This document shows, piece by piece, positions 1 through 64,000 of a stretch of 64,000 nt of DNA (position 1 is the stretch's first letter; each line of letters starts with the position of its first letter). Origin of the DNA: Psococerastis gibbosa (Eukaryota; Arthropoda; Insecta; Psocodea; Psocidae). The stretch spans positions 26,311,419-26,375,418 of the forward strand of contig OZ020486.1 in the NCBI GenBank assembly GCA_963971405.1, written 5' to 3'. The notes under the pieces were generated by a model. It had not been told where the DNA came from. It saw only the letters and a program-made list of their open reading frames with translations, and made no database searches. Made by a program: the position numbers and the translations under genes.

Positions 1-309
1 AAACAGGTGCAAATTTTGAAGGTAATTAACTCAAATCAAGTACTTTACGTCCTGGACTGTGGAGGAGGTTCAACTTTCTTTGTCTTACCTGGGGCGGAAA
101 TGCCTGTGGTGGCCGCGGGTGTCAGTGCTCTACTCAATTAAATGACGCCATATCCGTTTTTTGCAGGTTTTTGCTCCTGGGCCAAATTACAGTACCTGCT
201 ACAAGTACCATGCTATAGCCCTAGCACCTAAGCCTGTTAACAAACGCTCGGTAAACAATCAGTATTGTATAACAGATATAACGAGACACCCAAGTTTTCC
301 AGCGTCAGC

Positions 310-775
310 ATTCTGCATTTCTGCTTTGCTGTGGTTATTGATGCGCCCTAAGAGCAGACTCTTTCACCACTGGGGGAAGGGGAGTTGACTGACAGGATGG
401 ACTCCTGATTATAGTGGATTCCGAACCACTTGGGGAACATAGTAAAGTCACACGATTAATTCGGAGGTGACCCGGACTCGGCACTTAATCTTACGGCCAG
501 TCTCAGCACGTTATGATGTCCCACTATGCTCCCTGTGTACTACCAAGTTTGCTGCACTTTTGAAAAGGCTCTGTCCTGCAGCTTGATCGAGGCGATTATA
601 ATACCGGGGTTAAATAAATACCCTAGGATTATAACTGTAAACAAACAAATTTTGAATAGCACTTTCCATTATAAAATTATCTTGTTTACATTTTTAATAC
701 CTGGGGATTAAATAAATACCTGTATTATAATCGCCTCGATCAGGCTGCTGGTGGATTCAACTTGGTAACTTAGCT
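310..775 (-). mobile_element. SINE-B retroposon copy, interrupted
   Basis: This stretch matches, in reverse complement, a repeat also seen at 25535, 32389, 54188 and 57604. Shared landmarks are a segment rich in CCGAACCACTTGG near 420-440 and a segment ending in TTCAACTTGG near 757-766. It is interrupted by an inverted-repeat element at about 584-744. The left boundary is uncertain, and no target duplication was found for this copy. The first ~300 bases of the window hold nothing I recognise. Confidence 0.6.
584..744. mobile_element. Short inverted-repeat element (MITE-2 related) nested in SINE-B
   Basis: The two ends are inverted copies: the left begins GATCGAGGCGATTATAATAC and the right is its near-perfect reverse complement. 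The inner part (about 632-702) contains GTAAACA and TGTTTAC in inverted orientation around a core resembling AGTAGCACTTTGCATTC, which is the signature of the MITE-2 copies at 53.6-54.1 kb. It splits a SINE-B copy, so it is the younger insertion. Confidence 0.65.
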
Positions 776-803
776 ACGAGACCCCCAAGTAAACAAATAT
801 TAA

Positions 804-1210
804 GAGTGTACAGCCCGTAGGAAATTGGGAGCCCGAAATTTAATATTTTTTTTATTTTTATTTAATTAACTAAGCATGTTATTAAAGATTAATTTATTAA
901 AGAGTTGTAGAAGACTACTTCATGCATCATATTATAAGATATTTTTAATATTCGAAATTGTAGTTTTTTCAGAAACATGCAAATATTTTATAAACAATAA
1001 CTTTTCACGTATAATCGACTTTATAAAAAAACTACAATTTAGAAAACTAAAAATACCTTATTATATGATGTATGAAGTAGTCTATTATATGATGTATGAA
1101 GTAATCTACAACTTTGATGAGCCAAATCTTTAATAACATTATAATAACAATTAAATAAAAAATTAAAGTATTAAATTTTGGGCTGCCACTTTCCTACAGG
1201 CTGTACACTC
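804..1210. mobile_element. DNA transposon remnant with ~45-bp terminal inverted repeats
   Basis: The left end GAGTGTACAGCCCGTAGGAA is matched in reverse complement at the right end (about 1168-1210), with few mismatches over roughly 45 bases. The interior is very AT-rich and has no credible coding frame. It includes a 23-base tandem duplication (ATTATATGATGTATGAAGTA) near 1060-1105. Flanks are TTAA-like on the left and ATAA on the right, so the target duplication is not resolved and the superfamily is not assigned. Confidence 0.6.
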
Positions 1211-1793
1211 ATAAGGCTGCTTTCAAGATCACATGAAAAGTGTAGGTGAGAAATATTTCACGGCACTACAATGCATTGGAACATGGCGATGCCATCCAGT
1301 ATTCCCTACCGAGACATTTCAAGCAATCGTGGGAGCTACATCGAGTCGTTGATGTACAGCGGGCTCGTGGACGTTTATAAACCAATCATACTTGATATAT
1401 GGGCTATGAAAGTCCTAAAGTTTTGCTAGGAGATTTTGTTTTGTTTCTCGTGGGGTCCATGTGTGGATTTAGTACTATTGAGATGTCTACCGGACATAGA
1501 AAGCCCACTGCCACTCGTAGTAACAGCATTCATGTGAGCCAAAACATTCTAATATCCGACTTTAGTTGTAGTTGACGCTCAGTGTGTATATCCATTATTT
1601 ATTGACTCGCATGCTTATACGTGTATATACTGTTTATTTATTGCATTTCTCATATATTGATAAGTGCTCACTTTTATTAAATCCAGCAAACATAGTAGCA
1701 TAGGTAGCTTTTACCCACCTGTTTGCTAGTCCTGCGCCATATGCAATATAATAGAATCTGGGCCATGGTACAGGACATGGGAGATTCAAGTAC
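1211..1793. other. No gene recognised
   Basis: Nothing recognised beyond scattered AT-rich sequence. No open frame of note and no paired repeat within the window. Confidence 0.5.
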
Positions 1794-2040
1794 CTAGCGG
1801 TGAAGTAAGTTTATTTTTTTATGTTTTATTTTTGAAAAGTTAATCGCATACAAACAATTTATTGAAAGTATTCTCATCAGTCTCCTCTGTAGGTTAGTAC
1901 ACGTGTTGAGTTGCGGCACGTCTCCGATCGCATGGCGTGTAAAGACTCGCACAAGTGCAAGCACGTTACCACCTGGCCATCGAAGTAACTTTTCAGCTAT
2001 CTCCGTGGGAGGACAGTGCGACGTCTCATCACGAAAGTAC
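1794..2040 (-). mobile_element. SINE-C copy
   Basis: Read on the minus strand, this contains an A-box-like TGGCCAGGTGG followed about 30 bases on by a weak B-box-like TGTGCGAGTCT, then a block shared with 25185-25345 (CGATCGGAGACGTGCCGCAA). The shared 3' part (TTTGTATGCGATTAA then A/T-rich) is also common to both copies. A third copy lies at 4378-4480. The open frame here is conserved between copies only because the DNA is; I do not regard it as a gene. Confidence 0.6.
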
Positions 2041-2611
2041 AATACCTATTCCTGAACGCACTCTCAGAGTTATGAACATTCTAATAGAATTCTAATAGAA
2101 TAAGTTAAGGCTCAATAAAATTAATAATTCCACTGTAAATTACAGGAAATATTTTATTAAATTACAATAAATTAGTGGTATTAAATTAATCTATAGCCTA
2201 CTTATTTACAGATGACCCTTTTGGAACATTCTGACTAGTCATTAAAATTAATTTAATGAAAGAAGCCTAGGAGGATTTCAAAGTCGGTAGGTACTGTGGT
2301 CCTGTGACCTCCCACTAACAAGAAGAAAAAGAAAAATTCCCTTATTGGTACTACGGCAGTAATTAATAAAAATATGTTTGTGGTTGTTACGGTATTGAAA
2401 TCAAAAACCAATATTTTACATATGCCTTTAAAGAAAAATTTAAGCTATTCAAGGTTTCCATGTTCCGAACGAAAAACGTAATTATGGGACACGGTGCCTC
2501 TTAAAGATAGTCTATAAATATTATTAGCAAATGGCTAATTGCCACACAATCAGTCTTCTTTTAAAAATGTGGACTCTATTCGTTACTGAGATATTCACTT
2601 CACTTACGAGT
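2041..2611. other. 3' flank of the achaete-scute gene
   Basis: No coding sequence is seen. On the minus strand this is downstream of the bHLH gene and probably contains its 3' UTR. The nearest canonical AATAAA on that strand is at 2153-2158, about 450 bp past the stop; an ATTAAA lies at 2252-2257. Neither is confirmed as the used poly(A) signal. Confidence 0.4.
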
Positions 2612-3463
2612 TCAGCACTTAACGTCCAGCTGTACTGTGTCATAATTAGCATACAATTCAGAGTAACCCAAGTTAAGAGCAAACGAGGAACTGATGGGGG
2701 GCAAGGGAGATGAGTTCCCTGCATCCGAAGATAGATCACCTGCCTCACTTTTAACACCAATACTGAAATCACTTCCATCAAAGGGGTACTGGAGTTCCTT
2801 AGAGAATTCCGAAGACATGCTTTGTTTATCGTCAAAATGTTCGGAGCATTCACCGTCAGAATATTTTTCATCCTTAGATAAATCCATAGCGCCCGTCTCA
2901 GATTGCGAATCATTATCTAGTTTTTCAGAAGAATCCATCAAATCGTCATCGTCGAAATCCTCACTGTCGTAGGTTTCAGGCTTAATGTTCAATAGGCCTT
3001 CAAGTTTGTGAATATATTGAACTGCTAATCGTAATGTCTCTACTTTGCTGAGTTTCTTTCTAGTCTGCTTTCCCTTCTCATCAGTTTCCGTTTCATAAAG
3101 GTTAACTGGAATTCTATTTCTTAAAGCTGAGAAGCTGTCATTGACTTGTCTCACTCTATTACGCTCTCGTTCATTCCTTCGGGCTATAACCGATAAAGTC
3201 GGTTGATGTAAAGACGTCTTACTTGACCTGGCATGGCGTCGCTTAAGGTTCCCACCATCTGCATTCGTCACATAATTTGGTATAGATGATTTTTTCTTAT
3301 AAGGATGCCTCCAATCCTCTGGGTCTGACTCACCGAAATGCTCATCACTATTCTGAAGACTTGTCACGTCTGCATGCTTATTTTCTTTTCCATCCATAAT
3401 GTTGTTCGCTGACTGTAGAATTGTCTTTCTCGATGGAGGCATTAGGATGATGCGGGTAGTCAT
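2612..3463 (-). CDS. ASH: Achaete-scute family bHLH transcription factor
   Basis: A 283-residue protein with one basic helix-loop-helix domain at about residues 91-158. The basic region reads RRNERERNRVRQVN, helix 1 continues FSALRNRIP, and helix 2 begins KKLSKVETLRLAVQYI. This is the achaete-scute signature, and the E-box-contacting Glu/Arg of the ERNR motif are present. Family members dimerise with Daughterless/E proteins, bind E-boxes in the nucleus and specify neural precursors. The loop is somewhat long and charged (residues 121-136). Residues 166-215 are Asp/Glu/Ser-rich and contain AMDLSK, similar to the CtBP-binding PxDLS motif (inference). The usual tyrosine/tryptophan-rich achaete-scute C-terminus is not obvious. 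The frame is open upstream to 3514, but a splice acceptor at 3473-3476 (T-rich tract then ACAG) lies between, so the ATG at 3463-3461 is chosen. The whole coding region is one exon. The specific orthologue (asense, scute or other) is not determined. Confidence 0.9.
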   Translation of the reverse strand: MTTRIILMPPSRKTILQSANNIMDGKENKHADVTSLQNSDEHFGESDPEDWRHPYKKKSSIPNYVTNADGGNLKRRHARSSKTSLHQPTLSVIARRNERERNRVRQVNDSFSALRNRIPVNLYETETDEKGKQTRKKLSKVETLRLAVQYIHKLEGLLNIKPETYDSEDFDDDDLMDSSEKLDNDSQSETGAMDLSKDEKYSDGECSEHFDDKQSMSSEFSKELQYPFDGSDFSIGVKSEAGDLSSDAGNSSPLPPISSSFALNLGYSELYANYDTVQLDVKC

Positions 3464-3472
3464 TACACTTAT

Positions 3473-3490
3473 CTGTAAAAAATAATTGAG
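3473..3490 (-). promoter_or_regulatory. Probable 3' splice acceptor of 5'-UTR intron
   Basis: On the minus strand the sequence is AATTATTTTTTACAG followed by ATAAGTGTA and then the chosen ATG. The T-rich tract and ACAG make a good acceptor, implying a non-coding first exon further right. No matching donor could be picked with confidence. Confidence 0.5.
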
Positions 3491-3872
3491 TTTGAGTGTA
3501 CAGGACCTAGACATAAATAATGAATTGAGTCTTCAACTTGTGTGGTCATAAATGGTCGCGTGAAAAAGAAGTGAATCATTGGGGACCGTAGCAAGCAACT
3601 TATTACCTAATCCTCACGAGATCATTCAGTTCATTCGAGCAATTAGAAGGCTCCGTCCGGCCGCTACAATAATTTCTATCTCTCCATTGCCTTGATGTAG
3701 GCTGTAGCTGAAGAGTGAACGTCTCAATACCTAATTACTCAAGATCTCAACAAATGAATTGGAACTTTTCGGTAGGCACGCTACAGCAAGAAAACCTGAA
3801 TCCCAATTCTACTAAATCATGTCTGTCCTACCATATACTTAGACAGTACTTCCAGCACGAAGGTATATAAGC
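3477..3872. other. Region upstream of the bHLH coding exon
   Basis: No repeats were recognised here, which is unusual for this window. It is probably intron and/or promoter-side sequence of the bHLH gene. No convincing core promoter was found; a TATATA near 3863-3868 (minus strand) is suggestive only. Confidence 0.4.
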
Positions 3873-3960
3873 CAGTGGTGGATCCAGAAGTGCCCCCCCC
3901 CCCGTAAAAAAATTAAATAAGGAAAAGGAATTTTTAAAACAAAAATGTATATCGATATAC
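3873..3960. mobile_element. Truncated hAT-like element end
   Basis: Begins CAGTGGTGGATCCAG followed by a run of C, the same tip layout as the full hAT-like elements at 30476 and 42748. No matching right end is present nearby, so this is a fragment. A (TA)n tract follows at about 3960-3980. Confidence 0.45.
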
Positions 3961-4377
3961 GTATATATATATATATATATTGCTCTCTCCCTCTCTACCA
4001 ATATAATACACAGAAATTATCGAAGATAACATAAGATACGACCAGTAGGATTTGGTCACCCATAAATCTTCTACTTCTTTGAATAAATGTCATATTCAGT
4101 GCATAAAAAATTGTCTTTGAAAGATTAATTTTGGTCGATTTAAAATAATACCGTTGCTGAAAAGCGTCATAATCAGGGCTGTTCAAAGGCAATAAATGAA
4201 CACATGTTTCCTTTTAAGGTGCTGTCTGTCTCCATACCATAGAACCTCATTCCCACACATACATTAAGATTAGACCCAATGGTCAGGGGAAGATTCCTCC
4301 CACATTATTTTATGGGGGCTTACTAACCAAAAAGGGATTTTTATTTGTCTTTTGTCTTCATTGTGTAATATCGGCTT

Positions 4378-4480
4378 TGGTTGCATGGTAGTAGGGTGCT
4401 TGTACGTCTGGTGTACGAGTCTATACACACCATGCGATCAGAAGCATATCGTACCTCAACACAAGTATTAAGTTTTACAT
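4378..4480 (+). mobile_element. SINE-C copy, diverged
   Basis: Shares with the copies at 1794-2040 and 25185-25345 the block running from an A-box-like stretch through GTACGAGTCTATACAC and ACCATGCGATC to CTCAACACAAGT, but in plus orientation and with more substitutions. Confidence 0.5.
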
Positions 4481-5387
4481 ACTAAGTACTTAGTGACAGT
4501 GAGGCGACTAAAGAAGTTAATTAGATGCGCTCATGAATGTGTTTGTGTGCGATGTTAATTGACCCCACTGCGATTGGTATAAAATATACATGTGTACCAA
4601 ATTACAACCATATACCAAATAGTCATATATATTATATAAAATCGTCTCCTGTGTAACTTTATAATATTTTGAACACATTATAATGAGAGTTAACTTTGTA
4701 AAATATCACATAAAAACATAAAAATATCGTCACGACCGGTTTCGACAGATTGTCATTCTCAAGTGAGCAGATAAAACTTAAAATAAAAACAAGTAAATGC
4801 TAGTTACGAATAAACATTGAGTCACGTTATAAATACGATACAAGTATAAATAAAAATAACTCCAACAAAGGATAATTGCTAATAGACGTTATATATTACA
4901 AGCGGTACTCCACCCATTGCGCCTGCGGCCGGTGGCAGCTCGTCCCTTCGGGTCCTCTCATTGGGCATTACGCATGTGACTGCACCATTACTACTGCGGC
5001 GGGCGGCAGCTCGCCACTTCGGGGCCTCGCATTGGGCAAAAAAAATTATTTTGTCATAATTATATCAAATATTAAATTACTAAAATGGCTCTAAAAAAAT
5101 AGGGGTTGGTTATAAAAAAAGTAAAAATTTAGGATTGTATGTATTTTTTAATGCCACATTATAAAAAAATAAAAACAAATATTTCGTCCAAAAATTAAAA
5201 AAAAATTTTTAAGGGTAACAACCCTTATCACTAAGGGGTATGAAAAATAGATAGTAGCCGATTATGAGACCTACTGAATACGCATATAAAATTTGGTAAA
5301 AATCGGAAAAGCCGTTTCGGAGGAGTACGGTAACTAACATTGTGACATGGAAATTTTATGTATAAGATTTAATAGGGGCTTATTTCT

Positions 5388-5757
5388 ATTAATAGCTTCT
5401 TTTATTTCAAAGGTTTCCAGATTATCCAGCAATTTTCCTTTGTTGGCTATGTGTAATATTTTAAAATCCTTTTAATCCTTAAAGGTACATGAATGTCCTG
5501 TGTTGTTCATATGATGGGGTAGCATTGATTGAGTATCTATTTTACCTATTCCTTTAAAAGTCATTTTAAGAAGAGACTGCATGAGCATTTTAAAGGAATA
5601 TAGGTAAAATAGATCCGCAATCAATGCTAGCCCAACATATGAACAACAGAGGACATTCATGTACCTTTTAAGGATTGTAAAATATTACACATAGCCAACA
5701 AAGGAAAATTGCTGGCTAATCTGGAAAACATTGAAATAAAAGAAGCTGTTAATAGGA
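5388..5757. repeat. 370-bp near-perfect palindrome inside the foldback element
   Basis: The two arms, about 170 bp each, run from AGCTTCTTTTATTTCAA on the left to TTGAAATAAAAGAAGCT on the right, with a loop of about 30 bases near 5560-5590. Both arms contain the GGCTATGTGTAATATTTT and GGTACATGAATGTCC segments in inverted order, with a few mismatches. Confidence 0.8.
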
Positions 5758-5891
5758 ATTAAATGGCATAACGTTTATCAGCAATTCTCTTTTGTTGGAC
5801 TTGGCAGTAGGATCGTATATGTAATGTATTTTTATTTATATTTATAACGTGACTTAATGTTTATAACTTACAATTACTTGTTTTTATTTTA

Positions 5892-6036
5892 AGGCGGGTA
5901 TTCCATATACGTACAACGTCAATGAAAATTATGAAATTGAAGGTGGTAGCAGAATTTTTAGTATGTCTTTAATGTCTGCTACCACCTTCAATTTCATAAT
6001 TTTCATTGACGTTGTACGTATGTGGAATGGGCACCT
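5892..6036. mobile_element. PAL element copy 1
   Basis: A near-perfect palindrome whose ends read AGGCGGGTATTCCA on the left and TGGAATGGGCACCT on the right. The core holds GGTGGTAGCAGA and its inverted partner TCTGCTACCACC around a short loop. It sits inside the right arm of the foldback element. Flanks are A/T only. Confidence 0.85.
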
Positions 6037-6271
6037 AAGTTTTATCTGCTCACTTGAGAATGACAATCTGTCGAAATCGGTAGTGACGATATTTTTATGT
6101 TTTTTATGTTTTCATGTGATATTTTACGAAGTTAACTCTCATTATATTGCCATATTTATTGCCCCCCCCCCCTGAAAAATATTGAAATGGTGACCATTCT
6201 CCAATGGTCAAAACGGAAACAATATCAATAATGCAATAATACTGAAAAAAACGTGGGATCATTTGCATTGG

Positions 6272-6442
6272 CCGTAGGGACGTGCCCAGGGGGGTGGTCC
6301 ATGGGGTCCGGACCCCCCCCCCCGAAATAAATTTTTGTATGTAAACCTGTATTGTTTGAAAAATTTACCCATTAGTTCATTAATAAATTACGTTAAAAAA
6401 AATTTGGACCCCCCCTGAAATCAAAACCTGAGCACGGCCACG
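6272..6442. mobile_element. hAT-like MITE
   Basis: The left end reads GGGACGTGCCCAGG followed by G and C runs; the right end is CCTGAGCACGGCCACG. It is flanked by TGCATTGG and AGCATTGG, an 8-bp target duplication with one mismatch. The same family occurs at 15335 and 45855. Contains an 11-13 base C tract near 6313. Confidence 0.75.
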
Positions 6443-6490
6443 AGCATTGGCATTGGGCATGGTCTAGGTCAAGGTCTAGATCCATTCTAT

Positions 6491-6684
6491 CGGGACATTA
6501 TTATTATTATTATTATGGTACGGACTCTGAATTTCACCCGAAAGGTTGTTGGTTCGAGTCCCACACTCGCTACATTTTATGGCCATGCTTTGGAGGGCAT
6601 GTAAAGCAGGTGGTCCGGGGCATAACTCCGCTTGGTTGGCTTAGTAATAGAAACTACAAAAATTCCTTATTTATTTATTTTATA
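6491..6684 (+). mobile_element. SINE-A copy
   Basis: A tRNA-derived SINE. It contains GGTACGGACTCTGA and a B-box GGTTCGAGTCC, then the family body (CATTTTATGGCCATGC, GGTTGGCTTAGTAATAG) and a TTTA-repeat tail. The A-box region is disrupted by an ATT repeat expansion (about 6497-6516). Other copies lie at 7027, 14860, 17365, 41259, 56424 and 60448. Confidence 0.75.
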
Positions 6685-6928
6685 TAAGGTAGGGGAACAA
6701 TTTAAAATTGTCACATATTTTGCGGAGGGAAGGGGGGGGGGGTCCGGGTCCCTTGGAGAGGAATTACGAAATACACTGTATGAGTTAAATAAGTTAATTA
6801 ACGTTAAAAATAACACTTCTATAATAACGTGTGTAATAGCTTATGTAGGTGTAACGCTATTTGTATCTATGACATGATTTCTTATTGCAATGCTAGTGGC
6901 GGGCGCCAAATTCACTCGTGGGCCCAGG

Positions 6929-7020
6929 CAGGGACGAATCCAGCCCATTTTTAGGTAGGTAGTGTTGGGTCATAATAGAATAAACTCATTTATTATTGAT
7001 TAAATTATAACGGAATAAAT
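6929..7020. mobile_element. Truncated hAT-like element end
   Basis: Starts CAGGGACGAATCCAGCCC, close to the left tip and following sequence of the complete element at 30476-30645 (including a TTGGGTCATAATAG-like stretch), but it runs into a SINE-A copy without a right end. Confidence 0.5.
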
Positions 7021-7026
7021 TTAATA

Positions 7027-7763
7027 TAAATAAATAAGTGTTGACTTCTTGTTCTATTTACTAAGCGGCTGAGCCAATCTAGTGGAGTTAGGGCTATAAA
7101 GCCCCCTCTTACACTCAACTAGGAATGCACGGGACCACCTGTTTTACATGCCCTCCGAAGTATAGGCTAGGGATCCAACTATACTACTGATATAATACTA
7201 GTATCGATACTTTTCATTCAATACTTGCAGGTATCGATACCTATTTGCTGGTATTCAATCAAATAATACCTACCATACAACTATAAACGTTTTCCCCCTT
7301 TTTTTTAATTTTCAATTTTCAAAATAGTTACCAACTTGCTGTATGAGAGTTCTTTCCTAAGCTATATATAGAGGTTGGCGTTGGACTAGATAATTTTGCG
7401 CGCCTGATTGTTTATAAATTGTTTTTTATATTGAATTTAAGTTATTTTTAGTCATATGCGTCTAACATTATAGTTAATAGTTGTTTTAGAATATTTATTT
7501 ATTTATTTAAAGAAGTTACCAGAATTTTTCAAAGGCCCCTTGATACCCCGGGTCCATGGATACACCCCTGTGCTTTGAAAATATTAAATGTGTGGCATTC
7601 GATTCGATACCAACACCTCGTGGTATCGATACTTTTCTTTCAATACAATACCAGTATCAATACCTACCATTCAATACCGGTATCGCTGCATTTGTTAAGA
7701 TTTGGATCCCTAAGTATGGCCCGAAAATGTAGCAAGTGTGAGACGGGTACCAGCAACAACCTT
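7027..7763 (-). mobile_element. SINE-A copy split by a hAT-like element
   Basis: Read on the minus strand, 7027-7167 is the 3' half of SINE-A with its TTTA tail and 7713-7763 continues it. The interruption is exactly the element at 7168-7712. The 5' head is displaced further, to 8598-8639, by a second insertion (7764-8597). Two nested insertions in one SINE give a relative age order. Confidence 0.75.
7168..7712. mobile_element. hAT-like non-autonomous element (TAGGGATCCAA ends)
   Basis: Left tip TAGGGATCCAA, right tip TTGGATCCCTA. Flanking AGTATAGGC and AGTATGGC are an imperfect ~8-bp duplication of SINE-A sequence. The interior is full of variants of TATCGATAC on both sides. A second copy with perfect target duplications is at 38130-38714. 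No transposase frame. Confidence 0.8.
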
Positions 7764-8597
7764 ACCTTACCTTACCTTTTTTTTATATATAAATTGGGGT
7801 ACAGGTGTTACCTGTGTGCACTTAAGCCTATTGGCCTATTGTGCCCCCTACAACAAAGTATCTACATCACTTCTACATCACTTTCTTGAGGCCTATCTCC
7901 CTCACGAGAGCCAGGATCTTGAGGGGATTCAGAAGTGGTAGGTCTTTTACATGTAACTGCAAGCTTTCCGAGCATGCTGCTCTTCTTCGTGCGATTGCAT
8001 CGCATCGCATCGCAGGTCCTCCACACCTTCATTGCAGAATCTGCAAGACTGTAGTTGTCTCCCTAAGAGACTCCAGATATTTAACCCCAGGACCAAAGAC
8101 GCCAAGGCCTGTTCTTGGTTTGGTACTTCCTAGCCTAGAGCCATCAGTAAACCACTTGATTGTGTGACTATTGAGAATTCCTGCTGATTTGCAGCATTCT
8201 TTCATTGTCCCTAATATAGTTCCGAATTCCCTCCTAAAACAGTATTTTGGATGGATTCTATCACTTGGCATATCCAGGCAGTGGTCAGACGTAGTCAGAG
8301 AGGCTGAGTCTCTCTTAATTGCCCTTCCACTCCTAGTAATGCCATTTCTGCTGAAGTTTCCACTGCAACATGGAGGGGTGGGAAGTCCAGTACTATCTCC
8401 ATTGCTGCAGTGGGACAGGATTACATAGCCTCTGTAAAGCATCATGTTAGAGAATACGGGCTTCTGAATGTAGCCATAATTTGGATTATTCAGAGAAAAA
8501 TTCTCATGTGGTTTGATTTTGCCATGTCCATGAAGCCATGACCAATGGTATGGTTACAGCAGGAAGACAGGCTTACCTTACCTTACCTTACCTTACT
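7764..8597 (-). mobile_element. 5'-truncated LINE fragment with GGTAA-repeat tail
   Basis: On the minus strand this carries an RNase H segment (8029-8445), then a zinc-knuckle start CRFCNEG near 8015-8035, and ends in an A-rich stretch and repeated GGTAA units (about 7756-7778). A similar repeat block abuts it at 8573-8596. It lies inside a SINE-A copy. RNase H after the RT is known from I-clade-like LINEs; the exact clade is not resolved. Confidence 0.65.
8029..8445 (-). pseudogene. LINE RNase H domain fragment
   Basis: The 138-residue frame contains KWFTDGSRLGST and GLGVFGPGVKY, the first RNase H strand pair with the catalytic Asp. In intact LINEs this domain degrades the RNA strand of the RNA/DNA hybrid during retrotransposition. 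The later catalytic Glu/Asp motifs are missing. Soon after LRETTTVLQ the DNA passes, in another frame, into CRFCNEG, the C-terminal zinc knuckle normally far downstream. This indicates an internal deletion that removed most of RNase H. No methionine start belongs to this domain; it is a remnant. Confidence 0.7.
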
Positions 8598-8639
8598 GGT
8601 GAAAGTCGGAGTCTGTACCACTACATCACTACATGTCCT
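8598..8639 (-). mobile_element. Displaced head of the SINE-A copy
   Basis: On the minus strand, ACATGTAGTGATGTAGTGG followed by a GACTCCGACTTTCACC-like stretch corresponds to the 5' head of SINE-A, separated from its body by the LINE insertion. Confidence 0.6.
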
Positions 8640-9345
8640 TACTTACAATAGACTTACAACTACCCTGCAGCTACCCCCTGCCCCCTCCCCTCCTGTCCCC
8701 TCTGTATCCAACCTTCTAAATTGGACCGCATGGCCTGCCCTGTCTACGCCCCTGCTCTGCGTACCCATTTAATATTAAATAAACAAAGTAAATATATTGG
8801 TATACTGTAACAGTGTAACTTACCTTAATGTGCAAATTTCTAAGCGTCAAACAGTCTTCGCCAGTGCTGTACGAATTGTTCTGATGAACAAAAAAACAAG
8901 TCGATGGTGGAGGAATGAAAACAGAATTCGGATATACCGTATAGTAAGAAACCCACGGTCATGCTCGAACACCAAAAACACCCATACCCACTAGTCTGCA
9001 GTGTGCACCGGGCACCCTAGTCCCTAATTCCTAATACACAAAAGCACCCCGCAATTGTCGGCGCAGTCCGGCTATTCAACCGCTCGCGAACATTCTTAGA
9101 AGACCTACTTTTTTATACAGCAGCGCAATTCCTCCTTAATTTTCTTGGTTCCGCACAACATATCAGCTTTACTCCAAAAGCAGTTATGTTGAACAACCCC
9201 TATTATGATTTTTTTTATTTTCAATTTTAATCTCTATTCTCCTATAACGGTTGAGACTTCACATAATTTTGGGAACGACAGTGCCGTAACGAGGGACGGT
9301 GGTGAAAGTTACCTTTCTCTCGAGTACTCTGCGTGGGTGTCCTTT
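8640..9345. other. No gene recognised
   Basis: A pyrimidine-rich patch (about 8660-8710) and AT-rich sequence. No repeat pairs or coding frames I can support. Confidence 0.45.
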
Positions 9346-9712
9346 CAGTGCGAGGTTTGGGTTTGGTTGTGGGGGCCCCTGGGCCGAAATTGTGTTGGGC
9401 CCTTACTAGGGCAGAAAAGTCTTATAATATACGATAACATACGAAAATTCCAATATAATTTGTAAAATAGAGACTCATGTTGCAAATTAGAATAGAATGG
9501 AGTAATTAATAAATAAATTAATTAAAAATAAAAATAAATAATAAATGCCACGGCACGTTCCAATTTCCCGCCAAATATTACAACAAATTTATTTGCCTAT
9601 TTTTTTTTAAGCTATTGCGATTTTGTATTTGGCGGGTTTATGTGGGGGACCCTTCTTTTGTGGGGCCCTGGGAATATGGCCCTCCTAGCTCCATAACCAA
9701 ACCCGGCACTTG
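9346..9712. mobile_element. hAT-like element (CAGTGC/GGCACTTG ends)
   Basis: Left end CAGTGCGAGGTTTGG, right end CCAAACCCGGCACTTG. Internal segments such as CCACGGCACGTTCCAATT and TTGGGCCC occur in inverted order in the related element at 40480-40802. The target duplication here is unclear. Confidence 0.6.
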
Positions 9713-9975
9713 GCCCTTCCCTAAATTTCCATCAATTTCTTAGCTGAAGTAGGCTAATCTACTCTACTAATATATTCAAAATTAAGAATACAATACAAAA
9801 TATACATATTAGAAAATGAACCCTATAGGCCATGTGGCCCGTGATGTGTTCTGTCTTAGTTGCTAGGTTAGTATTATAAGATGTTAATATTAATTATAGA
9901 ATAATAATTAAATAATAAAACTAGGTATGCGGTACATTATACATTATTTGGCAAATTGGCATTCTCTTCGTTAAG

Positions 9976-12005
9976 CTATTCTCCCGGATATATTATGTTT
10001 ATAAACTGTGGATTACTATGCAGAAATTGCTTAATTGTTTTACGGCACTTCTTATCTGGCATTAATGTTTTAAGATCAGTTGGTAGTGCGTTAAAAGCTA
10101 AAATCCCTAAATATGAGTGGGAATGTTTGTACGAGGCTGTTTTAAAAGTAGGTATTTGGAGATTGCGACTCTCACGCAGGCGGGTAATCCGGTTATGTTG
10201 GATGAATTCACTTTGTCCCTGGAGCGGCAGATTTTGCTGTAATCTATATGTTAATAATTGGAAGCAGTAAGATGATTTTATCGATGGTACCTTGAATTCG
10301 TTGTACAGTGTTAGGGATGGGTACAGGTAATGTTTTCTCAAACTGACTCTAATGACATGTCTTATAGAGATTTCTACAGGTTCTAGATGAGTTTGGTGGG
10401 CACCTCCCCAAGCCAATAAACTGTAGGATGCTATAGAGTTGACTAGCGAGAGATAAACTTGCCTCAGTAAATTAATGTCAAGTATTTGTCTGAGTAATTT
10501 AAATTTGTATATTGTCTTCCGTACCCGTTTAGCTGTAAGTGCAATGTGTTCAGCCCATTTCAAATGTTTGTCTATTGTCACCCCTAGGTATTTGTAGTTA
10601 TCTACTCTTTTTATAACATGACATGTGCAATCGGGGACGTTAGGGTCGCATAGTCTTTCATGTAACTTTATGGATGATCTTGCAGGTTGGCCCGTTGCGG
10701 TAAGGCTGAATGTGATGTATTCCGTCTTAGAGGTATTAAGAGTAAGCTGATTGTTAGCTAGCCATTCTTTAACTCTCTTAATTCCATTTCCTGCTTTAGT
10801 ATGCGTGTCGTCCCAGGTTTTGCCTGAAAAGTATAGAGTTGTATCATCAGCGAAACCCAGCAGAGTACCATCCAGATTCATTTCGAGCAGGCTATTTATA
10901 AAAATCAAGAATAACAGAGGACCCAGGACTGTACCTTGAGGGATCCCGCATGTCACAGTTGTTGTGCAACTTAGGGAAGACGTTTGATAACCGTTATTAG
11001 TTTTGGAAAGTCGTACGAATTGTTGCCTGTCTGTTAAAAAAGATCTTATTAGGTTGTTGGCGTGGCCTCTAATTCCGGCACGATTAAGTTTTTTAAGCAA
11101 TAACTCATGGGACACTCTGTCAAAAGCTTTTTCAAGGTCTATGAATATGCATACGGGGTGGTTTCCGTCGTCAAGATCCTTATATAGTAGGGATGAAAGT
11201 TTTGCAATCGCGTCTTGAGTACTACGTCCATTTCTGAATCCGTATTGGTTGTTTGATATAGGTAGTTTGTTGTTTCTAAGAAGTTGGTCAGTCTTGATTT
11301 GATAGTTTTCTCAATAAGTTTAGCAATGGTACTCGTAAGTGATATCGGTCTATAGTTAGACATGACAGTCTTTGGGCCTTTTTTATGAACAGGTATGACT
11401 TCAGCAATTTTAAGTACTTTAGGGAACACCGCATTTGTTAATGAGAGGTTTATGAGATGGGTGAGAGGTTCAAGTAAGTGTTCCGCATGCTTCTTAAAAA
11501 AGGAACTAGAGATTTTGTCAGGACCTGAAGATGATTTAGACTTTAACTGGGAAATATATTTCATTGTCTCTGTTTCATCAATAGGAGTTAAGAATATGGA
11601 TGTTGGATTGTTATTTGCCCCATCTTGGTAAGCTTGTGCTAACGGTAAATTTGCAGCAAGTCTTTCACCCACAGTGGAAAAGTAGTAATTGAAAGTATCG
11701 CACATCTCCTTTAGGTTACTGTTATTTATTGAGTGACCCCTACTATCAGTAATTTCTGTGATCTCGTGATGTATCTTCGTGTTATCAGTTATTTCGTTAA
11801 TAGTTTCCCAAGTTTTCTTTAAGTTGTTTTTATGTTCTTGTAGTTTTCCTTTGTAATAACAATTTTTTGTTTTAATTATTTCGCGTTTCACCCTATTATT
11901 ATTCTTTTTATAGTCTTGCCTCAGGGCTACGTTAGTTTGCTGACAATTTAGTTTTAGTTTCAGTTTGTCACGTTGCCTTATTAGTATTAGTAGATCATTA
12001 TTCAT
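9976..12005 (-). pseudogene. LINE ORF2: reverse transcriptase region
   Basis: Two frames carry the domain. 12005-11139 holds the RT N-terminal part (SSSGPDKISS, NYRPISLTSTIAKLIEK). 11115-9976 holds SHELLLKKLN, CGIPQGTVLGPLLFL, the active-site GFADDTTLYF, NTSKTEY and the C-terminal thumb-like region ending in LPTDLKTLMP. The frames join by a shift near 11250-11270, after which the DNA reads NNQYGFRNGRST and IDLEKAFDRVS. Both catalytic Asp motifs (IDLEKAFD and FADD) are recoverable, but the copy cannot encode an intact enzyme. Confidence 0.85.
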
Positions 12006-12102
12006 CCACGGTTTTAATTTTGTTACGCGATTAGAAATTTTTATGTGTTTCTTGCTGGCACCTATGTTGCTGTTGAGGGTATTTTGAAAACTTTGGGCGC
12101 AT

Positions 12103-12975
12103 TTATCTGTATCTGTTTCTTCCAGAACTGCCGCCCATGACTCGTTTTTTTAAAAGTTCACTAAGCCTATTATGGTCTATTACTTCTACGAGTTTGTTCC
12201 TTTTTTCGTACACTGGTTGCGAGTTGTTATGTAGTATTGAGAGAGCTGTGATATAGTGGTCTGTAATATTAGATTGTAGTATATGTCCCGAGCTATGATT
12301 GGTTTGTTTGGTAAAGATGTGGTCGATGCAGGACATAATAGTTCCGTCTACTCTAGTGTAGCAGTTGATAACCGAGTAAAAGCCTCTGGATGACAGTAAA
12401 TTCAGGTATTCTAAAGTAACGTTATCGAGGTCTGTGTCGAGTATGTTAATATTTACATCCCCTGCCAAGTGGATCATATCATTATTTTGGAAGCCAGATA
12501 GAAAAGTCGCTAAGCCGGAGATAAATGTAGCAACGTTCGTGGGTGGAGGTCTGTATATGGCCAGAATATTTTGGAGTTCGTTAGAGAATTTAAATGAGAT
12601 ATGAGCCGCACTACTACCGGGTATTCCGGCCGGTGAGCAGGTAGCCGAGAGGCTAGCCCGCGTGAAGATCGCAATTCCGTCACATTTGTTTATTTCACTT
12701 GAGTAAAGATAAGTCTGATAATTTGGTATAGTAAAATTTCTTTTCGGATTTATTTGGGAGTGCCATGTTTCAGTTAAAATTATAATATCAAAGAGAATGC
12801 CAGTACCGTTTAGAATTAGCAAAAATTCGTCGAAGTTAGCTCCTATGCTTCTAATATTCATTTGTATAATTTTTAAATGTCTATTACTGAAGAAATTGAT
12901 ATCAAAGTTATTTCTGCATACATTGGTTTCATTAGTATCTTCATTGTCGACTAAACTTAGGAACGTTCTGCTCAT
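12103..12975 (-). pseudogene. LINE ORF2: APE-type endonuclease region
   Basis: The frame contains QMNIRSIGANFDEF, LTETWHS, AIYRPPPT, LAGDVNINIL, SCIDHIF and ITDHYI, the ordered motifs of an apurinic-type endonuclease that nicks target DNA. All expected catalytic Asn/Glu/Asp/His positions are visible. The frame is lost in a run of seven A near 12144-12150 (minus strand). The following sequence continues in another frame into the RT region that begins at 12005, so this is one ORF2 broken by a one-base shift. Confidence 0.85.
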
Positions 12976-13523
12976 TGGTAGTCTCCTTCCATTACCTACG
13001 CCATTCCGTTGAGATTAAATTAAATACATACAGCTCAAGAGACTAATATGGATATTATGAGCTATTATTTGTTGGTCTATCATACATTTATGTAGCCTAT
13101 AACTAGTTTGAGAAACAAAGCATATTAAATAAGCTTATTAAATAATAAAAATACAATTTATCAAAAGTTTTATGCTTTATACTTTCTTACTTGGTAGATA
13201 GCCTAATTTACATAACCCACAATTTCGTTACATTGCACTAACTAAGAGTTGAAATAAAATAGATAGATACGTGAAAAATCATAGGTCTACCAGCAGTGCA
13301 GTCTACGTAGGTAGGTACATGTAAGGCTTATTTTCATGCAAATATTATAAGAAACTAATCCTAAAGTCATGACCAAAATGAGAACATACGAGGCTGTACA
13401 TAGTGATGAGCTAAACAGCAGAGATCAGAAATCAACTTGTGGTAGCCTGATCAGTTCAAATCCACTGTCTCTATAGGTTGGTAAATAGCGAGCTCGCGTT
13501 ATACGATATTAAGACTTATAAAT

Positions 13524-14239
13524 TTATTTTACTATATTATATGCAACCTGTTTGGTGGTGCTTCTTGTGTTTATAACCCTTGGTGGCTCTATAGGCATCT
13601 TTGCTTTTTCCCCTTCGATACGTGAAACTTCCTCTAAGCCTTGGAAAGTGGTTACTCGGTGTTTCGTGTTGGCTATTAGAATTACAATGGTGCCATCAAT
13701 AGTCCAAACGTTTTCGACTCCATGCCTTGTTCTAGCGTCTCGGAGGACATCCATATGTTGACGGGTAAGATGCTCGGTTACAGTGGTGCCTGTTCCTTTC
13801 AACTTCTTTTTATTTGAAAAACGTTGTTCCTTGGTGCATAGGCAGTAAATTTTATTACAACGGGTCTTGCTTTCCCAGAGGATTTCTTATTATAAATAGG
13901 CCCTATTCTGTGAACTCGGTCCAAGTCTTTTTCCTCCAGTTCACATACACCTTGGGTTTTTAAGAAGTCAATTGTCAATTTTTTTGTGTCTTCGTTCAGG
14001 GATTCCGGTAGACCATGTATCAATAAGTTATTTCGCCTGGAGTAAGACTCGAGGTTATCCATTCGGTTTGAAAGGTCAGACAAAATATCCTTTACCTTTA
14101 TAGAGAACTGGACGAATCTTTCTTCAATTGATGAGATCGCATCTTTGTCTACTGCATCACTTGAGTCACCTTTGGCCTTATCAAGGTCATAACGGATTAC
14201 ATTCATTTCACTAAGTAAAAGATCAATTTTATGCTCCAT
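13524..14239 (-). pseudogene. LINE ORF1 remnant
   Basis: 14239-13799 encodes a coiled-coil-like N-terminal part and the L1/CR1-type ORF1 segment NLESYSRRNNLLIHGLPE, followed by DRVHRIGP and KARPVVIKFTAYAPRN. The next frame (13802-13524) continues with GTGTTVTEHLTR, ARTRHGVENVWTIDG and a basic tail. The switch is in an A-rich run at about 13801-13815, a single-base shift. Family members bind RNA and chaperone retrotransposition. This copy is broken. Confidence 0.75.
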
Positions 14240-14270
14240 ACTTGCTGTTTTATAAGTTTAAATTCTGGTT

Positions 14271-14859
14271 GACACTTTTGAATAGATATTTAGTTATTTA
14301 TAAAACAGTTTTCTTATTTAAAACTTAAAGATTTGGCGTAGGCAATAAAAACGAACTTAAGCGGTGGCCATCTTGAAATCTAATTGTTTTGTTATTTAAA
14401 TAGAAATGAAGCGTTTATTTAAAATTATACTAGTAGGCCTAGAAATACAATTTTTTCATAATGATAAATTCATCATGAACCTGTTACAGTTTACGCGGGA
14501 GACTGCCACCCGCGCGTAACGCTTCGAAGTATTCTATGTCGGCATATACACGTCAAAATCGCTAAAAAAGTGTATTTTTGACATATAGCCTACAACACAC
14601 TTTCAAAATTTTCTTGTGGGGGATAACCCCTGGACTTCTTCCGTGAAGGAACTAAAAACTTATTTGATCAACAAGTCCCCATAAAGGCTCAATTTTGTTT
14701 AAATCCAACTTAGGTAGGTACCCAGGTAGGTTATATCAACGATAAAAAATAAATAATGTCCTGGTGGTATGTAACTTCTTATAGTGGCCCATTAAGCAAG
14801 GATGAATGCCAATAACCCCATGGTTTTCCGGGTATCATTATGGTTTTGGCACCAAAAGA
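14271..14859. other. No gene recognised
   Basis: AT-rich sequence, possibly including the 5' end of the decayed LINE. No other repeat pairs recognised. Confidence 0.4.
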
Positions 14860-15290
14860 ATTTATAAATAAATAGTTAATAAATAAATAATGACTTTTAG
14901 TTCTCCTGTTCTCTTACACTCAACTAGTAATGCCCTACAGAAAATATAGCATGTGTGGGACTCAAACCAATAACCGCATGCAGGTGAAAGTCAGAGTCCA
15001 TATACCACTACTCAAGCACGTAGCCAGGATTTTATTTCGGGAGGGGCTATAACTGCCGGGGGGTTATGGAATGCCCCCAGTGAAACGGCGGGTCAAGTCT
15101 TCCGTAATCTGCGGAAGTATCTTGCACTATCAAATCTATTGTATATACACTGGATTGAGCGAGAATAAAATAAATATAAATAAACTAAAAAAATAATTTT
15201 TCCCTCCTTTTTGACATTTTGGGAGGGGCTTCAGCCCCCAAAGCCCCCTCCCTGGCTACGTGCCTGCCACTACTCTACTACATGTCCTGA
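14860..15290 (-). mobile_element. SINE-A copy split by a hAT-like MITE
   Basis: 14860-15012 and 15267-15290 together form a SINE-A copy on the minus strand: TTTA tail at left, B-box-like GGTTTGAGTCCCA, head near ACATGTAGTAGAGTAGTGG at right. The intervening MITE inserted in the A-box region, duplicating CCACTACT. Confidence 0.75.
15013..15266. mobile_element. hAT-like MITE with perfect 8-bp target duplication
   Basis: Left end CAAGCACGTAGCCAGGA, right end TCCCTGGCTACGTGCCTG. Flanked on both sides by CCACTACT. Internal G-rich (left) and C-rich (right) blocks are present. Confidence 0.88.
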
Positions 15291-15334
15291 CGAATTTTCG
15301 GCTACTGGGAAACTGGCTGGCATCCTAATAACTT

Positions 15335-15582
15335 CATGGCCGTGCCCAGGGGGGTGGTCCAAGGGGCCCGGACCGCTTCCGAAATAAAAGGGCTTTACAC
15401 AAAATTTAGTTTAATTTTATATTTTAGTGATACAATTTATCATTTTATGTTAACCTATATTGTTATAAGAATTAGAATATTTCTTTTTTAATTTGAACAC
15501 TGGATAGAATGGACTTTCATTATTAAAATACGTAAAAAAAAATTTGGACCCCACAAAAACAAAAAACCTGGGCACCGTCTTG
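15335..15582. mobile_element. hAT-like MITE
   Basis: Left end CATGGCCGTGCCCAGGGG, right end CCTGGGCACCGTCTTG. The left flank is AATAACTT. The matching AATGACTC (6 of 8) is found only if the next element (15586-15748) is removed, so that element later landed within its right target duplication. Confidence 0.75.
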
Positions 15583-15585
15583 AAT

Positions 15586-15748
15586 CGGGCCCGTACCCAG
15601 GATTTAATTTGGGGGGGGGGGCAGAACAATTTTTACATCAGTAATGATTTTAGTATTTTTAGCTAAAACTCTTACATTATTTATTATCAAATTTAGGAGG
15701 GCCATGGCCCCCTTGCCCCCCCCCCCCCTCGCCTTGGGTACGGGCCTG
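15586..15748. mobile_element. hAT-like MITE abutting the previous one
   Basis: Left end CGGGCCCGTACCCAGGA, right end CCTTGGGTACGGGCCTG. Flanks TCTTGAAT and CCTTGAAT are an 8-bp duplication with one mismatch. A G12 run lies near the left end and a C13-14 run near the right end. Confidence 0.82.
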
Positions 15749-15806
15749 CCTTGAATGACTCAATTTAAATTTAATCAAGTGCAGGTATGAGACTATATCA
15801 GACTAT

Positions 15807-16526
15807 ATGACCGCATTCGACTGCGTACAGTATAAACTACTACTGGAAAAGCTGGTTTGCTACGGTATACGAGGAGAAGCAATAAACTGGATCGCAAGCT
15901 TCCTATCTGACCGAAAACAATACGTAGAAATCCAAGAGCAAAATTCAGAAGTAGAAGATCAGACAGGGGATTACCAATCAGAAGTAGCTACAAAGAACAT
16001 AGGCGTAGGGCAAGGCTCCGTTATGGGACCACTTTTCTATCTACTCTATGTCAACTCACTACTTGAAAGTAATGAAAACGAAAGGCTGATGTTCGCGGAC
16101 GATACTACGCTCATCATAACTGGTCCTTCAATAGAAGAAACTGCGATAAAGTGCACTAAAAAGCTAGATGACATAAGACTCGAGTTTGCCACACATGGGC
16201 TAAACGAAACAAAAACGCAACTAACAGTGTTCTCTAACTCCCAACCTGAGCTTGACATATACCCACGCATAGCAGGACAACCAGTAACTGCAACCGACAC
16301 TAACACCTACAACACAAGGCAACGGGGAGACCTTGTAAGGTCAGCGCCACGGATAGCCAAGTGTGAGCGACTGGATACTATATTACAAGGTTTCGCCTAC
16401 CTTAGAAAACTCCCGATTGAACTGAGAGCGGCGAGAAATGCTTCTAACTTCCCTAAGTTGCTTAGTAACCATCTCTTAGAGAAAGCTTTCTATACTGTCA
16501 CTGAGGCACTAGCACAAGGGCAATGA
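15807..16526 (+). pseudogene. LINE reverse transcriptase fragment with internal deletion
   Basis: A 239-residue open frame from the middle of an RT. It starts at motif A (TAFDCVQYKLLLEKL), then IGVGQGSVMGPLFYLLYV, the active site RLMFADDTTLII and LNETKTQLTVFS. After DIYPRIAGQPV the frame jumps to NTRQRGDLVRSAPR and LRKLPIELRAARN, which is the usual C-terminal end of such ORF2 proteins. About 200 residues of thumb/C-terminal region are therefore missing while the frame stays open. The 5' side is truncated too, so there is no authentic start. It is not the same copy as the 9.9-14.3 kb LINE. Confidence 0.8.
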
Positions 16527-17054
16527 CAGAACTACCTGATTTGACGATACTCTGACGATTTTTCTTTATACTTTACATGTATTGTATAATTTAAAGGAAA
16601 TATATATTGTATTGTTTTGTATACCGAAAACCCTTACGATACTCGCATAATGTACCATCGTCCGACGTCCAACAATCAAGGTAAATGGTAGAAGCCCAAA
16701 CTGCAAGTCACAAAAGGACATATTTCGGTTTGATTCTTACCGGATGGGGTGGAAAGTTGATTTAGATCGAACAGTTGAGCCAATGTTACGCTTGCCGCTT
16801 GCGGAAATCGTTGTTTAAGTTGGAGTACTGCAATTTTGCAGGGGTTCGGAATAACTCTGCGTGACCTCTTACAATCCCCAACATTTTGAACAATATATAT
16901 TATATTCTGTATATTCTCCCGCCGCTTGCCAGCTTCTGTTTTCATATTCATACCGCTTTCCCAGTGTACAGTACAGTCGATTCAAGTTAAATAAAGTATC
17001 ACTCTGTACTTTGAATTGGGACATGGTGTATTAATAAACAATGATAGTAAATAG
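16527..17054. other. No gene recognised
   Basis: Probably the 3' UTR of the RT fragment at left, then unrecognised sequence. An open minus frame at 16676-16951 shows no family motif. Confidence 0.4.
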
Positions 17055-18011
17055 CAGTGCCGGATTAACCCATGGGCACTTGGGGCACAGGCCCCAGGCC
17101 CCCCAGAAATTCCTAAAATTCCGCCCCCCCCCCCAACGAGATTTTTTTAAATATAAAAATATAAAAAAATTAAAAATTAAAAGTTTTGAAATTGGCGGGA
17201 AATTATGTGTTTTTTTTCATGCAATGCTGGTAGATTTATGAATTTTTCTAGAGGAGTTTGCACCAGAGGCGGACGAAGCGACCGGCACTGCGGGCCATTG
17301 CCTCATCTTTGGAAGGCAGTTATATTCTTTGCCTCTAAAATCTAGGTCTTACTGCACTAATAATGCATGTAAAGCAGGCGGTCCCGGGCTTTCCTAGTTG
17401 AGTGTAAGAGAGAGCTTTATAGCCCTAACACCGCTAGGTTGGCTTAGTAATAGAAACAATAAAAAGTCCTTATTTATTTATTTAAAACCCCACTATTTCA
17501 GCCCTATTTTTCAAACATTTTCTCCCGGGGGAGAGCCCCGGTACCCCCTGTTCACAATTGTATTAATTCCCTGTAATTTATAAACCTTATTCCTCTCAAA
17601 ACGTGTAAAACCTCAGTATTTCAGCCCTATTTTACAAAAATTACATTAATTGCCAGTAAAATCTCAAAAGTTACTGCTATCAAGATGCGTAAAATCAAAC
17701 TATTTCAGGTCTGTTTTCGCTAAACTTCTACCCCGTAGGAGACCCGTTGGCCCCCGTTCATATCCTCCGAACCGAACTAAGATCATTAATTTAAAAGCTG
17801 CGTACGTCCATGAGAATGGCTTTCCCCATTTTATACACTTTTATGAGAATAGGTGGAGGGGCACCAAATTATACATCGCCCCCTTCGAAAACCTATCGTT
17901 ACGCCACTGACAAGTGCCTCTCCTTTAATGAGGTCTGGCCCGCCTTTGGTTTGCACTCACGGCCCCCTCATATCTTGTACCCCCGGCCCCCCAGGGGTTA
18001 ATCCGGCACTG
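17055..18011. mobile_element. hAT-like non-autonomous element with 17-bp ends
   Basis: Ends are CAGTGCCGGATTAACCC and GGGTTAATCCGGCACTG, perfect inverted repeats. Flanks GTAAATAG and GTAGATAG are an 8-bp duplication with one mismatch. No transposase is present. A truncated SINE-A copy is nested inside. Confidence 0.88.
17365..17484 (+). mobile_element. 5'-truncated SINE-A nested in the hAT-like element
   Basis: Contains GCATGTAAAGCAGGCGG, GGTTGGCTTAGTAATAG and the TTTA tail, the 3' half of SINE-A, without the tRNA-like head. Confidence 0.75.
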
Positions 18012-19763
18012 GTAGATAGTAAAACAAAAAGTCTCGATTTAGACGGAGTTAAACTTTCTTTAACTTAGTCCTGACCCTGAGCGTCGAGGGATAGGCTATT
18101 CATATTTTTCCTTAGATAAAAGCCATTTTTTCACACAGCAATTTCTGTCTCGGTTTCACTGCGCTTATATAGACATTTTGTTGTACACTGCAGTCTTACT
18201 ATTGTATTGTAGCATGTCTCTGGTCCTAATTCAAGGAAACAATTAAAAACTTGTTATTTTGCATCTTCATTCCCAAATTCTCCCCTGGCCCCACTCTGGT
18301 GAACTCTCAGTCCGGACACCTAAGTAGAAAAAAAGGATTAGGCCCTACATGTACCGTACTTTAAAAAAGAAGAAATTTCATTTTTTTTGGCGCCCCCATT
18401 TTCTTAAAAAAATGTAGAAAGGGGAAAGCCGTTGTCATGGACGTACGCAGCTTTCAAATTAGCTAGGAGGAAAGACTTTTATGTCCTCTGCGCAGGCGTC
18501 AGGGGGTTCGGGAGGTTGAAGGAGGCCAGGGGATTTAAAAACAAAAATAGGCCTGAAATTGGGTTTTAAGCATTTTGTCAAAAAATATTTTTAGATATGG
18601 CAGACGAGAACGTTTTTGAATAAATAGGCGCAGAAAAGTGGATTTTTTACCGTGGGGCTTTGATTGATGGTTGTCTTATTCGTGTAATGGACGGGTTTGG
18701 AGCACCTGGCCAAAAGAGAGCTCAGCCTCTCTTCAAGACATTGTCGCTCGTAAAATAGTTTTTTTTCATTGATTTTAATTCAGAGAAAGACCTCTCACAT
18801 GTGTCAACGATAGAGAAATTGTCAACAAGTTTATAAGCCGGTTGTTTTGCAGGCTGGCTGAGCTGCCTAAATAAACCCCAGTTCCTCAATGAAATCCAAT
18901 TAATTACCGGAACTTTATATTTTTGTATTTATATCTATGTTATAATTTTTCTGTTATAAATTATATAGTATACAGTATATGTTGACTATTTTTTGTCCAA
19001 TGTGGCGCGCCTATGTGATTTGGCGCCGAGGTGGAAAACAACAATCTGATATTTAAACAAACTTAGGTCAAAACAACCTTCAGTTCGGGGATTTTGCAGT
19101 TTATGTTTGATTTGTTTTGTGTGGGTGTTATTAATAAATAATCATCATTATTATTATTAACAATGCCGTGAGCCACTAAAGATCTAATGTTCCCCAACAG
19201 CCAACAGGCAGCAAATGGAATTAGTTGTTGGAACTCGAGTGCAAAGTGAGGTAGTACGTGTTGGGGCTGGGACCGCTGGGTTGCTGGGTTGGCATGAGAG
19301 ATGGTACAGGCACAGCTGGCATAACAAGAGGAAATGGCAGGAGGAAGAAATAGAGGGAACACGAAGAGAAGGACGACCAAACTGTGAAACAGAAACCACA
19401 ATAAGACGATTTCAGGAGAATGGGAATGATACCAGAGGAAGACGTCAATGGAGAGACAAGAGGGAGTAGAAGAGGCTCACGTATCACACTCATCTTACTT
19501 GAGATAATTATTTAGGGATTATGATGTTGAAGAACAGAGGAAACGGGGAATAGGGAAGTATTGTCAACCCAATGAAAAATTTAGTGGAGGCGACATAGTA
19601 GTGGCGTTATTTCAGATTTAATTTCGGGGAGGGGGCACCTTTTTTTTAACAATGCACCCTTTACAAGAAATAGAGAAAACTAACTTCCCACACCTTCTTT
19701 TTCGTGGCTTAATGGAAGTTAAATTCCCCCCATTTAATAACCAAAGAGTCAAATATATCGACT

Positions 19764-19767
<4 letters not shown>
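18012..19767. other. No gene recognised
   Basis: Contains one hAT-like tip without a partner (CATGGACGTACGCAGC at 18436). A purine-rich stretch at 19210-19470 is open in several frames on both strands, but none matches a family I know. Confidence 0.4.
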
Positions 19768-19805
<38 letters not shown>

Positions 19806-19860
19806 CGTCTTTATTGAACAGCGTAGTTAGGGCCTATGGCCTTTCCTTACACTAAACTAC
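19768..19860 (-). mobile_element. Probable LINE 3' end with (TTA)n tail
   Basis: On the minus strand AATAAAGACGAT (signal at 19815-19810) is followed immediately by a (TTA)n tract of about twelve units (19768-19803). This is the usual structure of a LINE 3' terminus with a microsatellite tail. The upstream body was not recognised. Confidence 0.4.
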
Positions 19861-20029
19861 CTTTACATGTTGGAGGGTATAATTATTTCTTATTCTATTT
19901 TAATTACCCATTCATACTAACATACGTACTTACATGCATCCATCATTCATATCCCTAATCATTTAACCCGACTGTAGGTCTATTATAAAGATTAAAGGTT
20001 AGCATGAAAACAAGACTTTATAGTCTTAT

Positions 20030-20093
20030 TGTTCGCCTTTTGTTTTGTTTACAATAAAGTCGTATTTTCATTTCATTTCATTTCATTTCATTA
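20030..20093 (+). mobile_element. Probable LINE 3' end with (TTTCA)n tail
   Basis: ACAATAAAGTCGTATTTTCA is followed by repeated TTTCA units to about 20092. Poly(A)-signal-plus-pentamer tail typical of a retroposon end. No coding body recognised. Confidence 0.4.
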
Positions 20094-21030
20094 AAATTAT
20101 AAATTATAAAATCATAGCCATCACTGTGACACATTGGTTTTCTTTTATTATTTCTTGTAAGCTTATTTTTTATGATTAGGTTAGGCTTTATTTTCGAAGA
20201 AACTTATGTTTTTTGGGGGAGGGGCAACTTCCCCCTCGCCCCCCTCCCCAATGATTATATCTAATCACTACACTCTTTCAATGCGATGTGATCTGCTATC
20301 GAAATTCAACCGTAGTTTAGCAGATCACCACTCACCCTATTGAAGGGAGGGTGAACTAGTGAGGGTACGGGGGTATGTGTTTCACTCAAATTCCTACAGG
20401 GTGCGATCTCTGCTCATATCAAGGCTGAAGTATAACCAATTTGTCATTGCTATTCGAATGTCAAAACGTTTTTGCCTTTTGTTTACCATCTATAGGTAAC
20501 TACAGTATTTGTTAAGAAGTCGAATCTTTTGTGTTAATTGAATTAAAGCAAAGACTCTGGATTCTAGACAACCTACAGTATAATTAAGCACGTATTCTGC
20601 ATTTTGGTTGCGGGGGGGGGGGGGCGGACAAAAAAAAATCAATGCTTTAAAACGCTTTCTACCGTGAACAAAATATGTAAAAAGTATATACGATAACAAT
20701 TAATGATAAAAAAATAAAAATAAATAAAAAATAAATAGATGATCATACCGTTTACAAAACAATTTTCCTGCCACTCTTGTTGGTTGGCCATTCGGTCCAG
20801 GACGTCGCCAGGACTTAGAAAACGGTAAATCTGACAATATTTTTTTTTAAATGGTAGACTGCAGGCTGCAAGTGCCATAGGCGAAATCGAAACGAAACTA
20901 TTCTGCCCGTAGGTAGGCTAACCAATTTTGGCATTGGTTCAATCATATATGGGCTCGCCCATAACCTCATATCGTTTTAAGAATGTTTTGCTTTCTGAGC
21001 CCACTCAGTCATTGAGTAGCGGCTATAGTA
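20094..21030. other. No gene recognised
   Basis: Includes C-rich and G-rich runs (about 20214-20250 and 20611-20625) that resemble remnants of hAT-like MITEs. No clear inverted ends were found. Confidence 0.4.
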
Positions 21031-21173
21031 AGGCGGGGTTTCCACATACGTCAATGGTCAATGAGAAATGTGAAATTGACGTTCTAGCAGACATTGAAGA
21101 CATACTAAAAATTCTGCTACCACGTCACAACCATATTTCCCATTGACCATTGACGTATGTGGAAACCCCGCCT
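21031..21173. mobile_element. PAL element copy 2
   Basis: Palindrome with ends AGGCGGGGTTTCCACATACG and its inverted partner; arms contain TCAATGGTCAATG. The core (CAGACATTGAAG on the left, CTGCTACCACG on the right) is slightly diverged. The same arm type occurs at 62479-62622. Confidence 0.88.
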
Positions 21174-21240
21174 AATGCATGATTCACTTGTCAATCACAC
21201 CCTCCTCATATTTAGAGCCATCATCTCTCGGTATAAATTA

Positions 21241-21390
21241 AGGCGGCTATTCCACCGACGTCGATTTTGAATGTGAATGTGTCATGGCGTGGTAGCAGAC
21301 ATCATTAATAAGTCTCTGTCTCTCTGTGATGTCTGCTACCACGTGATGAAACATTCACATTCAAAATTGACGTCGGTGTAATAGCCGCCT
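21241..21390. mobile_element. PAL element copy 3 with TA flanks
   Basis: Ends AGGCGGCTATTCCACCGACG and the inverted partner; arms carry GATTTTGAATGTGAATG, unrelated to copy 2 arms, with the GTGGTAGCAGACAT core. Flanked by TA on both sides. Confidence 0.88.
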
Positions 21391-21987
21391 TACAGAAAGT
21401 GGAATACGGCATATAGTTATTATATATAGCCTTGCTGCCAAGCGCATATGATACGAGTGACAAACAGCGGCAGAATGCAGTCAGTATACCTTTATAATAT
21501 ATAGCTAATGGATTGGACTGCACTTACCGAAACATTGGGAGAGTGAACCTTAATGTCTCAAATGTCTGTGAGTATAGGTTGGATTCATGGTACTTAAAAT
21601 TACGATTGAATTGTATTTTAATCACCTAAACGTGGGATGTGATAAAGGCATCTTATTTTCTTCTTAAAAAGTAGTATTTCTGGAAAAGAAAGCTTAACTG
21701 CGATTCAGTGAATTAATCAATGACTGAATGAGTTATGCATTTCCAATCTTTACAAACAATATATACCTATACAAAAAGTACAATTTTGCCCTAAAGGCTA
21801 GGCCCCTTTTTGTTGAAAAATTTTAATTAAGATAAGATCAACTAATTTAAAGCAACATAAACTTTAGTGGAAGTATGTATCAGTATAGGTACACCACAAA
21901 AAAAATATGAGGTTGAATAACAATGGACTGGTTATCGATGGTAATGGCACACAAGAGGGCCTAGCATACCGTTTAGTATTAGCTTAA
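21391..21987. other. No gene recognised
   Basis: AT-rich sequence without recognised repeats or coding. Confidence 0.4.
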
Positions 21988-22040
21988 CCTAGGGTTAAAA
22001 ATGTAAACAAATTGTTTTGTTTACATTTTTAATTCCCAGA
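21988..22040. mobile_element. MITE-2 short copy
   Basis: AGGGTTAAAAATGTAAACAA meets TTGTTTTGTTTACATTTTTAA almost directly. This is a 53-bp inverted repeat of the MITE-2 family without the usual central spacer. Confidence 0.65.
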
Positions 22041-22302
22041 ATAAGTTGTTCTTTATCAGCATAGTATTCCCGCTGGGTTCAGGAATGATATTTCATAAAA
22101 AATATACAAAACGACAGACACTTCTCTGTGAAATCTGGAACTCCGCTCATAGAGTATGCTGTTCAAAGAAAACAATTACAAAGGGAATTAAAATATAATG
22201 TTTTTCGTCAAATGGGGTTGGGTTTTTCAAAGGTAGCACTATGATTTATATTTTATACAAAACAACAACAGCAACAAAAGGGAAATAGCGGGGCTTAGAG
22301 GC

Positions 22303-22437
22303 CAGGTGCCTGAGTCCCTGAGTATGCAAAAGAAGCTGAGATTGAAGGTGCATAGGTGTAGGTGTTGCGGCACGTGACTTCAACCCTTCCAAACATTTGC
22401 ACGTGCAGCTGCTGTTCTGCAGATGGTGCTGACGTCA
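22303..22437. promoter_or_regulatory. E-box and CRE cluster
   Basis: Six CANNTG sites lie within 125 bp: CAGGTG at 22303, CACGTG at 22371 and 22400, CATTTG at 22394, CAGCTG at 22406 and CAGATG at 22420. A perfect TGACGTCA is at 22430. The surrounding GC content is higher than in the neighbouring AT-rich sequence. Achaete-scute proteins with E-protein partners bind CAGSTG-type E-boxes, so a proneural enhancer or a promoter is possible. This is inference; the bHLH gene is about 19 kb away. Confidence 0.4.
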
Positions 22438-22654
22438 CGCCGCCGCCCTCCCTATCACCAAAGCCAGTTTCCCTGTTGCGACATCGGATTCTTTTAGCTC
22501 TTTCAATGGTGTTGTGGTGGGTCCTATAGTGGCAGTAGCGTTTATGGGCCATTTCAACGCTAGGTCAACTGAGATCTTTCCCTGGTGGATTCGGGATTGT
22601 CATGTCAACTTTGCACCAACTTGTATACGCTGCTCAACCACCCCAAACTTTCAA

Positions 22655-23552
22655 GAGAACCGGTCCGAGTTTACTCGAACATGCTTTCCAATTTATCAAC
22701 ATTAGTAGATAGAGAATATGAGTAATTTCATGGTAAATAATTTTCCAGTGGTTAAATTTCCGATATCTCGGGGGGGGGGGGGGAGGTTGAGGGGGGGAGG
22801 TTGAGGGGGGGGGGAGGTTGAGGGGGGGAGGTTGTCCACCTGACGTCACTGGAAATGAGATAAATTCTAGATAGGTCAGAACAACACATTAATTACCACA
22901 CAGCAATAATGGCAGGGCACGCTACGCATTTGAGCGCGAATTTTCTATCATTTTTTCAAAAAATAATTTTTTGTGCAAAACCAAATATTTTTTTGGGAAA
23001 GCAACCTATCCGGTTTCGTTACTCAATTTAACACCTAAAACATGCCTGAAGGTAGAAATCATCGATAGAAAGGTTTCGCAGAAAAATTATTTTTTATTCA
23101 TTTTTCATTAAAATTTAGTTATTTTTATTTTTTTACCCCCAGAAGCAAACTATCAACGGGCAAGCGACCCACCGCATTTTGTCAGCATTAATAACGACTA
23201 CAATATATGAGAATTTAAAAGCAATCGTTGGAGCCGTTTTTGAGAAATAAATTTTTTAGCCTTTTTTTTGGAGTTTTTTGAGAATAAAACCCACCGAAAT
23301 TGAGTTAGCCCCAAATAAAAAAATTGATCCCGAGGTATAATTTTTGTGAACCTACATGCCGAATTTCATCAAAATCAACCGATTAGTTTGCCCGGAAATC
23401 GATGCACAGACAGACAGACAGAGAGACATTTCGTAAAAACGACTTTTTTGGGTTCCTGGGACCTCAAAACGTGTAAATCCGTTGAAATCTCGGAATCGAA
23501 AATTTCGACCATCACAAAGCTTTCCTTATACTACGTATAAATTGGAAAGCGA
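22655..23552 (+). repeat. REP-3 copy A
   Basis: About 900 bp nearly identical in order to 36744-37595. Begins AACCGGTCCGAGT, then GCTTTCCAATTTAT at 22683-22696, whose exact inverse ATAAATTGGAAAGC ends the copy at 23537-23550. The 3' end also forms a hairpin (GCTTTCC..GTATAA..GGAAAGC). Has a GACAGACA tract near 23406. No open frame. Class unknown. Confidence 0.75.
22770..22836 (+). repeat. G-rich minisatellite inside REP-3
   Basis: Roughly four units of a G7-9 run plus AGGTTGA. The sister copy at 36857 has one G run only, so the repeat expanded after the copies separated. Potential G-quadruplex former. Confidence 0.8.
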
Positions 23553-23674
23553 CAACGGGGCTTAGCACCCACTAAATACCTAACTTAAATAACTTCCAGG
23601 GTAAATTCAATCAAGTGCATGCGACGACAGCCTGATAATGTATAGGGGCTACAAAATTTTCCCACAGGAATTGC

Positions 23675-24133
23675 ATACGAAAAGGACCGGTACGAGTAAA
23701 CCCGTACATGCTTTCATATTTAACAATTAGTATAAGTACCGAGATAGAAAGAATGAGTAGCTCCAAGGTAAATAATCGTCCCAAGGTTAAATTTCAATTA
23801 CCTCGACTTTCCTTATCCCAGAGCACTCAATTGATCGAAGGGCCAATTGCATAGTCTAGAACGGGCCGACTAATATATTTGAATACAACACAGTAATAAT
23901 CACAGCATTGGGGCGTGAATTATACACAATTTCTTCTTTATTTTTTTACATAAATATACTGTTTCATTAAATTTCATTGTAGTTCCAATTTAAATTGATA
24001 GGCTAATTCTAATCTTATAAAATACTATTGTATTATATAACATTTTCAAAGACAAGCCCCTCTTTCGTAAATGTTGGAAGATCGATCATCACAAAAGCTT
24101 TCCTTATACTAAAGTATAAAAAGGAAAGCAATA
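23675..24133 (+). repeat. REP-3 copy C, internally deleted
   Basis: Has the 5' start (GACCGGTACGAGTAAACCCG), the GGTAAATAATCGTCCC segment and the 3' hairpin end (GCTTTCCTTATACTAAAG...GGAAAGC at about 24100-24133), but lacks most of the middle. Confidence 0.65.
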
Positions 24134-25184
24134 GATTCAAAAAGAGCCAAGCCACGTGTGCCGGTGTCAATGAAGAATGATCAATCAATTCAATGATGTA
24201 AAAAGTACAGTACACAATAATTACTCGAATTCAATCAAATATGTGTTGATTTCTGTACAAATTAAAAACGAATTCTGTTGAGTGAAATTTACGGCTTCAC
24301 CCGATCCTGAATTTAAGGCTGTGTTCAAAATGTTTTATAAAAAAGAAATTATCGTACTTTTTGGACGAAATTAATTAATTGCTCGTTCCACAGCCACAAA
24401 GATATAAAAGGGAACAGATGAAAAAATCTAAAAAAATACTAGCTTTCTGTGAAAGTTGTCTATTTCCCTTGCAGATTTACAACTGTGATACAAAATGGGT
24501 TTAAGGCTATTTATCCAATTTTTTTAAGGAAATAATATTTCAGTTCAGAAAATATAAACTTCCTGCGATAAACTTAATTTTTTATGAGTTTTTTATCTGT
24601 TCCCTTGTTATCTTTGTATCTGTGGAATGAGCAATAAATTATTTTCGTCAAAAAATCAGCAAAATTTCTTGTTTACAAAACATTTTGAACACTCAGCCTT
24701 AAGCGAGATTATTTTTATGTGAAGCAAATTTTCAGTGTCTAATAATCTGGGTGGCGAGTGGCGTTGCCCATTGGTCAGCGTAAGGGGTCCGTCTGCTCAA
24801 AACACCAGCATGACGGGGTGGCAGATGTTCATCCAAAGCCAACTTTCCTTGAGTTAAAGAGGGGAAATTTACTATTAACTGCAGCCCCAGTGCCAATGCA
24901 AGCATGTGCTCCGCTTTCTAAAGCTACGAGTCGAATTAAATAACGTAAATTGAATTTTGCGTGCATTGTGATATCTTTAACAACGGTAGCTTTTCTCATT
25001 TATTGTGAAATCACGTAAACTAGCCAGTAGCCTTTCGTTGGACTTCTAAAATGAAGTGACTATAACTTTTGGCTACACTGAATATTGTTACATTGTATAA
25101 AACTATCGATTTTACCTCAAGATGGGGATTTTTGGTAAAATACAAAAGGTTTTTGACTCGGCTTCAAATATGGAATGTATTATT
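24134..25184. other. No gene recognised
   Basis: An inverted pair of diverged segments around 24340-24450 and 24540-24690 (TTTTGGACGAAATTAATTAA versus TTATTTTCGTCAAAAA) suggests a decayed inverted-repeat element. Otherwise nothing. Confidence 0.35.
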
Positions 25185-25345
25185 ATTATTATTTTCTTAA
25201 AAATTAACCATCGCATACAAACTATTTAATGAATGTAAGTGTTGAGTTGCGGCACGTCTCCGATCGCATGGCGTGTAGATGAGACTCGTACAACTACAGA
25301 CACGCTGCCATCTTGCCACCGAAGTTTATTTTGGTCTTGTGTTGG
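25185..25345 (-). mobile_element. SINE-C copy
   Basis: Minus-strand match to 1794-2040: TGGCAAGATGG (A-box-like), GTACGAGTCTC (B-box-like), CGATCGGAGACGTGCCGCAA and the 3' TTTGTATGCGATGG. Ends in an AAT-repeat at about 25181-25195. Confidence 0.65.
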
Positions 25346-25534
25346 CGGCCACGCCCGTTCAGCTGCTTGTGTTATTGTGTTTAGGCTTATTATACCTATA
25401 GCAATCAGCAGCCCAGGGTATTCTCTTTTAAAATTCAAAGAGGTACTTGTAAGCTAAAAAAAAACCTCTCTAAGTTGCCCATGCAATTTTAATTTGTTCC
25501 CAAACATAATAAATGACCACAACCATTTGATGAC

Positions 25535-25687
25535 CCTGTCAGTCAACTCTCCTTCTCCCCGAGGTGAAAGATTCTGCCCTTAGGGTGCCTCAAGTTAATA
25601 AACATACTCACTCCCCCCCCCCCCCAGGCTGACAGGGTTGCTTAAAAGCTGAAATGCTGAAAGCTGAAAGAAACAAACAACAACAAA
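25535..25687 (+). mobile_element. 5'-truncated SINE-B with 11-bp target duplication
   Basis: Runs from CCTGTCAGTCAACTC through CCCCGAGGTGAAAG to a CAAACAACAACAAA tail. Flanked by CATTTGATGAC and CATTTCATGAC, an 11-bp duplication with one mismatch. A C13-15 run lies near 25614. Confidence 0.8.
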
Positions 25688-25744
25688 CATTTCATGACTT
25701 AAAGGTCCAGGTCTGTGGACCGGTTCAACTGTTGTTGAGGTTCT

Positions 25745-25985
25745 TCTTTTTTACATTACAACATAATATGGTATATAGTACTGATTTTAAACTAAGGTTG
25801 AAATTAGAGGATCTATAAAAATCTGGACTAGGCGAGATTCGAACCTACGATCTATGACATGTCGGGGTATCGTCTTAACCGCTAGTCCACAAACCCGCAA
25901 GTACATAGGTGTTTGCTAAATCCTATAACTTATGTGTACGATATATCATGTTATTTGACAAGGTTCGTATTTTTGGACAGGTTGT
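25745..25985 (-). mobile_element. SINE-D copy 1 with tRNA-like segment
   Basis: On the minus strand 25898-25831 resembles a tRNA: GGACTAGCGGTTAAGACG (A-box region) and GTAGGTTCGAATCTC (B-box). The acceptor stem does not pair, so it is not a working tRNA gene. Flanking sequence is shared with the copy at 26100-26290. Confidence 0.6.
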
Positions 25986-26099
25986 AACATCTACACTGCT
26001 ATCCAACTGAACCAATAGGTATGTGAGCTAACTTTAATGCATTGCAATGTATTGTAGCATTATATGACATACTGACATTAAAGCAGGTTATAGGTTGAA

Positions 26100-26290
26100 G
26101 AAGCAACCTCCTCGTTATAACCGGAATTAGAAGATCTAGAAAACTATATGAAAACTTTGAACCCACAATTGCCGGGGCATTGTCGTAACTGCTAGACCAC
26201 AAGCCCGCATTTTCAGAGTTTGCTAAATAATCCAACTTATTGTATAGTATGTCATGCCCTGGCAAGGAGTAGTCCAAATTTTTTTAGATC
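26100..26290 (-). mobile_element. SINE-D copy 2 with tRNA-like segment
   Basis: On the minus strand TGGTCTAGCAGTTACGAC and TGTGGGTTCAAAG correspond to the A and B boxes of copy 1, about 320 bp away in the same orientation. Homology extends beyond the tRNA-like part on both sides. Confidence 0.6.
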
Positions 26291-26355
26291 CTCATATTTC
26301 GGTTATCCTCTTTTTTGACCACTTCTCTAGTTACAGTCAGCAACATGCCCGCTAG

Positions 26356-26535
26356 CAAGGCCGTAGCCAGGGGGTTCATGGGGGTTCAACCCCCCCCCCC
26401 CCCCCCCGAAATGAAATGGCTTGATACTAGATAGATACGGATTTTGAGAGGAAAAATAAAAACCACTATGTAATACCCAAGGAAATTTCTAAGCCCCCCC
26501 TCCTCCAAAAAAAAATCCTGATGGCTACGGCCTTG
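26356..26535. mobile_element. hAT-like MITE (CAAGGCCGTAGCCA ends)
   Basis: Left end CAAGGCCGTAGCCAGGGG, right end GGCTACGGCCTTG. Contains a C run of about 17 at 26391-26407. No convincing target duplication; the flanks differ. Confidence 0.75.
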
Positions 26536-27598
26536 CATGTCAGTGAGGGTCAGGATAAATGGAAGAGTTTTTGTTTTATGGGGAATTCCATATGTTTTAT
26601 GGCATGGTAGTATTTTTCATTTATCCCCGTGGACAATGATTTAGAGGATGATTTAGCCAATAGCCAACGGCAACACTTAAGACACATTAATTTCTTATAT
26701 TAGATTGCATGGGAAGCAAAGCAGGTGGAATGTCATGAAAAAATACCGTTGATAACGTCAGCAGGTACAAAATCTATATAGTAGGTACTCTGAATAGATC
26801 CTTCAAATTTTAGAAAATTAAAGATAGTTGCCTTGCGCGACATTGTGACGTAGAAGTAGCCTACCCCCAACCAGTGGACCCCTCCCCCTCGAGAGGAGTA
26901 GACCTGGCAGGTGCCGTTTGTTAATGACAGAACACAAAAACTGGTCGGTTGCAGCTGCGAGTCGCGTGGCAGAGCAGCAACAACGTCCAATGCAAAACTT
27001 GGCGGTGGGTACCCAGAATTTGGCCAGGGGTCAGCGTACTACCTAACTATGACAACGGCTCAAATTGGAAAATCTGATTATTGATTTCCTTGATGCTTGT
27101 AAAGGGTAAAATGTATCACAACGTAGTTAGTAATTGAAGAACTTCTATGGACCTAGGCATACTTATGGCGGCCCATAGGTCCCTTGTCCAATGTCAACAT
27201 TAACCCCATGGATTTCGGAAATTATTTGTATTGTTTCACTACACATTTTTGACCGTTGGCAATTAAAGTGGTATACGTTTTCAATGTCAACCTACACCGG
27301 CTACAAGCGATAATGGACAAGCTGAGACAAGCTTACGATTGACACAATGAAATAGACGAAAGAATGACATAACTAAGTACAGATACGAGTCTACATATCA
27401 CAACGCAAGAAATTCCTTATTAATTATAATAATTGCTTATTCTTCAACCATTTAAAATAGCATGTAATACAATTGCTCCTCTTTGGTGCAGTGTATTGTA
27501 TTGTAAGAGATTTTCTCACACTGTCACTCCAACATTCTTGCAGTACATGGAAGACATAATCACAAAATAGGAATATTATAGTATATAATATCTTTATA
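26536..27598. other. No gene recognised
   Basis: No paired repeats or coding frames that I can support. Confidence 0.4.
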
Positions 27599-27656
27599 AG
27601 GCACTTATTCCACCGACGTCAATAGTTCACTATTGACGTCGGTGGAATAGTCGCCT
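27599..27656. mobile_element. PAL element copy 4, minimal
   Basis: Only 58 bp: tip AGGCACTTATTCCACCGACG, an arm TCAATAG, and the inverted partner. Flanked by TA on both sides. It lacks the GTGGTAGCAGA core and is the smallest member. Confidence 0.85.
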
Positions 27657-27824
27657 TATGTATGTTTCATACATTCATGTGAAATGCTCATCAGCGTAGG
27701 AGAAGCAACTATTTACTAAATGTAAATCTCAGTTCAGTTTTAATGATTTCCTTACAAACCATGAAATACCGATGGAATGGAAGTTTTTATTAGCAAAAAT
27801 CGTATAATTATTGCTACGAGTATC

Positions 27825-28004
27825 AGGCGCCTATTCCATCTGTCAATAATCCGTCATTTGTGCATCAATAATAAGTCTCTACCATATTATAACTTAATTT
27901 ATACAAGGTTAGTTAAGTATCCACATAATAGTCTCCTCAAAACAAACATCTCATCAATTTTTGATCCACAAATGACGGATTATTGACAGATAGAATAGCC
28001 GCCT
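27825..28004. mobile_element. PAL element copy 5
   Basis: Tip AGGCGCCTATTCCATCTGTC with arms containing AATCCGTCATTTGTG and the inverse at 27966-27985. No GTGGTAGCAGA core. Arm type shared with 36318-36439. Confidence 0.8.
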
Positions 28005-29439
28005 TAATACTATTTTGAATCTTGATTTTTAGGTAGTCTATACCGTATACTATGACTATTCCCTTAAAATGTAATAGACTATATTCCAGTGTAAACAGAT
28101 CATGTTTACAAAAAAATCGGTATAGTGTAGTGTATAGTGTAGTGATGCTGGCTATTCGGCTTCCTAAAAGTTTTATGTCTTTGCCAAAGGAAATTAAGCG
28201 TGCAGTTGACCGCCTGCGAATAATTAATTAGATTTGACATTTACGGTGTATGTGAAAAAATTTGCCGCACCGTTGACTATTAATCAAGACAGAAGCTAGC
28301 AGGTGCAGGCTCTACACACTAACATTCAATATCTCATCAATATAACTAGTTTTCCGAAGCACAAGAAGTCAAACTTGCTGGAGAGGGGAAGATGAAGAAG
28401 CCTTTAATGCCCCGTTGGCAGGACCAGAATTTTGTGAGTGCCTAACAGGTGCATACGGCAGGTTGTCGGTCAAATCAGCTGTACGGATGCACCTTGTGTC
28501 TTGTCCGACACAAAGGACCAGGTTGGGAAAAGCAGGCTAAGCATAGGCGGTTCCCCCGGAAATTCGGGAAATATTTCTTTAATTACCGGCCCTGACTTTA
28601 AGTTGGTAGATGCTTAGATGGTGTTGATACGATCTGGGGGCGGCAGATGTCTGTAACGGGGCTTTGGCAAACTCCAATCTGCTGTCACGACAGTCAAGCT
28701 TTTGTGTATACCTATATGATTTATACACGTACAATTGAGTGACATAGAGCCGTGGGCGCTGCCATTAACCATGAAAACAAATCGCCACTTGAAAAGCTAA
28801 GTGTTACAATACATCAACAAAACGCTACTCTTTTTAAGAAAGCGTTCCAAAGTTTCTGCCATTGTATATTTTCGCGCTAAAAGCTAATAGTTGCAACTCT
28901 ACCCTAGTGGATATTATTGAAAATAAAGATATAACACTTTGCTCAAATTAAGAAAGAGAAAAATAAAACATAATTTTTGATACAGTAAAAAAATAGATTT
29001 TTTGCAGATATAATAGTTAGCCTTTCAAGCAGTGAAATATCACTTGTTTATGTTTTCGGGGTTATTGTTATTGCACTTGCCCCCAAATTAGGTAGGGAGT
29101 ATTTTGTGTTTGGTCCCAAATATATACCTATCTGGGACCGCCCAAATGATGTATAGCTCTTTTTTCAAGAGGAGGATAGGGTAGCAACTCACCTCACCTT
29201 CAGAGTGGGGGTGGGGTACACTGATTTTTTTGTCTTACCATACAAAATGCTAGCCTACACTTAACCCAACGCCTGTTACGTGACCCGTCGGCAGAGGATC
29301 CAGATTCCAGATAGACAGTCCTTGGCACACAGCTAATACGTCATAACAAGGAAGCACAACATATTAAAATTTGTGAGCGTCAAACAATCAAGATTCTAAA
29401 TCAAAAGCTAACCTCTTGCAAACATTCAAAACGGAGATA
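28005..29439. other. Low-repeat interval, no gene recognised
   Basis: Between about 28140 and 28700 base composition is balanced and no repeats were recognised. E-boxes CAGTTG, CAGGTG (twice) and CAGCTG occur between 28200 and 28480. No credible coding frame. Confidence 0.35.
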
Positions 29440-29770
29440 CAACATGAACTCAGTCGAACCCATTTCGGTTTTCGGTCAGGTTTTCCATCAGATGATCATT
29501 AGGGGGCCAGCCTTTCCCAATATTTGGGAGTCAGCCCCCCGCAAGCGGTTGTCAAGGCTACGATACCCGCATACCCGCCAAGTTATGTGCCCCTATGTCG
29601 CGCATTGCAGCCATGTCAAGAACCTTGTCCGCGGCATCTTGGACCGGGACGGACCATTCAGCCTGCAGGTGGTCTTATGGGCTCCAGGTGCCCTGCCGAA
29701 ACCCCCATGCGCCAGACCCACAGGCGCACTGCGCTTGTTTTCATTAGAGAAGAATGAGGGGTATTAAACA
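29440..29770. other. GC-rich, CpG-containing island of unknown nature
   Basis: About 300 bp markedly richer in GC and CpG than its surroundings, open in two plus-strand frames (29444-29767 and 29524-29757). Neither translation shows a family motif. It could be an exon, a CpG-island promoter or an unrecognised repeat. Confidence 0.3.
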
Positions 29771-30206
29771 TTGTGGACTCGCTGGACCCTTTGTTCAATG
29801 CATTAGCACTGAGGTTATTGAACTTCCTAATGCTGGTAATTTAATTACTAGTACAGTATTACTACTAAAACGTTAGATGCATTACAGTACCTAAACAGTG
29901 GCCCTAATTCAGGGTTCTGGGGGGAAGTGCAACCAAAAAATCATAAAGGCGTAAAAGGCGTAGAAAACTCAAACTGAACTTACCCATGGCGTACACATCC
30001 ATTATTTTTTGGGGGGGGGGGGCGGGGGCAAAATAGATCAATCGCCTCTAGCTAATAACTTCTTTCCGCGGGAAGAGACCTGATACGAAGTTGAATTCTA
30101 CCAACCAAAACACTTAACGCTCATTGTTGACCAGACAATCTAGTAGATCTGGCAAATTAAGCTTCTTCCGGAATCTTGTATAAATAATGGATATGTATAC
30201 AATAAT

Positions 30207-30386
30207 CATGGCCACAGCAAAATGGGGGAGAGGCATATTGGGCCGGTGCAGTATTTTCGTTTAACTCAGATTTGTTATGACGGTGTGCAGGTATGTGTTA
30301 CGTATGTAAAAGTGTAGTATATACAATGGTTTTCTCAAAGAAAAATACCCCCCCCCCCCCTAAAAAAAAACCTGGCCACGGCCACT
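30207..30386. mobile_element. Possible hAT-like MITE
   Basis: CATGGCCACAGC plus a G5 run at left and a C12 run plus CCTGGCCACGGCCA at right resemble the ends of the CATGGCCGTGCCCAGG family. The target duplication is poor. Confidence 0.35.
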
Positions 30387-30475
30387 AATACTCCTCCCGT
30401 ACTAGTGAAAACACCGCACAAACCATAAAGTTCCACATCCCAATGAGGGTCAAGTCCTGACTCCTGAGGACTGAA

Positions 30476-30645
30476 CAGGGACGGATCCAGCCCATTTTTG
30501 GGGGGGGGGGGTAGCTGAGGGTCAAAATAGGAAAAACTTATGTAGGATCGACTAAATTAGAGCGTAATAACTTAATTTACAATAGATTTACCAAATTTTG
30601 GGAGGGGGCAGCTACCCCCCTACCCCCCCCCTGTATCCGTCCTTG
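30476..30645. mobile_element. hAT-like MITE with perfect 8-bp target duplication
   Basis: Left end CAGGGACGGATCCAG, right end CTGTATCCGTCCTTG, flanked by GGACTGAA on both sides (30468-30475 and 30646-30653). G11 and C runs lie near the ends. Relatives at 42748 (complete), 6929 and possibly 3873 (fragments). Confidence 0.9.
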
Positions 30646-32388
30646 GGACTGAACACTGCTCTATTTGGGATGTTGTGGTTAGCAACATGCCGAACTGCCG
30701 CGCTTTTACCCCACCGATGATGGTAAGGCGAGAAATTTTCTTTTATATCGAGCCTCGAACCTCGATCTTCCATTTCAAAACCTAGCTGTCACTGACAGAA
30801 CTATTCCAGTCCAAGACTCCCCTATAAGCGCTGTCATTTCTTAGAGATTGTGCCAATGTTTGACTTTAGTGGCCCTGGGCCCCTGACTTGAGTACCAGCA
30901 TCGCGTCATTCTTTAAAAAGCCTAACGATGGTTATAAGGTGTAGGGCCGCGGGCAGGGACCTCTGGTTTAAGTAATATGGGAACATGTCCTGTGTGGACC
31001 GTGGTCTAAGCACCAAAACATGTCTGTAGCCCAGGCAGGTGCCTGCACTTAATTATTCTAATTCCAGGTCCAGATCCAGCCCGCGTCCATTAATATTTCC
31101 GAGGAACCTGGCACGCGCTCCGCACTCCTTGGCGGCTTCAGGCGCGTGGCATCTGCGACCTCCAGTGTAACGTATTTCTTTCTAGGTACTCTTTAAACAT
31201 AGAATATTGTTGCAGTAGTTGTAGCCATTGGGTGGCGACTCTCCAACGATAATATGAGAACATTAGCCGTATGTAAACAGTAAACACAGTGCGACACTGT
31301 AATCCTTCATTTCTTCTGTTGATAAATATATTTATAGTATTGCCCTGTTTAGTTGTTTACCACTTCAAAAGGTGAAGGGTGCATTTTATGTTTCATGGAG
31401 ACTCAAACCACTCTTTAGGGTTGTTAGGCATTAAGTTGTTTGTTTGTTTTGTTAGGTATTTGTATTTTATTTTTGGACAATTAGGGCACAAAACGCGAAC
31501 AGTTAATTATTAATTTATTAGGTACGTATATGTACTTGCAATTTGTTTTTATGACGACGCCGAGCTGCAAACATGGATTGCATGTTTGCAGGCAAAATGA
31601 CACGAAATACACACGATTTACGATTAATTAAATTATACGGTACTTGAGAAAACCACAAAATGGCTACCACTACACCTACTTTAATTGTTATTGTCGCGAT
31701 CACAGTTTACTGAGTTTACCAACTCGCTATTCTTTTCAAGCGTTCAATGTAACTCCTTCAAGTAGGTATTGACCTAAATAAAGGCATCACAGTACGAAAT
31801 GCTTAGAATACGTATTAGAAGATACCATATGCTAGTCGGTACACAATTCGGTATGTACATCATAACCGCGCCTTAATTACAATACAAGACATAGACCTTG
31901 GCCGTTTTTCGTTATTATTTATTAAACATTTTAAGCATTTTTATGTCCGCTCGGCCTCTTGGCTCTTCTGAAATGAGCGGTACTAGTTTACCTGTATATG
32001 TTTTCCTATTTATAAATTAATATACAATATATACATTAATAGATAATTATAAGTACTTATAGTTGAAAAAGAAAAGAAAAAAAGAAAAAGAAAAAAGAAA
32101 AACATTTCGTAGATGGCATTCTGGAAAGTAGCCTAATATTATATTGTCGTCATTGTCAGTACCAACAGTAGTTCGGGTCGAGAAAGGAGGTAGCCTTCAG
32201 GACCCTAGCCTACCTAGACCTAGGACTTGCGGGCTTTTTAGGGCCCTGAGCCTCCACCGTTAGCCGCAGGGACGCCCCCAACCCCCCGCACACAAGCCAT
32301 CCCTAGGCTGAAGTGATTGGAGCGGCGTATCCCCTACGTTGCCCGCGGGAGCACGGCGAAGGACGAGGAGGTATAGGCACATCTATTA
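30646..32388. other. Mostly unrecognised sequence
   Basis: No coding frame is supported. A palindromic proneural-type E-box GCAGGTGCCTGC at 31039-31050 lies next to an AT-rich homeodomain-type stretch (TTAATTATTCTAATT). A purine-rich AAAAAG repeat is at 32066-32103. Confidence 0.35.
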
Positions 32389-32626
32389 GCAGTAGTATGG
32401 TTGGACACAGTCGCAGGCCACGGTGTGGGCCCATAGGACAGGGGACCTCCTGATTATAGTGGATTCCGAACCACTTGGGAAACACAGTGAAGTCACACGA
32501 TTAGTTCGGAGGTGACCAGGACAAGTCCTACCATGTTTCCCTACCGGCACTGTGCACACTACCAAGTTATCTGCATCTTTGAACCTGCTCTGGTCCGCTG
32601 GATTCAACTTGGTAAGGCGGTCGGCT
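32389..32626 (-). mobile_element. SINE-B copy with 13-bp target duplication
   Basis: Flanked by GGCACATCTATTA on both sides (32376-32388 and 32627-32639). On the minus strand it starts AGCCGACCGCC, contains the B-box-like GGTTCGGAATCC, and ends with ACTACTGC. About 90 percent similar by eye to 54188-54435. The open frame shared by both copies is a by-product of repeat identity. Confidence 0.85.
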
Positions 32627-33774
32627 GGCACATCTATTAACTCCTCCACCTAGCTCATTCGTTTAATGCCAGGCGCCTGAAATCCCCGAAGGTTTGACCA
32701 GATGAGAGAGAGTCATATAGTTACTGTTAAATGGAAAAACCAGTGAAGGAATTAACGAAACGCATATTCCGCCGGCCTATAGGAAATTTTTTGTACGACT
32801 GCATATAATAATACTGAGTTACCAATGATACAGGAACCGAAAATTGAGTACCTAACTTAGATCTGTCATTTCCTTGGCGCGTTTTTCTCACAGTAAGATA
32901 ATGAAAAGAGACAATCCGTTTCACTATTTGACTATTTTTTTTTATATTTGACTAACTAAAAGAGTAAGACTGCACCACGCTCTGAGTATCACAACAATAG
33001 CTCTGTAAGACTGTGATAATGAATGTAACATATCCAGGCGGTGGCCTGGAAAACATTTGACAAGGCCTCAATAAGCACAATAAATTGAATTGGCCCCTCA
33101 TACATAAATAAATCGGCGTATGATACAAATATCTGGGATGAAAAAAACTACTACAGATTCTTAGTGGTAATTGGAGCCTTGAATAATGAACTGGTTCAAA
33201 ATGGGAAATTGTCTTTTAAGCGTTGATGGTCGATTCGTGACACGAATAATAACATGCTGAAAAAGTATATAAGAATTCGATTATGTACAATTCTATGTAT
33301 TGACCAAACAATTATCAATGAATCTCATGCGGGATTTTTCACGTTTAAACCTGATCGGCTCTTGCCTCTTACACATTTTGACTTTCAATGTCCTCTTATA
33401 AAATGCCACACATAGCCTGACATGTTGTTACCAATGTAGACAGTTGGTTGCCTTGGTCACTAATAAGCGGCGCTGTATTTTAAGGCAATTATTGTCCCTT
33501 CCAATGATGAAAACGCGATTTATTTAATTTTAAAAGTACCATTGAAGATTTTTTGTTTGTTTATGGTTTACACTTTTAAATACGATTGATTTCATTTCTT
33601 TACCTTTTCAACTGCTAACGGATAATTGCGTACTATTGCTCTTCGGGGAGCAGTGGAATAGGCACTGAATCTACTGTATATGACACCATAGTCCATATGT
33701 TATATTGTAGATTCAAAGGAATAGAATAAGGGTGCCGTAACGTATTGACTCATAGGCTATAGTGCGGCCACAAC
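32627..33774. other. No gene recognised
   Basis: No repeats or coding sequence recognised. Confidence 0.4.
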
Positions 33775-34166
33775 TAGGGTTGCCAACTTTTTTTCTTGGA
33801 AATAAAGTATATCTGGATTTTGGGAAGGTAAAAAAAGAGTACATTATTACAAAAAGGATTCTTCAGTATATTGCAATTTAAAAAATATATTTTTTCGATG
33901 TTTTCGCAGTGTTTAACATATTTTTATTTTTTTGAGAACTGGAAGAAGCCTCTTCACACTTTAACTCTTACATTATATACTTAAATTTATATTTTAAAAA
34001 AAAAGCTCATTCCTGATTAAATGCAAAGAGGCCCTATTCCTCTCACCCCGTTGTTCCAGAAAAATAGTATTTTTGCATACTCTACGTGACTTCCAGTTTC
34101 AAGAGAATACATGATTGTATGAAATAGGGTACGATACTCTGATTCAAAGTGCAGTTGCCAACCCTA
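33775..34166. mobile_element. hAT-like element (TAGGGTTGCCAACT ends)
   Basis: Left end TAGGGTTGCCAACT, right end AGTTGCCAACCCTA, perfect over 14 bases. Flanked by GCCACAAC and GCCGCAAC (7 of 8). No coding content. Confidence 0.88.
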
Positions 34167-34702
34167 GCCGCAACCCACTAATTAACCTTGATTCTTCTGC
34201 ACCTTTGCCCAACTCAGCAGCCCTATTTGGGGTTTATTCAATTGTTTTGAACAAATGAGTGCAAAATGCGCGGGAAATTCAAATTGATAAATTATATTAT
34301 ATATAATATTATATATTATGTATCCCGATAGCAGTCTTTTGCCAGATTGGATTTGGCTGTACACCCTTAAGCAAAAAAAATATATATATTATATATTTTT
34401 GGTGAGCTTTTAATTTTTTTTCTCCCTTAGATGCAATAAAATACAATACAAATATTAGAGTTCCTCAGCAGCCAGAGCCGGATCGACCGTGTCACAATTG
34501 CAAATAATTACTGTATAATTGCAAGTTAAAACATAAAATATAATAAATTGTAAATAGCCACCTGTACATTTTAATGTTTATTAATAGCTTCTTCTGTTAT
34601 AGGCTACTATAAAATAATGGAACCAACATCTTGTATTCCAATAATTTATTAATTTGAATTTCCTGCGCATATTTTAACACAGTCTCGTGATACTTTACTA
34701 TA
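34167..34702. other. No gene recognised
   Basis: AT-rich. Short local inverted repeats (ATATTATATATAATATTATATAT near 34290) are simple-sequence. Confidence 0.4.
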
Positions 34703-34843
34703 GGCGCTTATTCCACCTACGTCAATAGTCATTGGAAATGTGGTATTGACTTGGTAGCGGACATTAAGACATACTAAAAATGTCTGCTACCACGTCAATA
34801 TCACAATTTTTATTGACTATTGACGTAGGTGGAATACGCGCCA
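34703..34843. mobile_element. PAL element copy 6
   Basis: Tip AGGCGCTTATTCCACCTACG, arm GTCAATAGTCA, core GGTAGCGGACATT with the inverted ATGTCTGCTACCACGTCAAT. Palindromic throughout with a short loop. Confidence 0.85.
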
Positions 34844-35562
34844 ATGCGATATTAAAAAATTAACTCCGGTATTATATAAGCCCCGGTGTTCCGTTAATCC
34901 CAAATCGCTGTAATAGGGCTGCTGGTGGCGTGAATGTCTTTGTAATTATATTACGATGTTGCACAGAATGCATGATTTAAAGAATTTGGCATATTCTGGG
35001 CATTTTTCCTGTTTGGTGAAAGTAGTCCTTGTATTCCATCTTTCCCCCTGACGTAAAATCCTGCTGGGTGGTAGCACCTACGTCAATAGTCTGATAGTAC
35101 ATGAACCGCAGTAGTAAATTAAAATGGTTTAATGGATCCTTGAATGATCAATGAATGCTCTTGGTGATGGTATAACTTCAAGGCAGTATTGTTTGGTAGT
35201 AACATGACCTTTCCCATGAATACCAATATTGACTTAAGACAACGACATTCGATACCGATCTGGTGAGAGGAACTGCTCCAGACTGTCGTCAGTTCCATTA
35301 TCGTTTTTCTGACTCCGTCCTAAATTACCAGTTTTTGAAACAATGAAAAAAGGTTCGATGGAAACCAAAGCTTTATGTTGTCTCGATTGATTTATGTGGC
35401 TAGTGAGATTTCATTATGACCTAACTTCCGAGCTACTCGCAAATAATGTAGGATGGTCTTGGTCTTATTAAACCATTAAAGAATGAATTAGGCCTTAGTA
35501 TCAAGTTTAAATTTAAGAACGTCAGCCATTTAAATATCACCGTATTTATACGTTAATACTAT
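34844..35562. other. No gene recognised
   Basis: No paired repeats or coding recognised. Confidence 0.4.
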
Positions 35563-35760
35563 AAGGAAAGCTTTGTGATCGTCGAAATATTCGATTTTGA
35601 GATTTCAACGGATTTACACGTTTTGAGGTCCCAGGAACCCAAAAAAAAGTTGTTTTCGGTCGTTCTGTCTGTTCTTTGATTTGTGGGCAAACTACTCGTA
35701 TATCGGTAAATTTTGATGACATTTTGCATGATAGTTCACAAAAATAATGCCTCGGAAATA
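35563..35760 (-). repeat. REP-3 copy D (3' part)
   Basis: Reverse complement of the 3' part of REP-3: GGAAAGCTTTGTGATCG, GGATTTACACGTTTTGAGG, CCAGGAACCC and a GTCGTTCTGTCTGTTC tract are in the expected order. A further segment resembling the same part (CGGATTCCCACGTTTTGATG) recurs at 36270-36292. Confidence 0.65.
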
Positions 35761-36317
35761 AATGTACCGTAAATTTATTGTAAATGCAATGAATAAAAAT
35801 AATAATTTAAATTCAAATTCAGTTGATTTACAATTTAGTTGAATTTTAAACGATAAGAGAGAGGCTCACTAGATAATGCTACTGTATTACTTTGGCTCAA
35901 GATTGGGAAGACTCTGTGTCTCAAGCTATATGGAAAAAGATATTTGATAAACAAATTTGGGTAGGATTTGGCCCTATAGGTCCTTGAGATGTTATCTCGG
36001 TCTTTCAGGAGACTTGCGTTGACATCATTCGTCTGGCAATGTGACGGACAGTCGTCCATCCTAAGCCTAATTAGAAGCTTTTCTGTCCAAATCGTCGACG
36101 GGACTCCACATGTAGACCTCTTCATCCCACACAAATCCTCTGTCTGGAATGTGCTAGTCAATCCAAATGATGTACATAAGTAAACCAAAAAACAGTAAAT
36201 TAAAGAGTCTATTAAACGTAACTGCTCTCCAGCTAATATGTCGGTATAAGGAATTTTCAATATCAAGATTTCTACGGATTCCCACGTTTTGATGTGAAAG
36301 AGCTCCGATTTCCCCTT

Positions 36318-36439
36318 AGGTGGCTATTCCACTTGTCAATATTCCATCATTTGTGCATAAATAATTGATGAGATGACATAGAGTAAAGAAAAAATCTCAT
36401 CAATTATTGAAGAAAAATTGACAAGTGGAATAGCCGCCT
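36318..36439. mobile_element. PAL element copy 7
   Basis: Tip AGGTGGCTATTCCACTTGTC with partner GACAAGTGGAATAGCCGCCT. The arm contains CCATCATTTGTGCATAAAT as in copy 5 and ATTGATGAGAT/ATCTCATCAAT nearer the loop. The right arm has a small deletion. Confidence 0.85.
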
Positions 36440-36743
36440 AAGCTATTGCCTCAGTTGAAAATCCTTTATAGCCACTGCTGGCTGTTACGGTTTGAATAGT
36501 GGCAAAGGCTTACCTAAAAACGCTCAACTTTTGCACAGAGTTCAAGTATTGCCATTAAAAGTTTCTGAATACACGGGAGGTTTCTAAAATATTTTATTAA
36601 GGTTGTAGTCAGGAATAGGGGCTACATTTACATTTATGTAGCGCTAAATATCGAAGCATACCGTAAGAAATATATATTAAGATGTGATCTGATCGAATGT
36701 AAAATTAGTCTTCAACAATAAAAACTATGGAAACTACTCTAAA

Positions 36744-37595
36744 GAACCGGTCCGAGTTCACTCGAACATGCTTTCCAATTTATCAAAATTATTAGATAGA
36801 GAAAATTAGTAATTTTATAGCAAATATTTTTCCTATGGTTAAATTTCCGATATCTCGGGGGGGGGGGGGCGGTTGTCCAGTCCACCTGACGTCACTGGAA
36901 GTGAGGTAAATTCTCGATAGGTCAAACAAACACATTAATTACCACACAGCAATAATGGCAGGGCATGCAATGCATTTGAGCGCGAATTTTCTATCATTTT
37001 TTTCAAAAAATAATTTTTTGGGCAAAACCAAATATTTTTTTTGGGAAAGCAACCTATCCGGTTTCGTTACTCAATTTAACACCTAAAACATGCTTGAAGG
37101 TAGAAATCATCGATAGAAAGGTGTCGCATTTTTTAGTCATTTTTTCATTAAAATTTAGTTATTTTTATTTTTTTACCCCCAGAAGCAAACTATCAAGGGG
37201 CAAGCGACCCCCCGCATTTTGTCAACATTAATAACGACTACAATCTACGAGAATTTAAAAGAAATCGTTGCAGCCGTTTTTGAAAAATAATTTTTTTAGA
37301 CGTTTTTTTGGAGTTTTTTGAAAATATAACCCCCCCAAATTGAGTTAGCCCAAAAAAAAAAAATGGTCCCGAGGTATGATTTTTGTAAACCTACATGCCA
37401 AATTTCACTCAAATCCACTGAGTAGTTTGCCCGGAAATCGACGAACAGACAGACAGACCGACAGACAGACATTTTGTAAAAACCACTTTTTTGGGTTCCT
37501 GGGACCTCAAAACGTGTAAATCCGTTGAAATCTCGGAATCGAATATTTCGACCATCACAAAGCTTTCCTTATACTACGTATAAATTGGAAAGCAA
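36744..37595 (+). repeat. REP-3 copy B
   Basis: Collinear with copy A over nearly its whole length. GCTTTCCAATTTAT at 36770-36783 and its inverse at 37580-37593. Has one G11 run instead of a minisatellite and a GACAGACA tract near 37445. Confidence 0.78.
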
Positions 37596-38129
37596 AAACG
37601 TTGGCTATGCAAAACTGTGTCTGTAATGTTGACGAGAATTCCCCAAACTTGTATAATCAAAGCTTTTAAAACATTACTCAAATCGTTTAAAGTCAACGTC
37701 ACTGCTGTTTTATATCGGCCTATAATTTTAAATAAAAAGTCTATACCTACCTACCCGTTCTGGGTAATAACCCCAAAAACCAGTTGAATTTTCGTGGTGA
37801 GTTCCTATGTTTTAAACGAGTAAAAAGTCATCAAATTTATAAAAAATGAAAAAAAGGCAAGACACCTTCTTGGTAATTACAATAGTGGATGTGATAACGC
37901 TGGAGCAGGTGCATCCAAGGTACAGGTATAAACACGTCTAACTCCAGCCAAGAAGATGTCTACGCTTGAATAAATAAACTACTTAACCCAATAGTATTTG
38001 CACATTACTATTGGACTACCCGTACAAGGGTTTGAAATTTTTTCAGCATAGCTATTTGGTAGATATGTACTGTATATTCTGCTGGTATTGGATTTTCCAA
38101 AATGTCAATGTATCAATATGTCTACGAAT
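37596..38129. other. No gene recognised
   Basis: No repeats or coding recognised. Confidence 0.4.
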
Positions 38130-38714
38130 TAGGGATCTAACGATACTACTGATATAGTACTAGTATAGATACATTTCTTTCGATACCACTGGTATTGATA
38201 CCCGATACTTTTCATTCAATACTTGCAGGTATCGATACCTATTTGCTGGTATTGAATCAAATAATACCTACCACACAACTAAACTTTTTCCCGCAATTTT
38301 TTTTAAATTTTTAATTTTCAAAATAGTCACCAACTTGCTGTGTGAGTGTTCCTTCGTAAGCTATGTAATTTTGCGCGCCTGATTGTTTATAAATTGTAAA
38401 TTTGTAGGCCTAATTTGCAATTCCCCAGTTTTTTTGTATTGAATTTAAGTTATTTTTAGTCATATGCGTCTATTATTATTATTATTATTATTATTATAGA
38501 ATATTTATTTATTTATTTATTTAAAGAAGTTACCAGAATTTTTCAAATGCCGCTTGATACCCTGGGTCCATGGATGCACCCCTGGCATTCCATTCGATAC
38601 CAATACCTGATGGTATCGATACTTTTCTTTCAATACAATACCAGTATCAATACCTACCATTCAATACCGGTATCGATACAAGAATCGATACATTTGTAAA
38701 AATTTGGATCCCTA
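38130..38714. mobile_element. hAT-like element (TAGGGATC ends) with perfect target duplication
   Basis: Left end TAGGGATCTAACGATAC, right end AATTTGGATCCCTA, flanked by CTACGAAT on both sides (38122-38129 and 38715-38722). Second copy of the 7168-7712 family. It differs by a (TTA)n expansion near 38472-38497 and extra TATCGATAC units. Confidence 0.9.
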
Positions 38715-40479
38715 CTACGAATAGGTGTGATTACAGTATTTTTTGCAAAATATAACACTGTTCACCCTCACCATACGGTAGGTATAATTCAGTATAAACA
38801 ATTTGCATGGAGGCAACAATAATGTAGCCTACTCTTAATGTACATTCAGGGGATGTACGCGAAATTAGTATGATAAAGCAGGCTGTTTTGGTAAGCAACG
38901 CGGAAGAATCCTAGTTTCCTGAAAGTGCACACACCTATGGCTATGAAGCATGACGTTAGATACCTACCTAATTGCTTTAAACTTGGAGAGAAATATTTCT
39001 TTAATAACAGCTGGTTAAACATTTAACTGGGATCTGTTTATATAATACTGGTCAACTGAGTTATAGGCCTGCAACATTAACTTCCCTTTATTCTTGTCAA
39101 AGCTTGGGAAATATAATTTTATATATTAATTATTATCTAAATGAAAATTGACCTAAGGTAGGTAAGTGCAATATATAAATACTTACAATATGAAGCACTT
39201 TATTTTACCAAGAAAATTTGTAATAATTGCACCCTTCAATGAATTAAGATTTTAAACTTTACAGATCTATAGTGTTTCTGGTACCTGTATTTATATTCAG
39301 AGAATGAACAATAACAATCATAAAACCGTCGCAGCTTGCTTACATTAAAAGTATGAAGAGCCTAAAATTAAACCAATGGCTCAGAAAGTGACTTATTCGG
39401 TTCTTCTAAAACTGTATGGCCAGAGCCACGCGTCCGATGATGAGCCTAATTTATATGGCATTTGGCCGGTTGATTTGACTTCTCCCCCTTACATTGCGCT
39501 TACGCCAGCAGCCAACTTCTAGCACTTTCTGGACTCCAGTGGCACTTGGACCTTAAGTATTGGATATGCCGAAAACGTCTCAGACCCTGTTGACCTATCT
39601 CGGACCTTTATAACCCTCACAGTATGATTCTCCGACGCGTATTATGTCTTCACTCACTGTTCAAGTAGCCCACTCTGAGGCGCAGACTACTTTAGCCTCT
39701 CAATTTTCCTAGTATGTACCGTATACTGTATGCATACCTACAAAGGCGATTTGTTTTTGAATACCAAGTACCTAACAAGCCGTTTTGGGTTCGTTGACCA
39801 GTAGGCTACCTATGCTATATTTTATATTTATTGTGTATGGACCCTACAGCGTGTGACATGCTGTAGTTGCAGTCTTTAAATAGCCAACTAGCATATCTAT
39901 TGTACCTCAGTTTATCAATTATAAAAAAGGAAATGGCAGTTGAATGTTTGTTTAGTTTAGTCAATATCAGCAGGGGTTGCGCGCGTTCTCAAGTTTCGGC
40001 CCTTTAGAGGGCCTATAGCGTGGCAAATAACAGCTTGATGTATACTTACTGGTATGCTGCGCCTTTTACGTTGTTGGGGTCCTCCCACGATCGCTTGAAA
40101 AGTAATATGGAATACTGGACACCACTGCCATGTTCCAATACATGGTGGTGCCCTAATGCTGAGGTCCTGGTGCGAATGGTTGCAGAAGCCGCGTTGCTGC
40201 TAATGGATAAGAAACGGACACTAACATACTTCGGCGGAAGGTGGGGAGCGAAAAGTACCGCTTTCTGCATGTAATAATCCAAGATGGAAGGACTTAGGAT
40301 TCCCGGCAGATGAAGAACATCCTGGTTGAAAAACTTGAGAGAGTGGTTTGGCAAGAGCACGACTTTCCTACTTCCCTTTTCAGAAAAACAGCCTCTAAGG
40401 TTCCAATCGCCATGATCTTTGATAGATGAGGCAATTAAAGAAGAATATTTTCGGATTAATCGGCATATGAATGATCATG
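38715..40479. other. Unrecognised sequence
   Basis: Opposed open frames at 40020-40274 (+) and 40046-40360 (-) overlap each other and show no family motif. Nothing else recognised. Confidence 0.35.
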
Positions 40480-40802
40480 CAGCGCCGGGATTGGCTATAG
40501 GCCCAGGGGGACCATTGCCCCCCACAAAAAAGGGGCCCCCACAAAAAGCCGCAAAATACAAAATCGCAATAGGCCTAGATGAAAAAACTAAAACAACAAA
40601 CTAAAGCAAATAAATAAACTCGAAATATTTGGCGGGAAATTGGAACGTGCCGTGGCATGAATTATTAATCGCTTTTACTCCATTCAATTTTGCATCCTGA
40701 GTCTATAAATGATAGTGGAATACTCGTCTAAAGGTATAAGACTTTTTTTCTTCGAGAAAGAGCCCCACACAATTCCCGCCCAGGGGGCCAAACCCGGCAC
40801 TG
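40480..40802. mobile_element. hAT-like element (CAGCGCCGGG/CCCGGCACTG ends)
   Basis: Flanked by TGATCATG and CGATCATG (7 of 8). Inner sequence includes GGAACGTGCCGTGGCA, the inverse of a segment in the element at 9346-9712, so the two are family members in opposite orientation. Confidence 0.85.
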
Positions 40803-41258
40803 CGATCATGGAAATACTGTATTCATTGTAATTTACTTCGCAGCTCGAACCTCCCCCCCCCCCCCCCCCCCATATCCGTCTATGACTGCGCAGACCTACA
40901 ATAGCTATGGAAAATGAGTCTTATCTTACCGGCAAACTCAAATAGCACAAGTTTCTAAATCCACTTTTTTTTTTAAATAAAAATAAAAAACAAATTGGCA
41001 GTAATGAGTGATGTCGGGCAATTGATGAATGGTAGGTAGTCTGCTGGCCCTTTCAGCCAGTTTCCAAAATACATGGCCATTAACGCTGAAAAAGGGTCCA
41101 CGTAGTCAATGGAGAAGCGTGATTGTCATTCCAGGACGGGTCCGGCGATGCCCATTATCATTACTAGGTTGCTCCAGAAGCAGCGGCATGGAATACCAAC
41201 CACTTGCGACACTCTTGCGCACATCACTCTACATTATTTTCTTTCCCTTTTCTTCTGT

Positions 41259-41392
41259 CAGGACATGTAGCGTAGTGGTACGGACTCTGACTTTCACACC
41301 GAAAGGTTGTGGGTTCGAGTCTCACACTGGCTACATTTTCTGGCCATACTTCGGAGGGCATGTAAAACAGGTGGTCCCGGGCCTTTCTAGTT
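41259..41392 (+). mobile_element. SINE-A copy with best-preserved tRNA-like head
   Basis: A-box TAGCGTAGTGG at 41268-41278 and B-box GGTTCGAGTCT at 41312-41322, about 33 bases apart, as in tRNA genes. The body continues to GGTGGTCCCGGGCC and stops before the 3' half, so it is 3'-truncated. Confidence 0.75.
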
Positions 41393-42747
41393 TACTACAT
41401 TTTCATGAAAAGACTATTTGTTCATTTGCAGTAAGCAAAGAAGACATTGGAAGTTAGTTACTTTAAACCTAGTTTGTCGTAACTAGTAGTAATAATAATA
41501 ATATATAATATACGGAAACACTCCGATTTTGACAATGCTATTATAGGTACAAGTGGAATTATAATGATACATTTGGTATAATAAGTAATAACGCACGTTG
41601 TATGGCTTTCCTCCTAATGCTATTTACTGATTCATGGAATATATATCTACTTTACACTTCTGGTTAAGAATATTACACCTGGTTAGAATTCTGTTGAAAC
41701 TAAGCTCTTTTAGGTAATAATGTAGGCAATAATTTAACTAACAAAAAAAAAATTTCAACAACCGCTTTGGCACTTTGAACATTTAGAACCTTGATGAAGT
41801 ATAAAATAAAACAGTTTTCTCGTTTTTTGGAGGATTTTGGAGGTATAGGCTATAGCCTTCTTTCTTCACCATGCAGATTAGGTAGGTTTGAAATGATTTA
41901 CAGCCTACACAACTAATATTTATAGACATGGTCGGCGCGTAAATGCGTTGAAAAGATCTAGCTTCTTACACCTGTCCTGTTACTACAAATATAGACAGGC
42001 TAGTTTTTCAGAACTTTGATTGAGCCCTTGGGCATAGTGAATGACATTAATTAATTACGGCATACACAATCAGAAGCGAAATCAGGATAAATAGGACCAG
42101 TGCACAGGAATGTGGCACGCGTCCCCCGAAAAACACGTTTTCTATACCTAAATCTACCTTGCCTCCGATGCCTATACCTGCTTCACCTCATTATTATCTA
42201 TGGTATAGCCTACTTTACTACTTGTATTTATAGGGAGTTTTCTCGTAACTTCTACCATGCAGTTTTTAACCTTGGATTACTATGTGAATTAGTCTTATAT
42301 CCGTGCAACCCCAGAATTGTTAGGTACCCCTAGTTGGCGCCAATGCTACAACACACTACACTACACCACCCCCCCCCCCCCGTTACGTACCTATAATATA
42401 TTTCACTGAAACAAATATTAAATGAGATACTATTACTATAATACTATTACTATAATACTATTATGTGCCATCATATACAATATATACAATACTATGAGTA
42501 GGTACCACTCGCATAACCAACAAGCCAAAGAAACAAACATTTATTCTTTCCTGCGACATTAATTTTATTATTAATGGCACATGTTAAATATTAAGCATAT
42601 TTTATCTCGATTACATATAGTAAGTGATAAGTAGCATACATATAACATGACACGTAGAGTTTAGTCGTTCTAAAAATTTGGGTACGATATTATATCCCAT
42701 GAACTAGTGAACACAGAATATATTCTTCTGCTTCTTGGATGTCTCCG
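41393..42747. other. No gene recognised
   Basis: AT-rich. A C14 run at about 42368 may be a hAT-MITE remnant. A tandem TACTATTAC motif near 42430-42465 is simple sequence. Confidence 0.35.
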
Positions 42748-42906
42748 CATGAACGGATACAGGGGTTGGGGCAGGGGGGAAGCTGCCCCCAAAATTTGGT
42801 AAATCTATTGTGAATTAATTTATTAGGCTCTGATTTTATCGATCTTACATATTTTGACCCACAACAACCCCCCCCCCCTCCCTAAAATGGGCTGGATCCG
42901 TCACTG
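42748..42906. mobile_element. hAT-like MITE with perfect 8-bp target duplication
   Basis: Left end CATGAACGGATACAG, right end CTGGATCCGTCACTG, flanked by TGTCTCCG (42740-42747 and 42907-42914). Same family as 30476-30645, in the opposite internal orientation. Confidence 0.88.
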
Positions 42907-44914
42907 TGTCTCCGCAGGTATTGATAGCTAGTCGAAACCTTTAAAGGAAAGGGACAAAGGGGTTATCATTTAAGGAAATCCAAACTAACGGTTCTCATCA
43001 CAAATCGAATTCTACGTGGACTTAATTAAGGGCGATGAAAGGGTATCGTCAAAAGAAACGATGGTCTGATGCGCCTGTCACTGTTTTACAGTTATCCATA
43101 TTAAACCCATTTGCCCTTTGTTAAAGGGTTACTTTTTAGTGTCTTTTTTTTCGGAAAATGTACATAGAAACCTTTATCACGGGTGGGGAGCTGCATTAAA
43201 GTATGTTTGTAACTGGAAACGATCGATTCAGTATATAGTATTAATGTGAATAAGAATAAGGGCGTGCCAGGATTGAGGGGAGTGGAGGCTTCGATGCCAC
43301 ATGTTGCTGCCAACCAGCCAGCCGGCTGTAACTTGAAGAAGAAGAAGAAGTGAATAAGCCCATATTGTACTGCATAAGTTTAACCATCATTTCAAATATC
43401 GTTCATTATGTATCCAATAGTTGAAACAATTTATCTCGAGATAAATAATAAAATTATATGCTTATTTCAAGAGCAAATGGATTCCCGCATCTTCCGTCTT
43501 TTGTTTGTTTTGTGCACAAAGTCAAATTTATATAAAAACTCATTACAACATTCCTTTTCTATAGTCCAGTTCCTGCCGTACATTATATAGACTCCGAATT
43601 ATGCAATAAAATATTGGCAGAGGCACATTTATATTTTGTACACAGGGTTAGTCCAGGTACCAGGAATGTTTCTCGGTTATTTTAAATAAATTTTTGATCC
43701 CTAAGTCGGGGTCAAAGCTTTATGTGGTAGGTTCTGTCTATTTGGCCCATTGCATTGATATTTATGTTTGTATATAGGCTATATATATAATATATAGACT
43801 ATACGTACAATACTCTTTTCGTTGTTTTGCATATTATCGCTTGTTTTATAATTACCTTGTTTGTTTTACTATTTTTTCAGAATCTGTCTATCAAATTGTT
43901 TTAAACATTACATTGTAGCCTACATTTATTTTATTTTATCTTTTGTAAAAGGGGGTCCCAACACGAGACTTGTCCATTGGGGTCCCCTTCCAAATGTAAA
44001 ATTGTTATTTGTATATTAAATTTGATGAAAAATACTAGTTATTATTATTGTTACTATTATGATTTATTTAACGAGTAGGGATAACACTGTAATCAAAAAC
44101 TAAGAACCTGAACTGTAAATTTAATCATTCTAGTACTATTAGTGATCAAACCAAATTTAACTTACGAACAATAATAATATTTAATATGTACCATGGCCAG
44201 CAGTGTGTACGATGTTATTAATGATAAGCAGAGTAGGGGTTAAAGCTACCCTCATTATAATGATCTCAGACAGCCCCAAACTACAACCTACCTGGATCTA
44301 AATCACAACTCCCTTTGCCTCATCAGCGTTGGTGATTCTATCATTTCCATCTCAAGGCTATTCTGCCTACTGCCTTGAAATCAGACCTAACCAGCCTGAG
44401 ATGATCATCCTGCATGTAACCATGGTTTTGTCAGGGGCTTAATTGCAGCAAGTTCTTAATAGTAAAAACTATAATATAACTATGGCCTTTGAACCTAAGC
44501 AAACAATGATACAAGTGATGGGTACCTGAGTTATATGCGGTGGTGACTGAATTCAATCTTTAAGTGTTGAATTGGGTTTGGATGTTTTTGCTTTTTTTAC
44601 AATATTAAACCCATTGAAATTTGTTCTGAAATGCCATAAAGTCACAAGCACACAAGATAGTTTATTGTTTATCCCAGGAAACTCTGTCTAATCTCAAAAT
44701 TCAAGTAGCATACGTATATAGAGGCTCATTTAAACTGTTATAGATTAAAATATTATCCCAATAAAATACTGATGTTGCGTGATATAAAATATTAACTCTC
44801 ACGTAGCGTTGGCTACTGCCTGGCAATTAAATTTTTTTAAACTTTGGCAGACAGATACATGTATGTTCATCCTGCTATCTACACAATATTCGGTAACCTA
44901 TTTTACTTTCTAAG
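42907..44914. other. Unrecognised sequence
   Basis: A possible LINE 3' end at about 43935-44065 (GGGGTCCC/GGGGTCCCC hairpin-like block followed by ATT repeats) is the only structure noted. Confidence 0.35.
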
Positions 44915-45170
44915 CAGGGGTGGATTTGGCTTTGTGCGGATATGGACACTGCCCTTGTCGCGGACATTAGTAATTATTGTATGTATAGGAGGGGCCAGGG
45001 GGGGGGGGGGGTATTCACTAATATAACCACTACTTTTCATTTAAAAAAGAAATGCCTGTCTAAATTTGAAAAATTGTTCTTTAAAATATGATAAAATATG
45101 CACACAAAAAAATCTTTCATCTGCGCGCGCGGAAATATTTGCCTCAGCTGCCTTGGTAAATCCGCCACTG
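44915..45170. mobile_element. hAT-like element
   Basis: Left end CAGGGGTGGATTTGG, right end GGTAAATCCGCCACTG, flanked by TTTCTAAG and TTTCTAGG (7 of 8). A G14 run lies near 45000. Confidence 0.82.
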
Positions 45171-45854
45171 TTTCTAGGACCCCTGTTAGTAACGGAATCG
45201 AGATTCGCACAACTTATATCTGAATACATTTATTTATTATTTATTCCTAGGGTTGATGAACGGTTTGGGACTGAGAACCAAGAGCAAAGAGTCTGATCCG
45301 TTCATTCTCTGATCTTCGGTCCAGTCTTGTCTTCTGTTCTTTTCCAACCAAAATTGGGCCTGAATCCATCACTAGAGAGGGCTAGTTGCAGTGTTGAGTC
45401 TATAGATTCAGAAACAGCTGTAGGCTGTACCTGTATAATAATTATTATCTATCTGTATGTGATTATGGGTAGAGCATGCCATTTTATAATAAATACCCGA
45501 AGGAAATAATTTTCTATGCTCAAGAGCTGGCAAAAGTTATCAACATATATTGCGGCTAAAATCATGCGATCGCATTTTCATTTAAATATGGCCCACCGTA
45601 GTCGACAACGTCTCTTTAAAAATGTAAGTTAATTAATACCCAATAATAGTAAATAACCCCTATTAGATTTAGCCTATTCTACGTGCACAATTCGATGGAT
45701 TGGATTTGCTGATTGAATCATTCTTAAATGATACTAATAATAATTTGAGTTAGGTTATTACACTTGATTATAGTAAACAAAACGTTAAAAAATATTGGAC
45801 GCAATTTTAATAGAATGTATGCAGAATGGGCTCGCCAATAAAGTCATTTCCTTT

Positions 45855-46010
45855 CAATGTGCCCAGGGGGTGGTCCAAGGGGTCCGGACCCCCCGAAATA
45901 TCTTTTTTACTGTAAACCTGTATTGTTTGAAGAATTCATTCATTAATAAATTACGAATTTTGAACCCCCCCCCCCCCCCCCCCCGAAATCAAAACCTGAA
46001 CACGGCCTTG
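45855..46010. mobile_element. hAT-like MITE
   Basis: Same family as 6272-6442: GTGCCCAGGGGGTGGTCC at left, CCTGAACACGGCCTTG at right, shared interior (GTAAACCTGTATTGTTTGA). C run of about 18 at 45966. Target duplication not evident. Confidence 0.75.
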
Positions 46011-47025
46011 ATGTACAGTAAAATTAGCTAATTCTGCAACTTAAGCAGAAATATTTTTCAATATTGTATGAGCTATGGTGACTGGTGAGGACTGTGAATT
46101 TAATAGATTTTGAGTCAATAGGGAGCGTTGAGTGGTTTGGTCGATCGAATTCAACATCGTCTCGGGTCTCTGCTGTAGCTAGAGCCTAGAGCCAATCTCT
46201 TCTTGCCCTCCCCCCTCGAAAAAAAAATTTGGTTCACTTTGCCAAATTTCATGTCTAATTCAACTTTTAACAAGACAAGAAAATAGGCAGTAATACAGTA
46301 TTTACATACGGTACGGTACGTAAAAGCCAAATCATGCCTGACAAACTGGACTTTTAAAAATATGACCCTGTTTTATAGTCCATTATACTGGAAGCTATTC
46401 AATGTTGAAAACAAGATTTACAACTACCCTAACCGACAACAGAAGGGTTGATTATGGTTTCTCCGTGATTTTTATCATTTAATTACAAGTAAAGGTTCAA
46501 GGTAAAATGGCTTCCTGCGTTATGATCAGGAGAGCTGCTACCTATACTTAATCTTCAGCCCAGGTACAGTCATGGTAATCTCATTCTTTAGCTCCATAAA
46601 AGCAGATTACAATGGGTTAATAACACAATAAAAAAAATTGTGGAAACTTGATTATCTGGGTATATCACCATTGAACATTAATCGAAGATAAATTCTAATA
46701 AATACTACTAGAAATTTAGTGCTAATGCCGGTGATTCATGAATTTCCATGTATTTCAGTTCAATTCTATCTCTAGCTCTCTTTGATTAGTACAGTATACA
46801 CCATTACATTGTATAATACAAAAGGTTTTTAATAAGGCAAGCGCACCAAAACGAAACAAATAGTAGCCTAGCTAATAAAGTAAATAACTTCTATATGATG
46901 CATACTGTTCATAACTGCTGGCATGTGGCATTTCCTTCTACCCGTATAAGTTGGACAACCATCATTTAATGGATCCAATAGATCAGAGTGAGTATTTAAA
47001 AGTTTTGTATATATCTAAATAATTG
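46011..47025. other. No gene recognised
   Basis: AT-rich, no recognised repeats or coding. Confidence 0.4.
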
Positions 47026-47330
47026 TAGAAGGTTTAATAACCAAGATCCGAAACGAAATACCAAATACGCTATATTGAGCTGATGTTTTAGGCAGAGAAT
47101 ATAGATCTTAATGTTTGCATGGCTGCTCTCAATGAATTCACTTTTTGTAGCCATTTGCTGTGAGAGGGTAGAAGGTGGAAGGTTTTTTAGCCAAGATCCG
47201 AAACGAAATACCAAGTACCCTATATTGTGCTGAAGTTTTAGGCAGAGAAAAATCAATTTGATCAATTGCTTCCATGGCTGTCCTGAATGAATCCACCTTT
47301 TTTCAGCCCTCCGTTATGAGAGTGCTGGGG
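47026..47330 (-). repeat. Two-unit 150-bp tandem repeat with degenerate reading frame
   Basis: CCAAGATCCGAAACGAAATA occurs at 47041 and again at 47191, exactly 150 bp later, with similarity across the unit. On the minus strand both units contain SLPKTSAQY and GISFRIL in a common frame, interrupted by stops in the older unit. It may be a decayed exon or repeat-encoded peptide; no family recognised. Confidence 0.55.
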
Positions 47331-48123
47331 CTTTCAAAAGGGACTGACAATGTTCTGGTCAAGCCCAACAAGAAGTCAAGGTCATCGATGTCAATGGCAA
47401 ACGTGTAAAGGGTTAAAATAGCTATAAGTAGGATATCTTCTTTGCCATGACCTAAAATGTATACATCTCAATTGAATTCAGTGAAGGTAAGATGAAACGA
47501 TGAGACGTTTTTATATTTTCATGTGCTATAGTACTGTGTGTAGCCTACGTTTCATAATATTATTATGGATATAATACCCTAATCTGTCCCTTGAACTCAT
47601 GCATATGATACAAGCACATAAAAACCGTGCCAGGGAATTCGTTAAGACTTAAGAGTTAACTTCTATGCTGTAATTTTAACTTTATGGGCTTAGGCTATAT
47701 AGTGCCTTTTGACCTAGTTAGGGTGGCTCGCCGCTCGTACTATCTGCCTGTCAATTAAACTCAGAAGATGTCTCATATGATTTGGTGCTTTGCTGGGAGA
47801 GATGTTTATTGTTATTATTATTATGTTTATTATTATTATTATTATTATATATATATCAATATATAATAATATATAATAGTATAAATAATAAATATATATA
47901 AATACATCCTTCAGAGTTCAGAAGGATCTCACTCATTGCAGAAAGCTAGAGTGAGTACTATATAATGCTTTATTATTATTAATTATATTTATATCTTGCA
48001 GAGCCACTGCACTATGATCGCTCGATAAGCGGAAGCTTGAGCGTGATAATGCTGATTAATAACAAATTGTTGTTCTCAATATATGCACCTTGTCCGGGGT
48101 TACCGGTCAAGGAAAAAAGTGAA
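47331..48123. other. No gene; possible 3' end of a LINE relative
   Basis: At 48092-48122 GGGGTTACCGGTCAAGGAAAAA followed by a (TTA)n tract resembles the 3' terminus of the intact LINE at 52578-52630 (GGGGGTACCGGCTGGAAAAA then ATT units). An older related LINE may have ended here. Confidence 0.35.
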
Positions 48124-48125
48124 AA

Positions 48126-48128
48126 GTG

Positions 48129-48178
<50 letters not shown>
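48126..48178. repeat. (TTA)18 microsatellite
   Basis: Uninterrupted TTA units up to the first base pairs of the intact LINE. Apparent insertion target of that LINE and/or tail of an older one. Confidence 0.9.
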
Positions 48179-48181
<3 letters not shown>

Positions 48182-48213
48182 TTCGTCGCTCAACCGTGGA
48201 TGCGGACGGACGT
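48179..48213 (+). promoter_or_regulatory. Internal Pol II promoter: Inr plus DPE
   Basis: TCATTC at 48179-48184 fits the arthropod Inr TCAKTY. Taking the A at 48181 as +1, GGACGT occupies +28 to +33, an exact match to the DPE consensus RGWYVT at its required spacing. Such downstream promoters let jockey-type LINEs carry their own promoter in the transcript. Confidence 0.7.
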
Positions 48214-48316
48214 GCTTGACGTGCTCTTACAAGTTACAACTAGTATTCAGTTTTATTAACAGTTATTCAGTAGCCTATTTATTCATTTAAATTCATATTA
48301 TTCATCTTTAAATACT

Positions 48317-49171
48317 ATGTCGAAAAGTTGTGGTGACCCCTCATGTAAATCGAAATATGAGGATGGTGTAAAATGTTTCGGTTGTGGAAATAGTTATCAT
48401 TTTGAGTGCGCGGGAGTAGCAGAGTCCACCCAACGCAGAAAAGCCCAAGATTCTAGGGAGAAATGGAGGTGTAAGCAGTTTTGTAGGGCTCCACAGCAGC
48501 AAGACAAGCAGGAAGAGGACTTCGATAAAATCATTAAAGGTTTGTCAAACCCAGATCTGAAACTAATTTTTTCCTTCCTCAACAAAAAAATGGACTCAGT
48601 GCTTCATTCAATCGAGTTCCTTGGAAAGAAATATGATGAATTGCAGGAAAAGGTCAGCCAGCATGACCAGAAATTTAAGGCAGTTGATAAGGCTTTATCA
48701 TTGCATGATGTCGAAATTCAAGAATTGAAGCAGTCTTGCTTAAATGATTTTATAGAAATCCATGGCATTGATCCGGTTAAAGGAGAGACTAACAATGAAT
48801 TATTCAGCAAAGTTATATCTAAAATAACTGGAGAAGTAGGGGTTAGCGTGTCGAAAAACGACTTACTCTCTGTGTCTCGAATTGCGACAAAGAATAATAC
48901 CACCGCTCCAATCAAAGTCCGTGTGAATGACCCTAACCTTAGAAATGAGCTTTTGCTAAAAAGTAAAACTCGCCCAAACCCTAAAGCGATCTTCGTGTAT
49001 GAACATATGACCAAATTCTACAAGATGATATTCTGGGAAGCGAGGAAGAAGGCTAAGCAACTTAACTACAAATTTGTTTGGTTTAAAAATGGAAGGGTCT
49101 TCACAAAAAAAGACGAAAAAAGTGTCCCCAAGAGAATTCGATCCTTGGAGGATATATACAAATTACAATAA
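48317..49171 (+). CDS. LINE ORF1 protein with PHD-type zinc finger
   Basis: 284 residues. The N-terminal C4HC3 set is C5, C10, C20, C23, H28, C31, C52 and C56, with W50 two residues before C52, as in PHD fingers. Residues ~80-140 are charged and heptad-like (KKYDELQEKVSQHDQKFKAV), a probable coiled coil for oligomerisation. The C-terminal half contains FIEIHGIDP and SVSRIATKNNTTAPIKVRV, similar to the nucleic-acid-binding part of LINE ORF1 proteins. It likely coats the LINE RNA. ORF2 follows after 74 bp in the same direction. No break was seen. The clade is uncertain; PHD-bearing ORF1s are known in several CR1- and jockey-like groups. Confidence 0.85.
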   Translation: MSKSCGDPSCKSKYEDGVKCFGCGNSYHFECAGVAESTQRRKAQDSREKWRCKQFCRAPQQQDKQEEDFDKIIKGLSNPDLKLIFSFLNKKMDSVLHSIEFLGKKYDELQEKVSQHDQKFKAVDKALSLHDVEIQELKQSCLNDFIEIHGIDPVKGETNNELFSKVISKITGEVGVSVSKNDLLSVSRIATKNNTTAPIKVRVNDPNLRNELLLKSKTRPNPKAIFVYEHMTKFYKMIFWEARKKAKQLNYKFVWFKNGRVFTKKDEKSVPKRIRSLEDIYKLQ

Positions 49172-49245
49172 TTTCACTCCAATAGGATGCAGAAGCGCGA
49201 GTTCTGTAGCCTACTTTTGTGTGAGTGTTGTGAACTTAATATGAT

Positions 49246-52200
49246 ATGCCAATTTTTATGGATAAGAATTTTTACTTTATTACTGATCCAGAATCAGACC
49301 TGATAAAGGAAGAAGTGTACGATACTGTTCCAGAATGTTTTCACCGGCAAGCAGGAAATTTACTCGCCAAGCCGCACATTGCCAGATCTGGAATGGGCCT
49401 ACATGTCTCGAAACGAGACACAAACACCTTTTCAATACTGTCCATTAATATACGAAAAATCCGTACAAACTGGGATAGATTTAAATTGTATTTCAATAAT
49501 TTTTTATTTCTTATTGACTGCATTGTTTTTGTAGAGGTAGACGAGAGAAAGGAGATATTGGAAATGTTTAATTTGGTTGGATACAATAAGTATTTCTGGC
49601 TTCGCGACAGAAATGGAGGTGGTATATGTGTTTATCTTAGGGATATTTATCCGTGTCACGTACTGCAATGTCTTACAGATAGTTTTGAAAACGTAACTCT
49701 TGAAGTAAAAATGGCAAACTTTAGCTTACATGTTTTAGCGATTTACCGGCCTCCTGAAAAATCTAAATCTAGTTTTATTACAGAGCTAGATACGTTTTTG
49801 AGTAAATTGCCGTATGGAAATGCACTTTTATGTGGGGATATAAACATCGATCTTAAAGATGGTAAGAGTGTGACTGAAGAATACTGTGACATACTTTCAC
49901 TAAAGGGCTTCCTGATGGGAATAAGTAGTAATTTTACACGTGAGGCATTTCTTGTGGACCATTGGGTGAAATCCTGTCTGGACCATGTGTTTATCAGGTT
50001 TATTCACCAAAAGTCCCGAGCCGATACATATGTTATCCGAAATATGGTGGCTGATCACTTCACGGTTGGGGCCACTCTAAAGTTTCCTCTACATTGTACT
50101 TCTAGCCAGAATGACCAGGCCTCTTGTACCATATTTGATAGACAAAAATTTGATGATATTCTAAAGGCTAGTAAACAAGATCTTGGATCGTTATTACTCT
50201 CTAATGACTGCTTATATATTTATGACCAACTACATTCTATTCTTTCTAAGTGTAAACAAGCATCGCAAAAATCTGTTACCTTTAAAAGGAGAAGGTACAC
50301 GCCTAGGAAAGATTGGATGACTAAAGAATTATTAGATAAATTGCAGGAAAGAGATGTTATGGCTAAATTAAATTTATCTGAACCCCATCAGAGAGAATTG
50401 CATAACAAATTTAGAAACCAAGTAACAAAGGAAATTAGGAAGGCTAAGGCTGCCTTTTATAAAGAAAAATTTACTTCGGTGAAAAATAGCATCAAGGATA
50501 CTTGGGCTGAAATTAATAAAATAAGAGGAAAAAACCCTAGACAAGACACAGATACCTTTATTGAAAAAAAATTTTTGAGGGATGATACGTCTCTCAGTCA
50601 AATCGCCAATCATTTCTGCGAAACATTTTCTAGTGGTGTTAACGGTATAATTCATGAATGTCATGTTGATACCCTTCCTGAATCCGATTTAGTTGCAAAT
50701 ATACTTTCCTCAAGGTTTGAAATTGTAGATCATATAAGCAAAGACGAAATTAAAAAAATTTTGAACAACATGAAAAAAAATCAGAGCGCCGGGATAGATG
50801 GTATTTGCCTTAGCGATATATTAAGAAATATTAATATTCTCTTACCTGTTATTACGAAATTTGTTAATGCCAGTCTAAATACTGGTATTATCCCGGACAC
50901 ACTTAAAACTGCAATTGTAAAGCCAATTTTTAAAAGTGGTGCCCGAAATAACTACTCAAACTATCGACCTATTTCTATTTTGTGTTGTTTGGAAAAACTA
51001 CTTGAAAAAGTAATAGCTTCAAGATTAACAATTTACCTCGAGTCAAACAATATCATCCCTCGTGAGCAATTCGGTTTCAGGAAAGGGTTGTCTACAAATC
51101 ACCTTTTGCAAGAATTTGCAAACTATGTCAACGGTAACCTGAACAGAAATTTCTTTGTATTAGTAATTTATGTGGATTTTAAAAAAGCATTTGACACACT
51201 GAACTTCAACGGCATTATAACGGAACTATTCAACATCGGAGTCAGTTCTAAACTGACAAACTGGTTTAAAAATTATTTTAAAGACAGAAAATTGGTTGTA
51301 AAATTAAAGAATTTTTTGAGTACAGCAGCTAAACAGCAATCAGGTGTGCCCCAGGGTTCAATTTTAGGTCCACTTCTCTATTTAATCTTCGTGCGGTCTA
51401 TGGCGAATATATTTAAACATTGTAAAATTCTTCAATTTGCTGACGACACCGTCATTATGACGCAATGCAAAGATATTGATGAAGGGTTAAAAGTATTAAA
51501 TGCTGAATTTTATTGTTTTCTTCAGTGGGCGCATGATCATGGCCTAATATTAAATGAAAAGAAAACCAATGTAATGGTGATTCGTCCACCGAAAGTTGAT
51601 TATGTGAATATAAAAATTAAATTTCATGACCAGAGGTGTCTGCATCTAAATCAAAAGAAATCGTTTGATTCCATAACTTGTGCATGTGTAACGACGTTGA
51701 ACCAAGTTAATGTACAGACATACTTAGGGATTGTTATTGATGATCGCTTTAGGTGGTCTCACCATGTTGAATTTATATATAGAAAAGTGCGATCTTGTGT
51801 TTTTGCTGTGTCGTGTCTTAGAGGCACCAACAAAAAAATTCAGCTGTTCGCTTACCGAGCTCTAGTTCAGTCAATTTTGAGGTACGGAATAGTAGCTTGG
51901 GGCTCGGCAGCCGAATGTTATACCAAGAGAATTAGGAACCTGCAGGTCTCTCTCTTAAAAACAATTGACAATAATCTACACAAGGAAACAAACAGCAATT
52001 TTTTCTTTAAGAAATATCGTGTATTGCCTATAACTTTATTACATACTCAAGCCATTTTATTGTTGAATTATTTTAACTCAAAATATAAGACCATAAATCC
52101 TTCTAGGTACAGTCGCAGAGCTGGAACAACCTACAAACATTATATTGAGCTGACTCATAATAATATGTATGGCTATCATGAACTTAAGGTGGCAATTCCC

Positions 52201-52308
52201 CGAGTATTTAATTTGATTCCCGTCAGTCTTCTAGAGTTGGATAGCTACAATGCTGTTAAGCGAAATCTAGGGGACTGGCTGATAAATTGTTTAAATGATG
52301 GCGATTAA
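49246..52308 (+). CDS. LINE ORF2: endonuclease-reverse transcriptase polyprotein
   Basis: 1020 residues, uninterrupted. An APE-type endonuclease spans about 60-285: N68 in LSINIRK, E97 in FVEVDE, AIYRPP at 165-170, GDIN at 197-200, SCLDHVF at 243-249 and ADH at 269-271. The usual ETW motif is replaced by EVD, keeping the Glu. The reverse transcriptase spans about 500-780: NQSAGIDGI, NYRPISILCCLEKLLEK, EQFGFRKGLST, D644 in VDFKKAFD, GVPQGSILGPLLY and FADD at 731-734. A C-terminal region of about 240 residues (TYLGIVIDDRFRW, SILRYGIVAWG) follows; no RNase H. It nicks target DNA and primes cDNA synthesis there. An out-of-frame ATG lies just upstream of the chosen start. The N-terminal 55 residues are not a recognised domain. 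Confidence 0.93.
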   Translation: MPIFMDKNFYFITDPESDLIKEEVYDTVPECFHRQAGNLLAKPHIARSGMGLHVSKRDTNTFSILSINIRKIRTNWDRFKLYFNNFLFLIDCIVFVEVDERKEILEMFNLVGYNKYFWLRDRNGGGICVYLRDIYPCHVLQCLTDSFENVTLEVKMANFSLHVLAIYRPPEKSKSSFITELDTFLSKLPYGNALLCGDINIDLKDGKSVTEEYCDILSLKGFLMGISSNFTREAFLVDHWVKSCLDHVFIRFIHQKSRADTYVIRNMVADHFTVGATLKFPLHCTSSQNDQASCTIFDRQKFDDILKASKQDLGSLLLSNDCLYIYDQLHSILSKCKQASQKSVTFKRRRYTPRKDWMTKELLDKLQERDVMAKLNLSEPHQRELHNKFRNQVTKEIRKAKAAFYKEKFTSVKNSIKDTWAEINKIRGKNPRQDTDTFIEKKFLRDDTSLSQIANHFCETFSSGVNGIIHECHVDTLPESDLVANILSSRFEIVDHISKDEIKKILNNMKKNQSAGIDGICLSDILRNINILLPVITKFVNASLNTGIIPDTLKTAIVKPIFKSGARNNYSNYRPISILCCLEKLLEKVIASRLTIYLESNNIIPREQFGFRKGLSTNHLLQEFANYVNGNLNRNFFVLVIYVDFKKAFDTLNFNGIITELFNIGVSSKLTNWFKNYFKDRKLVVKLKNFLSTAAKQQSGVPQGSILGPLLYLIFVRSMANIFKHCKILQFADDTVIMTQCKDIDEGLKVLNAEFYCFLQWAHDHGLILNEKKTNVMVIRPPKVDYVNIKIKFHDQRCLHLNQKKSFDSITCACVTTLNQVNVQTYLGIVIDDRFRWSHHVEFIYRKVRSCVFAVSCLRGTNKKIQLFAYRALVQSILRYGIVAWGSAAECYTKRIRNLQVSLLKTIDNNLHKETNSNFFFKKYRVLPITLLHTQAILLLNYFNSKYKTINPSRYSRRAGTTYKHYIELTHNNMYGYHELKVAIPRVFNLIPVSLLELDSYNAVKRNLGDWLINCLNDGD

Positions 52309-52630
52309 TTCTTTTGATTTATTTTTATTTTATTTTATACAGGATAATGTAGGGTAACTTTAACTTATTTAACATTAACTAACTATATAACTGTATTATT
52401 ATTATTTTATTTACACTTGTAATAATGTAGTTCGTACTCCCCATAATAACTGTTTTTAGTCTTTTGGCGAATCCTGCCACAAGCCTCCCTTATGGGGCTT
52501 ACATGCAGTATTCCGGTAAAAACTATTATTTTCTTTAATGTTGTATTGTTTTATTTCTATTAAATGCTCCCAGTGCTGGGGGTACCGGCTGGAAAAAAAA
52601 AATTGTTATTATATTTATTATTATTATAGT

Positions 52631-53022
52631 TAGAATTAGATAGAATTCAACTTTTTCGGGCAATTGATTGCTAGAGGTCACAGCCATATCTTAGCAACAT
52701 TGGTCTTCCCATAAAGTCACTATCCATAAAGGTCTCATGACCACTGTTTGGTGTTATCTAGGGCGTTCATAGGTGAGCAAAAATAGAAAGTATAGGAAAC
52801 CTACTGAAAAACTGAAAAAAAACTCAAACTGGAACCAACTCATATAACTCAACGGCTGAATTAGTTTTGTGTCAACTGCAACTTTTTATAACCCACATGT
52901 TTGGGAAACGCACCTGCAAATGGTTCCTGGGGAGATGATGGTCTCCTAAGCTTCATGCGGGTACTGATGAGGACAAGTCATTACTATCTACATTGGAGGC
53001 ACACGACTAACCAATTTCACTT
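52631..53022. other. No gene recognised
   Basis: Nothing recognised. Confidence 0.4.
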
Positions 53023-53407
53023 AGGCGCCCATTCCACCGACCGGCTAGGGCTATTTACAAAAACAGTGACGTGGTAGCAGACATTCAAGACTTAGGCGGG
53101 GTTTCCACCGACCTCGCATTGCAGAATTGACGGAAATGTTTATTTTCCTCTATGCCATAGTTAAAATTGATCAATGATCATACAGTAAAATCACAAACAA
53201 ACAAACTAAAATTAAAAAATGGCGTCATGGGATATGTTAAGTACAAATATTTTAATAGATTTCTATAAAAAGAAAAATTCTAATTTCCGTCAATGTCATT
53301 TGCATTCTGCAATGCGAGGTCGGTGGAAACGCCACCTAAGTCTTGAATGTCTGCTACCACGTCACCGTTTTTGTAAATAGCCCTAGCCGGTCGGTGGAAT
53401 GGCACCT
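53023..53407. mobile_element. PAL element copy 8 (outer), split by copy 9
   Basis: Tip AGGCGCCCATTCCACCGACC with partner at 53388-53407; arms GGCTAGGGCTATTTACAAAAA and core ACGTGGTAGCAGACATTCAA. Removing the inner element restores a perfect palindrome centred on CAAGACTTAAGTCTTG. Confidence 0.9.
53095..53336. mobile_element. PAL element copy 9 (inner), inserted at the dyad of copy 8
   Basis: Tip GGCGGGGTTTCCACCGACC with partner GGTCGGTGGAAACGCCACC; arms contain TCGCATTGCAGAAT and its inverse. Flanked by TA on each side (53093-53094 and 53337-53338), the central TA of the outer palindrome. The loop is longer and AT-rich. Confidence 0.9.
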
Positions 53408-53584
53408 TAGCGAAACTAATATGGTACATTCAACTGTTCTGGGAAACCTTTTATGGCTTAAGAAACTGCGAATGAACCAGTTAATGTACCTAAGTATACT
53501 GTACACAACACCTTTTATGATGGCTTCCTGCATTTTCCTTCATAACACTTTGCACGAGTAGCAGGCTTTTAAAGATATACGTAT

Positions 53585-53667
53585 TCTGGGGCTAAAAATG
53601 GAAACAATAATTTTAGAAAATTGCTATGGTGCTCAAAATTGTTTTGTCGATTTTTATAACCCCAGAA
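53585..53667. mobile_element. MITE-2 copy
   Basis: TTCTGGGGCTAAAAATGGAA at left and ATTTTTATAACCCCAGAA at right, with AAACAATAATTTT and AAAATTGTTTTG between. Confidence 0.65.
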
Positions 53668-53739
53668 TTAGGAATTCTTGAAACGCCATAGTACGTCTGC
53701 GTGCTACCGTGCTACCGTGACTATCAATAATAACTTAAC

Positions 53740-53822
53740 CTGGGGTTAAATATGCAAACAGAACAATTTTAAAGTAGCCGTTTGCACTCTACAATTATTG
53801 TCATGTTTACATTTTAACCCCC
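53740..53822. mobile_element. MITE-2 copy
   Basis: CTGGGGTTAAATATGCAAAC at left, ATGTTTACATTTTAACCCCC at right, central AAAGTAGCCGTTTGCACTC. Confidence 0.7.
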
Positions 53823-53890
53823 AAAAGAGTTAATCTTTAATCGGCTCGGTAAGGCCACATCAGCAGTGGGCCGTTTAATAATAACTGAAA

Positions 53891-53970
53891 TTGGGGTTAA
53901 AAATTTAAACAAAACAATTTTGGAGTAGCATTTCCCATTCTAAAATTATTATATGTTTATATTTTTAACG
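53891..53970. mobile_element. MITE-2 copy
   Basis: TTGGGGTTAAAAATTTAAAC at left, ATGTTTATATTTTTAACG at right, central GGAGTAGCATTTCCCATTC. Confidence 0.7.
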
Positions 53971-54044
53971 CATTAACGCTATTCTTTAAATGGAATGGTG
54001 GGCCTCCATAATATGGCGCCTATTATGTTTTTATATAACTTATT

Positions 54045-54126
54045 CTGGGGTCCGAAATGTAAACAAAACAATTTTGAGTAGCACTTTGCATTCTAAAATT
54101 ATTTTGCTTACATTTTTACCGCAGAA
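54045..54126. mobile_element. MITE-2 copy
   Basis: CTGGGGTCCGAAATGTAAAC at left, TTGCTTACATTTTTACC at right, central TGAGTAGCACTTTGCATTC. Confidence 0.7.
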
Positions 54127-54187
54127 ATCGTTATTTTTACCACCATAATGACATAATATGCTTGCTAACGATGGCGTTGGATAGGGT

Positions 54188-54435
54188 AGTAGTAGTAGTA
54201 TGGTTTGACACAGTCCCAGGCCACGGTGTGGGCCCATAGGACTCCAGTGGACCTCCTGATTATAGTGGATTCCGAACCACTTGGGAAACACAGTGAAGTC
54301 ACACGATTAGTTCGGAGGTGACCAGGACAAGTCCTACCATGTTTCCCTACCGGCACTGTGCACACGACCAATTTATCTGCAGCTTTGAGCCTGCTCTGGT
54401 CCGCTGGATTCAACTTGGTATGGCGGCCGGCTAAA
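54188..54435 (-). mobile_element. SINE-B copy with 9-bp target duplication
   Basis: Flanked by GGATAGGGT at 54179-54187 and 54436-54444. On the minus strand it runs from AGCCGGCCGCCATACC to an ACTACTACT tail, with a B-box-like GGTTCGGAATCC. A tail plus variable-length target duplications marks it as a retroposon. Confidence 0.88.
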
Positions 54436-54445
54436 GGATAGGGTG

Positions 54446-56423
54446 GTATCACCTGAATTTTTGTTTGTCCCGCCCAAAATTGAGTTTAACCATAGGCTTA
54501 AAATAAAATTGTAAGTTAAAGATATATAGGTTATAATTACCACCGCAGTGCCGCACCGGTACCTAACATCTAAATACCTATACATTTAATGCAGTGATGA
54601 TTTTTATGGTACAGTAATTTTGGTCCTCATATTTACATTCTCGATAAACTCATGCTTGTTGATACGATAGGCTATAGATTGAAAAATGGCATAGGTTCAA
54701 CTTTTATTGGCACTGAGAATAAATCGTTTCTGCAGTATGTTAAGTATCTAACGGCTTAAAGAAGTGTTCCTCCTAACTGAATTGAAAAGCCAGGTAGATT
54801 AAAAATAGATGAAAGAAATATTTTTTTAATTCAGTTACACCGAAGAAAAGGGGTCATGGGTTGGACGTCTAGACTGGGTCCGTTCAAACAATAAAAATGG
54901 CAGTAACGGTCATAAATGCTGCCTTGGGGCTCACGTCTTACTCATTGCATGGGCCATTTAATGCAAGATAGCTCCTGACCTAGGCTTGGCTTGGTGCAGT
55001 GCTTTTTTCAGACGGGCCCCAGTTCCATTTTAAGCCATGACCTCAGAAAACAAACTGCACTGTTCGAGCGGTATAACTGCACAACTGCAACCCTTTATTA
55101 CCTTTGTTTAAAGTACTGCCCACTGACCTATTTATAAGACAAGATGGCTGCTGCAAGCGTTAATAATCATTTTTCATATTTGCAACCGTTTTTCTTATGG
55201 TCATGGTGTGACAGTATAGTCATAAGCATTTATAAAGTCAACATGGTAGGTATATTAAAGGGAGTCTATTAAAAATTTGATGACTTTTGGTCTAATGTTC
55301 TTTTGCATAAGTACTGCATATTAAAAGAAAGAATGGTGCTGCCCAAGAAGCTTATTCTAATGCCTCGTTTGAACTGACAACTGTATACAACAAACAAAGT
55401 TTAATATTATAATTCAATGCATAGAAGAAAATTATTAATTTTAATTGGGGCTTTGTTGGTAGTTACAGTTGCCGGAAAATGGTTCATCATACCTGTTTGT
55501 TGCTATATGTCAATAATACGTCTCTGCTTATTTATTGTCGCTACCAGACGCTGTGCAGGTTGACATCGATAACATGCTGTTTCAAAAATACAACCAATTA
55601 GTTATTAATAAACTGAAAATATGTTGAGGTTAGTTTTGAGAGTTGCGTTTATGGCGTGTGCCTAGACAAAGGTACATGTTTAATATTCCAGGGTCAATTT
55701 CAATTACTTGGTATCTCACCCTGGGCTCCATTCATCTTGGCTGCAACCCGCCCCCTGACAGCGGCTCGGGGCGCCACGCAGCCCTTCGACACCTTGTTAC
55801 CATCCCCTCCCACGCTATGTCTATTCCACCTATCAGTTCTTATCTAGCCACCCATTGTTTAAATTGTCTAACAGAGTGCGGGTACTAAACCCTTTCTATC
55901 CCTGTTTCAGTTTAAGATATTGTACAACTTCTCCCTTTATTTCCTTGGGGTGTGTTAAACCTTGTAAAACCCTTGTTCATTGGATGTAGGCTAACAAGTA
56001 ACAAATTTATTATACAGTCTTTTAAAACATCTACAAACTCTGTCTAGGGGTTGGCACTAGGGACCATGGACTTGATTGATTCCTCATTGGTACCCATTTA
56101 AAATTCAATGTGATTTTCAGCGAAATAAAATTATTTTTTCTGGCTAGCTGACCTGCTATACAGTGTGTGAACTTAGTGACCTCTTTAGAAATGAAAGAAA
56201 TAAAGATAGAAAGAAAATCGTCTTTATTTTTGTATTTTTTTTTTTTTTGTGCGAATTTTGGGCCCAATCTTTTAAGAAACCCATAATTAATAATAAAAGT
56301 TTAGAATATAATGCCGTAATTAAAAGTACAATACAAATATAGGTGGTTCCACTAAACCCTTGACTTTTAGAAGGGGAAGTTTCAGGTTTGCAGTATCTTC
56401 ATTCTTGAAATTTACAAAACAAC
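54446..56423. other. Unrecognised sequence
   Basis: About 2 kb with no supported gene or repeat. Overlapping short frames near 55643-55888 show no family motif. Confidence 0.4.
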
Positions 56424-56626
56424 CTAGATGTCAGAACGGGCACTGACTTTTGCCCGAAAGAATGTTGGTTGGAGTCCCACAGACGCTACATTTTCTGGTC
56501 ATGATTTGGAGGAGATGTAAAGAAGGCGGTGCCGGGTCTTCCTAGTTGAGGGTAAGAGAGGGTTTTAAAGCCCTAACTCCAATAGGTTGGCTTCGTAATA
56601 GAACAAAAGTCATTATTTATTTTTAA
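56424..56626 (+). mobile_element. SINE-A copy, diverged
   Basis: B-box-like GGTTGGAGTCCCAC, ACATTTTCTGGTCATG, CTTCCTAGTTGAGGGTAAG, GGTTGGCTTCGTAATAG and a TTTA-like tail in family order. Confidence 0.7.
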
Positions 56627-57603
56627 TATATCAGTTATCTATTTAATTATTATTCACCACATACACTATCTGTAGCAAAGTGGGAAGAGCGTCAGGAAAA
56701 ATATGCATCGAACTAAAAAAGTAAATACAGCAGTTGCTACCCTTTTACGTTAATCATACCAATTGCCACAACTGCGTACAGTAACAAATAAAAAATAATT
56801 TATGTACTTTTTAGTTCCATCAAAAATATATTCTGCTTAATACATCTCATAAGAAATGTCCACAAAAAAGCTATGATCAACGAAACAGGCTCTGCATTCT
56901 AATATGAGTAAATTTAGGCAAAGAGCTCCATAGTTATTACTCGTCAGCTAATAATACCTGGCTCATCTTATAATAGATTCAATGCCCATCAATATTATTT
57001 TCACACCTTTTTCTCAGAATCAATGATGAGTCCTATTGAAGACAACCCTATGTAGCGTTGAGTAGGATTTAGAAATGATTTAAATCACAAAACCATTAAT
57101 TATTTAAAAAATAACCCTTTCTGTCTTGCCCGAAGTTTTGATTAACTTCTGTAATCACGGGCGGGCCAGACAAATATTCTAGAAATGCAGCTGCTTCAAA
57201 ACTTGTCCAAACTGCAATCGTTTTTGCATTTAATACGCACCCAGTGCTTCTTGTATTGTAATTCATGCAATTTAATTTTGATACTGAAATTGCTCTCCAC
57301 CCCTTTTCGATGAGTACTTGCGCAAGTTTGGAAAACATCTATTTTGTCAGTATACCGTTAAAATCGGTACCTGCCTACTGTTTATCCAGATTTCAGTGTT
57401 TTTTAATTGAGTGTATGGTAGGTAAGCTCTTGCATTCGCTATTACGGTGTATTGTATGTATGTACATATGCATACAGTGCCTTTACCTATTTCTTTTCAA
57501 GAATCATTGGAGGAGGGAGTTAGGATATCACGGATGTGACCACTATGTTAGCTGAGATGCGGTTTCTCTTCGAATTTTTTATAATAAATTCATGAATGCC
57601 AAC
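56627..57603. other. No gene recognised
   Basis: A minus-strand open frame at 57096-57338 shows no family motif. Otherwise AT-rich sequence. Confidence 0.35.
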
Positions 57604-57972
57604 GGCCTTACCATGTTGAATCATGTTGAGCATGTTTCAAACTGCGGCAAACTTGGTAGTGTGTACAGCGTTGTCAAGGGAACATGGAGGGACATGATAA
57701 AGCGTTGAGTCTATACCAGTCAGTCTACGTGCGTGGCGAGTCCTGGTCACCTCCGGTTTAATCGTGTTACTTTACCATGTTCCCCAAGTGGTTCGGAATC
57801 CACTATAATCAGGAGGGTCACCCTGTCAGTCAACCCCCTCTCCCCGAGGTGAAAGAGTCTGCCCTAAGGGTGCCTCAAGTTAACAAACAGAACCACTCCC
57901 CCCACCAGACTGACAGGGTTGCTTAAAGCAGAAATGCTGAAAGCAGGTGTTGGAAACAACAACAACAACATG
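57604..57972 (+). mobile_element. SINE-B copy with AAC tail
   Basis: Contains the B-box-like GGTTCGGAATCCACT (57790-57804), CCTGTCAGTCAACCCC, CCCCGAGGTGAAAGAG and ends in an AAC repeat (57956-57970). It combines the 54-kb type 5' part with the 25.5-kb type 3' part, so the two shorter copies are ends of one longer family. Possible ATGAAT target duplication, weak. Confidence 0.7.
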
Positions 57973-58016
57973 AATTAGACAAGGGAAGATATGGAAAAAT
58001 GGGAAAAAATGGACAG

Positions 58017-58090
58017 AAACTGGATGCGAACCAGAGTCTCCCCCTTGCCGGGGTGGTATCCTGATCACTGTACCTAAGCTTACACCTCTC
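58017..58090 (-). mobile_element. tRNA-derived SINE head (Asp/Glu-like)
   Basis: On the minus strand TAGGTACAGTGATCAGGATA (A-box region), CCCCGGCAAGGGG (anticodon-stem-like) and CTCTGGTTCGCATCCAG (B-box) follow tRNA spacing. The acceptor stem does not pair. Adjacent to SINE-B in opposite orientation. Confidence 0.6.
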
Positions 58091-59315
58091 TCTGACCTTT
58101 AACAGAACTTTCGGTATGTCTTGAAATGTAGGTTTACTGTTAACAGGATAGGTAGTTTTGGTATACTGTGTGTTTTGAAATGGTTAGGTACTGTATTTTG
58201 TATTGTACTAAATTGACGAATGTATAATTGTCTCGACAATTTTAACATTATAACATTTCATTCATTCATTCATTTAAAACCGTCCTTTTTATAATTCTAC
58301 TGCCTATAGAGGCTTTCTACAAATCTAAATAGGTACTGTGCACCTCTAATTGCTGTAGGTAATATAATAGGCTTAATATTGATAAATCCATGACATAATG
58401 AATCAATCAATCACTCAAAGTTTTCTTAAACTACTTGATTCTACACTAATACAATAATAATAATTTATAATGTTACTTGCTGCCAATAATATTTGACATC
58501 ATGTTTTGCTTTAATTTAAAGCATTAAAAATACATAATATATGAACAGCATAGCAAGAATATGAAGCCATTAAAGGAACGTTTTAAAATATGAGAAACGG
58601 CGTAACAGCCAACAGGCTGAAAAAGCCTTTTTCAAAAAGGAAAACACATTTATATTTAAATTTCAAGAGACCACGGTATTATAGCCAGGCACTGAAAAGG
58701 ACATCTGGTGTAACTATAAAATTTTTATATAGTTGTGGACAGGACAGATAGGCCCCCACATCATCGTTGCAGATGGTCAACCACCAACGATTCCAAGAGG
58801 CAATAAGATCATTGAACTATAGGTATATACAAGCTACAGTACGTACACATAATGCGTATGTACATTGAACCAAATGCGTGTTGGACTGGTTACAAATTAT
58901 TAAAACACCATGTTTTTGAAAAAAAAAAAAACATTAATATGCAACCAAACTGCCGAAATTTGACTTGTTTGCTGCCTAATAATTAAACTAGATAATAACA
59001 AAATTGATATAAAATGTATGATAAAGGTGCAACTGTCAAATGAAAAATGTTGACTTAATGGGCCGAGATTGCCATGCTCAAGACGGCTGAAACTCCAAAA
59101 ACACGTTTCATGCAGTTATTATCAGTTTTTGCATGTGCAAGGCTAATTGAATAAAAACATGCAACTGGGTAGTAGCCGAAATGTGGGCGATAAAGATATT
59201 TGGCAAAGCTTGAAAGGTGACAGCCCTCATCGTTATGCCGAGCTTTATTAAGAAGCTCTAGCTGGGTACAACATCGCGTGCTTGCACTGCGCATTTCAAG
59301 GTCGTCTGCCACGCC
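58091..59315. other. No gene recognised
   Basis: A (CATT)n tract at 58258-58276 resembles a retroposon tail. Otherwise unrecognised. Confidence 0.4.
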
Positions 59316-59353
59316 AAAGAACCGGTACGAGTGAACCCGTACACGCTTTCCTA

Positions 59354-59482
59354 CGGCGGGGTTTCCATTGATCTCGTTTTTGAATGTGAGCGAGATATTG
59401 ACGTGGTAGCAGTCAGTCTAAAAATGTCTGCTACCACGTCAATATCTCACGTTCAAAAACGAGGTCAATGGAAACCCCACCT
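59354..59482. mobile_element. PAL element copy 10
   Basis: Tip CGGCGGGGTTTCCATTGATC, arms TTTTTGAATGTGAGCG, core ACGTGGTAGCAG with the inverted CTGCTACCACGTCAATATC. TA flanks. Nested in REP-3. Confidence 0.87.
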
Positions 59483-59510
59483 ATTCATCAATTAGTACAA
59501 GTATAGGTAC

Positions 59511-59746
59511 TGTTAGGAATTATGTCGCCACTGCGTGACGGTTAGTTTATTGTTTGTTGTGATTGTTGCGCGGCAGCGCGGATTTCTTAGACTTGAAATA
59601 AAATGGCGTAAACTGATTGGCGTCTCTTTCTTTATTACTTAATTATTAAATCCTCAGAACTTTATTTTCTGAGAAGCCACCGATCAAGATGTACGGTGAT
59701 GAAGAGAATATGAACTTAACTACATCCAGAGTGGAAGTAACGATCA
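59511..59746. mobile_element. Probable solo LTR
   Basis: A 236-bp segment starting TGTTAGGAATTATG and ending AACGATCA, flanked by GGTAC on both sides (59506-59510 and 59747-59751). TG...CA ends with a 5-bp duplication are the LTR retrotransposon signature. AATAAAA near 59597 could be its poly(A) signal. No internal region remains. Confidence 0.7.
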
Positions 59747-60447
59747 GGTACGGCGATAGTTCCATGGTAAATAATTGTCCTGAGGTAAATATAGGCTGGC
59801 TATAGCTTTTCCCTATCCTAATTCTAAAGCACTGGATTGGTCGATGTGTCGATAAAATAATTCGGTACTAACCAATAATAATGAAATGGCTTGCACTAAG
59901 GCTCGGATTACCAATAATATCTTCAAAACCAAACCCTTGCTTTGGATGGAACATATAAATGTACGTAACCTGAATGAATGTTTGAGAAAATGTGTTGCCC
60001 AAACACCAATACCTACATAAATGGGCTATATGATTGGTAGACGACGTTTTTTCGTAAGATACTTATATTGGTACCTAGGCGGCTAGGCAGTAGGCAGGCA
60101 CTAAAAATTGGTCTTACTACTGCGCTGCTAACGTCGAATTATAAAAAGAAGCCCGACTAAATGATGTCGAGCAGGAAGGGCTCATAATATTCGATAGTAG
60201 TGGTACAATTGAGTCAGTTTTCCAGGCACTCTCGAGCTCGGCACGCGTCTTAGGCTCCGCTAGGGACAGGACGTGTCTCCGCACAATATCGTACAGATCA
60301 CGGACGATTTTGGACCAAGTGCGAATTCTATGTTAAATGACGTCTATGTCAGAACTCAATTACCAAATTTCAGTAACAAGCAATTCTACCAATTTTATGT
60401 CATTGGATGAAGAATGGGACTTAAGCAACTGTTACCCTACCAAACAC

Positions 60448-60640
60448 GTAGACTTACTGACTTCGCAAGGTTGTTGGTTTGAGTCCCAAACATGCTACAT
60501 TTTCGGGCTATGCTTCGAGGGCATGTAAAGCAGGCGGTCCCGGGCCTTCCTAGTTGAGTGTAAGAGAGGGCTTTATAGCCCTAACTCCGCTAGGTTGGCT
60601 TAGTGGTAAAACAAAAGTCATTATTTATTTATTTATTATA
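60448..60640 (+). mobile_element. SINE-A copy
   Basis: B-box-like GGTTTGAGTCCCA, TTTTCGGGCTATGCTTCG, GGCGGTCCCGGGCC, GGTTGGCTTAGTGG and a TTTA tail; the best example of the complete 3' half. Confidence 0.75.
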
Positions 60641-61879
60641 TACAGTAGGTATGTATATGCGAGGGGTGCTTCATATTCTCTAAGAATGAACTCCCAAGAA
60701 ACGCCCTGCAAACTAATTGCTTAATAACGGCCTATTCACAATGTTGAAATAAAATTATCCACTAATCTACAGGTAGTTAAAGGTGTTATCCAAGTTAGGA
60801 CACATCGTGAGTGGGACGTGGGTTAACGTGCTAAATAGAAGCAAGCCGCATTATCAAATTGTCTTTACGTTTATTAAAACTTATGACATAGTACAATTAT
60901 TTTACAAAAAAGACTTACGAGTAGCAGGTTCACTGTGTTTTTAACCAACGGCTGCATTCCGTACTTATATCGATCGCAGTGCCGTTTAAGACGAGTGTTA
61001 TCTTGACTTAACACACATAACTTACTAGGCATAACTCGATAACTTCAACATTGTGAAAACACTCAATGCAAGCTAAGTTAAAATGATTGTATGTTGCTTT
61101 GCTACAAATTTGGGAGGGGCCATGGAATCATTAAGCCAGTGTAACGCAGGTAGGCTAAGTATGTATAACGTCGAACACCGAAAGTGCGTCCCCTCCACTA
61201 GTGAGAAGGTTACAAATTTGAATTTGAACTTGCAAACTTGGAGAAAAGAAACCTCCGTGTGTTCCACGTTCCAAAAGAGCTCCCTTAAAAGAATGACGGT
61301 TGATACTTGCCAATGAAGTGACTGACTTTGTGGAGAGCCACAGACTATCAAAAACCTAGCCTATATAAAATTTAATAAATAAATTAAATAAATCAAATTT
61401 ATATAAAAGCCCAAATGTCCCGTGAATAACCCAAAGACTATCTACTCGTAAATTATTATTGATCTATTTTTTCTACTTAGTTTCTTTGAAACGGTTCTTA
61501 GTGGATATAACTCCCGGGCCTATTAGAGCGGTTCGTTGTTTGACTCGGTACCATTATGTTTTAGAATATATCAAGGAATGCCTGACCATCCAGTTAATAA
61601 TGCCCTTCGTTGGGGACAAAAAATCCAGTTTTTAATGAGTTATCTGCACGATATCAGGAAAAGGCTATAAAGTGAACAGACCTAAAATTAGGAACCATGG
61701 TATCGGCTATAGACAAAATAATTTCAAAATGCCTTGAGGTGGTCCAGACCTCTCACTGTCTTTGGTATCATTGATTACGAGTAGTAACTGATTTCCTTTT
61801 GTATGCATATTTGATATTTTTTACCTATAGGCGAAGCATTCGGTTTTCAATAGAAACCAAAAAATTTGAAACTTCCAGC
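60641..61879. other. No gene recognised
   Basis: Opposed frames at 61083-61316 (+) and 61073-61351 (-) show no family motif. Otherwise unrecognised. Confidence 0.4.
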
Positions 61880-61950
61880 CAAGGCCGTAGCCAGAGGAGG
61901 GGTCTAGAGGTTCTGGACCCCCCCCCCCCTAAATATTTGCAGGGTACACT
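61880..61950. mobile_element. Truncated hAT-like MITE end
   Basis: CAAGGCCGTAGCCAGAGG and a C13 run, the left end of the family complete at 26356-26535. No right end. Confidence 0.55.
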
Positions 61951-62233
61951 AGATAGAATGGAGTTATATGTTCTTGCGACCAATTCATATTACATATAGT
62001 ATATATTGTACTGTAACCGGTACATACAGGAACCTTGTCACTATAGGTAGCCATTTCTTCAGTACGTACCTAATCGTAGTTTAGTAGAAATACGGTCGAT
62101 TCTAGTCTATTATTTCAAATTTTAATGAACGAAGGATGCCATTAAAAGTCGGTTTACTCAGGTGATGTGAACCATTCACCAAATAAATAATACAACAGGA
62201 TAAATATTTTTATGTTGGGTTATTTGCTCACTT

Positions 62234-62396
62234 AGGTGCCCATTCCACATACGTACAACGTCAACGAAAAATTGAAAAATGACGTCAAAATGACGTAAAT
62301 TGACGTGGTAGCAGAATTTTTAGTATGTCTTTAATGTCTGCTAAAACGTCATTTTTCAATTTTTCGTTGACGATTGAAGTATGTGGAATACCCCCC
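62234..62396. mobile_element. PAL element copy 11
   Basis: Tip AGGTGCCCATTCCACATACG, arms ACAACGTCAACGAAAAATTG as in copy 1, a small duplication of GACGTAAA-type sequence, core TGGTAGCAGAATT. The right arm tip is slightly eroded. Confidence 0.82.
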
Positions 62397-62478
62397 TATG
62401 GAATATAGTGATTTAGGTTTACAGTACAATAGTATAAACATTATTATTTCGTGGAGTCAATGCATTGTTATTCAAGTT

Positions 62479-62622
62479 AGGCGGGGTTTCCACATACGTC
62501 AATGGTCAATGGTAAATATGGTTTTGACGTGGTAGCAGACATTTTTAGTGTGTCTTTAATGTCTGCTAAAACGTCAATTTCATATTTCTCATTGACCATT
62601 GACGCATGTGGAAACCCCGCCT
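62479..62622. mobile_element. PAL element copy 12
   Basis: Tip AGGCGGGGTTTCCACATACG, arms TCAATGGTCAATGG, core TGACGTGGTAGCAGACATT. Almost the same length and arms as copy 2 at 21031-21173, suggesting recent common origin. Confidence 0.88.
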
Positions 62623-64000
62623 AAGTCTAAATGACATCCTATAAGATTACCTGATCGAATTATTCCCAATTTTTTAACTCTGAACAAGCATGTTCAACTT
62701 TTTTCAAAAGAAAAATAATTTTTACCACTGGCATATTCTTTTGCACGGTGGTAAAATAAATATTTCAATTAATTTAAAGTATACAGTTTACAGTAGGAAT
62801 CAGAGGATACCTGCATTCACGTTTATCAGACAGATGTTCAGGTATTTATATACATACTAGGTAAGTTTTTGGAAAACATGTCTGCTACTATCTGCTTAAA
62901 TTTTGCTTAAATTGCTTCAATAATTGTAATTGTAGGTAAGCTTATAATAGTATCTACAGACTATACAGTATGTGCACCGCTGAGAAGAAAAAATTTTACT
63001 GTTTAACGACGTCGGCTATGGCTGTAAAAAGTGCGCTGGCCGGTATATTAGGGACTTCCAAAAGTTTATGCGTAAATTAATTATAGCATTAATGTAAGTT
63101 ACTACATCTGAGAATTGCGGCTCAGAGTTCGTTACCCGTCCACCAATTAAGCCGCAAATTGCACTAAAAAACCTGACAGACAGACGGCTGGATGAGTGCA
63201 ATTTTTATAGTCAGCCTTTGGCACATGCCCAAACCTAGACATGCTTCATTGTTGCAACAAAAAAAAATCATCCAGCCTCAATACTATTACAAGGTTGCAT
63301 GCAAAGAAAATATGTAGCAGCCCAAATGCAAGACTTAAATAATTAAATGCACGAAATCAAGGAAAAAGTCAATGACGCAAGTGCTAAAAACCAGAAGGAT
63401 CATTTGCAGAGGGCCATTACTTGAGCCACTCCGACCTGGCAGACGGTAGGCCATTAACTTTGGCCCCCCACTATTAGCTGGCCAATTTTCGAGTAATGCC
63501 GCTTAACGTCTATGAATGCGACAACTTCGGAAAAATTGACTGACCGGTATCTACATGTCAACATTTTAAAAATGTCTTACCGTATACCCAATGCTCGATG
63601 CCTACATATCGTACGTCTTATTTTGTTTTATGATCCATTTATATCTAAGTCATGCAAACCCCTTCATGACAGGCATAATATGAAATGCAAACCTTCATGG
63701 GGCGCAAGCTATTTTACAATGCCAAATTACGGACTTGAATTATAAAAAATGTCTCTAACGCACATTATTATGTTTTTCTACATAATACTATTGTATAATA
63801 ATATTTCAGATGCGAAAATGAAAATGTATGCCTACTTTATTGTTATCAATTTATTGTGAGGTTATTTCCATTTCTATGCGGCTGTTGTGACAAGAGGAAT
63901 TATTGCGAATTAATTAATTTAGTCGAAAATACTAAATTAAAAATATCTTGTCATCTTTGAGAACACCATATAACTGCTAAGTAGGCCAATACTCAGAATG
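62623..64000. other. No gene recognised
   Basis: AT-rich; no paired repeats or coding frames supported to the end of the window. Confidence 0.4.

Follow-up and report, generated by a model that had tools for sequence, protein, structure and literature searches.

Our study indicates that the short palindromic elements found in a 64-kb stretch of DNA (the window), and their relatives elsewhere in the genome, are non-autonomous palindromic MITEs that are PIF/Harbinger-like by target site and by their tip, GGYGNNNNTTCCA. We consider it probable that hairpin folding lets one arm of such an element be copied onto the other, and that subfamilies drift in this way while the palindrome survives. The observations comprised the anatomy of the elements, a divergence series among their arms, concerted change between subfamilies, arm differences inherited within young subfamilies, and three forms of one nested insertion. 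Copying of this kind would account for unrelated-looking subfamilies of short palindromic MITEs remaining near-perfect hairpins.

An earlier note on this DNA had counted 12 copies in the window. Self-complementary elements were confirmed at all of these places, although they number 11, as 53023 and 53095 belong to a single composite of 383 bp (53024–53406; flanks TTA/TTA), with 53095–53336 as its inner element. Our own first reading of 53095 as a separate insertion into 53023 was revised, because both form one recurring composite. Identical TAA/TAA flanks were found around 5893–6035 (143 bp), which has identical mid-zones (36/36) and unequal tips (GGCGGGTA and GGTGCCCA), and around 21032–21172 (141 bp). 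Inverted flanks were found at 21242–21389 (148 bp, TAA/TTA), 27600–27655 (56 bp, TAA/TTA, nearly loop-less and without the core described below), 36319–36438 (120 bp, TTA/TAA, without the core) and 62480–62621 (142 bp, TTA/TAA), the last having the same unequal arms as 21032–21172. The remaining elements were 27826–28003 (178 bp, TCA/TTA, without the core and of the same arm type as 36319–36438), 34703–34842 (140 bp, ATA/AAT), 59355–59481 (127 bp, TAC/TAT) and 62235–62396 (162 bp, TTA/TAT), whose left arm is a mosaic of two subtypes plus a 21-nt insertion. Total element size ranged from 56 to 387 bp.

The tip as literally written beforehand (AGGCGGNNTTCCAC, ≤2 mismatches) did not stand out, with 4 matches against 2.07 expected and at least 4 in 14 of 100 shuffles. 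The corrected tip is GG[C/T]GNNNNTTCCA, adjoining a TA-containing flank. The pattern TA-N0-1-GG[CT]-N4-5-TTCCA gave 21 matches in the window, 19 of them at element ends; in 100 Markov-1 control sequences it occurred 1.55 times on average and never more than 5 times. The proposed core, GTGGTAGCAGA, was upheld, as it occurred 12 times (≤1 mismatch) against 0.65 expected, was present in 8 listed copies, and reached 12 occurrences in 0 of 100 shuffles. The distance from TTCCAC to the core was 32–36 nt in 98 of 100 arms among those listed. Exact arms with this gap numbered 20,466 genome-wide (control 0), and by extrapolation the copy number in the 409-Mb, insect-like genome is in the order of tens of thousands. 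The core was recognized in neither arm of 4 of 34 elements (those at 27600, 27826 and 36319 in the window, and L008:4687), which indicates that core-less copies exist but is no proof of movement without a core, as would be needed for the earlier note's alternative that the tip alone suffices. The transposase, which was not found here, would probably recognize the tip and, in most copies, also the core at its near-fixed distance, and the 32–36 nt between them may be free to drift.

Flanking 3-mers were compared for 36 elements, including L050 and L051, and were identical in 16, inverted (TTA/TAA) in 15 and otherwise composed in 5. The identical triplets were TTA or TAA in 12 cases, ATA in two, and TGA and AAT in one each. 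No identical flank repeat longer than 3 bp was seen across the 6 flanking bases of 34 elements, among which the rows for L026, L033 and L035 were mis-anchored. L001, which has no right tip, and L025 and L031, which repeat the window's flanks and the window itself, entered neither the flank counts nor the arm counts, and the flank set was drawn without the incomplete or less regular copies from the sampled stretches (L013, L015:135, L020:3130, L020:9889 and L023:9054). Empty-site relatives were identified for 5893–6035, within the window, and for 59355–59481, at about 23681; both accord with a duplication of 3 bp, which is unaltered at one site (TAA) and has a single base change at the other. 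A duplication of TA only, the 2-bp target duplication of Tc1/mariner and Stowaway-like elements, was our first reading and was revised: TA with an optional A or T would fit the TTA/TAA mixtures, but the identical ATA, TGA and AAT triplets argue against it.

PIF/Harbinger terminal inverted repeats usually begin with A or G (PMC4482050), and the tips here start with GG. GG tips are shared with PIF/Harbinger MITEs (Tourist-like, mPing) and PHIS, the flanking 3-bp triplets, mostly TTA or TAA, resemble their target triplets, and the short, non-coding structure and high copy number are likewise those of PIF/Harbinger MITEs (PMC4482050, PMC4561436). Unlike those MITEs, the present elements are palindromic over their whole length with concerted arms, and 15 of 36 have inverted triplets. 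NuwaII (PHIS) prefers a TNA target preceded by C and followed by G and has GG ends (PMC4482050, PMC4561436); the tips here begin with GG, and C was the commonest base before the flanking triplet (31 of 72 ends). ISL2EU duplicates AT between a preceding A and a following T (PMC4482050), whereas the flanks here are of the TTA/TAA type.

The arms had been described as at least five unrelated types. Genome-wide, they were found to form a divergence series in which the types are joined by intermediates, and this contradicts a view of the arms as unrelated, freely replaceable cassettes. At 0.65 identity, 15 of 16 representatives were joined in one chain, compared to no more than 5 in shuffles, although at 0.60 the chain was no better than shuffles (15 versus up to 14). 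A common arm type was shared by 5892, 21031, 34703, 62234 and 62479 (z 6.3 to 14.9), whereas 53023 was unlike the others in the window, with mid-zone z ≤2.3 against 53095 and ≤1.5 against the other ten. The lack of clear similarity of 53023 to other window copies, together with the one representative of 16 outside the chain at 0.65, would suit separate palindromic families with tips alike by convergence or chance. This is highly improbable, as the tip, the core at a fixed gap, the target and the loop versions are held in common and intermediate arms exist. A divergence series was the outcome that the earlier note had set against its own proposal, and it was largely what we found; however, self-complementarity along the series still requires concerted change.

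Within-copy arm identity had a median of 0.97 across 44 entries (3 elements entered twice) and was ≥0.95 in 26 of them. Complementarity within each copy, as first described, thus holds in general but not for 21031 and 62479, which carry the same two unequal arms and gave 6 arm-specific and 0 concerted sites when compared. For the arm-pair set, 13 of 34 elements were dropped because at least one of their arms did not fit the core pattern used, and 23 pairs were added from the exact-arm list, of which 3 duplicate L002, L003 and L004. The exact-arm sample (C1) demanded exact TTCCAC and core, and the blindly sampled stretches all came from one contig. Shared sites were counted by quartet comparison over 946 pairs, which are not independent, and the ratio of concerted to arm-specific sites was 1:25 at pair identity ≥0.95, 225:22 at 0.85–0.95, 380:1 at 0.70–0.85 and 10,149:23 below 0.70. 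Arm differences are therefore inherited among close copies, and distant copies differ at sites altered in both arms. These counts bear out the claim that self-complementarity persists through changes in arm sequence. Each subfamily could instead be a new palindrome, founded by snap-back replication or template switching and then multiplied, with no ongoing arm-to-arm repair. This would fit the nearly perfect young subfamilies (the 5893 type has identical mid-zones in the window copy, L006, L002 and L003), the almost loop-less 27600–27655, and the arm differences that close copies merely inherit. We regard it as unlikely, because most elements have an asymmetric loop and unequal tips, where a fresh snap-back would be symmetric, and because concerted sites already exceed arm-specific sites at 0.85–0.95 identity.

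The composite, with two tips per arm, recurred in 4 of 20 sampled stretches. It was symmetric (X/X) in the window, L011, L015, L020 and others, asymmetric (X/Y) in L050, and symmetric in the opposite sense (Y/Y) in L051, while simple elements have an uninterrupted loop that lies between X and Y. At least 10 facing exact Y pairs were present among the listed places (of 778 Y places), and the control gave 0. Three forms of one nested insertion are best explained by one half having been copied onto the other, although we did not observe such an event directly. Together with the quartet counts they leave arm-to-arm copying, already suggested in the earlier note, as the best explanation. In principle, recombination between X/X and Y/Y could also have given rise to X/Y copies. 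Crossing-over or conversion in inverted pairing between copies might also homogenize arms and turn X/Y into X/X and Y/Y, these being its reciprocal products; such exchange has been suggested for Galileo (PMC3573991). The mosaics of two subtypes, 62235–62396 and L035, call for exchange between copies, and in L030, L034, L036 and L011 the outer-arm markers were inverted with respect to the interior. As the general cause it seems improbable, since one foreign arm would often be expected, yet within-copy identity reached ≥0.95 in 26 of 44 entries. We infer that copying took place within one copy and not between copies.

In arm copying within a hairpin, a copy would fold and, from time to time, have one arm rewritten from the other. 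The simplest route, and the agent that we best infer, would be mismatch repair of the stem of an extruded hairpin or cruciform. Any change confined to one arm would then either be lost or spread to both arms, and successive bursts could produce subfamilies with new arm sequences and an intact palindrome. More tentatively, and at somewhat less than an even chance, the hairpin itself may drive evolution, with stem repair rewriting an arm in place up to and including the middle base of the flank (TTA/TTA to TTA/TAA). The inverted flanks may be the trace of such repair after insertion. Stem repair predicts an association between tip and flank, and the association observed was weak (third tip base, post hoc, p = 0.029; all eight tip bases, p = 0.46). 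If this proposal is correct, a palindromic MITE family is a self-correcting lineage that drifts only in both arms together, and stem-repair events can be counted from its inverted target duplications. The X/Y, X/X and Y/Y composites and the identical versus inverted flanks offer a countable natural system for repair and conversion in short palindromes, and caution is warranted in using arm sequence to classify such repeats.

Galileo, a Drosophila foldback element of the P superfamily with a 7-bp target duplication (PMC4168063, PMC3573991), resembles the present elements in its long inverted ends, and the proposals made for it include repair of one arm from the other, exchange of sequence, and chimaeras whose duplications do not match (PMC3573991). 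It differs in its P-type transposase and inverted repeats of at least 600 bp, compared to 56–387 bp in all and 3-bp triplets here, where no 7-bp duplication was found. Arm conversion was thus already proposed for Galileo; the three-state evidence for copying sets the present elements apart from it. The open-access literature searched yielded no previous account of such three-state copying between the arms of short MITEs. In Tetris, a foldback element of Drosophila virilis, terminal repeats of the same element group together, which was read as possible homogenization, but the ends contain tandem 220-bp repeats and it is not a short hairpin MITE (PMC4079207). Gene conversion also keeps the sequence of large sex-chromosome palindromes (PMC7023750), as proposed here, but those are single and large, whereas the present elements are short, mobile and number in the thousands.

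All 8 elements folded were predicted to be strong hairpins (z −11.4 to −19.4, RNA parameters), as any palindrome would be. These folds are what would favour hairpin RNA loci, in which palindromes would be kept for their hairpin transcripts as precursors of small RNAs. We consider this extremely unlikely, given that folding is common to every palindrome and that the target duplications and empty sites mark mobile DNA. An Rfam scan of the window gave no hits at gathering scores, and the core-plus-loop pattern had 0 matches in IMG/VR viral contigs. PIF/Harbinger MITEs are expected to have an autonomous partner with the same ends, encoding a DDE transposase and a Myb/SANT protein. Profile searching yielded 150 scored matches to DDE_Tnp_4 and 113 to MADF, and no autonomous element bounded by the tip was found at 3 DDE loci, 8 MADF-adjacent ends and L051. 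A short frame inside the composite (approximately 53218–53292, + strand; by-eye translation MASWDMLSTNILIDFYKKKNSNF) may be left over from a larger element. We presumed it to be the start of a MADF protein, an unsupported guess, and with E values up to 10 it matched nothing in Pfam. A pattern designed to find this frame continuing intact gave 8 matches (control 1) and was set aside, as its best candidate, L051, was a composite with a further half-element. The composite interior had 40 scored relatives, 7 of them at 100 % identity including itself.

The window contains eleven self-complementary elements, the shortest 56 bp and the longest 383 bp in length. The places at which an earlier note had reported twelve copies were indeed self-complementary, but their number came to 11, as 53023 and 53095 form a single composite (53024-53406, 383 bp) in which one element is nested in another. 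Searching with nhmmer and ten arm queries recovered 10 of the 11 by both arms, missed only the 56-bp element at 27600 and found no additional copies in the window, and the reversed window sequence, used as a control, gave zero matches. In twenty 10-kb stretches of the same contig, C3, nhmmer detected 15 elements, three of these through one arm alone. The window is therefore element-rich (11 per 64 kb versus 15 per 200 kb), and crude scaling from this one contig suggests that the genome (409 Mb searched, 68 contigs) may hold ~30,000 elements.

From end to centre, the elements consist of a tip, GG[C/T]GNNNNTTCCA, outermost at each end, a mid-zone, a core in most copies and an asymmetric loop, of which a few versions recur among elements. 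The core GTGGTAGCAGA, previously described as common to eight copies, was present at 8 of the 12 places. Genome-wide, exact cores occurred in facing pairs at 2,912 places (control 0) and TTCCAC followed by the core at 10,166 + 10,300 (control 0). Among the arms listed, the gap between TTCCAC and core was 32-36 nt in 98 of 100, in a search that permitted 20-48 nt; this near-constant gap suggests that tip and core are the two halves of a putative bipartite binding site, separated by an unconstrained spacer.

Five window copies (5892, 21031, 34703, 62234 and 62479) had mid-zones of a single arm type and two (27825 and 36318) of a second, the mid-zones of 21241 and 59354 were similar (z about 5), and that of 53023 was unlike the remaining window copies (z at most 2.3). 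The gaps between these types closed because genome-wide mid-zones supplied intermediates. The 100 arms listed yielded 58 distinct mid-zones, of which 56 connected at 0.70 identity (99.9 % point of shuffled pairs, 0.63). When the set was thinned to 16 representatives, 15 connected at 0.65 and 10 at 0.70, compared with largest groups of 5 and 2, respectively, in 60 end-keeping shuffles; at 0.60 the chain test was uninformative, as shuffles already reached 14. The mid-zone left outside the chain begins CGGCCAATTTGC. Judged by sequence identity, the arm types, which had been regarded as unrelated, are the extremes of a divergence series and not cassettes.

The two arms were compared in 44 entries read in both arms, 3 elements being represented by two entries each; of 34 elements, 13 were left out because their core was unrecognised. 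Within copies, the median identity was 0.97 and the lowest value 0.58, with 26 of the 44 at ≥0.95. We then counted sites at which the arms agree within each copy while copies differ (C) and sites at which both copies share the same arm-specific difference (O), over pairs of entries that are not independent. By best identity, C and O were 1 and 25 at ≥0.95 (161 pairs), 225 and 22 at 0.85-0.95 (106 pairs), 380 and 1 at 0.70-0.85 (60 pairs) and 10,149 and 23 below 0.70 (619 pairs). Since C so far exceeds O, separately evolving arms are ruled out. Complementarity of the arms in each copy, as claimed earlier, is borne out by the median identity and by change in both arms, but does not extend to every difference: 21031 and 62479 have six arm-specific sites in common and zero concerted sites. 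On these alignments, differences between arms in young subfamilies are simply inherited. Homogenisation thus takes longer than a burst and less time than the divergence of subfamilies, because close copies inherit arm differences and distant ones change in both arms.

The composite, which has two tips per arm, recurred in 4 of the 20 sampled stretches (L011, L015, L020 and L022), and its interior gave 40 scored matches out of 385 candidates, 7 of them at 100 % with the window's own counted. One of the 100 % matches (L025, C34:44109-44284, on a small contig) repeats the window composite with identical flanks and is probably an unplaced duplicate of the window locus. On both sides of the window composite, the outer half terminates in CATTCAAGACTTA next to the inner tip (X/X). 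L051, which shares this interior, is a composite carrying TATCATTAGTAA or TATCATTTATAA in that position on each of its sides (Y/Y). Some simple elements carry the uninterrupted loop CATCATTAATAAGTCTTGAATG, and a single insertion of the inner element into this loop is expected to part Y from X, with each on a different side of the insert. The stretch L050 (X/Y) matches this expectation exactly, and its outer arms, judged by eye, are intermediate between those of the window composite and L051. Y junctions were found at 394 + 384 places genome-wide (control 0), with at least 10 exact facing Y/Y pairs among the places listed, all on contig C1, where single entries were read on one side only. These three states show that either half has served as template for the other, provided that X/Y did not arise later by recombination between X/X and Y/Y. 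In L030, L034, L036 and L011 an outer-arm marker, AACAG/AACGG, was flipped relative to the composite interior, as if arm or interior had been inverted.

Empty-site relatives of two elements were found inside the window: that of 5893-6035 fits a TAA duplication exactly, and that of 59355-59481 fits either TA plus an additional base or TAT in which a single base differs. An inverted-repeat element of ~1.4 kb (about 4709-6120) encloses 5893, and its opposite end is the empty site of 5893. Flanking triplets were identical in 16 of 36 elements (TTA or TAA 12, ATA 2, TGA 1, AAT 1), and the identical off-consensus triplets favour a 3-bp duplication in the style of PIF/Harbinger. Almost as many elements (15 of 36; directions 8:7) had exactly inverted triplets, TTA/TAA or TAA/TTA, an unusual property, and 5 had neither. 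Brought together where a hairpin stem ends, TTA/TTA flanks would leave a single T.T mismatch between two pairs, and its repair in either direction would give TTA/TAA or TAA/TTA; we suggest that flank inversion is a possible trace of post-insertion repair. A symmetric third tip base was associated with flank type (10:3 versus 6:12, p = 0.029), an association found post hoc, whereas all eight tip bases showed none (12:9 versus 4:6, p = 0.46).

Repair in the stem of an extruded hairpin would rewrite one arm from the other and so produce concerted arms, while unpaired loop bases would escape it and remain asymmetric. Such repair would also cover the inverted flanks, the tips still unequal beside matching inner arms in 5893-6035, and the arm mismatch profile across 34 elements, which was 44 % at tip base 3, 12 % at tip bases 4-8, 2 % in TTCCA, 5 % at positions 14-30, 9 % at positions 31-46, 8 % in the core and 22 % beside the loop. 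Stem repair is what we infer; against it count the mosaic copies and the fact that no event was observed directly. The mosaic copies, 62235-62396 and one in L035, call for exchange between copies, and the copying may run within or between copies. Re-founding by snap-back could account for those young palindromes that are the most nearly perfect.

In target and tip the elements resemble PIF/Harbinger and its relatives, as portrayed in an excerpt of PMC4482050, and may on that sequence likeness belong among them; the part of the mPing account consulted (PMC4561436) offers a parallel for the TTA/TAA preference. For Galileo, proposals include repair of one arm from the other, the recruitment of internal sequence, and chimaeras whose duplications do not match (excerpt of PMC3573991), and in Tetris the repeats of one element group together (excerpt of PMC4079207). 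Compared with the open-access literature searched, the setting in short hairpins, the scale and the evidence from three states appear new. No transposase with the elements' tip was seen at the few loci read. In the stretch L037, from 3133 onward, a DDE_Tnp_4 frame and a second frame enclose a related hairpin element. We take the second frame to resemble a YqaJ exonuclease and a frame upstream to be THAP-like, presumably an ISL2EU-like make-up overall. Some DDE_Tnp_4 matches were clustered, with five similar ones at C3:25.54-25.84 Mb and six at C14:20.36-20.85 Mb.

The window also contains two frame sets with reverse transcriptase, which we assume to be LINE-like, at 9976-14257 (minus strand) and 48260-52308 (plus strand), of which the plus-strand set is nearly intact and includes a frame of 1022 aa. 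A 306-aa frame at 2612-3532 (minus strand) presumably resembles an achaete-scute bHLH protein. A repeat with a GGTTCGAGTCC box, which we take to be tRNA-like and the repeat perhaps a SINE, occurs at 6538-6680, 17358-17483, 41299-41382, 56454-56631 and 60463-60639. Two copies of a further dispersed repeat (22834-23557 and 36880-37600) lie about 14 kb apart and are 74-95 % alike by segment.
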